DNA from: Pontibacter populi | GTDB taxonomy: Bacteria; Bacteroidota; Bacteroidia; Cytophagales; Hymenobacteraceae | NCBI RefSeq assembly: GCF_019336435.1 | Contig: NZ_JAHWXQ010000006.1 | Coordinates: 1-64,000, forward strand | Reading direction: 5' to 3' | DNA length: 64,000 nucleotides | The notes under the pieces: generated by a model | What the model saw: the letters and a program-made list of their open reading frames with translations, nothing else | Database searches by the model: none | Told to the model about the DNA's origin: nothing | Shown: piece after piece, positions 1 through 64,000 of the stretch | How the letters are laid out: each line of letters starts with the position of its first letter | Numbering within the stretch: the first letter of the stretch is position 1 | Made by a program: the position numbers and the translations under genes

Positions 1-96
1 TATAGTAGCTCTCGCTGCTGTAATGGAGGTTTTTCTTCCGTTCCAGTTACTGCGCCTCTTTCCAACTTCTCACTTCCCTTCCTGCTGAACGGGTTG

Positions 97-126
97 CAAA
101 AGTACGCACTCTTTGTTAAGATGCAA
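97..126 (-). promoter_or_regulatory. Bacteroidota-type promoter firing out of the window
   Basis: On the minus strand TTG (124-126) lies 19 nt from TACTTTTG (97-104), matching the primary sigma consensus TTTG-N19-TAnnTTTG. The predicted transcript starts with a CAACCCG-like leader and runs off the left edge. Such leaders often precede rRNA operons in this phylum, but no rRNA is visible, so the target is unknown. Confidence 0.5.
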
Positions 127-366
127 GGCCCGATGCAGAAGTTTTTCTGTGTGCACCGCTAAGTGGCTGATTACGAAAAGATTCTTTTTCAGCCTGTGTT
201 CCCGACACCGGCTATAGATGCCTTGCCCGGCTTTCCGCTTACTTTCTTTCTTCGTATTCCTTTGCCCGGCGGCCCCGGACGTGAAGTGATAACAAGTAAA
301 GGATCCGGGAAAGTTCCCTTATAGTATCAGATTTCTTACTTATCAACTTTACTCCTTTATAAAACA

Positions 367-394
367 AAAGCCCCGCTATAGTTAGCGGGGCTTT
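367..394 (-). terminator. Rho-independent terminator with CTATAG in the loop
   Basis: A perfect 12-bp stem (AAAGCCCCGCTA/TAGCGGGGCTTT) closes a 4-nt loop. On the minus strand it is followed by TTTTGTTTT, so it terminates the DUF2480 transcript. The loop and upper stem carry CTATAGTT. Confidence 0.9.
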
Positions 395-430
395 CCTGAT
401 CATTAGATCTCTTCTCTATTATAGTAGCAA

Positions 431-940
431 CTATACTTTTGGCTTTTTATATAAAGGCACGGTACTGCATGGCTCACCATACATTACGCTGCTTACTACC
501 GGTAATAATTTCTGCATGATCTCAACATAAGCGAATGTAGGCACTGGTATACTTCCGCATCCTTTGATCACTACTTTACCTTCGCGATACTCTTCCGGAT
601 CTATTTTAGCAATTGCTTCCTTAAGCAGCGACTGCTCTAATGCTTCCAGATCTCCGAATACGTAATGGTTTGCATGATTCTGGAGTTTGGTAGCCAGCAG
701 CATGTAAGCCCAGGTTGGAACTATAGCATCGGCTGAACAAATAATGGCAACGTTTTTACCATCATAAGCCGTCCAGTCATTCTCCTTTATAAAAGCTCTG
801 AAATCTTTCTCTCTCAGCATTAGCCCATGAAAGAGATTTTCTTTGATATCATATACTACACGCTCGCCGGGGTGCAGCAGTTCTTCCAGGTTTATAGTTA
901 CGAGCGCACTTTGTGCTACTTTGTTTATCAGCTCTGACAT
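431..940 (-). CDS. DUF2480 family protein
   Basis: This 169-residue soluble protein resembles the DUF2480 family, which is essentially confined to Bacteroidota and has no established function. It has no signal peptide or membrane segment. The middle section (about residues 55-105) reads as an alternating alpha/beta domain, and a conserved-looking GCGSIPVPTFAY stretch lies near residues 127-138. It starts 11 nt after the tsaB stop, so the two are probably co-transcribed, and a strong terminator follows. Family assignment rests on overall sequence recognition; the role is unknown. Confidence 0.75.
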   Translation of the reverse strand: MSELINKVAQSALVTINLEELLHPGERVVYDIKENLFHGLMLREKDFRAFIKENDWTAYDGKNVAIICSADAIVPTWAYMLLATKLQNHANHYVFGDLEALEQSLLKEAIAKIDPEEYREGKVVIKGCGSIPVPTFAYVEIMQKLLPVVSSVMYGEPCSTVPLYKKPKV

Positions 941-951
941 ATTGTTATTTT

Positions 952-1644
952 TTATGCCTTTGGTTTACTACTAGTAATATAAACATCTTTCAGATAGAAG
1001 GGTTCATAATAAGCCACATCTTCGAAAGCCTGTTCATTATATTTCTGCAACGCCAGTTCTCCCATTGGTTTAGCAGACAATACTACATCATCTATAAAGA
1101 GTGCCTGCTTATTTTCTTCATGAAACTGCTTTAGCTTACTCGCCCCACTTCCGAAAAAGATGATCGGTTTAAGCTGAAGCTGTTCAGCAAAAGTATCTGC
1201 ATCTAAAACGATAGGCTCTATAGGCAGCACTTCATTAAGCTGATGATCGAGCAGGCAGGTATAAACTTCCATGCGACGGGCATCGAGCATCGGGCAGAAC
1301 AGGTATTGCTCCGGGTTTGGTGTAGTTTTAATTACCTGCAACGCCAGGCTATGTAAAGTCGATACCGAAATAAGTGGCTTATCCAGTGCATAACAAATAC
1401 CTTTAGCCGTTGCGCTGCCAATCCGCAAACCTGTGTACGAGCCCGGCCCTCCTGAAACAGCAATCGCATCGAGTTGTTTTAACGTAGCTCCGCAATTTTC
1501 CACCAGTTGGTCTATCATCACGGTTATATGCGACGAGTGTGATTTCTCGATCTGTAGTTCTGATGCCCCCAGCAATTGTGCATCGCGGTGCAGGGCAACG
1601 GAGCAAACAGTAGATGACGTTTCGAGGGAAAGTAATAAAGGCAT
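952..1644 (-). CDS. tsaB: tRNA threonylcarbamoyladenosine biosynthesis protein TsaB
   Basis: TsaB (YeaZ) is the ASKHA-fold partner of TsaD and TsaE in making t6A37 on ANN-decoding tRNAs in the cytoplasm. The N-terminal SLETSSTVCSVAL segment and GGPGSYTGLRIG (about residues 65-76) are the family signatures. A 246-residue reading begins at 1692, but a promoter at 1666-1696 would start transcription inside it. The ATG at 1644 (230 residues, MPLLLSLETS) is therefore preferred and also matches the usual start of the family. DUF2480 follows 11 nt downstream. Confidence 0.93.
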   Translation of the reverse strand: MPLLLSLETSSTVCSVALHRDAQLLGASELQIEKSHSSHITVMIDQLVENCGATLKQLDAIAVSGGPGSYTGLRIGSATAKGICYALDKPLISVSTLHSLALQVIKTTPNPEQYLFCPMLDARRMEVYTCLLDHQLNEVLPIEPIVLDADTFAEQLQLKPIIFFGSGASKLKQFHEENKQALFIDDVVLSAKPMGELALQKYNEQAFEDVAYYEPFYLKDVYITSSKPKA

Positions 1645-1665
1645 TCTGTTTATAGTTGTGTACTG

Positions 1666-1696
1666 CAAAAGTACTGCACACGAACGATGCATACAA
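1666..1696 (-). promoter_or_regulatory. tsaB promoter
   Basis: The minus strand shows TTG (1694-1696), a 20-nt spacer and TACTTTTG (1666-1673), an almost ideal Bacteroidota promoter. Transcription would begin near 1658-1662, which rules out the upstream start codon at 1692 and supports ATG 1644. Confidence 0.7.
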
Positions 1697-1777
1697 CTAT
1701 ACTATAATAGTGTCGGTCTTAAAGCAAAAAGGAGACACTTTGCAGCATCTCCTTTGTTTTATAGTTTACTTATAACC

Positions 1778-3454
1778 TTATTTTGATTTCACTTTCAGGT
1801 AAGATGCATATTTCTGAGGATCATTCAGCACATTCTTCGCCATTATAATATCCTGGTCATCGTCGAAAGATGCTTCGATGTAGCCTTTCTGCAGATAATA
1901 GCGTGAGGCGATCTCGGCCTCCAGCATTTCCTGTATCTCAGGGCGGAAACGCTGCAGATCGTTGGATTTGTTATGCGACACTTTTTTACGGATAGCATCG
2001 AGTTCGCTCTTTATATCATCGTAATGTTTTCCTTCTTTTGATTTGTCAGTCAGCTCCACAAGTTCCTGCTCTACTGTTGTAGTATAAGACACATCCTTAT
2101 CAGCCAGGAAAGCAACAAACTTCTGGTAATCGGCATCCGATAACTGGAAGTCTTTGGCAGAAGCTATAGTTGGGTGCTCTGCTTTATATTTGTTGGCAAA
2201 CTCAAACAAGTAGCCTTTGCCAACTATAGTTCGGGCAATCTCAGAGTATTCGGTTTGTGGCACTTCCACATCCGGGCTGATACCACCACCATCATACACC
2301 ACACGACCACCGGCAGTTTTAAAAGCTACCCTTAAAGAATCCGGAATAGAGGCCACGCTGCCATCTTCGTTGCGGTGTGAATAATCTATTGCCTGAATGC
2401 AACGGCCACTTGGCGTATAGTATTTAGCTGTTGTTACTTTTAGTTGCGAGTTATAAGATAGTGGTCGGGTGGCCTGCACCAGTCCTTTACCAAAGGTACG
2501 CTCGCCTACCAGAACCGCCCTGTCATAATCCTGCATAACGCCGGCTACAATTTCGGCTGCCGATGCGCTGCGGGAACTGGTAAGCACAACCAATGGCACT
2601 GATTTATCAAGCGGCTCATCTAAGGCTTTGTAGGTTTTATTCCACTCTTTTACTTTACCCTTGGTGCTAACGATGTCTTTGCCTTTGTCAACAAATATGT
2701 TCGAGATGTTTACAGCTTCATGCAGCAGACCACCCGGGTTATCGCGCAGGTCAAAGATTATCTTCTTGGCGCCCATCTCCTTTAGTTTCTGAACCGCCTG
2801 TTTTACTTCTCTGGAAGCATCCATGGTAAAACCTGAAAGCTGGAAGTAGCCGATCTCGTTATCAAGCATACCAATATAAGGCACGTTCTCTACTGTTATA
2901 TTAGCCCGAAGCAGCTCAACGGTACGAGGCTTTGTTTGTCCGTAGCTTTTGATCTCCAGTTTTATAGGGGTATTTGCTTGTCCTTTGAGCAGTTTGCTTA
3001 CTTCAGCAGATGGTTTGCCTGTCACATTAACGCCATCAATTTTCAGGATCTGGTCGCCTATAGTTAGCCCGGCTTTCTGCGCCGGCGAACCTTCGTAAGG
3101 CATCTGGATCACTACTTTACCATCATGCACACCAATTCCTGCCCCAATACCACCATACTGGCCAGTGGTCATGGTACGGAAATCTTCGATATCGTCTTCG
3201 GGAATATAGTTGGTGTAAGGATCCAGCGATTTAAGCATGGCATCAATACCGGTACGCATCATTTGTGCAGGTGGCACTTCATCCACGTAATAGGTATTTA
3301 CTTCTTTAAAAAGGGTGGCAAATACGTCGAGGTTTTTAGCAATCTCGAAGTAACGGTCAGAGTCAGATTTAAAAGATACCAGGCCCAGGCCTACACCAGC
3401 CACTAAAATGCCGGCGATATATTTTTTATACATAATTTTCGGGTTAGAGAACAA
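1778..3454 (-). CDS. S41 family C-terminal processing protease
   Basis: This is a CtpA/Prc-like serine protease that cleaves envelope proteins at their C termini. An N-terminal hydrophobic segment (about residues 11-28) exports or anchors it. A PDZ domain follows (about 95-175; GGIGAGIGV, GDQILKIDGV), then the S41 core with FDLRDNPGG near 234-242. The catalytic serine lies in SASAAE (296-301) and the partner lysine in TFGKG (K323). At 558 residues the length is normal for Bacteroidota CTPs. ATG at 3433 (MYKKYIAGI) is an alternative start. It begins about 7 nt after the rnpA stop, suggesting an rpmH-rnpA-ctp transcript. Confidence 0.92.
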   Translation of the reverse strand: MFSNPKIMYKKYIAGILVAGVGLGLVSFKSDSDRYFEIAKNLDVFATLFKEVNTYYVDEVPPAQMMRTGIDAMLKSLDPYTNYIPEDDIEDFRTMTTGQYGGIGAGIGVHDGKVVIQMPYEGSPAQKAGLTIGDQILKIDGVNVTGKPSAEVSKLLKGQANTPIKLEIKSYGQTKPRTVELLRANITVENVPYIGMLDNEIGYFQLSGFTMDASREVKQAVQKLKEMGAKKIIFDLRDNPGGLLHEAVNISNIFVDKGKDIVSTKGKVKEWNKTYKALDEPLDKSVPLVVLTSSRSASAAEIVAGVMQDYDRAVLVGERTFGKGLVQATRPLSYNSQLKVTTAKYYTPSGRCIQAIDYSHRNEDGSVASIPDSLRVAFKTAGGRVVYDGGGISPDVEVPQTEYSEIARTIVGKGYLFEFANKYKAEHPTIASAKDFQLSDADYQKFVAFLADKDVSYTTTVEQELVELTDKSKEGKHYDDIKSELDAIRKKVSHNKSNDLQRFRPEIQEMLEAEIASRYYLQKGYIEASFDDDQDIIMAKNVLNDPQKYASYLKVKSK

Positions 3455-3461
3455 GAAAAGC

Positions 3462-3866
3462 CTACGTATTGAGACAACGTTCTAAACCGGAAATTAGTTT
3501 TTTCTGAATAGATTGAAAGGATTTTTTTTCTTTGCCGATATAAAGGATACCTAGCAAAGCGGGTGCTTTAGCCGGATCGGCAAGCAGAAGATGTTTGTTA
3601 AGACGGTATGCCTCACGCATTTGCCGTTTAAGGCGGTTGCGATCTACAGCGCGTTTAAAATGGCGCTTGGATACAGAAATAACAACCTGCGTAAGTGCAG
3701 GTGTTATGCCAGGCTCAGTATAATAAACGAAGCGAAGCGGATACAAATTAAAAGAAGAACCCTTGGAAAACAGTAGCGTGATTAAGCGCTTACTGCACAA
3801 GCGTTCTTCTTTCGAAAATGTATGTGTTAAAGGCTGGGGCGCTTCGTGATCTTTATCGGAATCCAT
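3462..3866 (-). CDS. rnpA: Ribonuclease P protein component
   Basis: This is the protein subunit of RNase P, which assists the catalytic RNA in removing tRNA 5' leaders. The RNR signature RNRLKR (residues 76-81) with QMREAYR is the RNA-binding core, preceded by the FSKEERL start of the conserved fold near residue 17. At 134 residues it is ordinary in size, with a short variable N-terminal extension. It lies 45 nt downstream of rpmH, the near-universal bacterial pairing, and its promoter is the one upstream of rpmH. Confidence 0.95.
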   Translation of the reverse strand: MDSDKDHEAPQPLTHTFSKEERLCSKRLITLLFSKGSSFNLYPLRFVYYTEPGITPALTQVVISVSKRHFKRAVDRNRLKRQMREAYRLNKHLLLADPAKAPALLGILYIGKEKKSFQSIQKKLISGLERCLNT

Positions 3867-3911
3867 TCGTTAGAGCGGCTCCGTGCTCTACAAAGCACTA
3901 ACCTGACTTAA

Positions 3912-4070
3912 TTAAGCCTTATGTTTTCTTTCGTCAGAAACAGTTAGTCTCTTTCTGCCTTTGGCTCTTCTGCTAGCCAATACTCTTCTACCGTTAGCGG
4001 TCTCCATTCTAGATCTGAAGCCGTGCTTATTTCTTCTTTTTCTCTGAGAAGGCTGGAATGTTCTTTTCAT
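3912..4070 (-). CDS. rpmH: 50S ribosomal protein L34 (bL34)
   Basis: Translating the minus strand gives a 52-residue basic protein beginning [18 protein letters not shown] and ending VSDERKHKA, the full bL34 sequence pattern. It belongs to the large ribosomal subunit. It precedes rnpA, the classical arrangement, and has its own promoter at 4099-4129. It is easily missed by length-filtered gene calling. Confidence 0.97.
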
Positions 4071-4098
4071 CGTATGCCAATGGTTTTATTATGGCCTG

Positions 4099-4129
4099 CA
4101 AAATTAGTAAACCTTTGTAAATAACCAAA
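4099..4129 (-). promoter_or_regulatory. rpmH-rnpA promoter
   Basis: On the minus strand TTTG (4126-4129), a 19-nt spacer and TAATTTTG (4099-4106) match the Bacteroidota primary promoter consensus exactly. It lies about 30 nt upstream of the rpmH start codon. Confidence 0.8.
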
Positions 4130-4266
4130 GCAGGCGCTGGATATTTTGTACAAATATAGCAGGTTTTTATCAGAGCTACAGTAAAAATATCAATTATAGC
4201 GCAGTACGAGTATAAAATGGCACAGCATAAACCTGTAAATTTATCGCATCAACTATAGTTTAAACT

Positions 4267-5994
4267 ATGATCTTTTACCAACTCTCCTATAAATCGGCAC
4301 TTTCTCATTTTGTTGATATCAGCCTTACTATAAGTGGCAACACGCAAAAGGAACTGTACCTGCAACTACCAGCCTGGCGCCCCGGCCGCTACGAATTGCA
4401 GCATTTTGCCCAGAAACTGAACCAGGTAACCGCAACAGCACATGGCGCAACTATAGCCACCCGGAAAATTACCAAAGATCGCTGGCAGGTTGAAACAGAT
4501 GGCGCCGAAACGATAACTATAAACTATAGCTTTTATGCGCGGCAGATGGATGCGGGCGGCTCGTGGCTGGATGAGCAGATGCTGTACCTGAACCCAATAA
4601 ACTGCCTGATGGCCGTGGAAGGCCGCCAACACGAACCCTGCGAAGTAACTGTAACCATCCCTGAAAACTGGCAGATCGCCTGCGGGTTACCGGAAGTAAG
4701 AAAGCACACGTTGCAAGCTGCGAATTACGACGAACTGGTAGACGGCCCGTTTATCGCCAGTGGTTCGCTGCAGCACGCAAGTTACAGTTTAGCCGGCACC
4801 ACCTTCCATATCTGGATACAAGGCGACTGCAAACCTGACTGGTCAAAAATTATACATGACTTTGAAGCTTTTACCAAAGCACAGCTTGAAGTGTTTTGCG
4901 ATTTCCCGGTACCGGAATACCATTACCTGAACCTTATTTTACCTTACCGCACTTACCACGGCGTGGAGCACAGCCATTCCACAGTTATCACGCTCGGGCC
5001 AGGTGAGCTGCTGATGTCGCCGGCTTTGTATAAGGAGTTTATTGGTGTGAGCTCGCATGAGCTTTTCCATACCTGGAACATAAAAAAGATACGGCCCAAG
5101 GAAATGCTGCCTTATAACCTGGCCCAGGAGAATTACTTTAAAACAGGCTATGTTGCGGAGGGCATTACCACTTACTATGGCGACTACATGCTGGCCCGCT
5201 CGGGCGTTTTTACAGCCAAGCAATATTTTGACGAACTAAGCACTACCCTGCAGCGCTACTTTGCAGACTACAGCCGTCATCACATGTCAGTCGCTGATTC
5301 GTCTTTTGACCTGTGGCTGGATGGCTACAAACCCGGCATCCCGGACCGAAAAGTATCTATCTATATAAAAGGTGCGCTAACTGCCTTGTTGCTTGATTTA
5401 AAATTGCGGAAGGAAACTAATAACCGGGCAAACCTGGATGCTGTGATGCGGGAATTATGGATACGGTTTGGTCAACAAACTATAGGCTACACAGAGCAGG
5501 ACTATGCCGACCTGGTGGATGAAATTGCCGGGCAGTCCTTCAGGTCTTACTTCGACAACTATATAAATGGCACTGCGCCTATAGAACCTGTGCTTGACGA
5601 AGCTTTAAACTATGTTGGCTGTACGCTGAAGAGTAACGAAAACACACTACTATATGAGAGCCGGTTCGGGTTTAAAGTATCAGCAGACCAAACTATAAAA
5701 GTAACAGCCATAGCGCCAGCATCTCCAGCTTATAATAGTCTAAGTATAGATGACGAATTGGTAGCTTTAAACGGAAGAAAACTGGAACAGAACCTGCAGC
5801 ATTTGTTACAGCAACTAGCTCCTACCGAAACTATAACGCTTACCCTATTCAGGGAAAAGCAGCTACAGCAGGTCATGCTCATTCCTGCTTCGCACACTTT
5901 TTATCCGAAGTATAGTATAGAGAAACGCCCTGACGCGACAACTATAGAAAAGCAAAACTTTAAGCTATGGCTACACCAGGAATTTGAAGCATAA
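4267..5994 (+). CDS. M61 family metallopeptidase with PDZ domain
   Basis: This 575-residue protein has the M61 (glycyl aminopeptidase-like) architecture. A beta-rich N-terminal domain (about 1-165) has the typical LPAWRPGRYELQHFAQ opening. The gluzincin catalytic domain carries the zinc motif HELFH at 264-268, with a downstream GYVAEGITTYYGDYM helix that supplies the third ligand glutamate. A C-terminal PDZ-like domain covers about 450-550. No signal peptide is apparent, so a cytoplasmic peptidase is likely. It is a single-gene unit facing away from rpmH. CTATAG words occur repeatedly inside the gene, encoding Thr-Ile or Tyr-Ser. Confidence 0.92.
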   Translation: MIFYQLSYKSALSHFVDISLTISGNTQKELYLQLPAWRPGRYELQHFAQKLNQVTATAHGATIATRKITKDRWQVETDGAETITINYSFYARQMDAGGSWLDEQMLYLNPINCLMAVEGRQHEPCEVTVTIPENWQIACGLPEVRKHTLQAANYDELVDGPFIASGSLQHASYSLAGTTFHIWIQGDCKPDWSKIIHDFEAFTKAQLEVFCDFPVPEYHYLNLILPYRTYHGVEHSHSTVITLGPGELLMSPALYKEFIGVSSHELFHTWNIKKIRPKEMLPYNLAQENYFKTGYVAEGITTYYGDYMLARSGVFTAKQYFDELSTTLQRYFADYSRHHMSVADSSFDLWLDGYKPGIPDRKVSIYIKGALTALLLDLKLRKETNNRANLDAVMRELWIRFGQQTIGYTEQDYADLVDEIAGQSFRSYFDNYINGTAPIEPVLDEALNYVGCTLKSNENTLLYESRFGFKVSADQTIKVTAIAPASPAYNSLSIDDELVALNGRKLEQNLQHLLQQLAPTETITLTLFREKQLQQVMLIPASHTFYPKYSIEKRPDATTIEKQNFKLWLHQEFEA

Positions 5995-6000
5995 AAAAAA

Positions 6001-6033
6001 CGCGGGCAAAAGGTGTAAAACCTTCTGCCCGCG
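6001..6033 (-). terminator. Terminator of the small gene at 6068
   Basis: CGCGGGC (6001-6007) pairs with GCCCGCG (6027-6033), extended by AAAGG/CCTTC. On the minus strand it is followed by eight T residues. It ends the small gene and separates it from the convergent M61 gene. Confidence 0.85.
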
Positions 6034-6067
6034 CATACTATTCATAGTCTTATTCTGTTCGGAAGCC

Positions 6068-6268
6068 TTACTTTTTATCGTAAGGCGTGTTATTGCCACC
6101 TTTCGCCAGGTTCCTGTTCGGATTCTGTACTTTGGTGTCAGATTTATTAAGCGCATTGCGTGGTGGGTTGTCATCGACATTACCCATCAGCTTCTTCGGA
6201 TCCTGCTGTTGCGGATTATTTTTCTTCAGTTCGTCCTGAGTATTTTTATTCTTATTTTGAATGCTCAT
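6068..6268 (-). CDS. Small Asn/Lys-rich hypothetical protein
   Basis: This 66-residue, highly hydrophilic protein (MSIQNKNKNTQDELKKNN...) is rich in Asn, Lys, Gln and Pro and probably disordered. I do not recognise a family. Support for it being real is a clean ATG, a dedicated strong terminator 35 nt past the stop, and an otherwise empty spacer. It could be a stress-type small protein, but nothing in the sequence shows this. Confidence 0.55.
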   Translation of the reverse strand: MSIQNKNKNTQDELKKNNPQQQDPKKLMGNVDDNPPRNALNKSDTKVQNPNRNLAKGGNNTPYDKK

Positions 6269-6360
6269 AGCTTGGATTCTTATGTAGTTCGTACTTTAGT
6301 TTTACCCCTGCAAGCACGGTTTAGTTACAAAACAGTTGATATAGTTTGAAATAGGGCAAC

Positions 6361-6390
6361 AAAAAAGGGAAGCTTTCGCCTCCCTTTTTC
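6361..6390 (-). terminator. PfkB kinase terminator
   Basis: AAAAAGGGA (6362-6370) pairs with TCCCTTTTT (6381-6389) around a small GC/TTTC/GC top. The minus-strand read ends in a run of T residues, 22 nt beyond the kinase stop codon. Confidence 0.85.
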
Positions 6391-6411
6391 TATACTTTAT
6401 AGTTGCAGTTC

Positions 6412-7335
6412 TTACTGCAGCACGGTGTCAAAAGCAACCAGTTTCACAAACTCCTGCACGCGGTTTTCGATCTCTTCTTTGCTCAGGTTTTTCAAACGCT
6501 CCGTACCAAATTTCTCAACACAGAACGATGCCATCGCCGAACCATAGATAATAGCGCGCTTCATGTTCTCGAAGCTGATATCATCAGTGCTGGCGATGTA
6601 ACCTATAAAGCCACCTGCAAACGTATCGCCGGCTCCGGTTGGGTCAAATACTTCCTCTAGTGGCAATGCAGGCGCAAAGAATACCTTGTCCTCGTTAAAC
6701 AACAGCGCACCGTGCTCCCCTTTCTTGATGATCAGGAACTTAGGGCCCATCGCCATGATCTTTTTGGCAGCTTTTACCAACGAATACTCACCGCTCAGCT
6801 GGCGTGCTTCTTCATCGTTAATAGACAGTACGTCTACCAGTTTCAGGGTTTCCATCAGTTCTGGCAGGGCAATGTCCATCCAGAAATTCATGGTGTCCAT
6901 CACGATCAGCTTTGGCTTTTGCGTCAGGCGCTCGATCACGGTTTTCTGTACCTGCGGTGCAAGGTTACCCAGCATCAGGTATTCGCAGCCTTGGTAGCTA
7001 GCCGGAATGATCGGGTCGAAATCGCCCAGCACATTCAGTTCTGTAACCAGCGTTTCGCGGCTGTTCATGTCGTTAAAATAGCGGCCAGACCAGAAGAAAG
7101 ATTTCTCATTCTCCTTTACCTGCACACCTTCGGTGCTGATGTTGCGCTCGTGCATCAGTTTGATGTGGTCCTGATCGAAATCGCCACCAACTACAGAGAC
7201 TACATTTACCGGCTTCACGAAATATGAAGACGAAAGAGAAATATAAGTAGCTGCGCCACCTACAATCTTATCAGTTTTACCGAAAGGTGTCTCCAGCGCA
7301 TCAAACGCCATCGAACCTACTACTACTAAGCTCAT
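6412..7335 (-). CDS. PfkB family carbohydrate/nucleoside kinase
   Basis: This 307-residue ribokinase-fold enzyme would phosphorylate a sugar or nucleoside using ATP. The N-terminal GG pair is in VGGAATYIS (near 25-33). The C-terminal PfkB signature DPTGAGDTFAGG (231-242) contains the anion hole and catalytic Asp237. The length and the short lid region suggest a bacterial adenosine/ribokinase-like member; the substrate cannot be read from the sequence. Its 5' region is an AT-rich repeat tract. It forms its own transcription unit with a terminator. Confidence 0.9.
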   Translation of the reverse strand: MSLVVVGSMAFDALETPFGKTDKIVGGAATYISLSSSYFVKPVNVVSVVGGDFDQDHIKLMHERNISTEGVQVKENEKSFFWSGRYFNDMNSRETLVTELNVLGDFDPIIPASYQGCEYLMLGNLAPQVQKTVIERLTQKPKLIVMDTMNFWMDIALPELMETLKLVDVLSINDEEARQLSGEYSLVKAAKKIMAMGPKFLIIKKGEHGALLFNEDKVFFAPALPLEEVFDPTGAGDTFAGGFIGYIASTDDISFENMKRAIIYGSAMASFCVEKFGTERLKNLSKEEIENRVQEFVKLVAFDTVLQ

Positions 7336-7337
7336 AT

Positions 7338-7438
7338 CTTTAATTGTTGATTGTTAAATTGTTTAATTGTTGAATGGTTTTTGCCACTTCACATTCTGAA
7401 TCAGCAGTTTAACCATAAAGCAATTTAGCAATTAAAAT
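7338..7438. repeat. AT-rich inverted repeat upstream of the PfkB gene
   Basis: A tract built from ATTGTTAAATTGTTTAATTG-like words (7338-7378) is followed by a reverse-complement relative (about 7410-7438, CAATTTAGCAATTAAA). About 30 nt of less repetitive sequence lies between them. The same words recur upstream of the thiolase gene (63498-63535). Confidence 0.6.
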
Positions 7439-7442
7439 AAAA

Positions 7443-7473
7443 AAAGCCCCTGAAGGTTCGCTTCAAGGGCTTT
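7443..7473 (-). terminator. tRNA-His terminator
   Basis: AAAGCCCCTGAAG pairs with CTTCAAGGGCTTT around a GTTCG-type loop, directly downstream of the tRNA on the minus strand, with a T-rich tail. Confidence 0.85.
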
Positions 7474-7474
7474 G

Positions 7475-7549
7475 GGTGACCGATGGGATTCGAACCCACG
7501 ACTTCCAGAATCACAATCTGGTGCTCTAACCAACTGAACTACGATCACC
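7475..7549 (-). tRNA. tRNA-His (anticodon GTG)
   Basis: The minus strand folds into a full cloverleaf. The acceptor GTGATCG pairs with CGGTCAC, the D-arm is GTTCAGTTGGTTAGAGC, the anticodon stem CCAGA/TCTGG encloses TTGTGAT, and the T-arm is GTGGGTTCGAATCCCAT. An extra 5' G (G-1, position 7549) opposite discriminator C73 (7475) is the identity element of tRNA-His. The CCA end is not encoded. Confidence 0.97.
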
Positions 7550-7567
7550 GTGTCTCGTTTGAGAGTG

Positions 7568-7597
7568 CAAATATACGGAGCAAATCACATAATGCAA
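7568..7597 (-). promoter_or_regulatory. tRNA-His promoter
   Basis: TTG (7595-7597), a 19-nt spacer and TATATTTG (7568-7575) on the minus strand match the Bacteroidota consensus and lie about 18 nt upstream of the tRNA. Confidence 0.75.
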
Positions 7598-7955
7598 TAC
7601 CGGGGATGCATTTTTGGCTAAAATTTTTCTAAAACAAGCTCCTGTAACTATAAGCTGCTAGTTATAAATAAGTTGCCATGATGCGCCTTATTTGCATTAC
7701 CTCGCTAAGCCTTTACGAAGGACAACGCTCTTTCGGACATCTGTGTCCGAAAGCCCTCTGCCGGGGATTTCCTAATCCCCGTGTTGCAAGTAACGCGGAC
7801 TAGGAAGTCCGCAGCAGAATTGGTTCCGGACATGGATTTCCGAAACAGCAAGGATGCCCGAAACAATAAGTTGTTGAATTTGTAACTAAACTGGGCCAGA
7901 GGGGCCCAACTATAGCAAGTCACGTGCGAGGAGGCTCGCGCCATACAACTATAGT
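7598..7955. other. Intergenic region with clustered small hairpins
   Basis: This spacer has no believable gene; a 79-codon minus-strand frame runs through the hairpins and reads as low-quality sequence. Its content is the hairpin cluster at 7731-7908. Confidence 0.6.
7731..7908. repeat. Cluster of four short perfect hairpins (REP-like)
   Basis: Four compact palindromes follow one another: TTTCGGACA/TGTCCGAAA (7731-7752), CGGGGATT/AATCCCCG (7762-7781), GCGGACT/AGTCCGC (7795-7812) and TGGGCC/GGCCCA (7892-7908). Each has a 4-5 nt loop. None has a T-tract, so they are not terminators. Similar modules occur at 31790-31836 and 31470-31487. Confidence 0.75.
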
Positions 7956-8324
7956 TTACTTACTCAGCTTTGTACCGCACCACGGGCAATAATTGATCAC
8001 TACCATGGTAGCGCCGCCGTTGTGCACTGGTATACCATAAAAGCCTTCATCCCATTTATTGATCACTACATCCGGGTCGTCGTACTTTATCTCTCCTTGC
8101 TCGTCCAGACTTTCGAATACTTTATCGGCCATCATCATGCAGCAATAACTTTCGTAGTTAAAACCCGCGGACGTTAGCTTTTCGGTAGTGGCCCAGTTGT
8201 AGCAATCCTCGTCTTCATGTATGGCATCGGCATAGGCCTCATACTCCTCCGATTGCAGCACTTCCTCCGGCAGCTCTTTCCCGAAAAATCGGGCGTGCAG
8301 TGCTTTAAATCTTTCTAACTCCAT
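7956..8324 (-). CDS. Hypothetical protein with CPWCG motif
   Basis: This acidic 122-residue protein ends with NYCPWCGTKLSK. A second cysteine pair lies in SYCCMMMADK (about residues 59-68). The four cysteines could bind a metal ion, but that is inference. No signal peptide or membrane segment is seen. It starts 15 nt after the pyrC stop and is probably co-transcribed with it. I do not recognise a named function; similar small CxxC-tail proteins are widespread and uncharacterised. Confidence 0.75.
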   Translation of the reverse strand: MELERFKALHARFFGKELPEEVLQSEEYEAYADAIHEDEDCYNWATTEKLTSAGFNYESYCCMMMADKVFESLDEQGEIKYDDPDVVINKWDEGFYGIPVHNGGATMVVINYCPWCGTKLSK

Positions 8325-8339
8325 CGTGAACTATATTTA

Positions 8340-9674
8340 CTAACGGTCAAATAACAGGCGCTCCCCTTTTTTGCTTTCATCAAACGCCCCGTTACTATAA
8401 GCCAAATGTCCCGAAACTATAGTTGAAACTATAGTTGAACTGAACGTATGGCCTTCGAACGGCGACCAACCACATTTATAGTAGGTGTTCTCTTTAGTAA
8501 CGGTGTAGAGTTTGTTCAGGTCTACCAGCACCAGGTCGGCCCAGTAGCCTTCGCGTAAGTAACCGCGCTCGCGCACGTTAAACAGGATGGCCGGTGCATG
8601 GCACATTTTCTCCACTACTTTCTCCAGTGTCAGTTTGCCCTGCTTTACAAACTCCAGCATCATCTGCAGCGAGTGTTGAATAAGCGGCACACCGGATGGT
8701 GCTTGTTTGTACTTGCCTTGCTTCTCTTCCCATAAGTGCGGGGCGTGGTCGGTAGCAATGACGTCCAGTTTATCTTCCAGCAATCCCTTTAATAAACCTT
8801 CTTTGTGGCGATGCTCTTTTATGGCCGGGTTACATTTTATCTGGGTACCAAACGTATCGTAATCTTCTTTATCGAACCACAGGTGATGCACGCAAACTTC
8901 GGCAGTAATGCGTTTCTGCTCCAGCGGAATATCGTTGCGGAAAAGCTTCAGTTCTTCTTCGGTAGAGATGTGCAGTATGTGCAGGCGGGTATTGTGTTTC
9001 TCAGCGAGCTTTACCGCCAGGTAAGATGATTTAAAGCAGGCTGCTTCGTTACGGATCTCGGGATGACATTTAACCGGAATATCTTCTCCATACTTTTCCT
9101 CATACAGGGCCATATTATCGCGGATGGTCTGCTCATCTTCGCAATGCACTGCAATCGGCAGTTTGGCCTTGGCAAATATCTGCTCCAGCGTTTCGGCATT
9201 ATCTACGAGCATGTTCCCCGTGGAAGATCCCATAAATATCTTGATGCCGCACACTGTGTTCGGATTGGTAAGCAACACTTCGGACAGGTTGTCGTTGGTG
9301 GCACCCATGTAAAAAGAGTAGTTCGCCAGCGACGTTTCAGCCGCTACTTTATATTTCTCTTCCAGAAATTCCTGGGTTACGGCATTCGGAACGGTATTTG
9401 GCATCTCCATAAAAGAAGTGGTTCCACCCGCCACAGCTGCTCTTGCTTCCGAACCTATAGTTGCTTTATGCGTCAGGCCGGGCTCCCGGAAATGTACCTG
9501 GTCATCTATCACACCGGGCAACAAGTGCAAACCGGTCGCATCTATCGTTTGGTCAGCTTCTATAGTTATAGTTTGCCCAATCTGCGCAATGCGTCCGTCT
9601 TTTACCAGTACATCGGCAGTGGATATAGTTCCTTCGTTTACGAGTTGGGCGTTTTTAATAAGTATGGATTTCAT
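8340..9674 (-). CDS. pyrC: Dihydroorotase
   Basis: This 444-residue amidohydrolase catalyses the reversible cyclisation of carbamoyl-aspartate to dihydroorotate in pyrimidine synthesis. Features include DDQVHFREPG at 57-66, the candidate carboxylated lysine K145 in KIFMGSSTG, metal-ligand histidines near H177 (VHCED) and H235 (LHILHIST), and the catalytic Asp309 in ATDHAPH. The usual DxHxH opening reads D57-D-Q59-V-H61, so the first metal histidine is glutamine. The same substitution appears in related Bacteroidota enzymes as I recall them, so activity is expected. The ATG at 9674 is the natural start. Confidence 0.93.
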   Translation of the reverse strand: MKSILIKNAQLVNEGTISTADVLVKDGRIAQIGQTITIEADQTIDATGLHLLPGVIDDQVHFREPGLTHKATIGSEARAAVAGGTTSFMEMPNTVPNAVTQEFLEEKYKVAAETSLANYSFYMGATNDNLSEVLLTNPNTVCGIKIFMGSSTGNMLVDNAETLEQIFAKAKLPIAVHCEDEQTIRDNMALYEEKYGEDIPVKCHPEIRNEAACFKSSYLAVKLAEKHNTRLHILHISTEEELKLFRNDIPLEQKRITAEVCVHHLWFDKEDYDTFGTQIKCNPAIKEHRHKEGLLKGLLEDKLDVIATDHAPHLWEEKQGKYKQAPSGVPLIQHSLQMMLEFVKQGKLTLEKVVEKMCHAPAILFNVRERGYLREGYWADLVLVDLNKLYTVTKENTYYKCGWSPFEGHTFSSTIVSTIVSGHLAYSNGAFDESKKGERLLFDR

Positions 9675-9780
9675 CTATAGTTTTATTCGTGAGCGGCTTT
9701 ATTATCGGCTAATATACGGATGAAATCAGGTTTTACTGTCTCTGTTATACCAGCATTACCCGCTAACCATAAAATTACCG

Positions 9781-9788
9781 TACTTTTG
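9781..9788 (+). promoter_or_regulatory. -7 element for the DEAD-box helicase gene
   Basis: TACTTTTG lies about 30 nt upstream of the helicase start codon and matches TAnnTTTG. The -33 region is weak (no TTTG at the expected spacing). A CTATAG word lies between this box and the start codon. Confidence 0.5.
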
Positions 9789-9817
9789 TACTATAAACTA
9801 TAGTATACATTATTCCC

Positions 9818-11173
9818 ATGGCAGAAGAAGCAGAGAAAGAAGTAACCACGTTCGAAGATTTTAAACTGAACAGGCAGTTGCTGAATGCCATTGAAGAAGC
9901 TGGCTACGAAAAACCAACTCCTATCCAATTAAAGGCGATACCGGTAATTATGGGTGGCCACGATGTGATGGGTATTGCCCAGACCGGAACCGGCAAAACA
10001 GCTGCCTTTTTGCTGCCAATACTCATGAAGGTCAAATATGCGCAGGGCATGAACCCGCGCGCTATTATTCTGGCTCCTACCCGCGAGTTGGCTATGCAGA
10101 TTGAAGAGAACGTTACCTTACTGGGTAAATACACTGACATCCGGCACACGGTTATTTATGGCGGACTTGGCCCTAAAACGCAGATCGAAACTATAAATAG
10201 AGGCTTAGATATACTGGTTGCCACCCCAAAACGCCTGATGGAACTATACCTGAAAGGCGAGCTGATACTAAAAGAAGTCAAAACGCTGGTGCTGGATGAA
10301 GCCGACAAAATGATGGACATGGGCTTTATGCCACAGATCCGCCAGATGCTGGAAGTGCTACCACGCAAACGTCAGAATTTGCTGTTCTCAGCAACCATGC
10401 ACCCGAAAGTTGTAGAATTGTCTGAAGAGTTCCTCGAGTTCCCGACCCGCATTGAAGTAACGCCGCAAGCTACGCCTGTAGAGACGGTTAGCCAGTTATT
10501 GTACCAGGTGCCGAACCTGCGCACCAAGATTGCAATGCTTGAGCACATTATCCAGGACAGAGAAACGTTTAACCGCGTCATCATCTTTACCCGAAGCAAG
10601 AAAAATGCAGAGGATGTAGCCAAGTTCCTGGAGCGTCGTGAGTACGGCGAAGTGCGGGCCATACATGGCAACAAAGGCCAGAACACGCGCATCAACTCAA
10701 TGGAAGCCTTTAAAGGTGGCGATGTGCGCTTTTTAGTGGCAACCGATGTAGCCTCGCGCGGGATAGATGTAACCATGGTGAGCCACGTGATCAATTTTGA
10801 TGTACCGTTTGTGTACGAAGATTACGTGCACCGCATTGGTAGAACCGGTCGCGCTGAAAATATTGGAGCGGCTATTACGTTCGCTAACCCGGCTGAGATG
10901 TATCATATCCGCAAGATCGAAAACCTGATCCGGATGCAGATACCTGAAAAGCCGATGCCAGCGGAAGTAAAGATCCACGAAATTACTTTTGACGAACAGC
11001 AGGCTATCGCCCGGGATATTGACCATCAGAAACGCAGTGAGAACCCGGACTTTAAAGGTGCCTTCCATGAGAAGAAGGGCAAACACAAGTCAAACTTCGA
11101 GAAAGGAAAAAGAAAAGGCGACCCACGAGACTCCGGATGGCAGAAAACCAAAAAGAGAAGCAACAAAAGATAA
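9818..11173 (+). CDS. DEAD-box ATP-dependent RNA helicase
   Basis: This 451-residue RNA helicase probably acts in ribosome assembly or mRNA turnover. Motifs in order: Q motif YEKPTPIQ (30-37), Walker A AQTGTGKT (54-61), PTREL (87-91), DEAD (160-163), SAT (191-193), then in domain 2 TDVASRGID and HRIGRTGR. The C-terminal tail of about 50 residues is Lys/Arg-rich (KGKHKSNFEKGKRKGD) and typical of the RhlE/DeaD-type RNA-binding tails of Bacteroidota. It is monocistronic, with its own promoter element and terminator. Confidence 0.95.
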   Translation: MAEEAEKEVTTFEDFKLNRQLLNAIEEAGYEKPTPIQLKAIPVIMGGHDVMGIAQTGTGKTAAFLLPILMKVKYAQGMNPRAIILAPTRELAMQIEENVTLLGKYTDIRHTVIYGGLGPKTQIETINRGLDILVATPKRLMELYLKGELILKEVKTLVLDEADKMMDMGFMPQIRQMLEVLPRKRQNLLFSATMHPKVVELSEEFLEFPTRIEVTPQATPVETVSQLLYQVPNLRTKIAMLEHIIQDRETFNRVIIFTRSKKNAEDVAKFLERREYGEVRAIHGNKGQNTRINSMEAFKGGDVRFLVATDVASRGIDVTMVSHVINFDVPFVYEDYVHRIGRTGRAENIGAAITFANPAEMYHIRKIENLIRMQIPEKPMPAEVKIHEITFDEQQAIARDIDHQKRSENPDFKGAFHEKKGKHKSNFEKGKRKGDPRDSGWQKTKKRSNKR

Positions 11174-11174
11174 G

Positions 11175-11219
11175 AAAGCAGAAGGGCCCGCAACTATAAA
11201 TTGTGGGCCCTTCTGCTTT
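11175..11219. terminator. Bidirectional terminator
   Basis: A roughly 20-bp stem (AAAGCAGAAGGGCCCGCAA and its complement) lies between the convergent helicase and membrane-protein genes, with T-rich tails on both strands. The loop reads CTATAAA, one base off the CTATAG word. Confidence 0.9.
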
Positions 11220-11243
11220 ATAGTTTAAACTATAAGCTATGCT

Positions 11244-11696
11244 TTAAAAGAAAGCGGCGGCCAAATGCTTAAATTCGAGAACGAACAAGGTCAGGCACAG
11301 CCCCCAGAAAACAGAGCTCCAGAGCATGTGCACAAAAATGCGTTTGCGCGAAGCACCAAATAAGGCGGCAACTATAGTTCCAACTATAGGTGTGAGTAAA
11401 ATAGGGGTTAAAAAAGCGATGCCGGTTACGCCAAATTTCTGCCATACTTTTACGATACGGCGGTTCTTGTTAGAAAAAACAGGTTTTTGCTGTTGTCTTC
11501 TGCGCTTCGATATCCATTTTGAGAAAGCATTACCGATGATTGAGAAAACAAGTACGCTCGTCATCATACCGGCCACTGTAAACAAAACCGTTTCCGTATA
11601 CGACAGCCCCAGCGATATACCCGTAACCGGTCCGGCAAAGAATTTCACCATACTTATTAAGTACACCGACAAATATTTCAGGATTTCTACCAACAC
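11244..11696 (-). CDS. Small multi-pass membrane protein
   Basis: This 150-residue protein has about four hydrophobic segments (near 5-30, 33-55, 93-112 and 122-145) and a strongly basic loop KWISKRRRQQQKPV (about 60-73) that should face the cytoplasm. The GVTGIAFLTPILLTPIVGTIVAALFG region resembles the small multidrug-export/DedA-like membrane proteins, but this is a loose resemblance. It is a single-gene unit convergent with the helicase. The function is unknown. Confidence 0.75.
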   Translation of the reverse strand: MLVEILKYLSVYLISMVKFFAGPVTGISLGLSYTETVLFTVAGMMTSVLVFSIIGNAFSKWISKRRRQQQKPVFSNKNRRIVKVWQKFGVTGIAFLTPILLTPIVGTIVAALFGASRKRIFVHMLWSSVFWGLCLTLFVLEFKHLAAAFF

Positions 11697-11878
11697 GTTG
11701 CTTTCTTCTTAAATTGTATTCCTACTTATTGCTATTCACTTTACACCCTGTATACGAAAAACACAGAATAAAATATAGCATTTTTCAAACAATGCAATTT
11801 CAAAAATCAGTCTATACATAAAGCCAAGCTATTGACTAACAGGCTACTATAAACTATAGTTCAGGTTTTTACCTGTTG

Positions 11879-12535
11879 TTATATCTTCGGACCAAATGCC
11901 AGGTCACCGGCATCGCCCAGGCCCGGCACTATATAAGATTTTTCATTCAGATGATCATCCAGCGCACCAAGCCATATAGTTGCTTCCGGTATTTCCTGTT
12001 GCAGGTACTTCACTCCTTCCGGCGAGGCAATTACAGCTGCCACATGCACCTGCACCGGTTTGCCATGGCGCAGCATTCCTTTGTAAGCCTTCACCAACGA
12101 TTTACCGGTTGCCAGCATCGGGTCGGCAAGGATCAATATCTTATCGTGCAGGTCAGTAGAAGCCAGGTACTCCATGTTAATCTGCAGCTCGGTATTCTCT
12201 TCTTCAACGCGGTAAGCACCTACAAACGTACTATAGGCTTTATCAAAATAGTTAAGCATGCCATTATACAGCGGCAAACCAGCCCGGAGTATAGTTGCAA
12301 GCACCGGCTGGGCGGTAAGTAGCTGGGTTTGCGTTTGTGCCAGTGGCGTGGTTATTCCGGCAGTGGTATACGGCAATGTTTTAGATATCTCGTAGGCCAG
12401 CAGCTCCCCTAATCTCTCCAGGTTACGTCTGAAACGCAGGCTGTCGTGCTGTATGGTTACATCGCGCAGTTCGGCTACAAAATGGTTTGCCAGCGAAGGT
12501 GTATCAGTAAGGATGTGCAGTTTTCCGTTTTGCAT
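11879..12535 (-). CDS. upp: Uracil phosphoribosyltransferase
   Basis: This enzyme converts uracil and PRPP to UMP in pyrimidine salvage. The PRPP-binding loop is in ILADPMLATGKS and the uracil-binding tail is PGLGDAGDLAFG near the C terminus. A frame extends upstream to 12622 (247 residues). ATG 12535 gives 218 residues, the family size, with the typical LTDTPSLANHFVAELRD opening. A promoter at 12557-12586 lies inside the longer frame and supports the shorter start. The gene appears monocistronic. Confidence 0.93.
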   Translation of the reverse strand: MQNGKLHILTDTPSLANHFVAELRDVTIQHDSLRFRRNLERLGELLAYEISKTLPYTTAGITTPLAQTQTQLLTAQPVLATILRAGLPLYNGMLNYFDKAYSTFVGAYRVEEENTELQINMEYLASTDLHDKILILADPMLATGKSLVKAYKGMLRHGKPVQVHVAAVIASPEGVKYLQQEIPEATIWLGALDDHLNEKSYIVPGLGDAGDLAFGPKI

Positions 12536-12556
12536 AGTTACCGGTGTTTTACCGGA

Positions 12557-12586
12557 TAAAGATACAGAAGTACCAGCGCCACACAA
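12557..12586 (-). promoter_or_regulatory. upp promoter
   Basis: The minus strand carries TTG (12584-12586), a 19-nt spacer and TATCTTTA (12557-12564), a one-mismatch form of TAnnTTTG. Transcription would start near 12550, a few nucleotides before ATG 12535. Confidence 0.6.
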
Positions 12587-12766
12587 TCTCTCCATCAATA
12601 AATTTATAGTTTGCGCTTTCATCTCCGGACCTACATGCAGCTAACTATAAAATATGAACTATAGCCATCCTGTATATTTTCTATAACAACAGAACAAAAT
12701 CATATAAAAGCAGTAAATTCGGCTTTCAGGATATTGCTTTCTTATACTTACCTCTACACATAAAAC

Positions 12767-14440
12767 ATGAAACACATAGCATGTTTGCTGTTGCTGCTAG
12801 GCCTTGCCGGCGGCACAACCTTACAGGCCCAGGACACTTACGTGCCTTACGACCCGGACATTTACCGTTTGATAGACCGTTACCAGATCCTGTATGGCAA
12901 CGAAGTACCTGAGTTTCATACAGCGGTTCGCCCGATTGGCCGACAGGATGTGGCTACGCTAGCAGAAATAAGTGCCCGAAATGCCCAGACCAGAACAGAC
13001 CAGTTTAACACCCAGTACCTGCTGAACGACAACTGGAACTATACCGACCAAGAAGATAATGAGAGCAACCGTCCTGTTCTGAAATATTTTTACAGGAACA
13101 AGACAGACCTTTACCATTTCGAGAACGAAGACTTTACAGTACGGGTAAATCCTGTATTACACCTGGAGGTAGGCAATGATAACCAGTCAGATGGCATCCG
13201 CTACATTAACACCAGGGGGATTCAGATTGAAGGTTCTATTGACAAAAGGCTGGGGTTCTATACTTTTATTGGCGAAAACCAGGCCCGCTTCCCGGAGTAT
13301 GTTGTTGACCGCATTGAGCGCGACAATGTAGTTCCGCACGAAGGTTGGTGGAAACCTTTCAAAACAAATGGTTACGACTTTCTGACTGCGCGCGGTTACC
13401 TGAACTATAGCCTGACCAAACATGTGGAAATTCAACTTGGTCACGACAGGCATTTTATAGGTGATGGCTACCGCTCCCTGTTTTACTCTGACTACGCGCC
13501 ACCGGCATTCTTCCTGAAACTGAACACCCGCGTCTGGAAACTCCATTACATGAACCTGTTCCAGGAGCTTACGCCTCAGTTTAAAAGAACACAGGTAGAT
13601 GAGCTTTTCGACAAAAAATACATGGCTTTGCACCGGTTGGGCATCAACCTGACACCTAGCTTTAACCTCGGCATTTTTGAGTCTGTCATTTTTGCCAGAG
13701 ACCACGGCAAGTTCGAACTGCAATACCTGAATCCGATCATTCTTTACCGTACCGTAGAGCAAATGATTGGTAGTGAGGACAACGCAACAGTTGGTATTGA
13801 TTTTAAGTGGAACATCCTGAACAGAGCACAACTTTATGGCCAGTTATACTTGGATGAGCTTAGGATAAAAGAAGTAAGATCGGGGAATGGCTGGTGGGGT
13901 AACAGGCAAGCCGGACAGATAGGTGCTAAGTATATTAATGCGTTCGGACTGCCAAACATGGACCTGCAGGGAGAAGTAAATATTATCCGCCCATACACTT
14001 ATCAGCACCTGGATAACTATAGAAACTATCAGCATTATAATCAGCCACTGGCGCACCCTACCGGGGCAAACCTGTATGAATTTATTGGCATTGCACGTTA
14101 CCAGCCTATACCGCGCTTGAATGTTACAGCTAAGGCTATCTTTACAAAATTTGGTCAGGATGAAGTAACCGCAACAGACACTATAAACTGGGGAAACAAC
14201 ATCAACTACCCGTACTCTAAACGGGCTTTAGGCTATGGCAATAAAATAGCACAAGGCAACACGACCAACCAACTGCATTTAGATTTTACGGCCAGTTTCC
14301 AACTGCGCCACAACGTATTTGTTGATCTGAAACAGATACTCCGCAGAACGGATGCAGAAGTGAATGCAATGGATTTGAATACCTCTTTCACATCGGTAGC
14401 TCTCCGCTGGAATATTCCGCAACGCTTGCACGAGTTTTAG
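12767..14440 (+). CDS. Outer-membrane protein, capsule-assembly Wzi / RemB-like
   Basis: This 557-residue protein begins with a clear signal peptide (MKHIACLLLLLGLAGG, cleavage near LQAQ-D). The mature part opens with VPYDPDIYRLIDRYQI and then reads as amphipathic beta strands ending in WNIPQRLHEF, typical of an outer-membrane barrel. The layout resembles Wzi-type capsule proteins and the gliding-associated RemB of Flavobacterium; assignment between the two is uncertain. A terminator follows at 14486. Surface polysaccharide attachment is the most plausible role. Confidence 0.7.
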   Translation: MKHIACLLLLLGLAGGTTLQAQDTYVPYDPDIYRLIDRYQILYGNEVPEFHTAVRPIGRQDVATLAEISARNAQTRTDQFNTQYLLNDNWNYTDQEDNESNRPVLKYFYRNKTDLYHFENEDFTVRVNPVLHLEVGNDNQSDGIRYINTRGIQIEGSIDKRLGFYTFIGENQARFPEYVVDRIERDNVVPHEGWWKPFKTNGYDFLTARGYLNYSLTKHVEIQLGHDRHFIGDGYRSLFYSDYAPPAFFLKLNTRVWKLHYMNLFQELTPQFKRTQVDELFDKKYMALHRLGINLTPSFNLGIFESVIFARDHGKFELQYLNPIILYRTVEQMIGSEDNATVGIDFKWNILNRAQLYGQLYLDELRIKEVRSGNGWWGNRQAGQIGAKYINAFGLPNMDLQGEVNIIRPYTYQHLDNYRNYQHYNQPLAHPTGANLYEFIGIARYQPIPRLNVTAKAIFTKFGQDEVTATDTINWGNNINYPYSKRALGYGNKIAQGNTTNQLHLDFTASFQLRHNVFVDLKQILRRTDAEVNAMDLNTSFTSVALRWNIPQRLHEF

Positions 14441-14485
14441 GGCCTCCCTTACCCCTCCTAAAAACAGAAGGGAATAATGGTAAAG

Positions 14486-14526
14486 AAAACGGCTATACTT
14501 GTTTGCGCAGGTATAGCCGTTTTTTG
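14486..14526 (+). terminator. Terminator after the Wzi/RemB-like gene
   Basis: AAAACGGCTATAC pairs with GTATAGCCGTTTT across a 12-nt loop, followed by a T-run. A short CCTCCTAAAAACAGAAGG remnant of the dispersed repeat modules lies just upstream (about 14443-14475). Confidence 0.85.
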
Positions 14527-14567
14527 TTTCCAGATGGCACCATGAGTTAAAACTGATTGTTATGCGT

Positions 14568-14575
14568 TATCTTTG
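14568..14575 (+). promoter_or_regulatory. -7 element for the ABC exporter gene
   Basis: TATCTTTG matches TAnnTTTG and is followed by GCAC, a usual start region. It lies about 125 nt upstream of the ABC gene. The -33 element is not recognisable. Confidence 0.5.
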
Positions 14576-14701
14576 CACAAAAATTGGCAAGCCAGTTTAT
14601 TTCGTTAACAATTTTTAATTCACTGTCTCAGCATTAAAGAGACGCATGTTGCCATTCTGTAAAGTACAAAGGCTTTAGAGCAGGCAGCAGCACAAATCAC
14701 C

Positions 14702-16540
14702 ATGAAGACCTACCTTCGCATTTTACAGTTTGCAAAGCCTTATAGCCGGTTCGTGCCGCTGTACACTATCTATACTATACTTGGTATCATTTTCGGCCTG
14801 TTCAATTTTACGCTCCTTATTCCGCTGCTCGATGTGCTGTTCGGTAAAGTGGGCCAGGAACAGGTAATGGCAATGGTGGCGAACAAACCCGAGTTTGCTT
14901 TAAACTTTAAGTTCTTCCAGGATTTCTTTTACTATCATTTTGGGCAGATCATTCTGGACGCAGGCCGCCAGGGAGCGTTGCTGTTTGTTTGTATTATCAT
15001 TGTAGCATCGGTTTTCCTGGCTAATTTGTTTCGCTACCTGGCCTTTAGGATTATAGGTGAGTTGCGGGCACACGTGGTCCGAAATATGCGTCAGTCAGTT
15101 TACAAGCGTGTGACGGAATTGCACATGGGCTACTTTAGCAACGAACGCAAAGGAGACCTGATGACCCGCATGACGGTGGATATCCAGGAGGTAGAAAGCT
15201 CGGTGGTAAGTACGCTGACTGTTGTGATCCGTGAACCGATCTCAATCATTGCGTTCTTTGTGCTGCTCTTTAATATGTCGGTGGAGTTAACCTTGTTCTC
15301 TCTTATCCTATTGCCGCTGTCCGGCGGTATTATTGCGGGCATCTCCAAACGACTGAAACGTAAGGCACAACAAGGGCAAAGCTCTCTCAGTTTCATACTT
15401 ACTATTATCGACGAGACGCTGAGCGGCATGCGTGTTATTAAAGCATTTAATGCAGAGCCATTTATACTTGGCAAGTTTCACGATCAGAACAACCGCTACG
15501 CCAACATACAGCGCTCTATTGCACATAAGCGCGACCTGGCATCGCCGTTATCTGAGTTCCTTGGCGTGACGGTAGTAGCAGGCCTATTGTTATATGGTGG
15601 CACCCTGGTGTTGAATCAGCAGTCAGAGTTATCTGCCAGTGAGTTTATAACCTATATCATTCTTTTCTCGCAGGTGCTGGTTCCTGCCAAAGCTATGTCG
15701 TCTGCGTTCAGTAATATACAGCGCGGCTTGGTTTCCGGCGATCGGGTATTACAGGTGATCGACACAGAACCACAGATCGTGAACAAGCCCGACGCAAAAG
15801 TACTACCGGCATTCCAACATGAAATTGAGTTCCGGGACGTATCGTTTGCTTATGGCAAAAAACCAGTGTTACAGGATATCAACTTCAAGATTCAGAAAGG
15901 CCAAACTATAGCGCTGGTTGGTCAGTCTGGTGGCGGTAAATCTACGCTAGCCGACCTGGTACCGCGCTTTTACGACCCAACAGAGGGCGCTGTACTTATT
16001 GATGGACTTGATATCCGGGATTATACGATGGAGTCAGTTCGGGATCAGATCGGGGTTGTGACCCAGGAATCTATCCTGTTTAATGATACGATCTTCAACA
16101 ACATTGCCTTTAACAAGACTGATGCTACCGAAGAAGAAGTGATTGCTGCCGCCAAAATTGCCAATGCGCACGAATTTATAGTTCATACTGAAGAAGGATA
16201 TCAAACCATGATCGGTGACCGTGGTGGTAAACTTTCCGGGGGACAGCGCCAGCGTCTGAGCATCGCACGCGCAATCCTTCAGAATCCGCCTATCCTTATC
16301 CTGGATGAAGCAACATCTGCGCTGGATACTGAATCAGAAAAACTTGTACAGGAGGCATTAACCAACCTCATGCGAAACAGAACTTCTATCGTTATCGCAC
16401 ACCGTTTAAGTACTATTCAGCATGCTGATGAGATCCTGGTATTGCAAAAAGGCAAAGTGGTGGAGCGCGGTACCCACGACCAGCTGCTGACAGACAGCGG
16501 GTTATATGCTAAATTAACACAGATGCAGCTTGTGCAATAG
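14702..16540 (+). CDS. ABC exporter, MsbA-like (fused permease and ATPase)
   Basis: This 612-residue half-transporter has an N-terminal six-helix membrane domain (about 15-340) and a C-terminal ATPase. It carries Walker A GQSGGGKST (near 406-414), signature LSGGQRQR (near 510), Walker B ILILDEATSALD and the switch IAHRLST. It would work as a homodimer in the inner membrane. MsbA-type lipid A or lipid flipping is the usual role, but drug export cannot be excluded. The gene sits upstream of gmhA and a small membrane protein, with gaps of about 130 and 9 nt. Confidence 0.92.
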   Translation: MKTYLRILQFAKPYSRFVPLYTIYTILGIIFGLFNFTLLIPLLDVLFGKVGQEQVMAMVANKPEFALNFKFFQDFFYYHFGQIILDAGRQGALLFVCIIIVASVFLANLFRYLAFRIIGELRAHVVRNMRQSVYKRVTELHMGYFSNERKGDLMTRMTVDIQEVESSVVSTLTVVIREPISIIAFFVLLFNMSVELTLFSLILLPLSGGIIAGISKRLKRKAQQGQSSLSFILTIIDETLSGMRVIKAFNAEPFILGKFHDQNNRYANIQRSIAHKRDLASPLSEFLGVTVVAGLLLYGGTLVLNQQSELSASEFITYIILFSQVLVPAKAMSSAFSNIQRGLVSGDRVLQVIDTEPQIVNKPDAKVLPAFQHEIEFRDVSFAYGKKPVLQDINFKIQKGQTIALVGQSGGGKSTLADLVPRFYDPTEGAVLIDGLDIRDYTMESVRDQIGVVTQESILFNDTIFNNIAFNKTDATEEEVIAAAKIANAHEFIVHTEEGYQTMIGDRGGKLSGGQRQRLSIARAILQNPPILILDEATSALDTESEKLVQEALTNLMRNRTSIVIAHRLSTIQHADEILVLQKGKVVERGTHDQLLTDSGLYAKLTQMQLVQ

Positions 16541-16670
16541 TGGAATAATAGTATAATTAGGCATATGATATTGCGTTTTTAGATGAATTAGCAACAGGGT
16601 ATTTTAAAATAACAATATCTTTTTATAGATTTAAAGAGACTTGATATAACACCTAAAACCACCCTGCAGC

Positions 16671-17018
16671 ATGAGAATACTTAATACCCTATTTAACATA
16701 GTTGCCATTGCTTATGCCCTCACTATAGCTCTTGTGCTGACAGCTATAGTTACAGAGAGTGCAATATTTACCAGCGTAAGAACCGAGGCACAGGTTCTGG
16801 TACTTTACAAGGCTTTTGCCGGAGTAGGTGCAGGCTTGCTTCTGGTTAAAGTAGTGTTTAGTAGTTTATATGCTGCTAACCTGCGTTACGAGAACCATAT
16901 TGCCCAGCTTAAGGTTAACGACCTGAAAGTGGAACTGTATGAGAGACGCCAGGAATTCAGAAGCAACAACTTCAGAACACCAATATCCGAAGAGCGCCTG
17001 GAGGTAGCAGCGGTTTAA
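16671..17018 (+). CDS. Hypothetical two-helix membrane protein
   Basis: This 115-residue protein has two hydrophobic segments (about 5-30 and 45-70), followed by a charged, probably coiled-coil tail (HIAQLKVNDLKVELYERRQE). No family is recognised. It lies 9 nt upstream of gmhA in the same direction, so the two are probably co-transcribed. Its function is not evident. Confidence 0.7.
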   Translation: MRILNTLFNIVAIAYALTIALVLTAIVTESAIFTSVRTEAQVLVLYKAFAGVGAGLLLVKVVFSSLYAANLRYENHIAQLKVNDLKVELYERRQEFRSNNFRTPISEERLEVAAV

Positions 17019-17027
17019 TTACATAAA

Positions 17028-17600
17028 ATGACAACAACTATACTGGAAGAACTGGAGCAGGCCCAACAAACGCTTGCAAACTTTATTTCCGACAAAAATA
17101 ACATTGCTGCCATAGAACAGGCGGCTAAAGTAATGGCCGAAGCTATAAACGCAGGTGGCAAAATAATTTCGTGTGGCAACGGCGGCTCTATGTGCGATGC
17201 CATGCATTTTGCCGAAGAACTGACAGGCCGCTACCGCGACAACCGGAAAGCTTTACCGGCCATCTCTATTTCGGATGTAAGCCACATGAGTTGCGTAGGA
17301 AACGACTATGGGTACGACTTTGTATTCTCGCGTTACGTGGAGGCATTAGGCAATGCAAATGATGTATTGCTCGGCATCAGCACCAGCGGCAATTCTGCCA
17401 ATGTTATTAAAGCCGCCGAAGCAGCTAAAGCCAAAGGTATGAAAGTGGTTGGCTTAACCGGTAAGGATGGTGGGAAGCTGGCCACGCTCTGCGATGTGGA
17501 AATCCGGGTGCCACACATGGGCTACGCCGACCGTGTGCAGGAAATTCACATCAAGGTAATTCATATCCTTATCCTGCTCCTCGAAAAACAACTGACCTAG
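17028..17600 (+). CDS. gmhA: Phosphoheptose isomerase
   Basis: GmhA converts sedoheptulose 7-phosphate to D-glycero-D-manno-heptose 7-phosphate for LPS or other glycans. This 190-residue SIS-domain protein has the substrate-binding [20 protein letters not shown] stretch (about 45-64), the [19 protein letters not shown] segment and [19 protein letters not shown] near the C terminus contains the catalytic-region histidines. The length is normal for the family. It is co-directional with the preceding membrane protein, and a terminator follows. Confidence 0.93.
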
Positions 17601-17635
17601 ACATTTATAGTTTATACGCCGGAAACACTGGCACG

Positions 17636-17688
17636 TATAGGGATAAAAGCCTGCTATAGTTTGAGCAGCTTTCATCCCTATATTTTTT
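17636..17688 (+). terminator. gmhA terminator with CTATAGTT in the loop
   Basis: TATAGGGATAAAAGC pairs with GCTTTCATCCCTATA (one mismatch), followed by six T residues. The loop includes CTATAGTTTG. The T-tract abuts the ATG of the lipoprotein gene at 17689, so that gene needs its own signal or read-through. Confidence 0.8.
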
Positions 17689-18357
17689 ATGCGGCACCTT
17701 TTCATAGCTATCGTTTTACTGTCGTTTCTATCTTGCTCAGATGGCGGCACAAGAACCGCTGAAACTGAACAACCTCAGGAAGCAACCAGTAACATGCCGC
17801 CCGCAGACACAACACAGCTCAACAGCAAACCTATAGTTGCTGAACCTGCTCCTGATACTGCTTTCCGGATCGTACCCGGGCAACGCGTCGGGCAGATAAG
17901 CCTGGGAGAAACAGCGGAGAAGATAACCGGTACATTGGGCCAACCTGATAGCGGAGATGCTGCTATGGGCAAGGCCCTATCATTCTGGTATGGTAAACAG
18001 AAAAGGAAGCAGCATTTTGTAGCCGTATTTTTTATCAGAGGGAGCCATAACGGGCAGGAAAACATGTTTGCACGCCAGATCCGGGTGAACTCGCCCAGCT
18101 TTAAAACTATAGAAAGTATAGGTATTGGAAATAACATCTCAACAATAAGACAGCACCACACCTTACAGCCAATCGCCTATTATCTTAATCTGCAGCAACA
18201 GCGCACCTATATTTTTGATGATACCGCAGCCGGCATAGCTTTCGAAATCACCACTCCGGATAGTACCTGTACCGCTATCACCATTCATCAGAAAGGAGAA
18301 AATGTTACCAACTCCTACCTCCCTGTATATCCTGATCTGATAAGATTTAACAAATAG
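17689..18357 (+). CDS. Putative lipoprotein
   Basis: The 222-residue product starts with a lipoprotein signal (MRHLFIAIVLLSFLSC, lipidated Cys16) followed by a Thr/Gln/Pro-rich linker to about residue 50. The mature domain (about 60-210) contains GQRVGQISLGETAEKITGTL, which looks like a small globular periplasmic module. No family is recognised with confidence. It starts immediately after the gmhA terminator. Confidence 0.75.
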   Translation: MRHLFIAIVLLSFLSCSDGGTRTAETEQPQEATSNMPPADTTQLNSKPIVAEPAPDTAFRIVPGQRVGQISLGETAEKITGTLGQPDSGDAAMGKALSFWYGKQKRKQHFVAVFFIRGSHNGQENMFARQIRVNSPSFKTIESIGIGNNISTIRQHHTLQPIAYYLNLQQQRTYIFDDTAAGIAFEITTPDSTCTAITIHQKGENVTNSYLPVYPDLIRFNK

Positions 18358-18525
18358 CAGCTTTACCGGAACTATACCAGCCAGCCACTTTTTCAGTACT
18401 GCAATTCGTCCATAAAAGGCTGTAACTGATTATCTTTACCGGCAACAGCAAAAACCGGAATTTATTTTCTTTGGCAGGTGTTCCGGCTCAAATCAATTTC
18501 AACTTGTACTTCCTTATCAGAAAGT

Positions 18526-20064
18526 ATGCTCATTAAAACATTTGGCAGTGCCGTGCAGGGCGTAAATGCCTACACTATAACGGTAGAGGTCAGCGTAAGC
18601 GCAGGCACAAAATATTTCCTGGTTGGTTTACCCGACAATGCAGTTAAAGAAGGCGAACAGCGCATTGAGGCCGCACTAAAGCATTACAACTATAAAATGC
18701 CGCGCCAGAAAGTGGTCATCAACATGGCTCCTGCCGACATCCGTAAAGAAGGTTCCTCCTACGACCTGACTATAGCGATGGGTATTTTGGCTGCCTCCGG
18801 CCAGATAGCTCCTGATAAGGTTTCGCAGTACATGATCATGGGGGAGTTGTCGCTGGATGGGGAGCTGCGGCCAATTAAAGGAGTATTACCAATTGCGATA
18901 CAAGCCCGCAAAGAAGGTTTTAAAGGAATTATTTTACCCGCCCAGAATGCTAACGAAGCAGCTATAGTTAATAACCTGGATGTTATCCCTGTAAGAACGA
19001 TACAGGAAGCGATTGACTTTCTGGATAACAGGCTGGAGATTGAGCCGATGCAGGTAAATACCCGCGAAATGTTCCAGAACCAGGTAGACCAGTATGCCGC
19101 CGACTTTGCCGATGTGCAGGGGCAGGAAAACATTAAACGCGCCCTGGAAATTGCTGCAGCCGGCGGTCACAATTTAATTATGATCGGACCTCCGGGCGCT
19201 GGTAAAACCATGCTGGCAAAACGACTGCCCTCTATCTTGCCGCCACTCTCGATGCACGAAGCGCTGGAAACGACCAAGATACATTCGGTAGCAGGCAAAC
19301 TAGGCGAAGCATCTTCTTTATTAACAACACGCCCTTACCGCTCTCCGCACCATACGATATCTGATGTAGCACTTGTAGGTGGAGGTGGCGTACCACAACC
19401 CGGTGAGATATCCTTATCGCATAACGGCGTTTTGTTTCTGGATGAGTTGCCGGAATTTAAGCGCACCGTGCTGGAAGTTATGCGACAGCCTTTGGAGGAA
19501 AGACGGGTAACTATATCCAGAGCAAAAACCACGATAGATTTCCCGGCTAACTTTATGCTGGTGGCCAGCATGAATCCTTGCCCATGTGGATACTATAATC
19601 ATCCGGAGAAGGAATGTGTTTGCGGCCCTGGTGTAGTGCAAAGGTACTTAAATAAAGTGAGCGGCCCGCTTTTAGACCGCATTGACCTGCACGTGGAGGT
19701 TACGCCGGTAACGTTTGACGAAATGACAGCTACCCGCAAATCAGAAGACAGCACTACAGTTCGTGAAAGGGTAGTGCAGGCAAGGGCAGTGCAGCAGGAG
19801 CGCTTTAAAGATTTTCCGCAGATACACTCTAATGCCATGATGCCGTCGCAGATGGTAAAAGATATTTGCCAGATAAACGAAGCCGGCAGAACCTTACTGA
19901 AAACGGCTATGGAGCGCCTGGGTCTTTCGGCCCGTGCCTACGACCGCATCCTGAAAGTAAGCCGAACTATAGCCGACCTGGCTGACAGTTCTGAAATAAA
20001 AATTGAGCATTTGGCAGAGGCTATTCAGTACCGTAGTTTAGACCGCGAAGGCTGGGCGGCTTAA
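18526..20064 (+). CDS. YifB/ComM family Mg-chelatase-like AAA+ ATPase
   Basis: ComM homologues are hexameric branch-migration helicases that promote integration of transforming DNA. From ATG 18526 the product is 512 residues, the family length; an upstream GTG at 18478 adds 16 atypical residues. The N-terminal GSAVQGVNAYTITVEV module is followed by Walker A GPPGAGKT (near 221-228), HHTISDVALVGGG, MNPCPCGYY with a small cysteine cluster, and LDRIDLHVEV. The C-terminal lid includes ARAYDRILKVSRTIADL. The gene stands alone and a terminator follows. Confidence 0.92.
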   Translation: MLIKTFGSAVQGVNAYTITVEVSVSAGTKYFLVGLPDNAVKEGEQRIEAALKHYNYKMPRQKVVINMAPADIRKEGSSYDLTIAMGILAASGQIAPDKVSQYMIMGELSLDGELRPIKGVLPIAIQARKEGFKGIILPAQNANEAAIVNNLDVIPVRTIQEAIDFLDNRLEIEPMQVNTREMFQNQVDQYAADFADVQGQENIKRALEIAAAGGHNLIMIGPPGAGKTMLAKRLPSILPPLSMHEALETTKIHSVAGKLGEASSLLTTRPYRSPHHTISDVALVGGGGVPQPGEISLSHNGVLFLDELPEFKRTVLEVMRQPLEERRVTISRAKTTIDFPANFMLVASMNPCPCGYYNHPEKECVCGPGVVQRYLNKVSGPLLDRIDLHVEVTPVTFDEMTATRKSEDSTTVRERVVQARAVQQERFKDFPQIHSNAMMPSQMVKDICQINEAGRTLLKTAMERLGLSARAYDRILKVSRTIADLADSSEIKIEHLAEAIQYRSLDREGWAA

Positions 20065-20110
20065 GCCATTTGGCACCAACTATAAATAACTAACTATAAA
20101 CATTTTGCGC

Positions 20111-20146
20111 AACGCGACATCTATAAAAGGTGTCGCGTTGTTTTGT
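20111..20146 (+). terminator. Terminator after the YifB gene
   Basis: AACGCGACA (20111-20119) pairs with TGTCGCGTT (20131-20139) over an 11-nt loop containing CTATAA, followed by GTTTTGTT. Confidence 0.8.
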
Positions 20147-20296
20147 TCGTGCGCTATAGTTTGGCGTCTGCTCAAATTGCTACCCTCCTGCCTCAAATCA
20201 AAATAGTTTTCCTATACTTTTATCAGAACCATCCGTAATAGGCTTACATCAGGCTACGGCAGTGGCTTGTATGTAACACTTAACTGAATTATAAAA

Positions 20297-20860
20297 ATGA
20301 AAAAGTATCTGGTATTATTTGTTTTCGCCCTGATAGCTACCGTTTCGGCGCAGGCGCAGGTGGGAATAGGCTTAAAAGTTGGTGCTAACTACTCAAACAT
20401 AACCGGCGACGACGCCCCTGATTCCAATAAAAGATTATTCGGAGGACATGCAGGCTTAACAGCTAACTTCCCGATTTCATCAGATAATTTCTTCTCGGTG
20501 CAGCCTGAATTACTTTTCTCAATGAAAGGTGCCAAGAACGATGATACAGATGCCGACCTGAGACTTTACTATATCGATGTACCGGTGCTGGCTCGTTTTA
20601 ATGCAGCTCCTCTATTTTTTGAGTTCGGCCCACAGCTTTCAATCAATGTAGGCGATAACGTAGACCTTGATGGTGTTGACCCGGACTATAGAAGAACTGG
20701 CCTTGGCTATGCAGCCGGCTTAGGAATTGCAACTCCATTGGGTGTAAGCTTAGGCCTGCGTTACAACGGAGATGTCTCTAAACTATTCGATGAAGGAGAT
20801 GCCAAAATGTATAACGACGTATTCATGTTATCACTGGGTTATACCTTCACGAGCAGATAA
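20297..20860 (+). CDS. PorT-family outer-membrane beta-barrel protein
   Basis: This 187-residue protein has a signal peptide (MKKYLVLFVFALIATVSAQA) and a mature domain of alternating beta strands with GIGLKVGANYSNITG, FFSVQPELLFSMKGAK and a C-terminal aromatic-rich LSLGYTF. It matches the outer-membrane barrel domain often labelled porin family in Bacteroidota. It is a paralogue of the next gene (21177) and of the protein at 46766. No operon partner is seen and a terminator follows. Confidence 0.85.
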   Translation: MKKYLVLFVFALIATVSAQAQVGIGLKVGANYSNITGDDAPDSNKRLFGGHAGLTANFPISSDNFFSVQPELLFSMKGAKNDDTDADLRLYYIDVPVLARFNAAPLFFEFGPQLSINVGDNVDLDGVDPDYRRTGLGYAAGLGIATPLGVSLGLRYNGDVSKLFDEGDAKMYNDVFMLSLGYTFTSR

Positions 20861-20888
20861 TTTGCCTTAGTACAACTTAAAACTATGG

Positions 20889-20922
20889 AAAAAAGCCTGG
20901 CCTCGGTCAGGCTTTTACTTTT
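20889..20922 (+). terminator. Terminator after the first barrel gene
   Basis: AAAAGCCTG (20891-20899) pairs with CAGGCTTTT (20908-20916) over an 8-nt loop, followed by ACTTTTT. Confidence 0.85.
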
Positions 20923-21176
20923 TATAGCTGTCTCCAGAAGTTGATCTCAAGAAATATATAAACTCATTCTATATAGGGCTAAACTATATTCTGGCATTGT
21001 TGTTGTAAAGGGGTTATAAGATTGCAATCAGTGCAATTGGCGAAAGGCAAAATTTTTATAGTTAAACCTCAGCCACTTGCGCGCTTAGTTTGTTAAATAT
21101 TAAGATTTCTGAATTAAAAACATCATAACTGCCGTATAAGGCTCGTTAGAGATTACAAAAACTAAAACTAAAGAAC

Positions 21177-21836
21177 ATGAAAAAGCTATTTATTATAGGT
21201 GCAATGTTATTTGCAGGCGTTACTGCTGCTCAGGCACAGTCAGGTATAGGTATTAGAGGTGGTGCAAATATGGCCAACCTTTCCGGCGATCTTCGTAACG
21301 AAGATAACTTCGAAAATAAGTGGGGCTTCCATGGCGGTATCACTTACAACATTGGCATAGTTGATAACTTCTTCTCTATACAGCCCGAGTTGCTTTACTC
21401 TCAGAAAGGTTTCAAAAATGCGGATACGGAGTTTGTAGTTGGTGGCGTAAATTATAAGCGTACTGGTAAGGTAAACTATAACTACCTGGATCTGCCAGTT
21501 CTGGCTAAAATCAAAGCTGGTCCGCTTTACTTTGAAGCTGGTCCGCAGGCATCTTACCTGATAGGTGTTAACAACGAAACCAAAACTTACCTGGATGGAA
21601 ACCTCCAGTCTACTTCACGTGACGAAAAAGACAAAGAAGGCTTGAAAGAGTTTGAATTTGGTTACGGAGCAGGTGTGGGTTTTGCACTGGGTAACAGCCT
21701 TAACTTAGGTGTGCGTTACAATGGCAGCTTCAGCGATTTTGTAGATGAAGATGTCAACTTTAATGGTGATGTTACCAATGCGCGTCACTCTACCATTATG
21801 TTCACGCTGGGTTTAACTATACCATCAGCAAGATAA
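21177..21836 (+). CDS. PorT-family outer-membrane beta-barrel protein (paralogue)
   Basis: This 219-residue paralogue of the preceding gene has a signal peptide (MKKLFIIGAMLFAGVTAAQA). It shares the repeat-like landmarks GIGIRGGANMANLSGD, FFSIQPELLYSQKGF and FGYGAGVGFAL. The 250-nt upstream spacer is AT-rich and probably contains its own promoter, so the pair looks like a tandem duplication with independent expression. The function is unknown; members sit in the outer membrane. Confidence 0.85.
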   Translation: MKKLFIIGAMLFAGVTAAQAQSGIGIRGGANMANLSGDLRNEDNFENKWGFHGGITYNIGIVDNFFSIQPELLYSQKGFKNADTEFVVGGVNYKRTGKVNYNYLDLPVLAKIKAGPLYFEAGPQASYLIGVNNETKTYLDGNLQSTSRDEKDKEGLKEFEFGYGAGVGFALGNSLNLGVRYNGSFSDFVDEDVNFNGDVTNARHSTIMFTLGLTIPSAR

Positions 21837-21880
21837 TCTAAAATTGAATAGCTGCTAAACTATAGCAGTCAGTTTAAACA

Positions 21881-21918
21881 AAAATCCCCGGTGCTATAGT
21901 TGTACCGGGGATTTTTTA
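21881..21918. terminator. Bidirectional terminator with CTATAGTT in the loop
   Basis: AAAATCCCCGGT pairs with ACCGGGGATTTT; the loop is GCTATAGTTGT. It has T-rich tails both ways and lies between the converging barrel and dipeptidase genes. Confidence 0.92.
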
Positions 21919-21935
21919 TAGTTGGCAGATTATAG

Positions 21936-23297
21936 TTACCTGCTCATCTCAGCATAGTATTTATAGAACAACGGTATCGTTTCAATGCCTTTCATATAGT
22001 TAAAAACGCCAAAGCTCTCGTTCGGCGAGTGTATCGCATCGCTGTCGAGGCCAAAGCCCATCAGCACCGAGTCCAAGCCCAGTTCAGACTTAAACATGGC
22101 AACTATAGGAATAGACCCACCGCTACGCACAGGTATTGGTTTTACGCCAAAGGTTTCTTCGTAAGCTCTCGAAGCTGCCTTATATGCCACTGAATCGGTT
22201 GGCGTTACTACAGGCTCACCACCGTGGTGCGGCTTAACAAGGACTTTAACGCTAGCCGGAGCAATGCTTTCGAAATGCCTGGTAAACTTCTCTGTAATTT
22301 CTTCAGATGTCTGGTCAGGTACCAGGCGCATCGAGATTTTGGCAAATGCCTTGGAAGGAATCACTGTTTTAGCGCCTTCGCCAATATAACCACCCCAGAT
22401 ACCGTTCACATCCAGCGTAGGGCGTATAGAGTTGCGCTCCATAGTTGTGTAGCCTTCTTCGCCGTGTATGTCGCTTAAGTCAAGCGCTTTTTTATACTTC
22501 TCCAGGCTGAAAGGAGCGCGGGCCATTTCAGCACGTTCTTCTTCGCTCAGCTCCACTACGTTATCGTAAAAGCCCGGTATGGTTATGTGGTTGTTCTCAT
22601 CATGCATCGATGCAATCATCTGGCAAAGGATGTTGATCGGGTTAGCCACAGCGCCGCCGTATAAACCGGAATGCAGGTCACGGTTCGGTCCGGTAACCTC
22701 TACTTCCAGGTAACTCATGCCGCGCAGGCCTGTGGTTATAGATGGTGTATCATTTGCCAGCATGCCCGTATCCGATATTAGAATCACATCAGCAGCCAGC
22801 TTTTCTTTATTGCTTTTAACAAAAGTAGCCAGGTTAGAGGAGCCAACTTCTTCCTCGCCTTCAATCATAAACTTCACGTTGCATGGCAGCGTGTTGTTGC
22901 GCATCATTACCTCAAATGCCTTTACGTGCATGTACATCTGACCTTTGTCGTCGCAAGCGCCACGGGCATAAATCTTACCGTCTTTAATTACCGGCTCAAA
23001 AGGTGGCGAGTTCCATAGTTCATATGGGTCGGCGGGTTGCACGTCGTAGTGCCCGTAAACCAGAACAGTTGGCAGGCTCGGGTCAATGATCTTTTCGCCA
23101 TAAACGATCGGATACCCGGCAGTTTCGCATAGCTCCACCTTGTCGGTACCGGCTTCGCTTAAGCGTTCTTTTACAAATTCGGCAGTGCGCAATACATCCT
23201 GCTTAAACTTCGGGTCGGCACTAACCGACGGAATGCGGAGCATATCGAGCAGCTCGTTCAGGAAACGGTCTTTGTTCTCGGAGATATAGTTATTCAT
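21936..23297 (-). CDS. M20 family dipeptidase
   Basis: This 453-residue di-zinc peptidase has the first metal histidine in VYGHYDVQPAD (near 80-90), the bridging aspartate in GACDDKGQM (near 113-121) and the general-base glutamates in EGEEEVGSSNL. An inserted dimerisation domain with the LRGMSYLEVEVTGPNRDLHSG segment sits mid-protein. It is cytoplasmic, with no signal peptide. The family hydrolyses dipeptides such as Xaa-His (CNDP-like); exact specificity is not determinable. It is monocistronic. Confidence 0.92.
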   Translation of the reverse strand: MNNYISENKDRFLNELLDMLRIPSVSADPKFKQDVLRTAEFVKERLSEAGTDKVELCETAGYPIVYGEKIIDPSLPTVLVYGHYDVQPADPYELWNSPPFEPVIKDGKIYARGACDDKGQMYMHVKAFEVMMRNNTLPCNVKFMIEGEEEVGSSNLATFVKSNKEKLAADVILISDTGMLANDTPSITTGLRGMSYLEVEVTGPNRDLHSGLYGGAVANPINILCQMIASMHDENNHITIPGFYDNVVELSEEERAEMARAPFSLEKYKKALDLSDIHGEEGYTTMERNSIRPTLDVNGIWGGYIGEGAKTVIPSKAFAKISMRLVPDQTSEEITEKFTRHFESIAPASVKVLVKPHHGGEPVVTPTDSVAYKAASRAYEETFGVKPIPVRSGGSIPIVAMFKSELGLDSVLMGFGLDSDAIHSPNESFGVFNYMKGIETIPLFYKYYAEMSR

Positions 23298-23330
23298 CAG
23301 CTTTACTTTTGTTTGAGTTAAAGTTAATAA

Positions 23331-23364
23331 AAAATGCCACCCTTACAGTAAAGAGTGGCATTTT
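23331..23364 (-). terminator. plsY terminator
   Basis: AAAATGCCAC pairs with GTGGCATTTT over a 14-nt loop. The minus-strand read ends in TTTTTTATT, 18 nt past the plsY stop. Confidence 0.85.
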
Positions 23365-23381
23365 AAGATCATCAGCTATAG

Positions 23382-24029
23382 TTATCTTTTGCGACCAATG
23401 GTAATGTTGGCTTTACTTTCCTCACCGGCAATCAGGCGGTTTATGTTCTTGCGGTGCGTAATAACCACGATGGCAAAAAGTATAAATCCGAAAATGATCA
23501 GGATTGGGTTATCCGGGTGGAAATGCGGGTGCAGCAGCAACAGCATCGGGAAAGCCAGCGCCGCGATCATTGAACCAAGCGAAACGTACTTGGAGACAAA
23601 CAGCACGATGACAAAAACCACGATACAAACAAGAGCCGCTTCGGGCTGTATTGCCAGCATCATACCTAACAAAGTAGCCACGCCCTTTCCGCCTTTAAAC
23701 CGCTCATATACCGGGAAAATATGTCCTACAACGGCCAGCATACCCATTAAAAGCTGAAAAACGATCAGGTTTTCTGCCGGAATGGCATCGAACAACACCA
23801 ATAAATTGGCAAGTGATGTAGCCGCCCATCCTTTAAAAATATCGATGAGCATAACTATAGTTCCCGGCTTTTTGCCCAATACCCGGAAGGTATTGGTTGC
23901 ACCGGAGTTACCACTACCGTGCTTGCGGATATCGATACCATAATACCATTTACCCAGCCAAACCGCCGTACAGATAGAACCAATAAGGTAAGCAGCTACA
24001 AAAAGTATAGCTATAAGAAGTATATTCAT
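23382..24029 (-). CDS. plsY: Glycerol-3-phosphate acyltransferase PlsY
   Basis: PlsY transfers an acyl group from acyl-phosphate to glycerol 3-phosphate, the first step of phospholipid synthesis, in the inner membrane. The 215-residue protein has about five membrane helices and the three PlsY motifs: GSGNSGATNTFRVLGK (near 38-53), KGGKGVAT (near 113-120), and the region after VVGHIFPVYERF. Length is normal. It is a single-gene unit with a terminator. Confidence 0.94.
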   Translation of the reverse strand: MNILLIAILFVAAYLIGSICTAVWLGKWYYGIDIRKHGSGNSGATNTFRVLGKKPGTIVMLIDIFKGWAATSLANLLVLFDAIPAENLIVFQLLMGMLAVVGHIFPVYERFKGGKGVATLLGMMLAIQPEAALVCIVVFVIVLFVSKYVSLGSMIAALAFPMLLLLHPHFHPDNPILIIFGFILFAIVVITHRKNINRLIAGEESKANITIGRKR

Positions 24030-24177
24030 TAAATTGTATTTCTTGTTTTACGTTAGCCCGATGTTTCCACTTTGCCCTGTTTAAATGGCGTGGACGGCTT
24101 TAGAATCTCAAATATAGATAAATCTTAATTTAAATCTAAAGCCCGCATCTCATAAATGGTATACGCTATATTTATAG

Positions 24178-27100
24178 TTACTGGTTATCTGGTCCGGGCT
24201 CGCTTCCACCTTCAGTCTCTCCGCCCTTCTTCTTTTTTCTCTTTTTTTCCTTCTTAGGCGCTTCATCCAAAACATCCATGTTGTCTGTAGAATCGATCTC
24301 AGGTTGCTGTGTTGCTACCTTAAACCCAGACTTTCCATTCAGGTAGTTTTTGCTCATGTGCTCCAGGAAAGTATTTTTATCCATGGTCTCGCCCGGGTAA
24401 AAACCATAGTTGGTAGTGGTGCCACGGCCCCTCTTCGACTTTGCTCTAACAGCTTTATTAAACTTGTCGTTCGAGGCTATCAGGGTTAATCCGTTCTCAA
24501 AATAGCTAAAATAATACCAGGTATACTGATCCGCCTGTAAATATAAATTCATAACTGGCTCGCCGTTCAGGTCCTGCTTTATTTCCATGTAACCATCAAC
24601 CATGGCATTTATATCATCTTTCAGGATGCTGGCAACACCAATTTTGCCGGTACTATACCATGCCTTCTGCTCATTAGACCACTTCAGATCCACTTTATTT
24701 AGTATCAGGCTGCGGATAAGCGATTTATCTACTTTAGGCAATGGAATGTAGCTTCCACCCGATTCGCTGATATATTTTCGCACGCCACGGTCCCCGATAA
24801 ATTCACCTAGTTTATAGTATGTCGCATCACTGCCATCCAGGGCTTCTGGCGCACTCTGCGTGTTTTCTTCCATGTGCTCTGCCATTGCCATAAGTGCCTG
24901 CTCCGGCATTTCCATATCAAAAGCCAGGAAGGCATCTATGTTGTAACGGCTGCTGTCTACGTTGGCCGAGCCATTACCTGAAGCTTCTACCTTAAAGTTA
25001 CGGGTAGATTTAAGCAGGTTCATTTTACCTTCGAAGTGCAGCCTGTTGGTAGCCTCGCTATAACGGAGCACATTGCCCTGGTAAGAGTTGGCATACGCAC
25101 GGTCTTCGCGCCCTATCTTAAATTCGGTATTGGCCTTGTTGTAAGAAATAGCGCCGTCGGCCAGGAATAGGTCCAGGTCATCTTCGTTCTGCTTCTGCGA
25201 AACAAAGGTGTTGTATAGTGTGGCCGTGGCTGCAGAAACGTGAATACCTGTTCGCAGTGGCGTTCCGTCGGCAGCTTTTGCTTTTTGGATCGGGATACGG
25301 ACATTGGTTGGGTTCAGGGTATCTTTCTGGAAAGCAAACCAGTCAGAAGCAGCCTCATTTCCGGTAAAGTTCAGTTTCAGTTCGCCATCAAAATCCAGGT
25401 AAGGCTTGGTAGCATGCATCAGCACCTTACCCCGGAACATGATCCTCGGAAAGATGTAGAACTTATCCTTTTCTTCTACAGTGGCTGTTGCAAAAGAATA
25501 GATCGGTTTGCGTTTGCCCTGCGGATTATCGAACGTAAAGTTTGTAAAATGTAGTTTAAACGAATCTTCGGCAGCGTTCAGGTAATCCAGGTAAGCTGTA
25601 CCGTTCAGTAATTTCCGTGCTTTTACATCCAGGTTACCCTGGTATAGTTTGTGGTACTGCTGCGCCGAGTCGGCCAAAATACGCGAGTTGCGCAGCGTGC
25701 GTATAGTTGCATCTGCGGATACGGTTACTCTACCACTGTCTGGAATTACATACATATCGGCTACGGCAATGTAAGGCACACCACCCGCCAGGATCGTATT
25801 CTTCTTCAGGTCATACACACCGCTACCCGCCATAAAGTTAAGCGAGTCCTGCTCCGGGTGCATAGAGTAAAAGTAGTTCTTGCCGCCTTTTTCGTCTGCT
25901 TTCAGGGTAATGCGTTCGGTAGCAAAATCCCAGCGGGCACTGCGCATCGATGTTTTGTACTGCGCTCTCGGGAATTCTATACTTGCCGCCCCTACTTTCT
26001 CAATACCGAAATCCACCGCACCTTTGGTCATGTCATAGTTAAACTCCACGCCCTGCGCTTTTATTGCCGGCCTTACCTGCACGTCCGACTTCGCGATCAT
26101 CTGTGAATTATTACCTGAGAAGCTACGCTGCTTAAATAAGAAACCTGGCGAAGTAACGTTGGCAACCGGGTTATCGAGCTCGCCATTACCATACATACCG
26201 CCCGGCGACAACTTGGCTACTCCCTTAAACTTGTACTTCTCTTTATAGATCAGCATTGGTTCTTTGGTAGTGGTCAGGTACATCGAGTCGACTTTCGGCA
26301 GCCAGTTCATCTGGAAGTTGTTGAGCGTAGCCACCGGAAACTCCGTGCCGTTCAGTTTTTCTTCTTTTATAGTTGCCGTAGCGCCTTTCTGCGTTTTCAC
26401 CGCATCGTGGTAGTAAGTGTACTCCGGTGCTTCCAGGGTAGCGGTAAGGTACGTAAGTGTGCCTTTGCTTTGTATACCCTGCGAGCTCATCATCACCGTG
26501 TCGTAGGCTATACCTTTGCCGCCGTAAGCAGGCAGACCTTTTGCGGGCGGCTGATGATAAAAGCCCAGTGTCTGGTCAGGCATCATGATCAGCTTCGTTT
26601 TTATTACCGGGAAGATCCCTCCGGAGTGGAAAGTACCCTCAAAACCGATCGTATTCTTACCCGAGCTCAAACTATCGAGCTTAAAGGGCGGCATATCGAA
26701 GTAAACGGTACTGTCATAAGCGCCACCTAATACATCGGGCCTGTTAAACGTAACCTGCGCACCAACCGGGGCATCAAACTTCGGGTAGTCCGGGTAATAT
26801 TCTTTTCCTGATTTGTTGTCGGGTTTGTTGATGTATAGTTTACCGGTCAGTTTGCCGGAGCGGCTTGTCAGCACCTGGTTTGTAACCTCACCTCTCGATG
26901 CTTTGCGGTTACTGGTGATCAGGGCAATGGTATCCAGTTGCTGCATATCGATCATGAACTCATCATAATCAAACTTGAACTGAGAACCTTTAAAGGCCAG
27001 ACTGCTGGCAAATATCTGGCCGCCAAACTCAATATTACGGTTATCCAAGATACGAACTATACTGCTGTCCGGCACGATGTAAACACTGGCCGTATCATTA

Positions 27101-28980
27101 TTGAAAGCAATTTTACTTACCCCACGTACTTCCAGCTTGTTGTTATCCATGTTAAGGGTAGCATTTCGGCCAGACGGTACCACAGAGCGGATCACGATGT
27201 GGTCGTAGTCCCGTACTTTTTTAGAAGCACCCACATACAACCATGCTTTTTTCTTAAGTGCGATATAGCCGGTTGCGTTGTCATATTCCAGATAACCTTC
27301 GCGGGATAAATTGTGTGCTGCCTGTTTAATGGCCTGCTCGTTTACCTTGTTGAATTTAGCTACATCAGAGGCGTAGAACTCGTTCTTTTTGGTTTTAGCA
27401 CCATAAGACACCAGCGCTACCAGCGGATGAAACGTGGCAATACCCACCATCTGCTGAAACTTGTTATTGGAGTAATATTCCGTAGACTCCAGCTGAACAG
27501 GAATGATAGTTTTGGTATTCAGAACCGAGAAGTTGATGAATGGTGTGTTCAGGTCCCAGGCAACACGTTCGGCTACAATTTCCATCTCATGATAGGTATC
27601 ATAGAACGGGGTGCGGCTAAAAGGGCCTTTGTCTTTGGTTAGTACAAGGCGGTTCTGTGGTTTGGAATAACGCAATTGCACAGCGAGGTGCGAGATAGAG
27701 TCTTTCTCCTGGTAAATAGATACGGCTGCACGCGAAGCAACTATAACTGAGTCGTTCAGGGTATAGTTGAGCGCCTGCGAACTGAACTTGCGTTTTCCGC
27801 CATCCACTACCGAAATCTCCGATAAGCTTTCATCCAGTGCCCGGCTGCCGATCAGGTCGCCTGCCAGCGAGAAACCACCTACATACCTGATTCGTTCGCC
27901 CAGGTTTTTAATTTTTGCATCGTTGGTAAAAGAGGCAAACCTTGGAAACATCTTTTCGCCCTTCACACCACGTTTTGTACTCCTGAACTCGAAAGCACCT
28001 TCTACAGGCTCGGCCAGCACTGCATTGTAGGTAAGTGTTGCATCCGGGGCTTTAAAACCGGCAAAGGTGATGTCAAAATTATACTTCCTGAAAATAGCCG
28101 AAGCCTTACTGCCGCCTGCTTCCCAGTCGTAGGAACCTCCTTCGCCTACAAAAATGCCCTTGGCCAGCATTAACTGACCGCTGGTTTTCTGAATGGCTGT
28201 GGAGTCGAAGTTGGTTGCAAAAACAATGTCAACATTTTCCAGCTTCAGCGTAGGGCCGGAAATAGCAGGCTGAGCCGGGATGTACATTTGCTTCTGGTTT
28301 GCTTTGCGGCGCTGTGCTGCTTTTTTAGCTTCTTCCTTCTTTTGCTCTTCAGATTTTGGTTTTACAACAGGAGCACCCCAGCCATCGTCTATCGATTCTT
28401 CCTCGGAGCTTACTTCATCATCCCACGAGATATTATCCCACTCGCTTGTGCCCTGCGTCTCTTTATCGTCTGTTTTTTTGCTGGCACCTTCATACACAAA
28501 ACTGAAATTACCGCCTGTAGCATATAATCTATAGTTCGGCTTCTGGAAGACACGGCCGGTGGTCAGGTACAACCTGCTTGTGTTCAGAAAATTGCCTAAA
28601 CCTGCTATGTCTTCACTGTCAACAGCTTTGGCCGTTACATCCAGCATGTTGTTCAGGCTGCTTCCGCTCAGGTTATGCTTGTTTACGCCTGCTGCCAGCA
28701 TGGTAAAGAAATCAGAAAAGTGCGGGTTAGAACGCATCTTCTTACGATACATCTGCTGCGCGATATCTATTACCTGGTCCTTCTGCTTATCGGTTAGTTT
28801 ACCACCGTTCCAGATAGCGTCCAGCTCGCTGTTCAGCTGCTCGGCATTAGGTAGCTTTCCGGCTACCATCAGCGCTTTGGCCTCAGCAATAAACTCGTCC
28901 GGCTTTTTGGAGAACTTGCTCTGTGCCTGGGCTATAATAGTTGTGGCTAAAAATAAAAAGAGTAAAAGTTTGTACCTCAT
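24178..28980 (-). CDS. Very large exported protein of unknown function
   Basis: This 1600-residue protein has a signal peptide (MRYKLLLFLFLATTIIAQAQ). A helical N-terminal part covers about 20-130, an acidic linker lies near 165-215 with a KKEEAKKAAQRRKANQK patch, and more than 1200 residues are beta-rich. Repeated phrases recur there (for example VPDSSIVRILDNRNIEFGG and IPDSGRVTVSADATIRTLRN). The tail is low-complexity Lys/Glu/Gly-rich. No enzyme motif is recognised. The repeated beta pattern suggests an elongated surface or periplasmic structure, by inference only. It follows prmA by 18 nt and is probably in the DUF6150-prmA operon. Confidence 0.8.
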   Translation of the reverse strand: MRYKLLLFLFLATTIIAQAQSKFSKKPDEFIAEAKALMVAGKLPNAEQLNSELDAIWNGGKLTDKQKDQVIDIAQQMYRKKMRSNPHFSDFFTMLAAGVNKHNLSGSSLNNMLDVTAKAVDSEDIAGLGNFLNTSRLYLTTGRVFQKPNYRLYATGGNFSFVYEGASKKTDDKETQGTSEWDNISWDDEVSSEEESIDDGWGAPVVKPKSEEQKKEEAKKAAQRRKANQKQMYIPAQPAISGPTLKLENVDIVFATNFDSTAIQKTSGQLMLAKGIFVGEGGSYDWEAGGSKASAIFRKYNFDITFAGFKAPDATLTYNAVLAEPVEGAFEFRSTKRGVKGEKMFPRFASFTNDAKIKNLGERIRYVGGFSLAGDLIGSRALDESLSEISVVDGGKRKFSSQALNYTLNDSVIVASRAAVSIYQEKDSISHLAVQLRYSKPQNRLVLTKDKGPFSRTPFYDTYHEMEIVAERVAWDLNTPFINFSVLNTKTIIPVQLESTEYYSNNKFQQMVGIATFHPLVALVSYGAKTKKNEFYASDVAKFNKVNEQAIKQAAHNLSREGYLEYDNATGYIALKKKAWLYVGASKKVRDYDHIVIRSVVPSGRNATLNMDNNKLEVRGVSKIAFNNDTASVYIVPDSSIVRILDNRNIEFGGQIFASSLAFKGSQFKFDYDEFMIDMQQLDTIALITSNRKASRGEVTNQVLTSRSGKLTGKLYINKPDNKSGKEYYPDYPKFDAPVGAQVTFNRPDVLGGAYDSTVYFDMPPFKLDSLSSGKNTIGFEGTFHSGGIFPVIKTKLIMMPDQTLGFYHQPPAKGLPAYGGKGIAYDTVMMSSQGIQSKGTLTYLTATLEAPEYTYYHDAVKTQKGATATIKEEKLNGTEFPVATLNNFQMNWLPKVDSMYLTTTKEPMLIYKEKYKFKGVAKLSPGGMYGNGELDNPVANVTSPGFLFKQRSFSGNNSQMIAKSDVQVRPAIKAQGVEFNYDMTKGAVDFGIEKVGAASIEFPRAQYKTSMRSARWDFATERITLKADEKGGKNYFYSMHPEQDSLNFMAGSGVYDLKKNTILAGGVPYIAVADMYVIPDSGRVTVSADATIRTLRNSRILADSAQQYHKLYQGNLDVKARKLLNGTAYLDYLNAAEDSFKLHFTNFTFDNPQGKRKPIYSFATATVEEKDKFYIFPRIMFRGKVLMHATKPYLDFDGELKLNFTGNEAASDWFAFQKDTLNPTNVRIPIQKAKAADGTPLRTGIHVSAATATLYNTFVSQKQNEDDLDLFLADGAISYNKANTEFKIGREDRAYANSYQGNVLRYSEATNRLHFEGKMNLLKSTRNFKVEASGNGSANVDSSRYNIDAFLAFDMEMPEQALMAMAEHMEENTQSAPEALDGSDATYYKLGEFIGDRGVRKYISESGGSYIPLPKVDKSLIRSLILNKVDLKWSNEQKAWYSTGKIGVASILKDDINAMVDGYMEIKQDLNGEPVMNLYLQADQYTWYYFSYFENGLTLIASNDKFNKAVRAKSKRGRGTTTNYGFYPGETMDKNTFLEHMSKNYLNGKSGFKVATQQPEIDSTDNMDVLDEAPKKEKKRKKKKGGETEGGSEPGPDNQ

Positions 28981-28998
28981 AGCAGTACTGTTAAGGTG

Positions 28999-29829
28999 TT
29001 AGCTGTTCTTAAAAATCGCGGAAACCCAGTTGTTCTTTACGCGGTGCGAGAGGTATGTTAGCCCCAGTTCGGTTGCCCGTTCCTGCAGCATCGATAGGTC
29101 TTCGGTATAAAATCCGCTTAAAAGTAAGTAGCCTTCTTTTTTAAGAACCGCTACATAAGCAGGCATATCTTCCAGCAAAACATTGCGGTTAATATTAGCA
29201 AGAATGATATCGTAAGGCTGGTCTCCTTTTATAGTTTCAGCACCGCCCAGGCGTACATCTATCGTTGCGTACCCATTCAGCTCAGCATTTTCGCGGGCAT
29301 TTTCTACGGTCCAGTCTTCTATCTCAACGGCTACTATTTCTGAGGCGCCCAATTCGCCGGCCATAATGGCCAGTATACCAGTACCACAGCCCATATCCAG
29401 CACACGTTTGCCCTGGTGGTCCAGCGTCAGCTGGTTTTCGATCATAAGCGTGGTGGTTTCGTGGTGACCCGTGCCAAACGACATTTTCGGGTTGATCACG
29501 ATATCGTATTCCGCCTTGGCTGGTTTCTCGTGGAACGATGCACGAACAGATACTTTATCACCGATAAAAAGCGGCTCAAAGTTTTTCTCCCATTCTTCAT
29601 TCCAGTTCTGGCGCGCTATTTTCTGGATAGTATATTCTACCTGCACCATTGCTGCATAGCGGTTTACTACTTCCTCGACCGCCTCCTGGCTAAATTCAGC
29701 CTCATCAATGTAGGCACTAAAACCTTCTTCATTCTCTTCAAAGGCGTTAAAGCCCAGCTCTCCCAGTTCGGCGGTAAATATATCCGCGAAATCAGCGTTT
29801 ACTTTTAAAGTTACTTCTATAAAATCCAT
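28999..29829 (-). CDS. prmA: Ribosomal protein L11 methyltransferase
   Basis: PrmA trimethylates ribosomal protein L11 using SAM. The N-terminal substrate-recognition domain (about 1-95) is followed by a Rossmann methyltransferase domain with motif I VLDMGCGTGILAIMAGELGA and motif IV ILANINRNVL. ATG 29829 (MDFIEVTLK) gives 276 residues and leaves an 8-nt gap to the upstream gene; the longer start at 29850 overlaps it and adds seven unconserved residues. It is in an operon with the DUF6150-like gene and the 1600-residue gene. Confidence 0.93.
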   Translation of the reverse strand: MDFIEVTLKVNADFADIFTAELGELGFNAFEENEEGFSAYIDEAEFSQEAVEEVVNRYAAMVQVEYTIQKIARQNWNEEWEKNFEPLFIGDKVSVRASFHEKPAKAEYDIVINPKMSFGTGHHETTTLMIENQLTLDHQGKRVLDMGCGTGILAIMAGELGASEIVAVEIEDWTVENARENAELNGYATIDVRLGGAETIKGDQPYDIILANINRNVLLEDMPAYVAVLKKEGYLLLSGFYTEDLSMLQERATELGLTYLSHRVKNNWVSAIFKNS

Positions 29830-29837
29830 GGTATGTG

Positions 29838-30203
29838 TTATTCGCGGCAAGCGGCAAATGAGCGCACCGTTGTAAAGTGCACCGTTATATCTGCCAGGTT
29901 TCGGTTATCGGTTACATATAAAATGTGATCTGCAAACGCCTTGCTAGGTGTAATATACCAAACAGCCGTAGCATCCGCAAAGAGTTTATTGTTCTCGCGG
30001 TACACTACCATATCGGCAAAGGCTTCTTCCTCACCCAGGAAAACAGTATGAGAGGCTTCGTTCCGGTACTTTGGGTCGCGCTCCAGGTAAACAGAACCAT
30101 AAATTCTGCAATAATCGTTGCCAACTATAGCAGGTTCCGGAGCAGGAGCATCAGGACTAAGAAAAGGCAGAAGTGCCAGCCAGAAAGTAAAAACAATAGG
30201 CAT
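29838..30203 (-). CDS. DUF6150-like exported protein
   Basis: This 121-residue protein begins with a hydrophobic signal-like segment (about 1-17), then a proline-rich linker. The C-terminal domain has CRIYGSVYLERD, FADMVVYRENNKLFADATAVWYI and NLADITVHFTT. The repeated ...FAD..VY pattern matches the small beta-rich DUF6150 family of unknown function. It is the first gene of the prmA operon, with a -7 box at 30219-30226. Confidence 0.7.
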   Translation of the reverse strand: MPIVFTFWLALLPFLSPDAPAPEPAIVGNDYCRIYGSVYLERDPKYRNEASHTVFLGEEEAFADMVVYRENNKLFADATAVWYITPSKAFADHILYVTDNRNLADITVHFTTVRSFAACRE

Positions 30204-30218
30204 AACTCACATTTTACT

Positions 30219-30226
30219 CAAAGATA
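30219..30226 (-). promoter_or_regulatory. -7 element for the DUF6150-prmA operon
   Basis: TATCTTTG on the minus strand, 16 nt upstream of the ATG, matches TAnnTTTG. The -33 position falls in the tpiA terminator stem and has no clear TTTG at 19-20 nt. Confidence 0.5.
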
Positions 30227-30240
30227 ACGATTTGCGGCAA

Positions 30241-30277
30241 CAAAAAAGGCTGCCAACATAATGTATTAGCAGCCTTT
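30241..30277 (-). terminator. tpiA terminator
   Basis: AAAGGCTGC (30245-30253) pairs with GCAGCCTTT (30269-30277); the minus-strand tail is TTTTTTG. It separates tpiA from the prmA operon. Confidence 0.88.
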
Positions 30278-30298
30278 CTGGTTCCTTATATTTTAATA

Positions 30299-31060
30299 TT
30301 AAAACGATTTAATAATATCAGCAAAATCTCTTGATTTCAGCGACGCTCCCCCGATCAGGCCGCCGTCTACATCTGGTTGTGAGAAAAGCTCTTTGGCATT
30401 GCCCGGGTTGCAGCTACCGCCATATAGTATAGAGCAGTTAAAAGCAGCTTCCGCATCAAACATTCTGGATAGCTGCTCACGGATATAAGCATGCATTTCC
30501 TGTGCCTGCTGACTGCTGGCTGTGCGGCCTGTTCCAATCGCCCAGATCGGTTCATACGCTACTACTACCTGGTCAAATTCTTCGTTGCTCAAATACGAGA
30601 GGCTGTCGTGCAGTTGCTTACCGACATACTCAAAATGATTTTCCGCATCACGTTCTTCCAATGGCTCGCCGCAGCAGAAAATTGGTTTTAATCCCTGCGC
30701 TATAGTTGCTTTCAGTTTTTTATACAGTGTCTGGGCATCTTCGTGGTGGTACATGCGGCGCTCGCTGTGGCCGATGATCACATACTCCGCACCAACCGAT
30801 TTCAGCATGCTTGCCGATACTTCGCCGGTGAAAGCGCCGCTTTCGTGCTCGCTCACATTCTGGGCAGCCAGAAACATTTTATCGTTGCCCTGGGTTAATT
30901 TTCCTACGCTTTGCAGGAACGGGAAAGGTGGTGCCACGACTACGGTTACATCACCGGTCACTTCGTCTTTCACCATGTTATCGATCTCCGACACCAGCGA
31001 TAGCGCTTCATCGTAGGTCTTGTTCATTTTCCAGTTTCCGGCAACAATTCGTTTTCTCAT
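30299..31060 (-). CDS. tpiA: Triosephosphate isomerase
   Basis: This glycolytic enzyme interconverts dihydroxyacetone phosphate and glyceraldehyde 3-phosphate. The 253-residue TIM barrel has Lys in NWKMNK (near 10-15), the catalytic histidine in IIGHSERR, the catalytic glutamate in AYEPIWAIGTG, and the phosphate-binding loop GGLIGGASLK near the C terminus. It is monocistronic, between repeat region A and its terminator. Confidence 0.97.
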   Translation of the reverse strand: MRKRIVAGNWKMNKTYDEALSLVSEIDNMVKDEVTGDVTVVVAPPFPFLQSVGKLTQGNDKMFLAAQNVSEHESGAFTGEVSASMLKSVGAEYVIIGHSERRMYHHEDAQTLYKKLKATIAQGLKPIFCCGEPLEERDAENHFEYVGKQLHDSLSYLSNEEFDQVVVAYEPIWAIGTGRTASSQQAQEMHAYIREQLSRMFDAEAAFNCSILYGGSCNPGNAKELFSQPDVDGGLIGGASLKSRDFADIIKSF

Positions 31061-31188
31061 GTTTTATAGTTTGATGATGAATTTATAGTTGATTAACAGC
31101 TTCCGCTGCTTTACGGCAAGTTAGCAATTTATGGTTTATATGTTTCTGTCATTTCGGTGTTAGGAGAAATCTATCTCAGCTTATAGTT

Positions 31189-31925
31189 TGCTACAATTTG
31201 AACCAAGCCTTCTTTTCAAAACCCCTCCAATCCTGGGAGCTCTACTTACCTATAGTTCTTATAGGTAGCTTTGTTGCCCTCACGGCCGGGAGGCCCCGTC
31301 TTCGGGCATCGCGCTGCTGCTTTCTTGCTTCCCTCGTCCCTCGGGTTGGCTGCGCCACCGCAACAAATCAAAGGCGCTCCACCCAAAGACTGCGATCTTT
31401 CGCATAGTAACCAGCATCTATAGTTTGAACCTGCTCGCTTCGAGATTTACCGTGGTGATAGTTTCAAAGGGACAGGTAAACCTGTCCTGCTCATGGACTA
31501 TAACTATAGAACTATAGTTTGGAAATTGGCAATAGCAGCAATTGTCCCCTTGAGGGGACTACAGGGGTGTTAAAACGGTACCTATAAAACATAGGCGTAA
31601 CTATACCAAAAGCAAAAATTCCCCTCTCGGGAGGGGCAGGGGTGGGTTAATTGTTAACTATAAAACGATGGATAAACTATGGCAAAGGCTGAAAAGCTCC
31701 CCGTCTTAGACAAGGAGGGGGTGGTTGGACCACGGTAACTATAGAACAATAGCCACTGCCACTACTTTTGCCTGTCCCTGCCGGGCCAGTTGAGTTACAA
31801 ACTCAACACCATAGTTAGACACGGGTTGCAAACCCGCGCCAGCGGAGAAACAATTACTATAAAACTATAACTTTAATATAGCCAAAAGCCCAATCCTTTA
31901 ATCCTGTAAATCCTGTTTCAGACAC
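31189..31925 (+). repeat. Composite dispersed repeat, copy A
   Basis: In order it contains an AACCAAGCCTTC start, a CACGGCCGGGAGGCCCCG module (31279-31320), AAGGCGCTCCACCCAAAGAC, the hairpin GGACAGG/CCTGTCC (31470-31487), CCCCTCTCGGGAGGGGCAGG, AAGCTCCCCGTCTTAGACAA, GTGGTTGGACCACG, two extra hairpins (31790-31836) and AATCCTGTAAATCCTG. The same modules occur in the same order, inverted, at 38925-39545. CTATAG words punctuate the module junctions. Confidence 0.85.
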
Positions 31926-31926
31926 A

Positions 31927-31962
31927 AAAAATCCGCAGCAACTTTACAGTTACTGCGGCTTT
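31927..31962 (-). terminator. uvrA terminator
   Basis: AAATCCGCAGcAAC pairs with GTTACTGCGGCTT around a short loop (two mismatches); the minus-strand read ends in TTTTTTG. Confidence 0.75.
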
Positions 31963-31984
31963 CGTCTATTAGCTATAGTTCCAA

Positions 31985-34840
31985 CTATAGTTTATCCTTC
32001 AAAAATCTGGCTGTGTGGTTATCGTCCAGCTTAGCCATATCTTCCGGGGTGCCTTCAAACAGCAAATAACCACCGTTTGTACCACCCTCCGGACCAAGGT
32101 CTATGATCCAGTCTGCCGATTTGATGATGTCCATGTTGTGCTCGATGATAACGACGGTATTGCCATTCTCGATTAGCGCGTTAATGGATGTAAGCAGTTT
32201 ACTGATGTCATGGAAGTGCAGACCGGTACTTGGCTCATCAAAAATAAACAGGATATCTTCCTGGTGTGGCTGTGCGCCTTTGGTTAAGAATGATGCCAGT
32301 TTTACGCGCTGCGCCTCACCACCTGACAAGGTATTACTAGACTGCCCTAACCGGATATAACCTAAACCAACTTCATTCAAAGGCCTCATCTTTTCGATGA
32401 TCTTTGGCTGATCAGCAAAGAAGTCGATGCTGTCGGCAATGGTCATGTCCAGTACTTCGGAGATGCTCTTCTCTTTATACTTTATGTCGAGTATATCTTG
32501 CTTAAAGCGATGTCCGTGACAGCTCTCGCAGGTCAGGTAAATATCGGCCATAAACTGCATCTCTATTTTCACCTGTCCTTCGCCCTGGCAAACTTCGCAG
32601 CGGCCGCCTTCAATGTTAAACGAGAAATGCGACGGCTTAAAACCTCGTGCTTTAGCTAATGGCTGATCGGCATACAACGTACGGATCGCATCATAAGCCT
32701 TGACATAAGTAACCGGGTTTGAGCGCGACGATTTACCGATCGGGTTTTGGTCCACAAACTCAACATGCTTTATCTTGTTATAGTCGCCGGCCAGTTTATC
32801 GAATTTACCTGTAGATTCTGACGAAGAACCGTGCAGCTTTTGCATAGCAGGCGCTAAAATCTTCTTGATCAGAGTTGATTTACCAGAGCCACTTACTCCG
32901 GTTATCACGGTCATCACTCCTAAAGGCACCTTTACACTCAGGTTTTTCAGGTTGTTTTCGCGGGCACCTATCAGCTCAATAGCGTTGCGCCACTTACGCC
33001 GTTGCGCTGGCACCGGCACTTCCATGCGACCACTCAGGTATTTGGCGGTATATGTGTCTCCTCTTTCAGCCAGTTCATCAAAAGTCCCCTGGAACATCAG
33101 GTTACCACCACCCGAACCAGCTTCCGGACCAATATCGATCAGTTGATCGGCCGCACGCATCATTTCTTCTTCGTGCTCTACAACTATAACCGTATTGCCC
33201 AATTGCTGTAATGTGCGCAACACACCAATTAATTGCTCAGAATCTTTTGGATGCAGCCCAATGCTTGGCTCATCCAGGATATACATAGAACCAACCAGCG
33301 CGCTACCCAACGATGTTGCCAGGTTAATACGCTGACTCTCGCCACCGGAAAGTGTGTTGGAAAGTCGGTTTAGCGTTAAATAGCCCAACCCAACCCTTTC
33401 CAGGTAGCCCAGGCGGTTTGCCACTTCTATTACCAGCCTGTCAGCCACATTACGCTCGTGCTCGGTAAGCTCAATGTCCCTGAAAAATGGCAATACCTGT
33501 GTAATCGGCATTAAAACCAGATCGGTTATGCTCTTGCCACTTACTTTTACATAGCTGGCATCTTTACGCAAACGCGAACCTCTACACTCGGGGCAGGTAG
33601 TGCGCCCACGGTAACGCGACAACATAACACGGTACTGAATTTTATGCGTCTGCCCTTGGATATGCCTGAAGAAATCGTTCAGACCTTCAAAATACTTATT
33701 ACCGGTCCAAAGCAATTCCTGCTCGGCTTCTGTAAGCTCGTTATAAGGGCGGTGAATCGGAAAATCGAAGCGGATGCCGTTTTTTACCAAAGGTTGCAGC
33801 CACTCGTTCATTTTATCTGATCGCCAGGGCGCAACGGCTCCTTCGTACACAGTCAGGCTTTTGTCCGGAATTACCAAGTCCGGATCTATACCAAGCACAG
33901 AGCCGAAACCTTCACAGGTTTGGCAGGCGCCGTAGGGGTTGTTAAAGCTGAAAAAGTTAACCGATGGCTCTTCAAACACTATCCCATCCAGTTCAAATTT
34001 ATCGGAGAACACGCGCTCTTCGCCATCGCCATACTTTACGCGGCACTCGCCTTGCCCTTCGTAAAAAGCAGTCTGCACCGAGTCAGCAATCCGGAACTGC
34101 AGGTCTTCGTCCAATTTATAGATTACTGCGCGGTCGATCAGGATGTAAACTTCTTTGCCAAGCTTCGGATTCTTCTGCTCCAGCAACTCCTCTATAAAGT
34201 AGACTTCGTTATTGGCATAAATCCGGGAATACCCTTTCTGTAATAACAGGTCGAGCTCTTTTGCCAGCGAACGATCCTTGTGTTGTAACAGCGGCGCCAG
34301 AATCATCACACGGGCTTCATCTTCTAAAGAGAAAACAAAGTTAACCACATCTGTTACCGTATCTTTTTTAACCACCTCACCTGAAACAGGAGAAATCGTT
34401 TTGCCAATGCGGGCATAGAGCAGCTTCAGGTAATCGTAAATTTCAGTGCTGGTACCTACCGTAGAGCGGTTATTTTTTATACTTACCTTCTGCTCGATGG
34501 CAATGGCCGGGCTAATGCCTTTGATATAATCTACATCGGGCTTGTCCATACGGCCCAAGAACTGGCGGGCATACGAGCTAAGGCTTTCCACATACATGCG
34601 CTGCCCTTCGGCATACAGCGTATCGAAAGCGAGCGATGATTTGCCCGAGCCGGAAAGGCCGGTAACAACTATAAATTGATTGCGCGGCAGAGCCACGCTC
34701 AGGTTTTTCAGGTTATGCACCCGTGCGCCTTTTATAATAATATTCTGACGTGCGTCGAGTTCGTCGATGTTGTAGTCGGGAGTTATTGCCATAGTAGCGC
34801 CAGCTTTGTTAGCAACAGTAAATGCCGTTGCTGCAGCCAT
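31985..34840 (-). CDS. uvrA: Excinuclease ABC subunit A
   Basis: UvrA is the damage-sensing ATPase of nucleotide excision repair. The 951-residue protein has two ABC ATPase halves: Walker A GLSGSGKSS (61-69) and GVSGSGKST (near 640), each with LSGGE signatures. Zinc-binding CxxC pairs occur in CQTCEGFG, CPECRGSRL and the central CEVCQGEG and CESCHGHRF modules. ATG at 34792 (MAITPDYN) is a possible alternative start. It is a single gene between the two inverted composite repeats. Confidence 0.97.
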   Translation of the reverse strand: MAAATAFTVANKAGATMAITPDYNIDELDARQNIIIKGARVHNLKNLSVALPRNQFIVVTGLSGSGKSSLAFDTLYAEGQRMYVESLSSYARQFLGRMDKPDVDYIKGISPAIAIEQKVSIKNNRSTVGTSTEIYDYLKLLYARIGKTISPVSGEVVKKDTVTDVVNFVFSLEDEARVMILAPLLQHKDRSLAKELDLLLQKGYSRIYANNEVYFIEELLEQKNPKLGKEVYILIDRAVIYKLDEDLQFRIADSVQTAFYEGQGECRVKYGDGEERVFSDKFELDGIVFEEPSVNFFSFNNPYGACQTCEGFGSVLGIDPDLVIPDKSLTVYEGAVAPWRSDKMNEWLQPLVKNGIRFDFPIHRPYNELTEAEQELLWTGNKYFEGLNDFFRHIQGQTHKIQYRVMLSRYRGRTTCPECRGSRLRKDASYVKVSGKSITDLVLMPITQVLPFFRDIELTEHERNVADRLVIEVANRLGYLERVGLGYLTLNRLSNTLSGGESQRINLATSLGSALVGSMYILDEPSIGLHPKDSEQLIGVLRTLQQLGNTVIVVEHEEEMMRAADQLIDIGPEAGSGGGNLMFQGTFDELAERGDTYTAKYLSGRMEVPVPAQRRKWRNAIELIGARENNLKNLSVKVPLGVMTVITGVSGSGKSTLIKKILAPAMQKLHGSSSESTGKFDKLAGDYNKIKHVEFVDQNPIGKSSRSNPVTYVKAYDAIRTLYADQPLAKARGFKPSHFSFNIEGGRCEVCQGEGQVKIEMQFMADIYLTCESCHGHRFKQDILDIKYKEKSISEVLDMTIADSIDFFADQPKIIEKMRPLNEVGLGYIRLGQSSNTLSGGEAQRVKLASFLTKGAQPHQEDILFIFDEPSTGLHFHDISKLLTSINALIENGNTVVIIEHNMDIIKSADWIIDLGPEGGTNGGYLLFEGTPEDMAKLDDNHTARFLKDKL

Positions 34841-35361
34841 TTTCTTTCTTTTAATAATTGTGTAAAGTTACGAATACCCTCCTACTTTTAGAAGCAGTTT
34901 ATCCGGCATACCCTATCCTATAGTTGACGCGGGCTATAATTACGGAAATTGCGCATCTCAACAGCATAAAGCATCTTTTTGTAACAGCTGCAAGGACGAA
35001 AAGGTTTAGCTTTTTACTAAGTTGTTTCTCAGGGTAGTGCTATAAGCAATTCACTTATTTTGCACTCATTTTCACGAAAAAGGTCAATGTAATTCTAACG
35101 TGAAAGTACAGCAATCGTACACCTGTATATAGCCGCTGCATATGTTTGGCTGTTGCAGGCTGTGCCTCAAGATCTTCTTCCGGTACGCTTACGCCAGACA
35201 GCCACAAGTCAGGCGATTTACCTTCCTGGTTGTAAGCGCAGCACACTCCCCTCTACGCTGGCCATAGTGCCACACCCTGCCTTCGGGCAAACCACTTTGT
35301 GACCCATTAACGCCGGGTATGCAGCTGATGCCACGTGAGACTGTACCTAAATACCCACGCT
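34841..35361. other. Intergenic region between uvrA and the T9SS-exported protein
   Basis: About 520 nt between divergent genes. A 63-codon minus-strand frame (35055-35246) has no recognisable protein features. The stretch presumably holds the two promoters, but I could not find a convincing -33/-7 pair. No repeat module or RNA gene is seen. Confidence 0.5.
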
Positions 35362-36366
35362 ATGAAAAAGAAATTTACGCTACCCATTATACTCTCCTGC
35401 CTGCTATTTTGTGCATTAACGCCCGATTCTGTGTTCGCGCAAACCGACCAGGTAGATCCCCAGGATTGCTTTTATATTTCTGAAGATGAATGTTATGCTA
35501 TAGGTTATGTGAGCGTAACACAACGTCCGAAACAACCGGGAGGCCCACAGAATGACCAACTCGATGTAGAGCTCTTTTTCCAGGATATATGCGAAACGAT
35601 TACAGAAATAACTATAAGTCAGGTGCAGGGCCCTCTTATTACAATTCCTGATGATCAGATTACCAGTACACTTAATACTGTAGTTTTCCAGGTAAATGTC
35701 AACTCGTTTAAGGACGGAATACTCAGAGTTACGATAGAATCTGGCGAAAACAAAAAGATCGTAGTTCCCATTCATTTTGACGAGTCGTTGAATTGCGGCA
35801 TTATTACACCTCTCCCAGTAGAACTCACCAGCTTTAAAGGCAAGGTTACCGAAAGCGGCATTAACCTGGAATGGGAAACAGCCAGCGAAATCAACAACAG
35901 CCATTTTGATGTGGAACGCAGCAGAAATGGCAAAACCTATGAAACGATAGCTATAGTGAAGGGGCGCGGGACAACATCTGTTGCATCAAACTATAGTTTT
36001 ACAGATAAGCTTCCTCAGAAAGGCCTGAACTATTACCGCTTAAAGCAAGTCGACTTCGATAATACCACAAGTTATTCTAACACTATAGCTGTAACATGGG
36101 ATGCTTCTGAAACTATAGAAATTGCCTTGGTGCCAAATCCTTGCCTTAACGGAGATTGCAATATCGCTATTAGTAACGCAGCTAATCTCGAAACCCTGGT
36201 GCAGCTAAAAGACATGACCGGCAGGGTAGTGTATTCTAAAACTGTAAAAAGCGACCGCCATTTACTGGAACTGCCTATGGCTGATCTGAAACAATACAAA
36301 GGCTTGTTTTTTCTGACGGCGGCAACAGGCAAACAGGTAGTACATCAGCGCATACTGCTGGAGTAA
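35362..36366 (+). CDS. T9SS-exported protein with type A sorting domain
   Basis: From ATG 35362 the product is 334 residues with a signal peptide (MKKKFTLPIILSCLLF..., cleavage near VFAQ). The mature N-terminal domain (about 30-150) is unrecognised and has several cysteines. Then comes the familiar LPVELTSFKGKVTESGINLEW module, a fibronectin-like beta domain. The C-terminal about 75 residues (PNPCLNGD... DMTGRVVY... HQRILLE) form a type IX secretion sorting tail. The protein should be secreted or surface-anchored. A frame starting at 35335 adds nine residues before the signal peptide and is less likely. Confidence 0.85.
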   Translation: MKKKFTLPIILSCLLFCALTPDSVFAQTDQVDPQDCFYISEDECYAIGYVSVTQRPKQPGGPQNDQLDVELFFQDICETITEITISQVQGPLITIPDDQITSTLNTVVFQVNVNSFKDGILRVTIESGENKKIVVPIHFDESLNCGIITPLPVELTSFKGKVTESGINLEWETASEINNSHFDVERSRNGKTYETIAIVKGRGTTSVASNYSFTDKLPQKGLNYYRLKQVDFDNTTSYSNTIAVTWDASETIEIALVPNPCLNGDCNIAISNAANLETLVQLKDMTGRVVYSKTVKSDRHLLELPMADLKQYKGLFFLTAATGKQVVHQRILLE

Positions 36367-36463
36367 CTATAGACTGAGCTCACGTAACTATAGTTTAAAC
36401 TTATAACCTACTGCCATCTATTCCCCGTATTAGGAGGCATCAGCTAACTAACTAAAACTACTT

Positions 36464-36589
36464 ATGGGAAAAGGAGATAAAAAATCCAGAAAAGGCAAAA
36501 TCACAAAGGGCACGTATGGCAACAGACGCCCGCACAAAAGCAAAAAAGCTGCTGCAACCACTGAAACTCAGAAATCAGAAAGCAAGTAG
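36464..36589 (+). CDS. 30S ribosomal protein THX
   Basis: This 41-residue basic protein starts MGKGDKKSRKGKITKGTYG and has the RRPHK continuation typical of bTHX in Bacteroidota, a small head-domain protein of the 30S subunit. A C-terminal KSKKAAATTETQKSESK tail is a lineage-variable extension. A tight terminator begins 4 nt after the stop. Confidence 0.9.
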   Translation: MGKGDKKSRKGKITKGTYGNRRPHKSKKAAATTETQKSESK

Positions 36590-36592
36590 CAC

Positions 36593-36630
36593 AAAAACGG
36601 TACTGCCATTAAGCAGTGCCGTTTTTGTTT
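36593..36630. terminator. Bidirectional terminator after bTHX
   Basis: AAAAACGGTACTGC pairs with GCAGTGCCGTTTTT over a 6-nt loop (one G-T pair). It serves bTHX on the plus strand and probably the MFS gene on the minus strand. Confidence 0.85.
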
Positions 36631-36654
36631 ATAGTTGATATTTTATAGTTACAC

Positions 36655-37926
36655 TCAGGCCGTTTGTGGTTCCAGGTCCAGGGTTCTGAGTTTGTCTGCT
36701 TTCCATGCGGTAACGCCTACCACACCTAAGGTAATCATACCACCCAGCACTACCGACGGCACTGCGCCCAGCCAGCTGGCCATAGCACCCGCCCTGAATG
36801 CCCCGATCTCGTTCGACGAACCCACAAAAATACTGTTAACCGACGATACACGGCCTTTCATGTACTCGGGAGTGAGCGTATGGATGAGCGTAGAACGGAT
36901 GATAACACTAATGCTATCGAAAGCACCGCTTAGCATAAGCATGACAAGCGAAAACCAGAAGCTGGTAGAGAACCCGAACAAGATCAGACTCACGCCAAAA
37001 CCTGCTACACACCATAGCATCTTTTTACCAGCCTGCACAGTTATCGGGTAATAAGCCATCCAAACGGCCATGATTACGGAGCCTACCGCCGGCGCTGCAC
37101 GCAGGAAGCCCAATCCTTCGGGCCCGATCTTTAGAATATCTGAAGCAAAAACCGGAAGCAATGCTACAGCCCCGCCAAACAGCACAGCAAACATATCCAG
37201 CGAAATAGCATTGAGTATAACCTGGTTTCCAAACACGAACTTTATACCTGTGCGCAAGCTTTCCTTCAAGTTCTGCGGATTAATATTTTCCGGCAACGGC
37301 TTAGCCCTGATCAGCGCAAACGACACCAGCGACAGAAATACCAGAATAGCATCGGTAGCATAAGCGGCTGTAATGCCATAAAAACCATACACCAGACCGC
37401 CAATGGCCGGACCAACCAACGAGGCTGCCTGCCAGGTTGTACTGCTCCAGGTAATAGCATTCGCGTATAGTTGCTTGCCTGTTACCAGCTGCGGCATAAA
37501 CGAAAACACAGCAGGGTTCATAAAGCCGCGCGCAATACCGCTCACAAAAATGATAACGTAAATCGGAAGTACGCCATACAACATGATCACATGGCTTATA
37601 TCCAATGTAAAGTAAAGCAGCGCCACGGAGCACAACATCAGCATCGATATCACGACCATAATGATCTTCTTACGTGGCACCATATCGGCCAGATAACCCG
37701 CATATAACGATACAACTATGGATGGTATAGCCTCAGCTAACCCAATAAGCCCAAGCGAAAGCGGGTCTTTGGTGATGTCGTAAATCTGCCAGCCAACTAT
37801 AACAGCCTGTATCTGCATGGCCAGCGTAATGCATAAACGCGCCGAAATATACAACCTGAACTCAGGTAACCTGAGCACGGCATATGGGTCGTGTTTTATA
37901 GTTCCTGCTCCCTTCTTATCGTTCAT
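36655..37926 (-). CDS. MFS transporter
   Basis: This 423-residue protein has about 12 hydrophobic segments. A short charged N terminus (KHDPYAVLRLPEFRLYI) is followed by helices with the MFS loop 2-3 signature in GYLADMVPRKKIIM (near 76-89). The layout is that of the EntS/MFS_3-type exporters, but the substrate is unknown. A -7-like CAAAGGTA (minus TACCTTTG, 37990-37997) lies about 65 nt upstream. It is a single-gene unit. Confidence 0.88.
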   Translation of the reverse strand: MNDKKGAGTIKHDPYAVLRLPEFRLYISARLCITLAMQIQAVIVGWQIYDITKDPLSLGLIGLAEAIPSIVVSLYAGYLADMVPRKKIIMVVISMLMLCSVALLYFTLDISHVIMLYGVLPIYVIIFVSGIARGFMNPAVFSFMPQLVTGKQLYANAITWSSTTWQAASLVGPAIGGLVYGFYGITAAYATDAILVFLSLVSFALIRAKPLPENINPQNLKESLRTGIKFVFGNQVILNAISLDMFAVLFGGAVALLPVFASDILKIGPEGLGFLRAAPAVGSVIMAVWMAYYPITVQAGKKMLWCVAGFGVSLILFGFSTSFWFSLVMLMLSGAFDSISVIIRSTLIHTLTPEYMKGRVSSVNSIFVGSSNEIGAFRAGAMASWLGAVPSVVLGGMITLGVVGVTAWKADKLRTLDLEPQTA

Positions 37927-38379
37927 TCTATAGTTTGTAAAACCATTGCACTATACCCAGCCCTATGGTTGCATATGCCCGGCAAGCCACAAAGGTAAGC
38001 AGCAGGATAATTGTTTTAACTGCAGGTTATAGTTTTTTACCTCCAACAATCAAATTTAAACTTAAGTTGAAATGCTCAATAATACCTAAAATAGCTTAAA
38101 AAACATACCTTAAATATACTTGTTTGATTTTCAGTATTTTACAATAAATACACTCGAAGTATCAATTTTTTATCAACATTACTGCAACACAGTAGTTATC
38201 TTAGAAGTATAACTTTTTAGAGGACGGGGTATTTTTTCCTCAGCAAATCCCGGCTGTCCTTCGATATGTGCGCCTGCACTGCATTTCTGTTATAGTTGTG
38301 TAACGATTAGCGCACGCAAGTTATCTTATTATAAACATTGCCTTTACGGTTTAATTAGTATGCTCCGGTCTTGTACCTT
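37927..38379. other. AT-rich intergenic region between divergent genes
   Basis: About 450 nt, notably AT-rich between 38030 and 38220. It contains the -7 candidate TACCTTTG (37990-37997, minus) for the MFS gene and no recognisable gene or RNA. Confidence 0.5.
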
Positions 38380-38769
38380 ATGGAACGAGAGCGCATACGC
38401 TTTAAATATTTTTTACTATTAGATATTGACACTATGGAATTACTGGACATCAAAAATTTATTGGGAAACATTGAGAAGAAGGTGTACCAGCAGGAAATTA
38501 CGACAAGTACAGACGTAACTAAGCTGATAAATGCAGAAATTGCCAAAGCTATAAATTTAAAGAACGGCATAGCTGACACCCAGGAAGACTCATTAAAAAA
38601 CGTTTCGTGCACTACCTTAGAGTGCTACCTGGACCACCTGAAAGCCCTGGAACAAAAACTGCAGAAGCCATGCGATATTTCGGCGCAGTGCAAACCAGTG
38701 GAAGAACGTGAGATTAACCGCCGCATTTTACTTATACTGAACCGTTTAAAAAGATACGACAGAGGATAA
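38380..38769 (+). CDS. Hypothetical helical protein
   Basis: From ATG 38380 the product is 129 residues; ATG 38434 (MELLDIKNLLG) is also possible. It is mostly predicted helix with several cysteines (VSCTTLECYLD, CDISAQCKP). No family is recognised. A dedicated strong terminator follows at 38794, which supports a real gene. Confidence 0.6.
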   Translation: MERERIRFKYFLLLDIDTMELLDIKNLLGNIEKKVYQQEITTSTDVTKLINAEIAKAINLKNGIADTQEDSLKNVSCTTLECYLDHLKALEQKLQKPCDISAQCKPVEEREINRRILLILNRLKRYDRG

Positions 38770-38793
38770 AACTTTACATACCGAATACTTTAG

Positions 38794-38832
38794 AAAACCT
38801 TCGCCAGAGATAAATCCGGCGAAGGTTTTTTG
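38794..38832 (+). terminator. Terminator of the hypothetical gene
   Basis: AAAACCTTCGCC pairs with GGCGAAGGTTTT over a 12-nt loop, followed by T residues. Confidence 0.9.
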
Positions 38833-39701
38833 TTGTTTTATAGTTGACGTTTTAACTTATCCTTCCTGAGAGGAGAATTACCCATCCCATCCCTATCCTA
38901 AAAACAGGAGAGGAAGTTTTGTCAGTATCTGGATTTAAGGGATTAATGGATTGGTCTTTTGCTATAGTTGAAGTTATAGTTCTATAGTCAGCGTGGTCCA
39001 ACCACCCCTTTATCCCCTCCTTGTCTAAGGCGGGGAGCTTTAGGCTACCGCTATAGTTGGAGTTATAATTCAAAGTTGCGGTATTAACCCACCCCTGCCC
39101 CTCCCAAGAGGGGAATTTCTGTAAAGGCTATAATTGGTAGCTAAAGTTCTATAGTTACTGTTTGTCATCCCCCTACCCCCTTCAAAGGGGGACTTTCTGC
39201 TATCACCAATTTCTAAACTATAGTTTTATTGTTCCAGCCCACGAGCAGGACAGGTTCACCTGTCCCCTTGGAATTCTGGCCACGATAAAGCTCGAAGCTT
39301 ACCAATTCAGATTATAGATAAGCTTAGCTATGCGAAACTTCTCAGTCTTTGGGTTGAGCGCCTTGTAGATTTCTGGTACCGAAGGTATTGTGAGGCACGA
39401 ACAAAAGAAATGTACACCGCGCGATGCCCGAAGACGGGGCCTCCCGGCCGTGAGGGCACCAAAGTCAACCATAAAACGGTTGGCAAGTAAAGCTCCCAGG
39501 ATTAAAGTAAATTTGAAAGGAAGGCTTGGCTCGGGTTGCAATTATAATCAACTATAGAACTCAAATTTCCCCTAACGTCGGAATGACAAAAAGTAAACTA
39601 TACCCTACTAATATACTGATACTGACTAATGTCATTTTATAGCCACAGCTTATACCCTATACTTGCATCGTAGAAAAGTATTGACTGAGAAACGAGCTGC
39701 A
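38833..39701. other. Intergenic repeat-rich region B
   Basis: It holds the inverted composite repeat (38925-39545) and further module remnants at 38868-38915 (CCTATCCTAAAAACAGGAG). No real gene is visible. A minus-strand frame at 39299-39541 again reads ALTAGRPRLRASR from the repeat. Confidence 0.75.
38925..39545 (-). repeat. Composite dispersed repeat, copy B (inverted)
   Basis: Read on the minus strand this has the same modules as copy A in the same order: AACCCGAGCCAAGCCTTC, CACGGCCGGGAGGCCCCG, AAGGCGCTCAACCCAAAGAC, the hairpin GGACAGG/CCTGTCC (39248-39265), CCCCTCTTGGGAGGGGCAGG, AAGCTCCCCGCCTTAGACAA, GTGGTTGGACCACG and AATCCATTAATCCC. Sequence between modules differs. It has one additional GGGGGTAGGGGGATGAC block. 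Confidence 0.85.
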
Positions 39702-40079
39702 ATGAAGCGGGACATAGAAAACGAAGATGATATAAAGGTGTTGGTTGATACGTTTTATGACCACGTAAACGAAGACGACCTGCTTGGCCCTGTATTTAAC
39801 GACTTTGCAAAAATTGACTGGGATCATCACCTGCCGGTAATGTATAACTTCTGGAGCACGGTCCTTTTTGGGAGCATGACCTACAAAGGGCAGCCCTTCC
39901 CGAAACACATGCGCCTGCCTATAGCAAAAGAGCATTTCACCCGCTGGATAGAGCTGTTTGTAAAAACCGTTGACGAACTATATGAAGGGGCAAAAGCAGA
40001 AGAGACCAAACAGAAAGCATTAAGCATTGCCCAGGTTTTCCAGATGCGCTTAGGGTTGATGGACTACCAGGCAATTTAG
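39702..40079 (+). CDS. Truncated haemoglobin, group III-like
   Basis: From ATG 39702 the product is 125 residues, the family size; a TTG-initiated frame from 39663 adds 13 residues. The proximal heme histidine is in KEHFTRWIELF, and VDTFYDHVNEDDLLGPVF and FWSTVLFGSMTYKG match the 2-on-2 globin fold of group III members. Likely roles are oxygen or nitric-oxide chemistry in the cytoplasm; exact function is unknown. A -7-like TATACTTG lies at 39658-39665. Confidence 0.88.
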   Translation: MKRDIENEDDIKVLVDTFYDHVNEDDLLGPVFNDFAKIDWDHHLPVMYNFWSTVLFGSMTYKGQPFPKHMRLPIAKEHFTRWIELFVKTVDELYEGAKAEETKQKALSIAQVFQMRLGLMDYQAI

Positions 40080-40106
40080 ATTTGTAGGAAGAATTTCAGG
40101 ACCTGA

Positions 40107-40153
40107 AAAGCCTGTAAAGCTGTAACTATAATTGCAGCTTTACAGGCTTTTTT
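40107..40153 (+). terminator. Haemoglobin gene terminator
   Basis: AAAGCCTGTAAAGCTG pairs with CAGCTTTACAGGCTTT, with loop TAACTATAATTG, followed by T residues. The loop is a one-base variant of the CTATAG word. Confidence 0.92.
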
Positions 40154-40392
40154 TATACGTCTACCAATTAAGAAATACAGCTCGCTATAGTCCTCTTTTA
40201 TAGATTATCTGAAATTTAATATATTAATATACAGCAAGTTACTATATGTGGAAAAATAAATTAAATTAAAAGTATACTCTTTTATACTATACCAACGTAT
40301 ACATCTTTACAAAAAATCTGATGCCTTTGTTTACAAAGGAGCACCTCAGGTAACGCAGGATAAGTTTTTTATTGCTTATGCTTCTACACCTG

Positions 40393-40423
40393 TTGCACAA
40401 ACAAAAAGCATTACATATATTTG
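40393..40423 (+). promoter_or_regulatory. Promoter of the sigma factor gene
   Basis: TTG (40393-40395), a 20-nt spacer and TATATTTG (40416-40423) match the Bacteroidota primary consensus. The predicted leader is about 80 nt long and ends in a hairpin at the start codon. Confidence 0.65.
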
Positions 40424-40510
40424 ATTTACCATTCTTAAATAAAACTGTTCAAAAACCTTAAAACGCACAATATGATATAAAGCTCTACGTTAAACTAATG
40501 TAGCTTTACG

Positions 40511-41113
40511 ATGAATACAACTACCCAGATGAGCGACTCTGCTTTAGTCTCGCTCTACATCTCAGGTAATGAGAATGCGTTCGAACAGTTAGTAAACCGA
40601 CACAAGAACAAAGTATTTACAACGATCGTTTTGATCGTTAAAGACACGTACACGGCCGAAGACCTGATGCAGGATGCTTTTATTAAAGCGATCCACACCA
40701 TGAAGAGCGGACGGTATAACGAAGAAGGCAAGTTTTCGTCCTGGATCTGCCGTATTGCCCATAACCTGGCAATCGACTTTTTCAGGAAAGAGAAGCGAAG
40801 CCCGATGATCACGCTGGAAGACGGAAGCAATGTGTTTAACACGCTTGCATTTGCCGCCGACTCTGCTGAGTCGTTGCAGATACAGGAAGACACCGTTGCC
40901 CGCCTGCGCGAGCTGATCCAAACGCTGCCGCAAACGCAGCGCGAAGTGCTTATGATGCGCCATTACGCCGACATGAGCTTTCAGGAGATAGCAGACGCTA
41001 CCGGTGTGAGCATCAACACAGCCCTGGGACGTATGCGCTATGCGCTTATTAATCTCAGGAAGAAGATGCTAAACGGTAATATTGCTTATGATAAAAACAT
41101 CTACTCAGAATGA
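40511..41113 (+). CDS. ECF-type RNA polymerase sigma factor
   Basis: This 200-residue sigma-70 family protein has region 2 (DLMQDAFIKAIHTM and the FSSWICRIAHNLAIDFFRK helix, near 54-95) and region 4 (LPQTQREVLMMRHYADMSFQEIADATGVS, near 137-165, a helix-turn-helix). There is no region 1 or 3, as in ECF factors. A small acidic protein gene overlaps its last 26 nt. The targets are unknown. Confidence 0.92.
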   Translation: MNTTTQMSDSALVSLYISGNENAFEQLVNRHKNKVFTTIVLIVKDTYTAEDLMQDAFIKAIHTMKSGRYNEEGKFSSWICRIAHNLAIDFFRKEKRSPMITLEDGSNVFNTLAFAADSAESLQIQEDTVARLRELIQTLPQTQREVLMMRHYADMSFQEIADATGVSINTALGRMRYALINLRKKMLNGNIAYDKNIYSE

Positions 41114-41318
41114 GCTTATCCAGTATGTATACAATGAGTTGGCAGACGATGCCCGGGAACAGCTGGAGATAGCATTAATGCACGATAACGAGCTGGCTGA
41201 CGACTGCTCCGACCTCTTGCTGATCCAAAGACTATTAGACGGCGCTACGAAAACTCCGAGTGACCGCTCCATAAATAACATCCTGAATTACTCAAAAAGC
41301 TTAAGTTTGCAGTCGTAA
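41088..41318 (+). CDS. Small acidic protein overlapping the sigma gene
   Basis: This 76-residue protein from ATG 41088 (MIKTSTQNEL) overlaps the sigma gene end at 41113 in another frame, implying translational coupling. It is acidic and helical (DDAREQLEIALMHDNELADD) with no membrane segment. Its position suggests an anti-sigma or modulator role, but no zinc-binding anti-sigma motif is present. The stop codon lies inside the terminator hairpin at 41304-41337. Confidence 0.7.
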   Translation: MIKTSTQNELIQYVYNELADDAREQLEIALMHDNELADDCSDLLLIQRLLDGATKTPSDRSINNILNYSKSLSLQS

Positions 41319-41337
41319 AGACTGCAAACTTTTTTTA
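41304..41337 (+). terminator. Terminator embedded at the end of the small gene
   Basis: AGTTTGCAGTC (41304-41314) pairs with GACTGCAAACT (41320-41330) over loop GTAAA, followed by T residues up to 41337. The stem contains the last codons and stop of the small gene, and the T-tract abuts the nth ATG at 41337. Confidence 0.9.
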
Positions 41338-42020
41338 TGCGCAAAAAAGAACGCTACAAGCTCCTGATCGATTATTTCACGAATAACTTTCCGGAGCCTG
41401 AGACCGAACTGGCTTATACCAACCCCTACGAGCTTATACTGGCTGTTGTGCTGAGCGCGCAATGCACCGACAAGCGCGTAAATATGGTGACGCCTGCCCT
41501 TTTCGAAGCTTATCCTACGCCGGAAGCCTTAGCTGCCGCCGCACCGGAAGAGATATTTGAGTACATCAGGAGTATATCGTACCCGAACAACAAGGCAAAG
41601 CACCTGGCAGGTTTGGGCCGCATGCTGGTGGAACAGTTTAACTCCGAAGTGCCCAGCACTGTGGAAGAATTGGTAAAACTACCGGGCGTAGGTCGCAAAA
41701 CAGCCAACGTCATTGTTTCGGTTATCTGGAACCAGCCGGCCATGGCCGTAGATACTCACGTGTTCCGGGTAAGCAAACGCCTGGGGTTAGTAGATAAAAA
41801 AGCGAAAACGCCACTTGAAGTTGAACGCGAGCTGGTGAGTAACCTGCCGGAAGAACTGATTGCCAAAGCACACCACTGGCTTATTCTGCATGGTCGCTAT
41901 ATCTGCATCGCCCGCCGCCCTAAATGCGAAGAGTGCCCTCTCACTCATTTCTGCGCCTTCTTCCAGAAGAACTTCCCCAATATACCAGATGACCCGGAGA
42001 ATAAGCTCGGTGGGATCTAA
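41337..42020 (+). CDS. nth: Endonuclease III
   Basis: This DNA glycosylase/AP lyase removes oxidised pyrimidines. The 227-residue protein has the helix-hairpin-helix LPGVGRKTANV with its catalytic lysine, the catalytic aspartate in AVDTHVFRV, and a [4Fe-4S] cluster motif C-X6-C-X2-C-X5-C (CIARRPKCEECPLTHFC) near the C terminus. It starts at the end of the preceding terminator, so expression probably depends on read-through or an unseen promoter. Confidence 0.96.
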   Translation: MRKKERYKLLIDYFTNNFPEPETELAYTNPYELILAVVLSAQCTDKRVNMVTPALFEAYPTPEALAAAAPEEIFEYIRSISYPNNKAKHLAGLGRMLVEQFNSEVPSTVEELVKLPGVGRKTANVIVSVIWNQPAMAVDTHVFRVSKRLGLVDKKAKTPLEVERELVSNLPEELIAKAHHWLILHGRYICIARRPKCEECPLTHFCAFFQKNFPNIPDDPENKLGGI

Positions 42021-42041
42021 GAAGCTGATTTTATAAAATAT

Positions 42042-42081
42042 AAAAGCCTGCTGTAACTATAGTTGCGGCGGGCTTTTTTTT
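42042..42081 (+). terminator. nth terminator with CTATAGTT in the loop
   Basis: AAAAGCCTGCTG pairs with CGGCGGGCTTTT using two G-T pairs, around TAACTATAGTTG, with eight T residues after. Confidence 0.85.
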
Positions 42082-42163
42082 GTTAGTATATAGTTTTTGC
42101 TATATTGTATCTTGTATTTATATTTTAATTAACCTACAAACAATTTAAGGAAAGTATCTTAAA

Positions 42164-43210
42164 ATGAGCAGACTATACACTAATAATGAAGTGAAACTTG
42201 CTGGCAAGATACTTACTGAACCTCAAAAATACTCGCTGGATGAGCTAGACTTTGCTCAAACTGTTTTAACATATTGGCGAACAATTCATGCATCTCCTAT
42301 AAATACATTTCAAGCTACTCTAAGAGATAAAATTAATAGGCTAGACTACTATGATGCATTAATTGCCCAGAGACTTAAAAGAGCAGTTTCTATAGTCGCA
42401 AAACTAGATAGATTCCCTAACATGAAACTCTCAACTATGCAAGACATTGCAGGATTGAGAGCTATTGTAAAGAATGTCGATCAAGTAAGAACTCTAGAGA
42501 AGAACTATAGAGAGAGTAACTTTAAGCATTTACTTAAAGATGATAAAGATTACATACTCGACCCAGCACCATCTGGATATAGAGGCATTCATTTAATTTA
42601 CCAGTATGTAAATGAAAAGAACCATGAATCAAATGGTTTAAGAGTTGAGCTCCAAATAAGAACAAAATTACAGCATACTTGGGCTACAGCGGTTGAGACT
42701 ATGGGAACATTTCTTAAATATTCTCTTAAATCAAGTCAAGGGCCTGTAAACTGGCTTGATTACTTTTCTCTTGTTAGTGCAGGCTTTGCAATTCTTGAAA
42801 AATGCCCGACATCTGAAAACTATAAAGATCTTGCTCCTAAAGATATCTTTCAAAAGATTGTTGATGAGTCAAAAAAATTAAATGTTAGTGAAAAACTTAG
42901 AGCATTCACAGTTGCTGCTGATCATATATTTCAATCTCAAGCAAATAGTAAGTATAACTTGATTACACTTAACTTAGAGAAAAGGGTTGTAAATGTTAAA
43001 AGTTACTCAGCACGTCAGTTGAGACGAGCGAATATCGATTATACAAATATTGAGAAGGAGATTAACAAAGGGGCTCCTATTCAGGCTGTTTTGGTATCCA
43101 CAGGTTCTATTGATTCATTAAGGAAAGCTTATCCTAGTTATTTCTTAGATACTCAAGAATTTCTATCAAAACTGAACATGATATATCACAGACTTCAAAA
43201 AATTAAATAA
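42164..43210 (+). CDS. Orphan RelA/SpoT-domain alarmone synthetase
   Basis: This 348-residue protein contains a RelA/SpoT synthetase domain: QDIAGLRA (93-100), SGYRGIHL (137-144) and VELQIRT (161-167) are the three catalytic-core signatures and look intact. No hydrolase (HD), TGS or ACT domain is present. The C-terminal about 180 residues are unassigned (SEKLRAFTVAADHIF, NLEKRVVNVKSYSAR). The gene is clearly AT-rich compared with its neighbours, with few CTATAG words, suggesting recent acquisition. It may be a small alarmone synthetase or a toxSAS/defence-type protein; no antitoxin gene is evident next to it. Cytoplasmic. Confidence 0.8.
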   Translation: MSRLYTNNEVKLAGKILTEPQKYSLDELDFAQTVLTYWRTIHASPINTFQATLRDKINRLDYYDALIAQRLKRAVSIVAKLDRFPNMKLSTMQDIAGLRAIVKNVDQVRTLEKNYRESNFKHLLKDDKDYILDPAPSGYRGIHLIYQYVNEKNHESNGLRVELQIRTKLQHTWATAVETMGTFLKYSLKSSQGPVNWLDYFSLVSAGFAILEKCPTSENYKDLAPKDIFQKIVDESKKLNVSEKLRAFTVAADHIFQSQANSKYNLITLNLEKRVVNVKSYSARQLRRANIDYTNIEKEINKGAPIQAVLVSTGSIDSLRKAYPSYFLDTQEFLSKLNMIYHRLQKIK

Positions 43211-43277
43211 GAAATCTTAGGATACACTTTCAATCCGGCTTCTTAAATTATCTACCTAAAACTACAACCCTATTCCC

Positions 43278-43970
43278 ATGTTCCTAGGTCATTTTGCTGT
43301 TGGTCTGGCAGGTAAGGCCGCAGCGCCAAAACCATCACTTGGCACTTTATTCCTGGCTGCGCAGCTCCTCGATCTGCTCTGGCCTACGCTGTTGCTGCTA
43401 AACCTGGAGCAGGCACAGATTGCGCCAGAGCCGGGTGTGCTGGTACCGCTTAAGTTTACCCACTACCCAATCTCGCATAGTTTTCTGCTGGTGCTAGGCT
43501 GGGGCTTGCTGTTTGGGCTGGTGTATTGGCTTATTAAAAAAGACTCACGCTCGGCAGTTGTGCTGGGTTTGCTGGTTGTCAGCCATTGGCTTTTAGATCT
43601 TATAGTTCACGTGCCGGATCTTCCGCTCTACCCCGGCGATTCGCCTATGCTTGGGCTGGGACTCTGGACATCAACTATAGCAACTATAGCTGTGGAAGGC
43701 CTGCTGTTTATAGTTGGGCTGTGGCTGTACCTGAGAGCAACAAGAGCAAAGAACAAGACCGGCAACTATAGTTTCTGGGCACTGGTGGTATTCCTGGTTG
43801 TTATCTATTTCATGAACCTGTTCGGACCGGTGCCGCCAAGTATGGAGGCCGTAGCATGGGGAGGGCAAATGCAGTGGCTGCTTATTATCTGGGCATACTG
43901 GGCCGACCGTAACCGTGAAACTATAAACTATAGTGCATCAGATCATCAAACTATAGCTCCTGCCGCATAA
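43278..43970 (+). CDS. YdjM-like membrane-bound metal-dependent hydrolase
   Basis: This 230-residue inner-membrane protein has five to six hydrophobic segments, an N-terminal FLGHFAVGLAGKA, and the conserved histidines of the YdjM family: THYPISHSFLL (near 61-71) and VSHWLLDLIVHVPDLPL (near 100-116). These fit the membrane-bound metal-dependent hydrolase group. The substrate is unknown. It ends 4 nt before the next gene, so it is probably co-transcribed with it. Confidence 0.75.
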   Translation: MFLGHFAVGLAGKAAAPKPSLGTLFLAAQLLDLLWPTLLLLNLEQAQIAPEPGVLVPLKFTHYPISHSFLLVLGWGLLFGLVYWLIKKDSRSAVVLGLLVVSHWLLDLIVHVPDLPLYPGDSPMLGLGLWTSTIATIAVEGLLFIVGLWLYLRATRAKNKTGNYSFWALVVFLVVIYFMNLFGPVPPSMEAVAWGGQMQWLLIIWAYWADRNRETINYSASDHQTIAPAA

Positions 43971-43974
43971 CCTT

Positions 43975-44475
43975 ATGCACCCAACTATAAACTATAAAAC
44001 CTGCATCAACAAGCTGCCACACCTGCCCGGCCATTACATTGAGGTACCTGCCGAAGTGTTAGAGCAGTTGGGAGGCAAATTTAAAGTTCGCGTGCTGTGT
44101 ACTATAAATGATAAACTTACTTTTCAGGGAGGGTTAGTAGCTTTGGGCGGAGGCAGCGGCTATATCAGCATCAATAACATCCGGCTAAAACAGTTGGGCC
44201 TGCAGCGTGGCGATGAAGCACGGGTAAAGCTGGAACCCGACGAAAGTGAATTCGGAATGGAGTTACCGGAGGAGTTAACCGAAATCTTTAACCAGGATGA
44301 GGAAGGCAAACGCCGATTTGATCTGCTGCCACCCGGCAAACAACGCTATATCCTGTATTATGTAGCTGGCGTTAAAAACAGCCAACTCCGCATCGACAGA
44401 GCCTTACAACTCATCAACAATTTAAAGCGATTGCCGGTCGGGAAAGAATCATTCAGGGAGATGCTGGCGAAGTAA
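43975..44475 (+). CDS. YdeI/OmpD-associated-like protein (DUF1905)
   Basis: This 166-residue soluble protein has an N-terminal DUF1905-type beta domain (HYIEVPAEVLEQLGGKFKVRV, GYISINNIRLKQLGLQRGDEARV) and a C-terminal helical region like the YdeI family (LPPGKQRYILYYVAGVKNSQLRIDRA). E. coli YdeI relatives have been linked to bacteriocin or peptide protection, but function is not established here. It is translated 4 nt after the YdjM-like gene and ends 2 nt from the convergent glycosyltransferase. Confidence 0.8.
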   Translation: MHPTINYKTCINKLPHLPGHYIEVPAEVLEQLGGKFKVRVLCTINDKLTFQGGLVALGGGSGYISINNIRLKQLGLQRGDEARVKLEPDESEFGMELPEELTEIFNQDEEGKRRFDLLPPGKQRYILYYVAGVKNSQLRIDRALQLINNLKRLPVGKESFREMLAK

Positions 44476-44477
44476 AA

Positions 44478-45680
44478 CTATCGTTTTGCTACATTTTCAA
44501 GTATGGCTTCTACCTCTTTTACCAATTCCCTTCTGTCAAAAAGTTCTCTTGCTATAGTTACCCCATTACACCCGGCCTTTTGTAGGGCTTCCGGGTTATC
44601 TAACACCTGTTTTATAGTTTGAGCGAGCTTGGTGGGTTCTTCTGCCGGCGAGTACCAACCACAACTATAGTTCTCCACAAAAGCTTTTGTCCAGCCGGGG
44701 TTGGTAACTATAACGGGTGTACCGCAGGCAAGGCTGTCATAAAACTTGGCCGGGGAATTAGACTGCAGCACAGGCAGATCATTAAACGTAACCAACGACA
44801 GGTCAGCTAACTTAAACAAGCCAAATACCTGGTCGCGGGATTGGGGTGGCAGCAACAGCAAATTAGGTACGCGCTGCGCCAGTTCATGAAGTTGAGACTC
44901 ATAATAGCCTGTTCCGGTTAATATAAAGACTATAGCCGGGTCATTTGCCAGCAACTCTACAGCCTGCATTATAGTTGGCATATCATTAGCGCGGCCATAA
45001 GTACCTGCATACAAAACGACCTGTTTGCCTTGTAGCTTATAGTTTGCCCGGTGCTCCTCAACATCAGCTTCGGTTACAGCCTCCGCTTTCTCAATGTCGG
45101 TTCCGTTCAGTATAGTGGTAACTTTTGCCGGATCTATTCCTTTCGCCACTACATAAGCTGTCATGTCCGGGGAGAGGGTAATGATGTATGCCGCACTTTT
45201 GTATAGGCTATATTCCATTTTAAAAAGCAGGCGCTGCATCCATTTATACTTCACGGCTCCCATCTCAACCGGGAAACTCGGCCAAAGATCCTGCACTTCA
45301 AAGACCCAGGGCACGTTGCGTAGCCTGGCAACCTGCGCTACTACAAATGGCACCGACAAAGGCACCGAAACCGCCCATAGGATATCCGGCTTTTTCAGGC
45401 GCATCAGTTTATAAAATGCACAGGCAGCAAATCCAACAAACGATAGCATTCGCAGCACCACGCCCATTTTATTGGCATACGCTACGGTACATTCTTTCAG
45501 CTCCACTCCTTCCGGTACCCAACTATAGTTTTGCGTTACGAGCAGCTTACGCCAGGCATTGGTGGCTACCAGCGTTATTTTGTGCCGCCGGGCCAGCTTC
45601 TCCATAAAAGAATATTGCCTGCAAGTAGCCGGGCAATCCGGGCTGGCGTGGTGCTGGTGTAAAATGGTGACGTGCATCAA
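44478..45680 (-). CDS. Glycosyltransferase family 4
   Basis: This 400-residue GT-B fold enzyme has N-terminal HQHHASPDCPATCRQYSFMEKLA (WbuB-like opening) and a mid VLYAGTYGRANDMPTIMQAVELL. Its donor-binding C-terminal region contains KFYDSLACGTPVIVTNPGW with the typical E-x7-E-like end. It would transfer a sugar from a nucleotide donor in LPS or exopolysaccharide synthesis; donor and acceptor are unknown. It lies 17 nt after gldB in the same direction. Confidence 0.88.
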   Translation of the reverse strand: MMHVTILHQHHASPDCPATCRQYSFMEKLARRHKITLVATNAWRKLLVTQNYSWVPEGVELKECTVAYANKMGVVLRMLSFVGFAACAFYKLMRLKKPDILWAVSVPLSVPFVVAQVARLRNVPWVFEVQDLWPSFPVEMGAVKYKWMQRLLFKMEYSLYKSAAYIITLSPDMTAYVVAKGIDPAKVTTILNGTDIEKAEAVTEADVEEHRANYKLQGKQVVLYAGTYGRANDMPTIMQAVELLANDPAIVFILTGTGYYESQLHELAQRVPNLLLLPPQSRDQVFGLFKLADLSLVTFNDLPVLQSNSPAKFYDSLACGTPVIVTNPGWTKAFVENYSCGWYSPAEEPTKLAQTIKQVLDNPEALQKAGCNGVTIARELFDRRELVKEVEAILENVAKR

Positions 45681-45697
45681 TGGAGCAGGTAAAGCAG

Positions 45698-46690
45698 TTA
45701 GCGCTTCTCAGGTTTATATTTCGATTCGGCGAATATCTTTTTAAAGTCTGTATCAGCCATAAGCTCCGGCAGTGTTACCTTGGGGTTACGCTCCATATAC
45801 TGGCGCACGATCTGCCAACCAACCCAAGTACCTAAACGGCCAGGAGCAGTGCTGTCAATTTCGGGGGTGTTAGGGCGCTCACCAATATACTTTTGCACCT
45901 TGAAAGGGTTCTTTTCATACAGCATGCTCTTCTCTATAAAGTGTGCCCAGATGCGCCCTTCGTTATGGTGCACATCTGCCAATTGCTGCCCGCTATAGCC
46001 AATTATAGTCGAATCCGGGGTGCAGGGCATTACAGTTTGTACAAAGTAATACGCCTTGCCTGCATTTATCATTTCAGAAAGCATCGATCTGTCTAAGAAA
46101 TCGGCCTTATTGAATTTATTAGAGAGCAAAAGCAAAGCAGCCGGCACCATGTTGGGGCGCTCGTAACGTTTTAAAATGTATTCGTACGTATCCGGGCGGT
46201 ACAAAGCATCTTTGCCAATAAAATAATCTATCCCGAAAACCATCAAGCTATCCGATACCAACAGATCCTGACCCAGACCCGAAACAAAGGTCTTTACTTC
46301 AGGTACTACAAAATCGGGGTAATAAAATTTAATTACTTTAAAGGCAGTTTCCAGCTGCTTCTTTTCTTCCCCCATATCCCCAAACTTTTCTATAGCCTGC
46401 TGCGCCAGAGAGTCCAGCGACGGGTTGGTGGCCATGCCATATAATGAGTTTACAAGAATGGAATCGTGTGGGTACTGGTTCTGCTGCAGGAACTTATCAG
46501 CAAAAAGCGGCTGCTCTTTCAGGAAACTTCTTACCTGTTCTTTGTTATCAAGCGCGAAAAATTCTTTCTCCAGCCGGTCAATTTTTACATCAACCGGTAT
46601 GCGTTCAATCTCTTTAGGTAAGTCGCAACCTTTCTTACTACAGCTGGCTAAAAAAAGAACTATAGCTATATATACTAATCTATATGACAT
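45698..46690 (-). CDS. gldB: Gliding motility lipoprotein GldB
   Basis: GldB is a lipoprotein needed for gliding in Flavobacterium. The 330-residue protein has a lipobox LFLASC with Cys17, an ERIPVDVKIDRLEKEFF start of the mature domain, and GTWVGWQIVRQYMERNPKVTLPELM near the C terminus, all recognisable GldB landmarks. Whether this organism glides is unknown; homologues occur in non-gliding relatives too. It is the upstream partner of the glycosyltransferase and divergent from the PorT-like gene. Confidence 0.9.
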   Translation of the reverse strand: MSYRLVYIAIVLFLASCSKKGCDLPKEIERIPVDVKIDRLEKEFFALDNKEQVRSFLKEQPLFADKFLQQNQYPHDSILVNSLYGMATNPSLDSLAQQAIEKFGDMGEEKKQLETAFKVIKFYYPDFVVPEVKTFVSGLGQDLLVSDSLMVFGIDYFIGKDALYRPDTYEYILKRYERPNMVPAALLLLSNKFNKADFLDRSMLSEMINAGKAYYFVQTVMPCTPDSTIIGYSGQQLADVHHNEGRIWAHFIEKSMLYEKNPFKVQKYIGERPNTPEIDSTAPGRLGTWVGWQIVRQYMERNPKVTLPELMADTDFKKIFAESKYKPEKR

Positions 46691-46697
46691 AACTGTT

Positions 46698-46715
46698 TAT
46701 TTTTGTACAAAAATA
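46698..46715. promoter_or_regulatory. Divergent overlapping -7 boxes (gldB / PorT-like gene)
   Basis: TATTTTTGTACAAAAATA is an 18-bp perfect palindrome. TATTTTTG (46698-46705) is a plus-strand -7 box and CAAAAATA (46708-46715) the minus-strand one, sharing the GTAC centre. The two RNA polymerases would exclude one another. Clear -33 boxes are not visible at 19-20 nt on either side. Confidence 0.55.
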
Positions 46716-46765
46716 GCAGGTTCCTACGTACTAAGGTAACACGAATATTACAAACACTTATTCAA

Positions 46766-47440
46766 ATGAAGAAACTAACACTTTTATTGCTCCTTCTAGG
46801 TTTTGGCTACGGTGCTTCTGCACAGATCGAGATCGGACTGATGGTTTCACCTACCATATCGAGCAACCGGTTTATTGCTGAAGACAAGTATAACTTTGAA
46901 AAAGAGAACAACAACCTGCGCCTAGGCGTGGGTGTTATCGCTGATTACTTTTTCGCTCAGAATTATGCCTTCAGCACCGGTCTGGTTTATCGCAGCAAAG
47001 GCAGCGAAATAAGCTACAACTATACCCGATCCGAAAGCGACGGCACAACTACAACTATAGCCGGCAAAGACGACATTGCTGTGCAGTACATAGAATTGCC
47101 GCTAACTCTTAAGCTCTTCACGAACGAAATTGCGCCTGCTACTATTTTATATTTCCAGGTGGGAGGCTCGCTTAACACCAAAGTGGCTGCCAAAGTAAAC
47201 GACAAGAAAGTAATCGACAGCGAGAAAACAGCGAAACGCTTTAATATTTTTGAGGCTGATGTAATGTTGGGTGGCGGTACCGAATTTCAGTTTGGCGAAA
47301 GCACCAAGCTATTTGCCGGCTTAACCTACCACCGTGGCTTGTCTGACATAGATAACAAGTACTATAGCGATAAGCTGGGCGATAAAAACATTTCGCTTAA
47401 GAACAACGGGGTATCTATAGATGTAGGGGTGAAGTTCTAA
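46766..47440 (+). CDS. PorT-family outer-membrane beta-barrel protein
   Basis: From ATG 46766 the product is 224 residues with a signal peptide (MKKLTLLLLLLGFGYGASA-Q). Beta-rich repeats include GLMVSPTISSNRFI and YAFSTGLVYRSKG, with a C-terminal ...GVSIDVGVKF. It resembles the outer-membrane barrel family that includes PorT/SprT of the T9SS; assignment to PorT itself is not secure. A frame from 46703 is excluded because it begins inside the promoter palindrome. Confidence 0.82.
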   Translation: MKKLTLLLLLLGFGYGASAQIEIGLMVSPTISSNRFIAEDKYNFEKENNNLRLGVGVIADYFFAQNYAFSTGLVYRSKGSEISYNYTRSESDGTTTTIAGKDDIAVQYIELPLTLKLFTNEIAPATILYFQVGGSLNTKVAAKVNDKKVIDSEKTAKRFNIFEADVMLGGGTEFQFGESTKLFAGLTYHRGLSDIDNKYYSDKLGDKNISLKNNGVSIDVGVKF

Positions 47441-47470
47441 CCTATAGTTATAGTTGCCGAACTATAAAGC

Positions 47471-47507
47471 AAAAGAGCCGCCCCGAATTGTTCGGGGCGG
47501 CTCTTTT
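47471..47507. terminator. Bidirectional terminator
   Basis: AAAAGAGCCGCCCCGAA pairs with TTCGGGGCGGCTCTTTT around a 3-nt loop, with T-rich flanks on both strands, between the converging PorT-like and RNase genes. Confidence 0.95.
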
Positions 47508-47516
47508 ACTTATAAA

Positions 47517-49112
47517 TTAATCTTCTTTTTCCGGCACTTCCAGTTCCTCTGCGAAGGCAGTGCGCAATTCAATATCTTCGCCACGGTCATCCATTACTTT
47601 AAAGTCTGTAATGCCTAACGAAGTATCTTTTACCAAGCTCACCCACCTGAAGTATTTAAAGAACCATTTCATTTGCTTTGATACGATGCCTTTTGTGTAA
47701 TAATCATACACAAAAGGATGCACATAAATGGTCAGGCCCTTCTGGTTGTGGCTTACTAGCAGGTCGTCTACAGCTGCTTCAATTTCATCGGTAACCAGTA
47801 TACTGGCTGTTATTTTTCCGGTGCCGCCGCAGGTTGGGCAAACTTCACCGGTTATAATATTTTGCTCCGGCCTCACACGCTGACGCGTTATCTGCATCAG
47901 GCCGAATTTAGAGATTGGCAGAACTGTAGACTTGGAACGGTCTGTTCTTAGTTCTTCTTTTACAACCTCAAATACTTTCTGGCGGTTTTCCGGCGACTTC
48001 ATATCAATGAAGTCAATTACAATGATACCACCTATATCCCGGAGACGTAACTGGCGTGCCACTTCGCGGGCTGCCATCATGTTCACGTTCAGAGCCGTGG
48101 CCTCCTGATCGGTTTCGGTATTAGATTTATTCCCACTGTTCACATCAATTACATGCAGCGCCTCGGTGTGTTCAATTACCAGGTATCCGCCGCCTGGTAT
48201 CGTTACCGTTTTGCCAAAAGCAGCCTTCAGCTGTTTTTCGATGTGGAAGTGTTCAAAGGTTTTGGTTTTGCCGGTATACTGCTTCAGGATCTTTAACTTA
48301 TCCGGTGCAATACTTCCGATGTATGTTCTGATCTCATCATAGAGCTGGACATCGTCCACTACTATGTTGTCAAAACTTTCGTTTAGCAAATCCCTCAAAA
48401 TGGAAGAAGAACGGCCAAGCTCACCTATAACTTTATCACAAGGTTTCGCTGTTTTCAGCGTATTAAACCCCTCTTCCCAGTTTGTAAGCATGTTGCGCAT
48501 ATCTCTGTCGAGTTCTGCCACATCACGCCCTTCGGCCACTGTACGGATGATCACCCCAAAGTTCTCCGGCTTGATCGAAGTGATCAGGCGTTTTAAACGG
48601 GTGCGCTCATCTTTGCTTACGATCTTTTTAGATACACTTACCGTGTTTGAGAACGGCACGAGTACCAAATATCGCCCTGCAAGAGAAATCTCACAGGATA
48701 AGCGTGGACCTTTAGTAGAAATAGGTTCTTTTACAATCTGCACTAACAGCTGCTGTCCTTTTTTAAGTACATCAGCTATTTTGCCCAGCTTGTCTATTTC
48801 AGGCTCAAATTTTAACTGGTTTAGTTTAGGCGACGCGTTCTTCTGAGTCTGTGCTACCTTAACAAATTTGTTAAGTGTTTTGATGTTGGCACCCAGGTCA
48901 TGGTAATGCAGGAAAGCATCTTTCTGGTAACCAATGTCAATAAAGGCAGCATTTAGGCCTGGCATTACCTTTTTTACAGTACCCAGAAAGATATCACCAA
49001 CAATATAGTTGGTATCTTTCTTCTCGTAGTGGTATTCTACAAGGCGTTTGTCCTGTAATAGCGCAATGCGTTCTCCATCCTGAGTAGAATTGATAATTAG
49101 TTCATTACTCAA
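47517..49112 (-). CDS. Ribonuclease E/G family protein
   Basis: This 531-residue endoribonuclease for rRNA and mRNA processing has an N-terminal S1-type domain (GDIFLGTVKKVMPGLNAAFIDIG, about 38-60) and the catalytic DNase I-like domain with the metal aspartates in HVIDVNSGN and IIVIDFIDM. The zinc-link is CPTCGGTG (near 435). The RNase E-type C-terminal scaffold is absent, so it is RNase G-like. A COX24-like gene lies upstream. Confidence 0.93.
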   Translation of the reverse strand: MSNELIINSTQDGERIALLQDKRLVEYHYEKKDTNYIVGDIFLGTVKKVMPGLNAAFIDIGYQKDAFLHYHDLGANIKTLNKFVKVAQTQKNASPKLNQLKFEPEIDKLGKIADVLKKGQQLLVQIVKEPISTKGPRLSCEISLAGRYLVLVPFSNTVSVSKKIVSKDERTRLKRLITSIKPENFGVIIRTVAEGRDVAELDRDMRNMLTNWEEGFNTLKTAKPCDKVIGELGRSSSILRDLLNESFDNIVVDDVQLYDEIRTYIGSIAPDKLKILKQYTGKTKTFEHFHIEKQLKAAFGKTVTIPGGGYLVIEHTEALHVIDVNSGNKSNTETDQEATALNVNMMAAREVARQLRLRDIGGIIVIDFIDMKSPENRQKVFEVVKEELRTDRSKSTVLPISKFGLMQITRQRVRPEQNIITGEVCPTCGGTGKITASILVTDEIEAAVDDLLVSHNQKGLTIYVHPFVYDYYTKGIVSKQMKWFFKYFRWVSLVKDTSLGITDFKVMDDRGEDIELRTAFAEELEVPEKED

Positions 49113-49146
49113 TTTCTCTCAAAGATTTGGTGGATGTATAGACCAA

Positions 49147-49174
49147 AGCCCACAGTGCGGTAGCAAAGTGGGCT
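49147..49174 (-). terminator. Possible weak terminator between COX24-like and RNase genes
   Basis: AGCCCAC pairs with GTGGGCT over a long loop, followed on the minus strand by TTTGG. The T-tract is short, so activity is uncertain. Confidence 0.4.
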
Positions 49175-49193
49175 CCCTAAAACGCAGAAGAAA

Positions 49194-49283
49194 TTACTTC
49201 TTCTTGTGTCTGTTCTTTCTTAGGCGCTTCTTTCTTTTGTGTGTAGCGATCTTATGTCTTTTTCTTTTCTTTCCGCAAGGCAT
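49194..49283 (-). CDS. AURKAIP1/COX24-domain small ribosomal protein
   Basis: A 29-residue, extremely basic protein is encoded (MPCGKKRKRHKIATHKRKK, ending RHKKK). This is the conserved Bacteroidota short protein annotated with the AURKAIP1/COX24 domain, related to mitochondrial mS38 and the bacterial bS22-type small-subunit proteins. Ribosome association is inferred from that relationship. It has a plain ATG and lies upstream of the RNase E/G gene. Confidence 0.85.
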   Translation of the reverse strand: MPCGKKRKRHKIATHKRKKRLRKNRHKKK

Positions 49284-49322
49284 AGTCTTGAAGTTTTGTA
49301 TTTGTGAATAATTTCTTTAATA

Positions 49323-50192
49323 CTATTTAAGTCGGGCCAGGTACTCATCAACTGAGGCTGCCAGCGCCGGGTCATCTTTCATTGTTTTTACCTTGTTAAA
49401 CAAGGTCTTTGCTCGTTCGTTCTGGCCGGTTTCGGCCAGCGATACAGCCAGGTAGAAGTTACCTTCCACGTGATCAGGGTTTACTTCAACCAGCTTCTCA
49501 AAGTGGCCAAGCGCTTTATCGTACTGCTTGGTCTGCACAGAAAGTATACCTAAGTTAAAAAGCGCCTTCTCATTATCCGGGTCAGTTGCAATTACTTCGC
49601 GCAGCATGGTAATACCCTGCATTGGGCTTGCGCTTGCAATGTAGGTCATCGCCACGTTGGTTTTTGCATCCAAGTCAGCAGGGTTGTTCTTCAGTACTTT
49701 CTCGTACATGGTACGGGCTTTCGTTCCCATTTCTGCTGCGCGTTCCTGCGTAGCGGCGTAGGTAAAAGCACTAAAGTAACTATCACCGGCTTTCTTGAAA
49801 ATGCGTTCGCCTGGTCTGGCTTCCGCTACTGTCTCAAAATAATAACCGGCACTGTCGAATTTAGCTACTGCTGTATAGGCTTCTGCCAGTTCTGTTGCCA
49901 GCAATGTGCGCTGCTGCTTGTCGGTTGCTTTGTTGTAGCGGGCTCTAACTGTAGCCAGCTCCATCATTTGCTCCGGTGTTGCAGTAGTTGCATGCGGGTC
50001 AGCACTGGCAGCAGCTTCTTCGCCATGCCCGTGGCCATCATCAGCTGAGTGGCCTTCCGGCATAGCAGTTTCTGTATCGTTCTTCGCCAGATCTTCTTTA
50101 TCGTCATCATTAACAACCACTTTAGGCAGAAAGAATATACCTGCCACTAAGGCAATCGCCACAATAACTAATATAATCTGGTTGCGTGTCAT
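49323..50192 (-). CDS. Membrane-anchored TPR protein
   Basis: This 289-residue protein has one N-terminal membrane segment (about 5-25), a disordered His/Asp/Glu-rich stretch (GHSADDGHGHGEE, 47-59) that could bind metal, and four or five tetratricopeptide repeats from about 75 to 285 (for example ALFNLGILSVQTKQYDKALGHFEKL). TPR proteins act as assembly scaffolds; the partner is unknown. It is 63 nt downstream of the HU gene. Confidence 0.85.
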   Translation of the reverse strand: MTRNQIILVIVAIALVAGIFFLPKVVVNDDDKEDLAKNDTETAMPEGHSADDGHGHGEEAAASADPHATTATPEQMMELATVRARYNKATDKQQRTLLATELAEAYTAVAKFDSAGYYFETVAEARPGERIFKKAGDSYFSAFTYAATQERAAEMGTKARTMYEKVLKNNPADLDAKTNVAMTYIASASPMQGITMLREVIATDPDNEKALFNLGILSVQTKQYDKALGHFEKLVEVNPDHVEGNFYLAVSLAETGQNERAKTLFNKVKTMKDDPALAASVDEYLARLK

Positions 50193-50255
50193 GTTTAAAA
50201 ATGAGTAGCTGTTAAGTAAAGAATAGCAAAATCAGACGGCAAAGATACGAAAGAA

Positions 50256-50561
50256 TTAAGAATGAGCCAGTTCTTTGATCTTTTTGCTGTTCTTAATCTT
50301 CGCGATGAAGGTTTTAGACGGCTTAAAGCTAGGAATAAAGTGCTCATCAATAATAATAGACGTATTTTTAGAGATGTTACGAGCTACTTTTTTGGCGCGC
50401 TTCTTATTTACAAAGCTTCCAAAACCTCTCACGTAGATGTTGTTACCATCTGCCATTGAGTCTTTCACTACTTTGAAAAAAGCCTCGATGGTAGATTGAA
50501 CATCAGCCTTATCAATCCCTGTTTTATCAGCAATTTCTGATATTACTTCTGCTTTAGTCAC
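50256..50561 (-). CDS. HU/IHF-family DNA-binding protein
   Basis: This 101-residue nucleoid protein has the HU signature: MTKAEVISEIADKTGIDKADV N-terminal helices, IYVRGFGSFVNKKRAKKVARN and FIPSFKPSKTF with the DNA-bending beta-arm. It should bend and wrap DNA as a dimer. A -7-like TACCTTTG (minus strand, 50648-50655) lies upstream. Confidence 0.95.
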   Translation of the reverse strand: MTKAEVISEIADKTGIDKADVQSTIEAFFKVVKDSMADGNNIYVRGFGSFVNKKRAKKVARNISKNTSIIIDEHFIPSFKPSKTFIAKIKNSKKIKELAHS

Positions 50562-50875
50562 TTTCTTGAGTTTTATGAATTATAAAATATGATAAATTTC
50601 CAATATTGAGTGGCGGCAATTGCACCAAGTCCGTTATTTTCGGGGCACAAAGGTAATTTTACTTTTCGAGATGTAAAAGTTTTATGCTTAAATTATTAAC
50701 TATAAATTCCTAATTCTTAAGCCCATCTACTCAGTTCGTTACAAAGGTACAATATAAATTTCCCGGGCCCACGTTGCACAACTATAGTTATTTTAACACG
50801 CACGATTTGCCCAAGTCATCAGAACAAAACTATAACTTTATCAGTTCTACTTTACCACCTGCTCCCTGATTGTAT
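50562..50875. other. Divergent promoter region between HU and mutY
   Basis: A 314-nt AT-rich spacer. It has minus-strand TACCTTTG boxes at 50648-50655 and 50742-50749 (CAAAGGTA on the plus strand) and two TAATTCTTAA-type words near 50700-50720. No gene or RNA is recognised. Confidence 0.5.
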
Positions 50876-51964
50876 ATGTCTAATAACCCCACCTACTTCT
50901 CCCAAACGCTGATAAGCTGGTATAACCGGAACAAAAGAAATTTACCGTGGCGCGCCACCACCAACCCTTATCATATCTGGTTATCAGAAGTTATACTACA
51001 GCAAACGCGCGTAAACCAGGGCTTACCCTATTACCTGAAATTTACCGAAACATACCCCACCGTACAGGATCTTGCCGCAGCTCCCGAAGACGAAGTGTTA
51101 AGACTCTGGCAGGGACTTGGCTATTACTCTAGGGCGCGCAACATGCACCATACGGCCAAACAAATTGTACAGGAGTATAACGGCAACTTCCCCGGCAACT
51201 ATAGCGAACTACTGAAATTAAAGGGAGTTGGCAGCTATACGGCCGCGGCCATTGCTGCTTTTGCCTTTAAAGAACAGGTAGCCGTGCTGGATGGTAACGT
51301 ATTCAGAGTGCTTTCTCGTGTGTTTGGTATTTCTGAAGATATAGCAGCCCCGTCTTCCCGCAAAGTTTTTCAGGAGCAGGCCGATAAATTGGTACCAGCC
51401 AACGAGCCGGATACCTACAACCAGGCGATTATGGAATTTGGCGCCATACAGTGCACGCCTGTTATGCCTGATTGCCTGTTCTGCCCTTTCCAGCAGACCT
51501 GTTTTGCTTTTACGCACGGCTTGGTGCAGGAACTGCCTGTAAAATCGAAAGCCAAAGCGGCGCGGCCACGCTACTTCCACTACCTGGTTTTTGAGTGGCA
51601 GGGCCAGTATTATATGCGCAAGCGACTGGAAGGCGATATCTGGCAGGGCCTCTACGACTTTTACCTGCACGAGAGCACTGCCAAAGAGCTCCTGGCTGAG
51701 CCTTTGCTTGACGAGTTGAATGCAGCAGGCATCCCTGTACAGGCGGAGCATTTAACAACACCCTGGAAAGAGTATAAACACATCCTGAGCCATCAGAAAA
51801 TAACAGCTAAATTTTATCTTATAAAGCTGAACAACAGGCTACAAGACACAGTAGAACAGGAAACAAGACTTGGCCTCTACGGCTCCGAAAAAATAGATGA
51901 ACTTCCGAAGCCGGTTTTGATCAGTAACTATTTGAAAGATGCTAACATTTTAGTACATTTATAA
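50876..51964 (+). CDS. mutY: A/G-specific adenine glycosylase
   Basis: MutY removes adenine mispaired with 8-oxoguanine. The 362-residue protein (from ATG 50876) has the catalytic glutamate in SEVILQQTRV, the HhH motif LKGVGSYTAAAIAAFAF with the catalytic aspartate in VLDGNVFRVLSR, and a [4Fe-4S] motif C-X6-C-X2-C-X5-C (CTPVMPDCLFCPFQQTC). A C-terminal NUDIX-like 8-oxoG recognition domain completes it. It heads the mutY-ssb-gldE-gldD cluster conserved in Bacteroidota. Confidence 0.96.
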   Translation: MSNNPTYFSQTLISWYNRNKRNLPWRATTNPYHIWLSEVILQQTRVNQGLPYYLKFTETYPTVQDLAAAPEDEVLRLWQGLGYYSRARNMHHTAKQIVQEYNGNFPGNYSELLKLKGVGSYTAAAIAAFAFKEQVAVLDGNVFRVLSRVFGISEDIAAPSSRKVFQEQADKLVPANEPDTYNQAIMEFGAIQCTPVMPDCLFCPFQQTCFAFTHGLVQELPVKSKAKAARPRYFHYLVFEWQGQYYMRKRLEGDIWQGLYDFYLHESTAKELLAEPLLDELNAAGIPVQAEHLTTPWKEYKHILSHQKITAKFYLIKLNNRLQDTVEQETRLGLYGSEKIDELPKPVLISNYLKDANILVHL

Positions 51965-51982
51965 ACTGAACTATTTATACAC

Positions 51983-51990
51983 TAAATTTG
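51983..51990 (+). promoter_or_regulatory. ssb -7 element
   Basis: TAAATTTG matches TAnnTTTG. It lies 79 nt upstream of the ssb start codon, with a TTTA-like -33 at about the right distance. It lets ssb be expressed independently of mutY. Confidence 0.5.
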
Positions 51991-52068
51991 TAGTTCAGTA
52001 AGCCATATTGCCTCCGGCTTGGTTGCCGGAGTAGCCCAAATCAATTAACTATATAAACACAAAAAAGC

Positions 52069-52539
52069 ATGGCAAGTGTAAACAAAGTAATCCTGATCGG
52101 AAACCTGGGCAAAGACCCTGAAGTACGTCATCTAGAAGGTGGTGTGGCTGTTGCCCGCTTCCCTTTAGCAACCTCCGAAACCTTTAAGGACAAAAGCGGC
52201 CAAAAGCAGGAAAAAACCGAATGGCATAACATTGTGTTATGGCGCGGCCTGGCTGAGGTAGCAGAAAAGTATCTGCGCAAAGGGCAGTCTGTTTTTATTG
52301 AAGGCAAGATCCGAACCAGCCAATACCAGGACAAAGAAGGAAACCAGCGTTACTCTACAGAAATTGTAGCCGATAACATGACCATGCTTACGCGTGGCGA
52401 AGGTGGTTCTTCGGAAGGTGGCAACAACTTCCAGGGAAGTGCATCCACTTCTTCAGCTGGTAGCAACTATAACGCCGGAGCTACAACGGCCCCAGCCGGT
52501 GTGGCACAGAACGACGAGCCAGACGACCTGCCGTTCTAA
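52069..52539 (+). CDS. ssb: Single-stranded DNA-binding protein
   Basis: This 156-residue SSB has an OB-fold N-terminal half ([57 protein letters not shown]). A flexible Gly/Ser/Ala-rich linker (about 105-145) is followed by the acidic tip DEPDDLPF that recruits repair partners. It lies 104 nt after mutY, in the conserved cluster. Confidence 0.97.
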
Positions 52540-52565
52540 TCCTTGTTTAACTAAACATTCGAATT

Positions 52566-53927
52566 TTGGGAAGTATAGATCCTGGAGACCCCCTGAGTTA
52601 TAGTTTACTGCAGTTATTTCAAAACACGTCTGCTTTACTCAGGATTGAATACATAACAGCTATACTTGGCTGTATTATCCTTTTGCTGCTTTCTGCCCTT
52701 GCTTCAGGGGCGGAAGCAGCATTTTTTTCTTTGCGGGAGCAAGACCTGGAAAAGCTTAAAACAAGTACCAACCCCACAGATAAGCGCATTGTCTTTTTAT
52801 TGGATGATCCAAGACAGCTGCTCACGCACATTCTTATCATCAATAATGCTATCAATGTAAGTATCATTACCCTGTTTGCTTACATTGCCTGGTTGCTATT
52901 TGGCAAGCTGGGTATAGTTGAGTTTACAGGCTGTATGCTATTTGCTACTTTCCTGATCGTATTCTTCGGCGAAGTATTGCCAAAAGTTTATGCCAACAAG
53001 AAGCCACTAACTATAGCCAGGCGTGCCGCAACGGGCCTCTCTGCGTTAAAGCCCCTGATACAGCCCCTTGCAAAGCTATTAATGGCAATAGGTAACACTA
53101 TAGAAACCCGTTATGGTACACGCAGCTATAACCACACTATGCAGGAACTTAAACACAGCCTGGATGTAGCCCTTACCAACGAAGACACTTCTCCTGAGGA
53201 GCGTCGGATCCTGCGTGGCGTAGTAAACTTTGGCTCCATCACTGTCAGACAGATCATGCGTCCGCGGGTAGATATAGTTGCGTTTAAGACCACGCTGACC
53301 TTACCCGAGTTGCTTCCTGAAATTACAAAATGGGGTTATTCGCGGGTGCCGGTTTATAGCGAGACCACAGATAAGATAGAGGGCATACTTTACGTTAAAG
53401 ACCTGTTACCGCACATAGATAAAGGCCCTGAGTTTAACTGGCAGAAACTGCTGCGCGAACCATTTTTTGTACCGGACAACAAGCGCATAGCCGACCTTTT
53501 CCAGGATTTTAAGGACAAGCATGTGCATATGGCTATAGTGCTGAATGAATTTGGCGCCACAACCGGTTTGCTTACCCTGGAAGATATTGTGGAAGAAATC
53601 GTGGGTGAAATAAACGATGAGTTTGACGACGATGAGATCATCTACTCCCAGTTAGATAAAAATACCTTTATCTTTGATGCAAAGACGTCATTGCACGACT
53701 TCTGTAAAATAACTGAGGTGCCTTTTGATGCTTTTAATGAAGTAAAGGGAGAATCTGAGTCCGTGGCCGGACTGATGCTGTCGCTCTTCTCACGTATCCC
53801 GAGGGTTGGCGAAACTATAAACTATGGCCATTTTCATTTCACGATAGAGTCTGCGGACAGCAAACGCGTAAAACGAGTAAAAATAAATGTCGGAAGCAAA
53901 AAGAAGCGTTACCACAAGGTCAGCTAA
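52566..53927 (+). CDS. gldE: Gliding motility-associated protein GldE
   Basis: This 453-residue CNNM/HlyC-CorC-type membrane protein has four N-terminal hydrophobic segments, then two CBS-like modules (about 205-330; [51 protein letters not shown]) and a transporter-associated C-terminal domain. GldE stabilises GldD in Flavobacterium gliding. It appears to start at TTG 52566 because no ATG precedes the conserved [13 protein letters not shown] opening. It overlaps gldD by 41 nt. Confidence 0.9.
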
Positions 53928-54507
53928 GTTACAAATAGGGCTATGGTTTGCCTTGGCACTTGCTGTTGTTTCCTGTGGAACAGAATATACCCCAAAACCG
54001 AAAGGCTATAACCGTATCGATCTTCCGGCACAAACGTACCAGCCCCTGATTGCACAACACCCTTATAGTTTTGAGTATTCAAGCCATGCCAAGGTTCGCC
54101 CTGACTCGTCTAGGATAGCACAACCGCATTGGCTGCACATTATTTACCCAACCCTTGGCGCCGACGTGCAGCTGACCTACAAGAACATACAAGGCAGCGA
54201 TAAAATACTGAACGACCTGGTAGAAGATGCCCGCAAGTTAACCGGCAAGCACCAGATAAAAGCATACTCCATTGAAGAGACCGAAGTAAAAACGCCAACC
54301 GGCGACATGGCCTCAGTTTTTGAGCTGGAAGGCGAAGTACCAAGCCAGTTCCAGTTCTATGTAACCGATTCTACGAAGCATTTCCTGCGTGGTGCTTTAT
54401 ACTTCAGAACAGCTACTCAAAACGACTCGCTGGCTCCTGTTATCGAGTTTATTAAAAGAGATGTAATTCACATGCTGAATACATTGAAGTGGCAGGAAGG
54501 GAAGTAA
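53887..54507 (+). CDS. gldD: Gliding motility lipoprotein GldD
   Basis: This 206-residue lipoprotein has a lipobox ending in VVSC (Cys30), then [21 protein letters not shown], the GldD signature opening. The mature domain contains [19 protein letters not shown] and a C-terminal [12 protein letters not shown]. It starts 41 nt before the gldE stop (overlapping genes), suggesting coupled translation. Confidence 0.92.
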
Positions 54508-54579
54508 AGTTGGTTGTTACAGATTTCCGCTTTTTTCTCAGAAAACAGTAAACTATAGTTGATATTTAAACATACTTCT

Positions 54580-55005
54580 ATGGAGTTTATCACAAACATC
54601 CTGCAAGTAATTATTGGTCTACTTATTTTCTATTTTATTGCAAATCGTATTTCTGGCCGATCAGGGAAAGACTTTAATAAGAAATTATTAAAATACCTCC
54701 TGATTCTATTTTCAGCTGCGGTTGCGATGAATCTAGTTATTACCTTTTTGAACGTCCAACCCGATGTAGTAACTCAAACTATAGAGCAATTAAAAGCAAA
54801 TCCGGAAATCAAAAGAACTATAGGTAAACAAACAGGCTATACTTTTAACTCTCGCCATATTGATTCGATCAGACAATATCCGGCAGTTATTAATATTACA
54901 TTACATGGCACAAAAGCAGAGGTTGACCTTTCTGTAATTGTAGACTCTTCTGCCAATATTTTTGAAGTGAAGGAATATAAGATAGAGCAGTTAATTGAGA
55001 ATTAA
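54580..55005 (+). CDS. Hypothetical two-helix membrane protein
   Basis: From ATG 54580 the 141-residue product has two membrane segments (about 5-22 and 35-58) and a mature domain with INITLHGTKAEVDLSVIVDSS. It is AT-rich relative to the neighbours. No family is recognised. It follows the gldD cluster in the same direction by 72 nt. Confidence 0.7.
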   Translation: MEFITNILQVIIGLLIFYFIANRISGRSGKDFNKKLLKYLLILFSAAVAMNLVITFLNVQPDVVTQTIEQLKANPEIKRTIGKQTGYTFNSRHIDSIRQYPAVINITLHGTKAEVDLSVIVDSSANIFEVKEYKIEQLIEN

Positions 55006-55111
55006 CCCTGACTATCCTATCAAATCTCGCAAATCCTGATTCAGGCAAATTCTGTATCTTTATCTCATTCATAATTCCTAATTCTTAATTTATAATTCAC
55101 ACCCATAGGTT

Positions 55112-57211
55112 TTGAGCAACTTCTTCCATACTAAGATCGAGTTTCTGAAAGGAATAGGCCCCATGCGTGCCGAGCTGTTGCAGAAAGAGCTCAACATGTA
55201 TACCTATGGCGACCTGATACAGCATTACCCCTTCCGTTACTTAGACCGTACCCAATTTTACAAGATTGCTGAGCTCGATGAAACTATGCCGTATGTGCAG
55301 GTGCGCGGGCGTGTACGTGGCAAGCAATTGCTGGGTGAAGGCCGTAAACAACGCCTGGCTGCTACCCTGGTAGATGAAGCCGGAGATGAAATGGAGCTGG
55401 TTTGGTTTAAAGGTGTGAAGTGGATGGAGAAAAGCCTGAAGAACCACACCGACTATATTGTTTTCGGGAAGCCTACAGAGTTCAACGGCAAGTTTAATAT
55501 GGCGCACCCGGAGCTGGAAGAACTGGCTGAAGAAAAACAGACAACATCCTTCCTGCAGCCGGTTTACAATACAACCGAAAAGCTGAAAAACCACCGCATC
55601 GATAGTAAAGTGATCTCGAAATACATCGAGTCATTACTGAAGATAGCTGCACTCCACATACAGGAAACCTTATCACTGGACCTGATAGACCATTACCGCC
55701 TGACCGACAAACGAAGTGCGTTACAGAATATCCACTTCCCGGAATCGGTGGAGAAGTACAATGCGGCTAAGTTCAGGCTTAAATTCGAAGAGCTTTTTTA
55801 CATACAGCTGCGCCTGTTACGCCAGAAAGTAGTGCGCCGCGCCGACCTGGCCGGGCAGATTTTTAAACAGGTGCCAACGGTAACAGAGTTCTACAAAAAC
55901 CACTTGACCTTCGACCTGACCGGGGCACAGAAGCGGGTTATAAAAGAGATCCACAAAGACCTGACATCAGGAAAGCAAATGAACCGCCTGCTGCAGGGCG
56001 ATGTGGGCTCGGGCAAAACTATAGTTGCGTTTATAACTATGCTGATTGCAGCAGATAACGGGGCACAGTCGGTACTAATGGCGCCAACTGAAATATTAGC
56101 AGACCAGCACTATACCGGTCTGAAAGAATTTGCTGACCGCTTAGGTATTAAGATCGGCAAACTTACAGGTTCCAGCAAAACAAAAGAACGTCGCGAACTG
56201 CACGAGCAACTCCGGTCCGGCGAGATGAAGATGATCGTGGGCACACATGCCTTGCTCGAAGACGTGGTACAGTTTCATAACCTGGGCTTGTGTATAGTAG
56301 ATGAGCAGCACCGCTTCGGCGTGGAGCAGCGTTCCAAACTATGGCGCAAGAATCCGCGCATTATTCCGCATGTATTGGTCATGACAGCTACTCCTATTCC
56401 GCGCACGCTGGCAATGACCTTGTATGGCGACCTGGATGTTTCAGTGATAGATGAAATGCCGGCCGGCCGTAAAGAGATCGTTACTGTTCATCGTTTTGAT
56501 TCTCACCGTTTGCGTGTATTCCAGTTTGTTCGGGACCAGATAAAGTTAGGCCGCCAAATCTATATAGTTTACCCGCTGATTGAGGAATCGGAGCAGATGG
56601 AGAACTATAAAGACCTGATGGATGGCTATGAAAGTGTGAGAAGAGCCTTCCCGGAGTATCAGGTTAGCATGGTGCACGGCAAACTGAAAGCACAGGACAA
56701 AGATTACGAAATGCAGCGCTTCGTGAGGCACGAAACCCAGATTATGGTAGCCACCACCGTAATTGAAGTGGGCGTGAACGTGCCGAATGCTTCGGTGATG
56801 ATCATAGAAAGTGCGGAGCGCTTTGGCTTATCGCAGCTCCATCAGTTGCGTGGGCGAGTGGGTCGAGGAGCCGAACAAAGCTACTGCATTCTCATGACGG
56901 GTTATAAACTCAGCAAAGACAGCAAGACCCGCCTGGAGACCATGGTACGCACCAACAATGGCTTCGAAATAGCTGACATAGATCTGAAACTACGCGGCCC
57001 CGGCGATTTGATGGGAACACAGCAAAGCGGTGTACTCGACCTGCTGATTTCAGACCTTGCCAAGGATGCACCTATACTTCAGGAAGCACGCGCTGCTGCA
57101 CAAAATATCTTACAGGAAGACCCGCAACTCGAACATGCCGAACATCAGAACATCCGCAGGCACATCCAATCGTTAAGCGCTAATACTGTAAACTGGAGCC
57201 GTATCAGCTAA
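55112..57211 (+). CDS. recG: ATP-dependent DNA helicase RecG
   Basis: RecG remodels stalled replication forks and branched DNA. The 699-residue protein has the wedge domain (about 60-150, YVQVRGRVRGKQLL), helicase Walker A GDVGSGKT (near 293-300), DEQHRFGVEQR (DExH) and QLRGRVGRGAE. The reading frame starts at TTG 55112 (SNFFHTKIEFLKGIGP); no upstream ATG exists and the family start matches. Confidence 0.95.
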   Translation: MSNFFHTKIEFLKGIGPMRAELLQKELNMYTYGDLIQHYPFRYLDRTQFYKIAELDETMPYVQVRGRVRGKQLLGEGRKQRLAATLVDEAGDEMELVWFKGVKWMEKSLKNHTDYIVFGKPTEFNGKFNMAHPELEELAEEKQTTSFLQPVYNTTEKLKNHRIDSKVISKYIESLLKIAALHIQETLSLDLIDHYRLTDKRSALQNIHFPESVEKYNAAKFRLKFEELFYIQLRLLRQKVVRRADLAGQIFKQVPTVTEFYKNHLTFDLTGAQKRVIKEIHKDLTSGKQMNRLLQGDVGSGKTIVAFITMLIAADNGAQSVLMAPTEILADQHYTGLKEFADRLGIKIGKLTGSSKTKERRELHEQLRSGEMKMIVGTHALLEDVVQFHNLGLCIVDEQHRFGVEQRSKLWRKNPRIIPHVLVMTATPIPRTLAMTLYGDLDVSVIDEMPAGRKEIVTVHRFDSHRLRVFQFVRDQIKLGRQIYIVYPLIEESEQMENYKDLMDGYESVRRAFPEYQVSMVHGKLKAQDKDYEMQRFVRHETQIMVATTVIEVGVNVPNASVMIIESAERFGLSQLHQLRGRVGRGAEQSYCILMTGYKLSKDSKTRLETMVRTNNGFEIADIDLKLRGPGDLMGTQQSGVLDLLISDLAKDAPILQEARAAAQNILQEDPQLEHAEHQNIRRHIQSLSANTVNWSRIS

Positions 57212-57218
57212 AAAACTT

Positions 57219-57458
57219 TCATTTTATAGTTGCTTGTGTTGCTACAAAAGTTTGCACAGGTTCGGTATACAGACCGTTTTGATGTTGCTGCATATTGCCG
57301 CTTGAAAGTACTGGTAACGGTTTTTCTGCAGCATCTTGTGCTGTGCTAACTATAACCTGAGGATTTTTAGCAGGGGTAGTAATCAGTTTATCTTCTTTAG
57401 TTATTTTGCTAATCAGTAAAAGTGCTGTAAATGCTAGTATCTTAAGTATGAACCTCAT
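57219..57458 (-). CDS. Small putative exported protein
   Basis: This 79-residue frame opens with a hydrophobic signal-like segment (MRFILKILAFTALLLISK) followed by a Thr/Gln/Ala-rich tail. No family is recognised, and no terminator or clear promoter supports it. It could be a small secreted peptide or a chance frame. Confidence 0.35.
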   Translation of the reverse strand: MRFILKILAFTALLLISKITKEDKLITTPAKNPQVIVSTAQDAAEKPLPVLSSGNMQQHQNGLYTEPVQTFVATQATIK

Positions 57459-57753
57459 TTTATCTTATTTAATCAGGTTTACATCATATACAACAGGCTT
57501 GTTACAGCAACTACCTACTATCGGGCAGAGCAGCGAAAATCTTGGTTGACAGGCTCTTTTTTTGATGTGGTTGAAATGTAAACATGTTCATATCAACACA
57601 TACAAGCATAGCCCTGAATCTGTGTACTAACAAAATAAATCCTATTTGTTCCACGCGAAACAACATAGCTATAATTCTGTTACTCAATGCCTGAATTAAA
57701 ATTTGACTAATCTCGCACTTAACCTTAAGTTTGATCTTTTAAAGCTGATTCCT

Positions 57754-59202
57754 GTGAAAAACCTGCTCTTCGTTTTCGTTTTTATTGTGCTATCCGTAGC
57801 CGCTTTTGGTCAATCCAGAAAAAAGGGTGAAGTGCCATTTGAGTATCACCCGAACTTATCTGAAGACAGGTACAACCAACGCATTACCAATAAAACCATA
57901 GCTACCGGCCCTGAGCAGTTTGTAATTCTTAGCCGCAAAGCAAATGGCAACTATGGGGTGCAGAAATATGAGGCTGGCCTGGCAAAACGATGGGATGCAA
58001 CTATACCACTTACTATAGAGCAGACAGTGTATGGTTTTTACACCACCAAAGATGCAGCTATAGTTGTAGCATACTCTAAAACAGGTGCTACCCAACAGCT
58101 ACATGGCTACTATATTGACCTGGTAAGTGGTGCCCTAAAAGACAAACAGCTACTACAGGAAAGCCCTGTTTCTAACCGTGAACCGGGCATAGCTTTCTCG
58201 CAGGATGGCTCTAAACTCCTTGTATTCCATTACCAGGCAGATAGCAACTATAAGATCAGAAGCATGAGCGGCTCGTTGTTCGACGAAAAGCTGGCAAAGC
58301 TGAAAGACGTTACCTATAACCTGAATGATGTGCGCGATGTACTGTCGGTGGATGTGCAGGTGAGCAACAAAGGAGACCAGTACCTGAGCCTGATATCGGA
58401 TAACATGAACCGCCTTACGGTTCGCCGGTATAGTTTAAAAGACCCGAAAGCAAAGGTAATGAGCGTACTGGTGGGCGGTGTATTTGGCGGCAAAAAAGTT
58501 TATATCATGGATTCGCGGTTTAAGCTGATGCCGGATGACCAACTATACGGAGCCGTAATTACAGCAGAAGAAGCCTCTGGCTTATACTATAGCCTGAAAG
58601 CAGTTCGGTTTGACTTTGAAGCCGAAGACATGGTTTTTGCCGAAGAGTTTAAATTCTCACCGATATACCTGGCTAAAATAAACAGCCTGAATAAAGCAGA
58701 CACAACTAAACCGAAGCGCTTCGAAGACATTTATATAACAGACCTGCTGCAGACTGCCGATAATAAGCTGGTTGTGCTGGCAGAAAAGAAATACACGATG
58801 GGTGGCAAGAGCTCTCCCTACTTCGCCAAAGAAATGCTGCTGTTTGCCTACGACGAATACATGAACTCTGCCTGGAACTCAGTATTAATGAAGCATCAGC
58901 AATCCCCTGCAGAAGATGCTTTCTCCGGGATTTCCTACACTGCTTACATGAGCGGCAATACTCTAAACCTGCTTACACTGGAAGAGCTTGACGGTAAAAA
59001 CGACCTGTATTTGCGCCAGATCAACACTAAAACAGGTGAGATAAGTGAGGCAAAGGGAGTGCGCCTGAATGTGGCAAACGACAAAGAACTGGCCTATGTA
59101 AAAGATTTCACGGCCTGGTTCTCTGACAAAGATGTAGCTGTTGTAGTTCGCCCTAAAAAGCGTGAAGCAGGTCTTAAACTATACCATATTCAGTTAAAAT
59201 AA
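57754..59202 (+). CDS. Exported protein of unknown function, likely beta-propeller
   Basis: Using GTG 57754, the 483-residue product starts with an ideal signal peptide (MKNLLFVFVFIVLSVAAFGQ). An upstream TTG 57703 adds 17 residues. The mature part shows repeated four-strand blocks such as TAYMSGNTLNLLTLEELDGKNDLYLRQINT and phrases like LSLISDNMNRLTVRRYSL, resembling a WD40-like propeller; this is a visual inference. The C terminus overlaps the convergent GT2 gene by 13 nt. The function is unknown. Confidence 0.7.
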   Translation: MKNLLFVFVFIVLSVAAFGQSRKKGEVPFEYHPNLSEDRYNQRITNKTIATGPEQFVILSRKANGNYGVQKYEAGLAKRWDATIPLTIEQTVYGFYTTKDAAIVVAYSKTGATQQLHGYYIDLVSGALKDKQLLQESPVSNREPGIAFSQDGSKLLVFHYQADSNYKIRSMSGSLFDEKLAKLKDVTYNLNDVRDVLSVDVQVSNKGDQYLSLISDNMNRLTVRRYSLKDPKAKVMSVLVGGVFGGKKVYIMDSRFKLMPDDQLYGAVITAEEASGLYYSLKAVRFDFEAEDMVFAEEFKFSPIYLAKINSLNKADTTKPKRFEDIYITDLLQTADNKLVVLAEKKYTMGGKSSPYFAKEMLLFAYDEYMNSAWNSVLMKHQQSPAEDAFSGISYTAYMSGNTLNLLTLEELDGKNDLYLRQINTKTGEISEAKGVRLNVANDKELAYVKDFTAWFSDKDVAVVVRPKKREAGLKLYHIQLK

Positions 59203-59924
59203 TGCTTCAGGTATAGTTGTGGTTCCTTAGTTGGATTGGAAACCGATTTGTAATGTAGCTTTTTAGTAAAGGATGCCAGCTGCAGGCACATGTGCGAGAA
59301 ACCGACATAGTTCACAATATCAATGTACATGTTAAACTCTTTGCGTGAGCCGTCCAACACTCCCAGTTTATCCACTTTGTAGGTATTTATAGCAGACCAG
59401 GGCATCCAGCGTACTACTTTCTTATGACGCAACATGTAGCGGTTAATGGCTACCTCTAACTGATAACACTTTAGCCGTTGCCTTAGTACCAGCTTCAGAT
59501 CAGCTGTTTGTAGTATGCGTTCTCCTGATAGCAACACATCACTACGATACCACTTCACAAACCAGGGGGAATTAATACGACGCATGATAATCATATCTAC
59601 TTCATGGCATTCCTTATAAGCATCTAAAGCAGCTTCCAGCTCTTCTTTTCTTAATCCCTGCAGATCCGCATCCATCATCAGTAATGTGGCATAGTCTACA
59701 TATTGCAATCCCTGCTTTATGGCTTTGGTTTTACCATGGTTACGCAGCAACCTGATAACCTCTACAGTAGGCCAGTTAGCTTCAATATAATCTGCTGTTC
59801 CGTCAGTAGATCCATCATCTACACAAATTACCTGCTGTACATATTTCGTGCTGACAACTATATCAAGCACCTTGGCAATTCGCTCACGTTCGTTATAACA
59901 TGGTATAAGGCAGCTTACATTCAT
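59190..59924 (-). CDS. Glycosyltransferase family 2
   Basis: This 244-residue GT-A enzyme begins MNVSCLIPCYNERERIAKVLD with the donor DDGSTDGT (near 36-43) and the metal-binding DAD in LMMDADLQGL. It has a probable membrane-associated C terminus. Donor and acceptor cannot be stated. It is convergent with the preceding exported-protein gene (13-nt overlap). Confidence 0.9.
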   Translation of the reverse strand: MNVSCLIPCYNERERIAKVLDIVVSTKYVQQVICVDDGSTDGTADYIEANWPTVEVIRLLRNHGKTKAIKQGLQYVDYATLLMMDADLQGLRKEELEAALDAYKECHEVDMIIMRRINSPWFVKWYRSDVLLSGERILQTADLKLVLRQRLKCYQLEVAINRYMLRHKKVVRWMPWSAINTYKVDKLGVLDGSRKEFNMYIDIVNYVGFSHMCLQLASFTKKLHYKSVSNPTKEPQLYLKHYFN

Positions 59925-60043
59925 TATCTACTATAGGTTTATAGTTAAGGCGCTGCCCTTCATACGTAAAACCTGCCCTTGCATTTACATTTTTGGGCTA
60001 TAAATATTATTTTTATTATATTAAATTAGATAGATAAAATAAA

Positions 60044-60073
60044 AAAAGGCTTTCCTTAAGAGGAAAGCCTTTT
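60044..60073 (-). terminator. Acyl-CoA dehydrogenase terminator
   Basis: AAAAGGCTTTCC (60044-60055) pairs with GGAAAGCCTTTT (60062-60073) over a 6-nt loop. The minus-strand tail is T-rich. Confidence 0.92.
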
Positions 60074-60095
60074 CTAAACTATAAATGGTCAGAAA

Positions 60096-61889
60096 TTAAT
60101 AAACATATTCATTTGACTCGATCAGCGCAGCTGCTATGCGACGGCGGGCCTCTTTTGTATTGAACAGGTCTTTCTTAGTGAAGCGTTTTAAGCCCATAAA
60201 TAACAAGCGTTGCTCATCACCTTCAGCCATAGATGCAATGGCTTCCTTACCAGCTATAAACGAAGCGTCTACTGCATCATTCACCACCACACGGGCAATA
60301 TCGATCTGGTTTGCTACGGCTTCTTCGCCTTTTGTACCGATCATTTTCTCCACGCGCAGCAAAGTAGATTCTGCCACATAGGTTTTGATGGCCATATCGG
60401 CGATATTCATTAGCACCTCTTGCTCTTTGGCAAGTGAAGCCATGTATTTCTGCACCGCAGTACCGGCTACTAACAGAATTGCCTTTTTCAGGTTACGGAT
60501 AGCTTTGTGTTCTGCAGCAAACAAGCCGCCTTCTTCTTCGGCCCCGAAATCCGGAATAGCCATCAGTTCGTTCTGTACGTTCTGCGCTGGGCCCATCAGG
60601 TCAAGCTCACCGTTCATAGCTTTCTTCAGGATCATGTCCACGGTAAGCATGCGGTTGATCTCGTTGGTACCTTCAAAAATGCGGTTGATACGGGAGTCGC
60701 GGTACGCACGGTCCATTGGGTAGTCAGCTGAGAAGCCATAGCCACCGTAGATCTGCACACCTTCATCTACCACATAGTCCAGCACTTCAGAACCTTCCAC
60801 TTTCAGCATGGCACACTCCACGGCAAATTCTTTTGCAGCACCAAGTAATGCTTCGTTCTCATCTTTGCCGGCTGCCATCAGTTCCTGCTCCATGCGGTAA
60901 ATATCCATACCTGAACGGTACTGCGCCGATTCTACAGCAAAAATCCGGATGGCCTGCTCTGCCAGTTTATGACGAATAGCGCCGAATTTAGAGATTGGCA
61001 ATTTAAACTGATGACGCTCGTTGGCATATTTTACCGACAGCTCAGCCACTTTTTTAGAAGCACCCAGCGTAGCAGCACAAAGCTTGATACGGCCGATGTT
61101 CAGGATGTTGAAAGCGATCAAATGGCCTTTGCCGATCTCGCCCAGCACGTTCTCTTTCGGAACTTCGCAGTCCGTTAAGAATACCTGGCGGGTTGAAGAG
61201 CCTTTTATACCCATCTTATGCTCTTCGTTACCCAGGCTTAGGCCCGGATAATCTTTTTCAACTATAAAACCTGTGAACTTGTCGCCATCAACCTGTGCAA
61301 AAACGATGAACACATCAGCGAAACCTGCGTTAGTGATCCACATTTTCTGCCCGTTCAGGATGTAGTGTGTTCCGGCTTCGTTCAGTACTGCTTTGGTTTT
61401 AGCCGCCAGCGCATCCGAACCAGAGCCCGGCTCTGTTAAGCAGTAAGACGACATCCACTCGCCGCTAACCAGCTTCGGAACGTACTTTTGCTTCTGCTCT
61501 TCGGTGCCAAAGTATAAAATTGGCAGCGTACCAATACCTGTGTGCGCCGCAAAGGCAACCGGGAATGAATGGCCACCTCCTACTGATTCTGTAACCAGCA
61601 GCGACGTGTTAAAGTCCATGTTCAAGCCGCCGTACTGCTCTGGTATAGATACCGCGAACAAGCCAAGTTCCCCTGCCTTTTTCATCAGGCTTTCCATCAG
61701 GCCTTCTTCGTGGTTGTCCAGTCTGTCAAGCAACGGGAGTACTTCTTCCTGCACAAAGTCCAGACAGGTCTGGGCCATCATACGTTGCTCTTCGGTAAAA
61801 TCTTCGGGCGTAAACACGTCCTGCGGATTCGTTTCCTTTATCAGGAACTCACCACCTCTTAGTATTGCGGTTTTAGTTGAATTTTCCAT
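60096..61889 (-). CDS. Acyl-CoA dehydrogenase (VLCAD-like)
   Basis: This FAD enzyme oxidises acyl-CoA in beta-oxidation. The 597-residue protein has the standard three-domain fold with EEVLPLLDRLDN, CLTEPGSGSDALA (FAD/substrate loop), a GYGFSADYPMDRAYRDSRI segment and IFEGTNEINRM, plus a C-terminal extension of about 180 residues as in VLCAD-type enzymes. It is the last gene of the fad operon, with the IVP gene directly upstream. Confidence 0.93.
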   Translation of the reverse strand: MENSTKTAILRGGEFLIKETNPQDVFTPEDFTEEQRMMAQTCLDFVQEEVLPLLDRLDNHEEGLMESLMKKAGELGLFAVSIPEQYGGLNMDFNTSLLVTESVGGGHSFPVAFAAHTGIGTLPILYFGTEEQKQKYVPKLVSGEWMSSYCLTEPGSGSDALAAKTKAVLNEAGTHYILNGQKMWITNAGFADVFIVFAQVDGDKFTGFIVEKDYPGLSLGNEEHKMGIKGSSTRQVFLTDCEVPKENVLGEIGKGHLIAFNILNIGRIKLCAATLGASKKVAELSVKYANERHQFKLPISKFGAIRHKLAEQAIRIFAVESAQYRSGMDIYRMEQELMAAGKDENEALLGAAKEFAVECAMLKVEGSEVLDYVVDEGVQIYGGYGFSADYPMDRAYRDSRINRIFEGTNEINRMLTVDMILKKAMNGELDLMGPAQNVQNELMAIPDFGAEEEGGLFAAEHKAIRNLKKAILLVAGTAVQKYMASLAKEQEVLMNIADMAIKTYVAESTLLRVEKMIGTKGEEAVANQIDIARVVVNDAVDASFIAGKEAIASMAEGDEQRLLFMGLKRFTKKDLFNTKEARRRIAAALIESNEYVY

Positions 61890-61898
61890 ATTGATAAG

Positions 61899-61930
61899 AT
61901 TTTAGATGCTAGATTTTAGATATTAGATTT
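61899..61930. repeat. Left inverted heptamer repeat of the IVP cassette
   Basis: TTAGATG-type units (TTTAGATGCTAGATTTTAGA and on to TATTAGATTT) lie between the acyl-CoA dehydrogenase start and the IVP stop, overlapping the last codons of IVP. It is an inverted partner of 62285-62320. Confidence 0.75.
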
Positions 61931-62281
61931 CTTGATTATGGAGTTTTTAAAGCTATAGATCATCTTTTGTATCTGCTCTAGTTGGTCTTGCAAAACAGAA
62001 AGAGAAGATTCAGTAATTATTCCAAAAGAATTTGCTAAGAGAAGCTGAGTCTCTAACTCAAAGGCTGACCCAAGTGCTATACTTAAAAAATGAGCAAATT
62101 CTTTAGGTGAATTTCTGCCTGCTCCTTCTGCAATATTAGATGGTATAGAAACGGCTGCTCTGTTGATTTGAGATGTTAGACCATATCTTTCATTCCCTGG
62201 AAATGTAGCTGTTGTTTCATAAACGGCCTTCGCCAGCTCCATTGATCGCTGCCAGATCTTTAAGTCCTTAAAGCTGTGCAT
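61916..62281 (-). CDS. Four-helix-bundle protein (23S rRNA intervening-sequence family)
   Basis: This 121-residue protein has the S23/IVP family signature: MHSFKDLKIWQRSMELAKAVY, GLTSQINRAAVSIPSNIAEGAGR and a long C-terminal helix. Relatives were first found in 23S rRNA intervening sequences and also include the Avd helper of diversity-generating retroelements, but no reverse transcriptase or template repeat is present here. It sits between thiolase and acyl-CoA dehydrogenase, flanked by inverted TTAGAT repeats, so it looks like an inserted cassette. Biological role unknown. Confidence 0.85.
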   Translation of the reverse strand: MHSFKDLKIWQRSMELAKAVYETTATFPGNERYGLTSQINRAAVSIPSNIAEGAGRNSPKEFAHFLSIALGSAFELETQLLLANSFGIITESSLSVLQDQLEQIQKMIYSFKNSIIKKSNI

Positions 62282-62284
62282 AAA

Positions 62285-62320
62285 ATAAGTCTAACATCTA
62301 AAATCTAACATCTAGCGTCT
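62285..62320. repeat. Right inverted heptamer repeat of the IVP cassette
   Basis: Its reverse complement reads GCTAGATGTTAGATTTTAGA then TGTTAGACTT, matching the left repeat but with one extra 7-nt unit. It ends at the thiolase stop codon (62319-62321). Confidence 0.75.
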
Positions 62321-63497
62321 ATTTCAGCAATTCATAGATACCGGCTACACCCTGGCCGCCACCCACACAGGCGGTTACCATGCCGTACTTTTTGCCTATG
62401 CGGCGAAGTTCATGGAATTGCTGGATAGAAAGCTTAGCGCCGGAGCAACCAAGCGGGTGACCTAAAGCAATAGCTCCACCACTTATGTTGAGCTTAGCAG
62501 GATCAAAATCCAGGTGGCGCATAACAGCGATAGACTGGGCAGCAAAGGCTTCGTTCATCTCGATCAAGTCGATGTCGTTCAGCGTCATGCCAGCCATTTT
62601 CAAAGCTTTTGGCACAGCTGCAATTGGCCCCATACCCATGATACGCGGATCAACACCACCGGAAGCATAACTTACCAGCCTGGCAATTGGCTCCAGGTTC
62701 AGTTCTTTTACCATGCGCTCGCTCATAACTATAACGAAGGCAGCACCATCAGAAGTCTGAGAAGAGTTACCAGCCGTTACCGAACCACCTGCTGCAAATA
62801 CTGGCTTTAAGCGAGCTAAGGCTTCCATAGAAGTATCCGCTCTTGGGCCTTCATCAGTATCTACCACATAAGTGCGGGTCTTTTTCTTGCCGTTCTCGTC
62901 CAGGTAAGTTTCTTCAACGGTTATCGGCACGATCTGCTCCTTAAAGTAGCCGTTCTTGATCGCGTTGATAGCTTTCTGATGCGAATGGTACGCAAACTCA
63001 TCCTGGTCTTCGCGGGTAACCTTATAGTCTGCAGCCACAGCCTCAGCTGTTAAGCCCATGCTCAGGTACCAGTCCGGGTTGTTTTTCGCGATAGTATAGT
63101 TCGGCACTGTTTTCCAACCAACTGTTGGCACCAGCGACATCGATTCTGTACCGCCGGCAACTATACAGTCAGCCATACCAGCCGAGATGCGGTTTGCGGC
63201 TATAGCTATAGTTTCCAGACCAGAGCCGCAGTAGCGGTTCACGGTCATACCAGAAACCGACATTGGCAATGCCAGCAACGAGATCATTCGACCTATCTGT
63301 AAGCCCTGCTCAGCTTCCGGCACCGCGTTACCAACTATAAGGTCGTCTACACGCTCCGGGTCCAAGGCTGGCACTGAGGCCATTAAATGTTTGATGACAT
63401 CAGCGGCCAGGTCATCAGGTCTGGTGAACCGAAATCCGCCACGGCCCGCTTTACCCACGGCGCTACGAAATCCGGCTACGATATATGCATTGTTCAT
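62319..63497 (-). CDS. Acetyl-CoA C-acyltransferase (thiolase)
   Basis: This FadA-type thiolase catalyses the last step of beta-oxidation. The 392-residue protein has the active-site cysteine in NRYCGSGLETIA (near 90), the histidine in GGAIALGHPLGCSGAK and the terminal CVGGGQGVAGIYEL with its second catalytic cysteine. It is downstream of the hydroxyacyl-CoA dehydrogenase gene; the intervening 89 nt contains AT-rich repeats. Confidence 0.95.
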   Translation of the reverse strand: MNNAYIVAGFRSAVGKAGRGGFRFTRPDDLAADVIKHLMASVPALDPERVDDLIVGNAVPEAEQGLQIGRMISLLALPMSVSGMTVNRYCGSGLETIAIAANRISAGMADCIVAGGTESMSLVPTVGWKTVPNYTIAKNNPDWYLSMGLTAEAVAADYKVTREDQDEFAYHSHQKAINAIKNGYFKEQIVPITVEETYLDENGKKKTRTYVVDTDEGPRADTSMEALARLKPVFAAGGSVTAGNSSQTSDGAAFVIVMSERMVKELNLEPIARLVSYASGGVDPRIMGMGPIAAVPKALKMAGMTLNDIDLIEMNEAFAAQSIAVMRHLDFDPAKLNISGGAIALGHPLGCSGAKLSIQQFHELRRIGKKYGMVTACVGGGQGVAGIYELLK

Positions 63498-63585
63498 ATT
63501 TTCTAATTGCTAAATTGTTAAATGGTTGATTGTTGATTTCTCTTTAAGAGCTTAATCATTATTCATTACCCATTATTCATTAGTC
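63498..63585. repeat. AT-rich repeat tract upstream of the thiolase gene
   Basis: TCTAATTGCTAAATTGTTAA-type words (63502-63535) resemble the tract at 7338-7378. A second set of direct words (CATTATTCATTA, CATTATTCATTAG, 63556-63583) follows. Both lie in the fadB-thiolase spacer. Confidence 0.6.
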
Positions 63586-63586
63586 A

Positions 63587-64000
63587 TTAATTTCTCAGCG
63601 GCTTGCCTGTGGTCAGGATGCTCTGGATACGCTCCAGTGTTTTGCGCTCACCTGTCAGGGACAGGAAGGCTTCACGCTCCAGGTCTAGCAGGTACTGCTC
63701 GCTCACTTCGGTTGGGGCGGACAAGTCGCCACCGCACATCACATAAGCCAGTTTCTGAGAGATTTTCAGGTCGTGCTCAGACATATAGCGGCCGGTCATC
63801 ATGGCATTGGCACCTGTCAGGAACATACCCAACGCGCCTTTGCCCTGCACCTTAATGTTGGTGCGTTGTACCGGTTTAACATAACCAGCGTCTGCCAGAA
63901 GTATTGCCTGCGCTTTGGCGTCGGCTATCAGGCGGTTGCTGTTTATAGTTATGCCATCCGATTTGCGCATAAAGCCCAGGTCTACCGCTTCTTTAGCCGA
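63587..64000 (-). CDS. 3-hydroxyacyl-CoA dehydrogenase/enoyl-CoA hydratase, C-terminal part (partial)
   Basis: The frame is open to the right edge of the window and covers the last 137 residues. It reads SAKEAVDLGFMRKSDGITINS, then AKAQAILLADAGYVKPVQRT and LDLEREAFLSLTGERKTLERI, matching the C-terminal hydratase-type region of the bifunctional fatty-oxidation protein of Bacteroidota. It precedes thiolase in the same operon. The 5' part lies outside the window; a start codon inside the window is not implied. Confidence 0.85.
   Translation of the reverse strand, partial: SAKEAVDLGFMRKSDGITINSNRLIADAKAQAILLADAGYVKPVQRTNIKVQGKGALGMFLTGANAMMTGRYMSEHDLKISQKLAYVMCGGDLSAPTEVSEQYLLDLEREAFLSLTGERKTLERIQSILTTGKPLRN

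Follow-up and report, generated by a model that had tools for sequence, protein, structure and literature searches.

A short word over-represented throughout Pontibacter genomes and its dialects across the genus

The word in the window and in the genome

The window, the whole 64-kb stretch of Pontibacter DNA analysed here, contains 20 copies of AACTATAGTT. They are listed below without strand, together with one gene from their genomic context. This gene encodes a Mg-chelatase-like AAA protein, which we take to be of the YifB/ComM family. In Riemerella, disrupting a gene annotated as YifB-family reduces transformation (available part of PMC8459023).

2222..2231: AACTATAGTT, formed by a AACTATAG on each strand, the two overlapping
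4251..4260: AACTATAGTT
7947..7956: AACTATAGTT
8415..8424: AACTATAGTT, coding; differs in orthologues from the AGG dialect
8427..8436: AACTATAGTT, coding; 12 bp from the copy at 8415..8424
11370..11379: AACTATAGTT, coding; among 11 aligned genomes, only the window's own has the site
11852..11861: AACTATAGTT
18478..20064, plus strand: Mg-chelatase-like AAA protein (Pfam Mg_chelatase, ChlI)
23853..23862: AACTATAGTT, coding; in 3 of 12 aligned genomes
31510..31519: AACTATAGTT
31983..31992: AACTATAGTT
35989..35998: AACTATAGTT, coding
36386..36395: AACTATAGTT
39216..39225: AACTATAGTT
42055..42064: AACTATAGTT, common to six AAC-clade genomes and G195; the seventh, G191, lies outside the coverage
43764..43773: AACTATAGTT, coding
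44663..44672: AACTATAGTT, coding
45521..45530: AACTATAGTT, coding
50780..50789: AACTATAGTT
54551..54560: AACTATAGTT
56017..56026: AACTATAGTT in recG, encoding Thr-Ile-Val; in 7 of 7 AAC-clade genomes and in none of the 8 others aligned

The over-representation of the word is real and genome-wide. CTATAG occurred 106 times in the window, compared with a mean of 16.2 and a maximum of 29 in 100 dinucleotide shuffles. Under an order-3 Markov model, trained on the window's own, already motif-rich DNA, the observed to expected ratio was 2.5 for CTATAG, 9.4 for AACTATAG and 25 for AACTATAGTT (20 observed, 0.79 expected). The half-site AACTATA/TATAGTT was found 215 times, in genes and in spacers. An earlier note had counted 21 CTATAG in the first 9.8 kb, which is correct if a copy starting at 9798 is included (20 lie wholly inside). 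Its observation that the word recurs through genes and spacers of the window held, and the Markov-corrected ratio, computed here on the window, was not near 1.

In the whole genome of 4.3 Mb, AACTATAGTT was counted 1,124 times and its reversed control five times. The excess is therefore not confined to one transferred segment, the refuting case that the note had named. In the close relative G174, sampled as 60 roughly evenly spaced pieces of 20 kb, the palindrome was present in 58 samples and the half-site in all 60, and a single transferred segment was ruled out as the source. Carrier genomes have a 7-mer about every 300-800 bp, and copies lie on either strand.

Dialects and the rewriting of sites

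The enriched unit is an asymmetric 7-8-mer, AACTATA[G/A]. AACTATAGTT is formed where a copy of AACTATAG on one strand overlaps a copy on the other. The earlier note had described a palindrome; the excess of CTATAG and AACTATAGTT stands, but the palindrome was rejected as the basic unit because two of the three dialects favour a non-palindromic form. After TATA, the AAG dialect favours A and the AGG dialect G. The AAC form was palindromic in 198 of 954 copies. The palindromes AAGTATACTT and AGGTATACCT made up 50 of 1,050 and 48 of 685 copies in the other two dialects, still above the independence expectation (8 and 24). Neighbouring sites in G174 showed spacing peaks at 8 and 18-21 bp, which we did not use as evidence because they stem largely from hairpin arrays containing the word.

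Within the genus the word has sister dialects, all fitting A-[A/G]-[C/G]-TATA-[A/G], in which the TATA core is constant and the differences sit in the adjoining positions. Relatives poor in AACTATAGTT mostly carried a sister word instead. Among 50 genomes of the genus, 20 had AAGTATAA (449-1,472 per Mb), 12 had AGGTATAG (657-1,187 per Mb), seven had the AAC form (two of them clearly mixed) and 11 had none, under class limits set by us (AAC, more than 200 palindromes; AGG, more than 15x control; AAG, more than 10x control). Reversed controls were ~13 to 88 times below the AAGTATAA and AGGTATAG counts, as in G156 with 4,958 AAGTATAA and 158 controls. G161, G159 and G191 passed both the AAC and the AAG limits. 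The comparison with other genomes proposed in the earlier note thus gave 39 of 50 Pontibacter genomes with a dialect word, and no comparable excess in 154 genomes of five other genera, as judged by eye from count tables. Depletion of GCTAGC in the AAC group was weak and uneven. Among the matches listed in a scan for the word, which covered 80 of 107 loci, one in an uncultured Bacteroidales genome represented arrays with 22-bp spacing.

On a tree of six proteins from the 50 genomes the dialects were clade-coherent, and the mixed genomes G159 and G191 fell within the AAC clade. AAG is probably ancestral, with AGG and AAC each derived once, on trees that were unrooted or midpoint-rooted without an outgroup.

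At coding sites the word substitutes for aligned bases of the orthologues. Insertion of a mobile repeat was rejected for these sites because the word replaces aligned bases rather than adding to them. No repeats of at least 500 bp were found in the G174 sample, which was checked for insertion sequences. Two of the word-poor stretches of G174 had integrase genes, and the remaining ones were not recognisable islands. Homologous sites are rewritten from one dialect to another: across 14 comparisons of genomes differing in dialect, the other genome's own word stood at 5-21% of one genome's sites. For instance, 11 of 52 AGGTATA sites of G176 were AAGTATA in G195, with 0.06 expected by density and 1 of 395 found in shifted controls.

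The word also seems to bend protein sequences. Genes were taken as the ORFs from a simple purpose-written caller, with G163 omitted from the non-carriers and G159 and G191 from the AAC group. Thr-Ile written as ACT.ATA was enriched 7.4x in AAC genomes, Ser-Ile as AGT.ATA 8.9x in AAG genomes and Gly-Ile as GGT.ATA 6.4x in AGG genomes, compared with 1.1-3.4x for the same codon pairs outside the matching dialect and 1.5-1.7x in ten non-carriers. The effect was incompletely dialect-specific, with 3.4x for AGT.ATA in AAC genomes and 3.1x for ACT.ATA in AAG genomes. Thr-Ile-Val was spelled ACTATAGTT in 32 of 42 tripeptides from five AAC genomes (~2% expected; the genomes are related and the sites non-independent). 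The frequency of Thr-Ile pairs themselves in AAC genomes was 1.9x that in the other Pontibacter dialects and 1.5x that in five genomes from other genera.

Possible readers of the word

Judging from sequence, we put at about even the chances that the word serves a sequence-specific reader whose specificity has drifted, most likely an uptake receptor for natural transformation. We infer a protein reader, and loss of the word in the lineages where it is absent; with less confidence, we infer that the job of the reader is DNA uptake. A sequence-specific protein would recognise the word, and as its specificity drifted, each genome's sites would be rewritten in place by substitution. The reader would most likely sit at the cell surface or in the periplasm and act as a receptor in natural transformation. 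Chance mutations towards the word would then spread, because word-bearing DNA would be preferentially taken up and recombined, as with the uptake sequences of Neisseria and Pasteurellaceae. Lineages losing the reader would lose the word. More tentatively, and with a little less than even confidence, this may be an independently evolved, pilus-free uptake-signal system, to our knowledge the third kind, next to those of Neisseriaceae and Pasteurellaceae, and the first in Bacteroidota, with a receptor respecified at least twice and lost about four times, and with G159, G191 and G161 caught mid-switch.

Competence genes did not separate carriers from non-carriers. ComEC matches were found in all 50 genomes, non-carriers included, and are therefore not discriminating. 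The comEC frame was open over 707-736 codons in all 11 non-carriers; among carriers, G166 had it split into two frames, G186 had a stop within the match and G184 had a frame of only 561 codons. The state of comEC therefore does not follow the word. HHH_3 proteins, presumably ComEA-type, likewise occurred in 50 of 50 genomes. A real type IV pilus or type II secretion ATPase was found in none of the 50, where PF00437 gave weak partial matches, just above the cut-off in three. The known receptor class, pilins, is therefore probably missing. No candidate for the reader or receptor was found in the searches, which among competence genes covered comEC, HHH_3 proteins and the pilus ATPase, and we found no open-licence literature on natural competence in Pontibacter.

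The main rival to uptake, which we regard as rather unlikely, is that a protein of chromosome organisation, replication or repair binds the word, with the density of sites kept by direct selection and the protein's specificity drifted between clades. The dialects, the rewriting, the presence on both strands and the equal use of genes and spacers would fit such a drifting DNA-binding protein without uptake, as would the failure of comEC to discriminate and the absence of the pilus ATPase. Against it, 11 genomes of the genus live without the word, which is therefore dispensable, and the site occupancy is extreme, as in the Thr-Ile-Val tripeptides of the five AAC genomes. We know of no nucleoid protein with such a dialect history. 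Uptake sequences do have one, with dialects by clade, an invariant core and genomes that mix dialects (available part of PMC3630211).

The earlier note had also suggested a methylation target. It is improbable that, in the manner of HIP1, an orphan DNA methyltransferase acts on the word and methylation-dependent repair or selection raises the copy number. The AAC form is palindromic, and PF00145 was matched in all five AAC-rich genomes. Studied cyanobacteria with a highly over-represented sequence all have a fitting putative methyltransferase, according to the available part of PMC4390886. Yet two of the dialects are non-palindromic, PF01555 was missing in four and PF02086 in three of the five AAC-rich genomes, and PF00145 was missing in the mixed AAC genome G191 but matched in G154, G175 and G183, among other non-carriers. 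The PF00145 proteins of the AAC genomes also look non-orthologous, judged by length and matched segments. The carriers G150, G156, G162, G166 and G172 had none of these three families, of which none was common to carriers. Four of these five genomes had strong matches to PF02384, which we take to be typically type I enzymes. In the exception, G156, there were two matches, both marginal (E 7e-5 and 4.5e-4; 23.0 and 20.6 bits, cut-off 20.4) and in ORFs whose sizes recur across the genus, and so no convincing match to any of the four methyltransferase families. None of the four family scans tracked the word, and on these scans a methyltransferase is disfavoured as its reader.

We likewise consider it very doubtful that context-dependent mutation or gene-conversion bias makes the word without any reader. 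Such a bias would account for CTATAG being enriched ~17x in AAC-rich relative to other-dialect genomes in coding and non-coding DNA alike. On the other hand, gaining the word requires several different changes per 7-mer. When AACTATA sites of G000 were compared with four AGG genomes, so that most sites were counted several times, 333 of the 371 comparisons showed differences at two or more of the seven positions, and each position had both transitions and transversions. Among the five AAC-rich genomes, the palindrome columns (16 overall, some comparisons resting on one site) were less variable than the flanking columns in 19 of 20 ordered comparisons. Against four AGG genomes they were the more variable in 20 of 20, and against the AAG genome G195 in none of five.

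That the word is a polar signal of the Chi or KOPS kind, acting in recombination or in the segregation of chromosomes, is extremely unlikely: Chi and KOPS words are likewise frequent, short and genome-wide, but G174, the genome analysed for this, showed no strand polarity along the replichore. Its GC-skew-positive strand carried 1,886 of 3,716 half-sites, and the correlation with skew was nil (rho 0.03). Chi is named in the available part of PMC4390886.

Whichever reader is right, a single genus offers three dialects, mid-switch genomes and repeated absences, and therefore dialect change, the decay rate of old sites and the consequences of signal loss are testable by comparison. The word adds a dialect-structured genome-wide word to the Bacteroidota, a phylum for which we found no earlier report among the open-licence papers listed. 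An uptake receptor as the reader would open up pilus-free, sequence-selective transformation; otherwise the word would belong to a chromosome-wide DNA-binding system of a new sort. The apparent effect on protein sequences, the Thr-Ile excess, holds under either reading.

Comparison with known systems

Among the analogies listed in the earlier note, DNA uptake comes closest, given the dialects with their common core, the mixed genomes and the lack of polarity, whereas the palindrome and the methyltransferase of the HIP1 analogy do not carry over. The uptake signal sequence of Pasteurellaceae is short, lies on both strands and recurs genome-wide about once per kb; uptake there is type IV pilus-based, with fewer dialects. 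The Pontibacter word is likewise short, on both strands and genome-wide, but the two words are unrelated.

As in cyanobacterial HIP1 and related HIPs (Elhai 2015, PMC4390886, available part), the over-represented words vary between lineages and their central positions are the most constrained. HIPs, however, are palindromic and have a putative methyltransferase to match, while two of the three Pontibacter dialects are non-palindromic and the four families scanned gave no matching methyltransferase.

Within the Bacteroidota, Riemerella transforms via ComEC, DprA, ComF, RecA, an HHH protein and others, and its mutant table has no type IV pilus gene (available part of PMC8459023, from which the phrase 'uptake sequence' is absent). 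Of these parts, ComEC and HHH_3 proteins have counterparts in Pontibacter.

According to the available part of PMC3630211 (Frye et al. 2013), the DNA uptake sequences (DUS) of Neisseriaceae have a conserved core and clade dialects, and one genome holds two of the dialects. In contrast to them, the Pontibacter word is a putative uptake signal and occurs in members of the Bacteroidota that have no type IV pilus ATPase and probably no ComP-type receptor. Its copies often overlap in pairs into a palindrome, and it is missing in 11 of 50 Pontibacter species, compared with no Neisseria genome examined in the available part of PMC3630211. In both systems (for Neisseriaceae, according to the same source), a short non-palindromic word is present in thousands of copies around a constant core (CTG in Neisseriaceae, TATA in Pontibacter), the dialects follow the tree, a genome can hold two dialects and some family members have no obvious word.

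Over-representation and dialects of the word

The excess of a CTATAG-cored palindrome, proposed at genome scale in the earlier note, was borne out by counting. CTATAG occurred 106 times in the 64-kb window, compared with a mean of 16.2 in 100 dinucleotide shuffles (sd 4.2, maximum 29). Order-3 Markov observed/expected ratios were all above 1: 2.5 for CTATAG, 9.4 for AACTATAG and 25 for AACTATAGTT. The excess reached beyond any single segment, as the whole genome (4,304,021 bases in 11 contigs, the window being contig 8) held 1,124 copies of AACTATAGTT versus 5 of its reversed control, the word spelled backwards.

Among 204 genomes of the family, AACTATAGTT was abundant only in Pontibacter: 1,087-1,477 copies in five genomes, including that of the window, then 330, 232 and 104 in three more, and 0-28 in the remaining 42. 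The 154 genomes from five other genera had 0-8 copies. Among the matches listed, paired sites were present in Pontibacter fetidus BT213 too, and the uncultured Bacteroidales MAG RUG12444 (L025, L034, L043, L059, L074) had AACTATAGTT in tandem arrays at 22-bp spacing, which appear to have no connection with the dispersed Pontibacter word.

When 27-60 kb of orthologous DNA was compared from each of 14 relatives, genomes outside the window's clade at first looked motif-poor, an impression that was overturned by each genome's top words. The top 7-mer was AACTATA in the window's clade (AAC dialect), AAGTATA in G195, G178, G189 and G148 (AAG), and AGGTATA in G177, G192, G176 and G151 (AGG). G159 and G191 were mixed, with both AAGTATA and AACTATA among their top words. 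Adding 20-kb samples of the other 35 members of the genus, and counting AGGTATAG and AAGTATAA over whole genomes, gave a genus tally of 20 AAG, 12 AGG and 7 AAC genomes and 11 without the word. AAG and AGG genomes carried 449-1,472 and 657-1,187 copies per Mb, respectively, exceeding the reversed controls 13- to 88-fold. Among the 11 non-carriers, the ratio of AGGTATAG or AAGTATAA to its control was at most 4.8. In the other genera this ratio stayed within about 3.4 in every genome for both words (tables judged by eye).

A midpoint-rooted tree built from six proteins encoded at one locus placed the 12 AGG genomes in one group (support 100) and the 7 AAC genomes in another (support 72; 100 in a 15-genome tree). 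The AAG dialect is widespread and probably ancestral, and the non-carriers are scattered at about four places. Median genome size across the 50 Pontibacter genomes, kinship ignored, was 5.8 Mb in non-carriers (n=11) versus 4.6 Mb in carriers (n=39). The word-free Pontibacter G181 had raised CTATATA/TTATATA in a 20-kb sample (L247), either a local repeat or another word. A 20-kb sample (L260) of G012, from another genus (60% GC), had GAGGTAG, GGGTAGG and GGTAGGC raised roughly 3.5- to 7-fold; they might represent another dispersed word in that genus.

Anatomy of the word

Little information was found around the aligned 7-mer outside one base 5' and three bases 3'. AACTATA was followed by G (0.54) or A (0.31) and AAGTATA by A (0.57), while AGGTATA had C in front (0.53) and G (0.53) then C (0.45) behind. 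The two middle bases of AACTATAGTT were nearly absolute, and tolerance was greatest at positions 2 and 9. The palindrome, two copies overlapping on opposite strands, exceeded independence in AAC (198 vs 64 expected), AAG (50 vs 8) and AGG (48 vs 24), as would be expected if a copy counts on either strand and overlap yields two. In AAC the preferred 3' G also completes the opposite-strand copy, which explains why the palindrome is common there.

In G174, a close relative of the window's genome, half-sites (AACTATA/TATAGTT) were spread all round the chromosome. Their density climbed with local GC (rho 0.42, 60 samples), though the word is AT-rich. Neighbouring CTATAG copies in a 1.2-Mb sample favoured spacings of 8 and 18-21 bp, largely within intergenic hairpin mosaic arrays of GC-rich modules such as ACCCCTGCCCCTCC...GGAGGGG:

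L183:4300-5050, hairpin array
L189:15280-16170, hairpin array
L178:2400-3180, hairpin array

Linkers between these modules were packed with the home word (GCTATAGTTNNNNNTATAGTTCTATAGTT), and nine module strings had 11-67 counts each in the 1.2 Mb. A module found in G176 and another in G148 had flanking words that resembled the dialect of the genome concerned.

Rewriting of sites and effect on codons

At coding sites the word stood in place of other aligned bases, with a gap inside it in only one orthologue across the 16 coding palindrome columns listed; some non-coding sites aligned with indels. The recG site (56017) read AACTATAGTT in all 7 AAC-clade genomes and GACCATCGTA, AACAATTGTG, AACGATAGTT and similar in eight others. 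AACTATA sites of G000 were set against four AGG genomes, so that most sites entered the 371 comparisons repeatedly. At least 2 of 7 positions differed in 333 of these, and every position showed both transitions and transversions. Among five AAC-rich genomes, 19 of the 20 ordered comparisons had palindrome columns less divergent than the flanking bases (G000-G155: 1.0 vs 2.4 differences per 10 bases, 9 sites), and all 20 against the four AGG genomes had them more divergent (G000-G176: 4.7 vs 2.8, 7 sites). Values for G159 and for G195 (AAG) were intermediate, and against G195 the columns diverged more than the flanks in 0 of 5 comparisons.

Across 14 cross-dialect comparisons, 5-21% of homologous sites carried the other genome's own word (G176 to G195, 11/52; G000 to G195, 9/101; G000 to G176, 5/91). 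Density alone would give 0.03-0.13 sites, and shifted controls gave 0-0.9%. The sites are thus one class with changed spelling.

CTATAG was enriched about 17-fold over other-dialect genomes, similarly in coding and non-coding DNA. Codon choice was strongest in the matching dialect for all three pairs: Thr-Ile as ACT.ATA in AAC (249/463, 7.4x; AAG 3.1x, AGG 1.8x), Ser-Ile as AGT.ATA in AAG (142/529, 8.9x; AAC 3.4x, AGG 2.5x) and Gly-Ile as GGT.ATA in AGG (190/511, 6.4x; AAC 1.1x, AAG 1.8x). Ten non-carriers showed 1.5-1.7x for all three. Five AAC genomes together had 42 Thr-Ile-Val occurrences, 32 of them encoded by ACTATAGTT, against about 2% expected. Judging by sequence, the word seems to affect proteins too: Thr-Ile pairs per 10,000 codons numbered 53.5 in AAC, 28.4 in both AAG and AGG, 24.1 in non-carriers and 36.7 in five other-genus genomes. 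Amino acids differed from AGG orthologues at 402/1,059 site codons versus 13,087/57,547 other codons (four genomes summed), although sites may also lie at looser positions.

Candidate readers of the word

Sites took several directed changes each, the core stayed constant, the outer positions changed clade by clade, and some genomes are mixed or lack the word. Together these features indicate, at the level of genome comparison, that the pattern needs a sequence-specific reader. A DNA-uptake receptor or a chromosome-binding protein remain as candidates. A methylation target, an option raised in the earlier note, is disfavoured, since none of the four methyltransferase families scanned tracks the word, and a polar signal is contradicted by the unbiased strand of half-sites in G174 (1,886/3,716 on the GC-skew-positive strand).

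We favour the uptake receptor, as dispensability and rapid turnover would fit molecular drive. ComEC and HHH_3 proteins were each found in 50 of 50 Pontibacter genomes, and the window encodes a protein presumably of the YifB/ComM type:

18478-20064, Mg-chelatase-like protein

Against uptake, neither a type IV pilus ATPase nor a candidate uptake receptor was found in the Pontibacter genomes (50 for the ATPase), and comEC failed to separate carriers from non-carriers among the 50. Its frame was open in all 11 non-carriers and altered in three carriers (split in G166, a stop in G186, shorter in G184). The single-contig carrier G166 (L273:1000-3100 and L274), with comEC in two frames and an apparently broken 314-aa-type HHH_3 gene, still keeps AAGTATAA at about 461 per Mb. 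In G174, a word-poor island (L180:1-20000; 11 half-sites in 20 kb vs a mean of 62) carries phage-type integrase, HipA-like and AbiEii-like genes, and a second word-poor stretch (L188) has an integrase. Other word-poor stretches hold ordinary or unclear genes, so word scarcity in acquired DNA is only suggestive.

Searches of the open-licence literature found no publication on natural competence in Pontibacter or on an uptake signal sequence in Bacteroidetes/Bacteroidota. Among the matches listed, a broader search gave no uptake word in Bacteroidota by title, and AACTATAGTT returned malaria titles alone.

The uptake reading is also favoured by precedent. Bacteroidota are capable of transformation: in Riemerella it depends on ComEC, DprA, ComF, RecA and an HHH protein, among other factors (PMC8459023), and ComEC and HHH_3 proteins also occur in Pontibacter. 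In the Neisseriaceae, dialects follow clades around an unchanging core, and one genome carries two of them at once (PMC3630211); Pontibacter is alike in its constant core, clade-wise spelling and two-dialect genomes.
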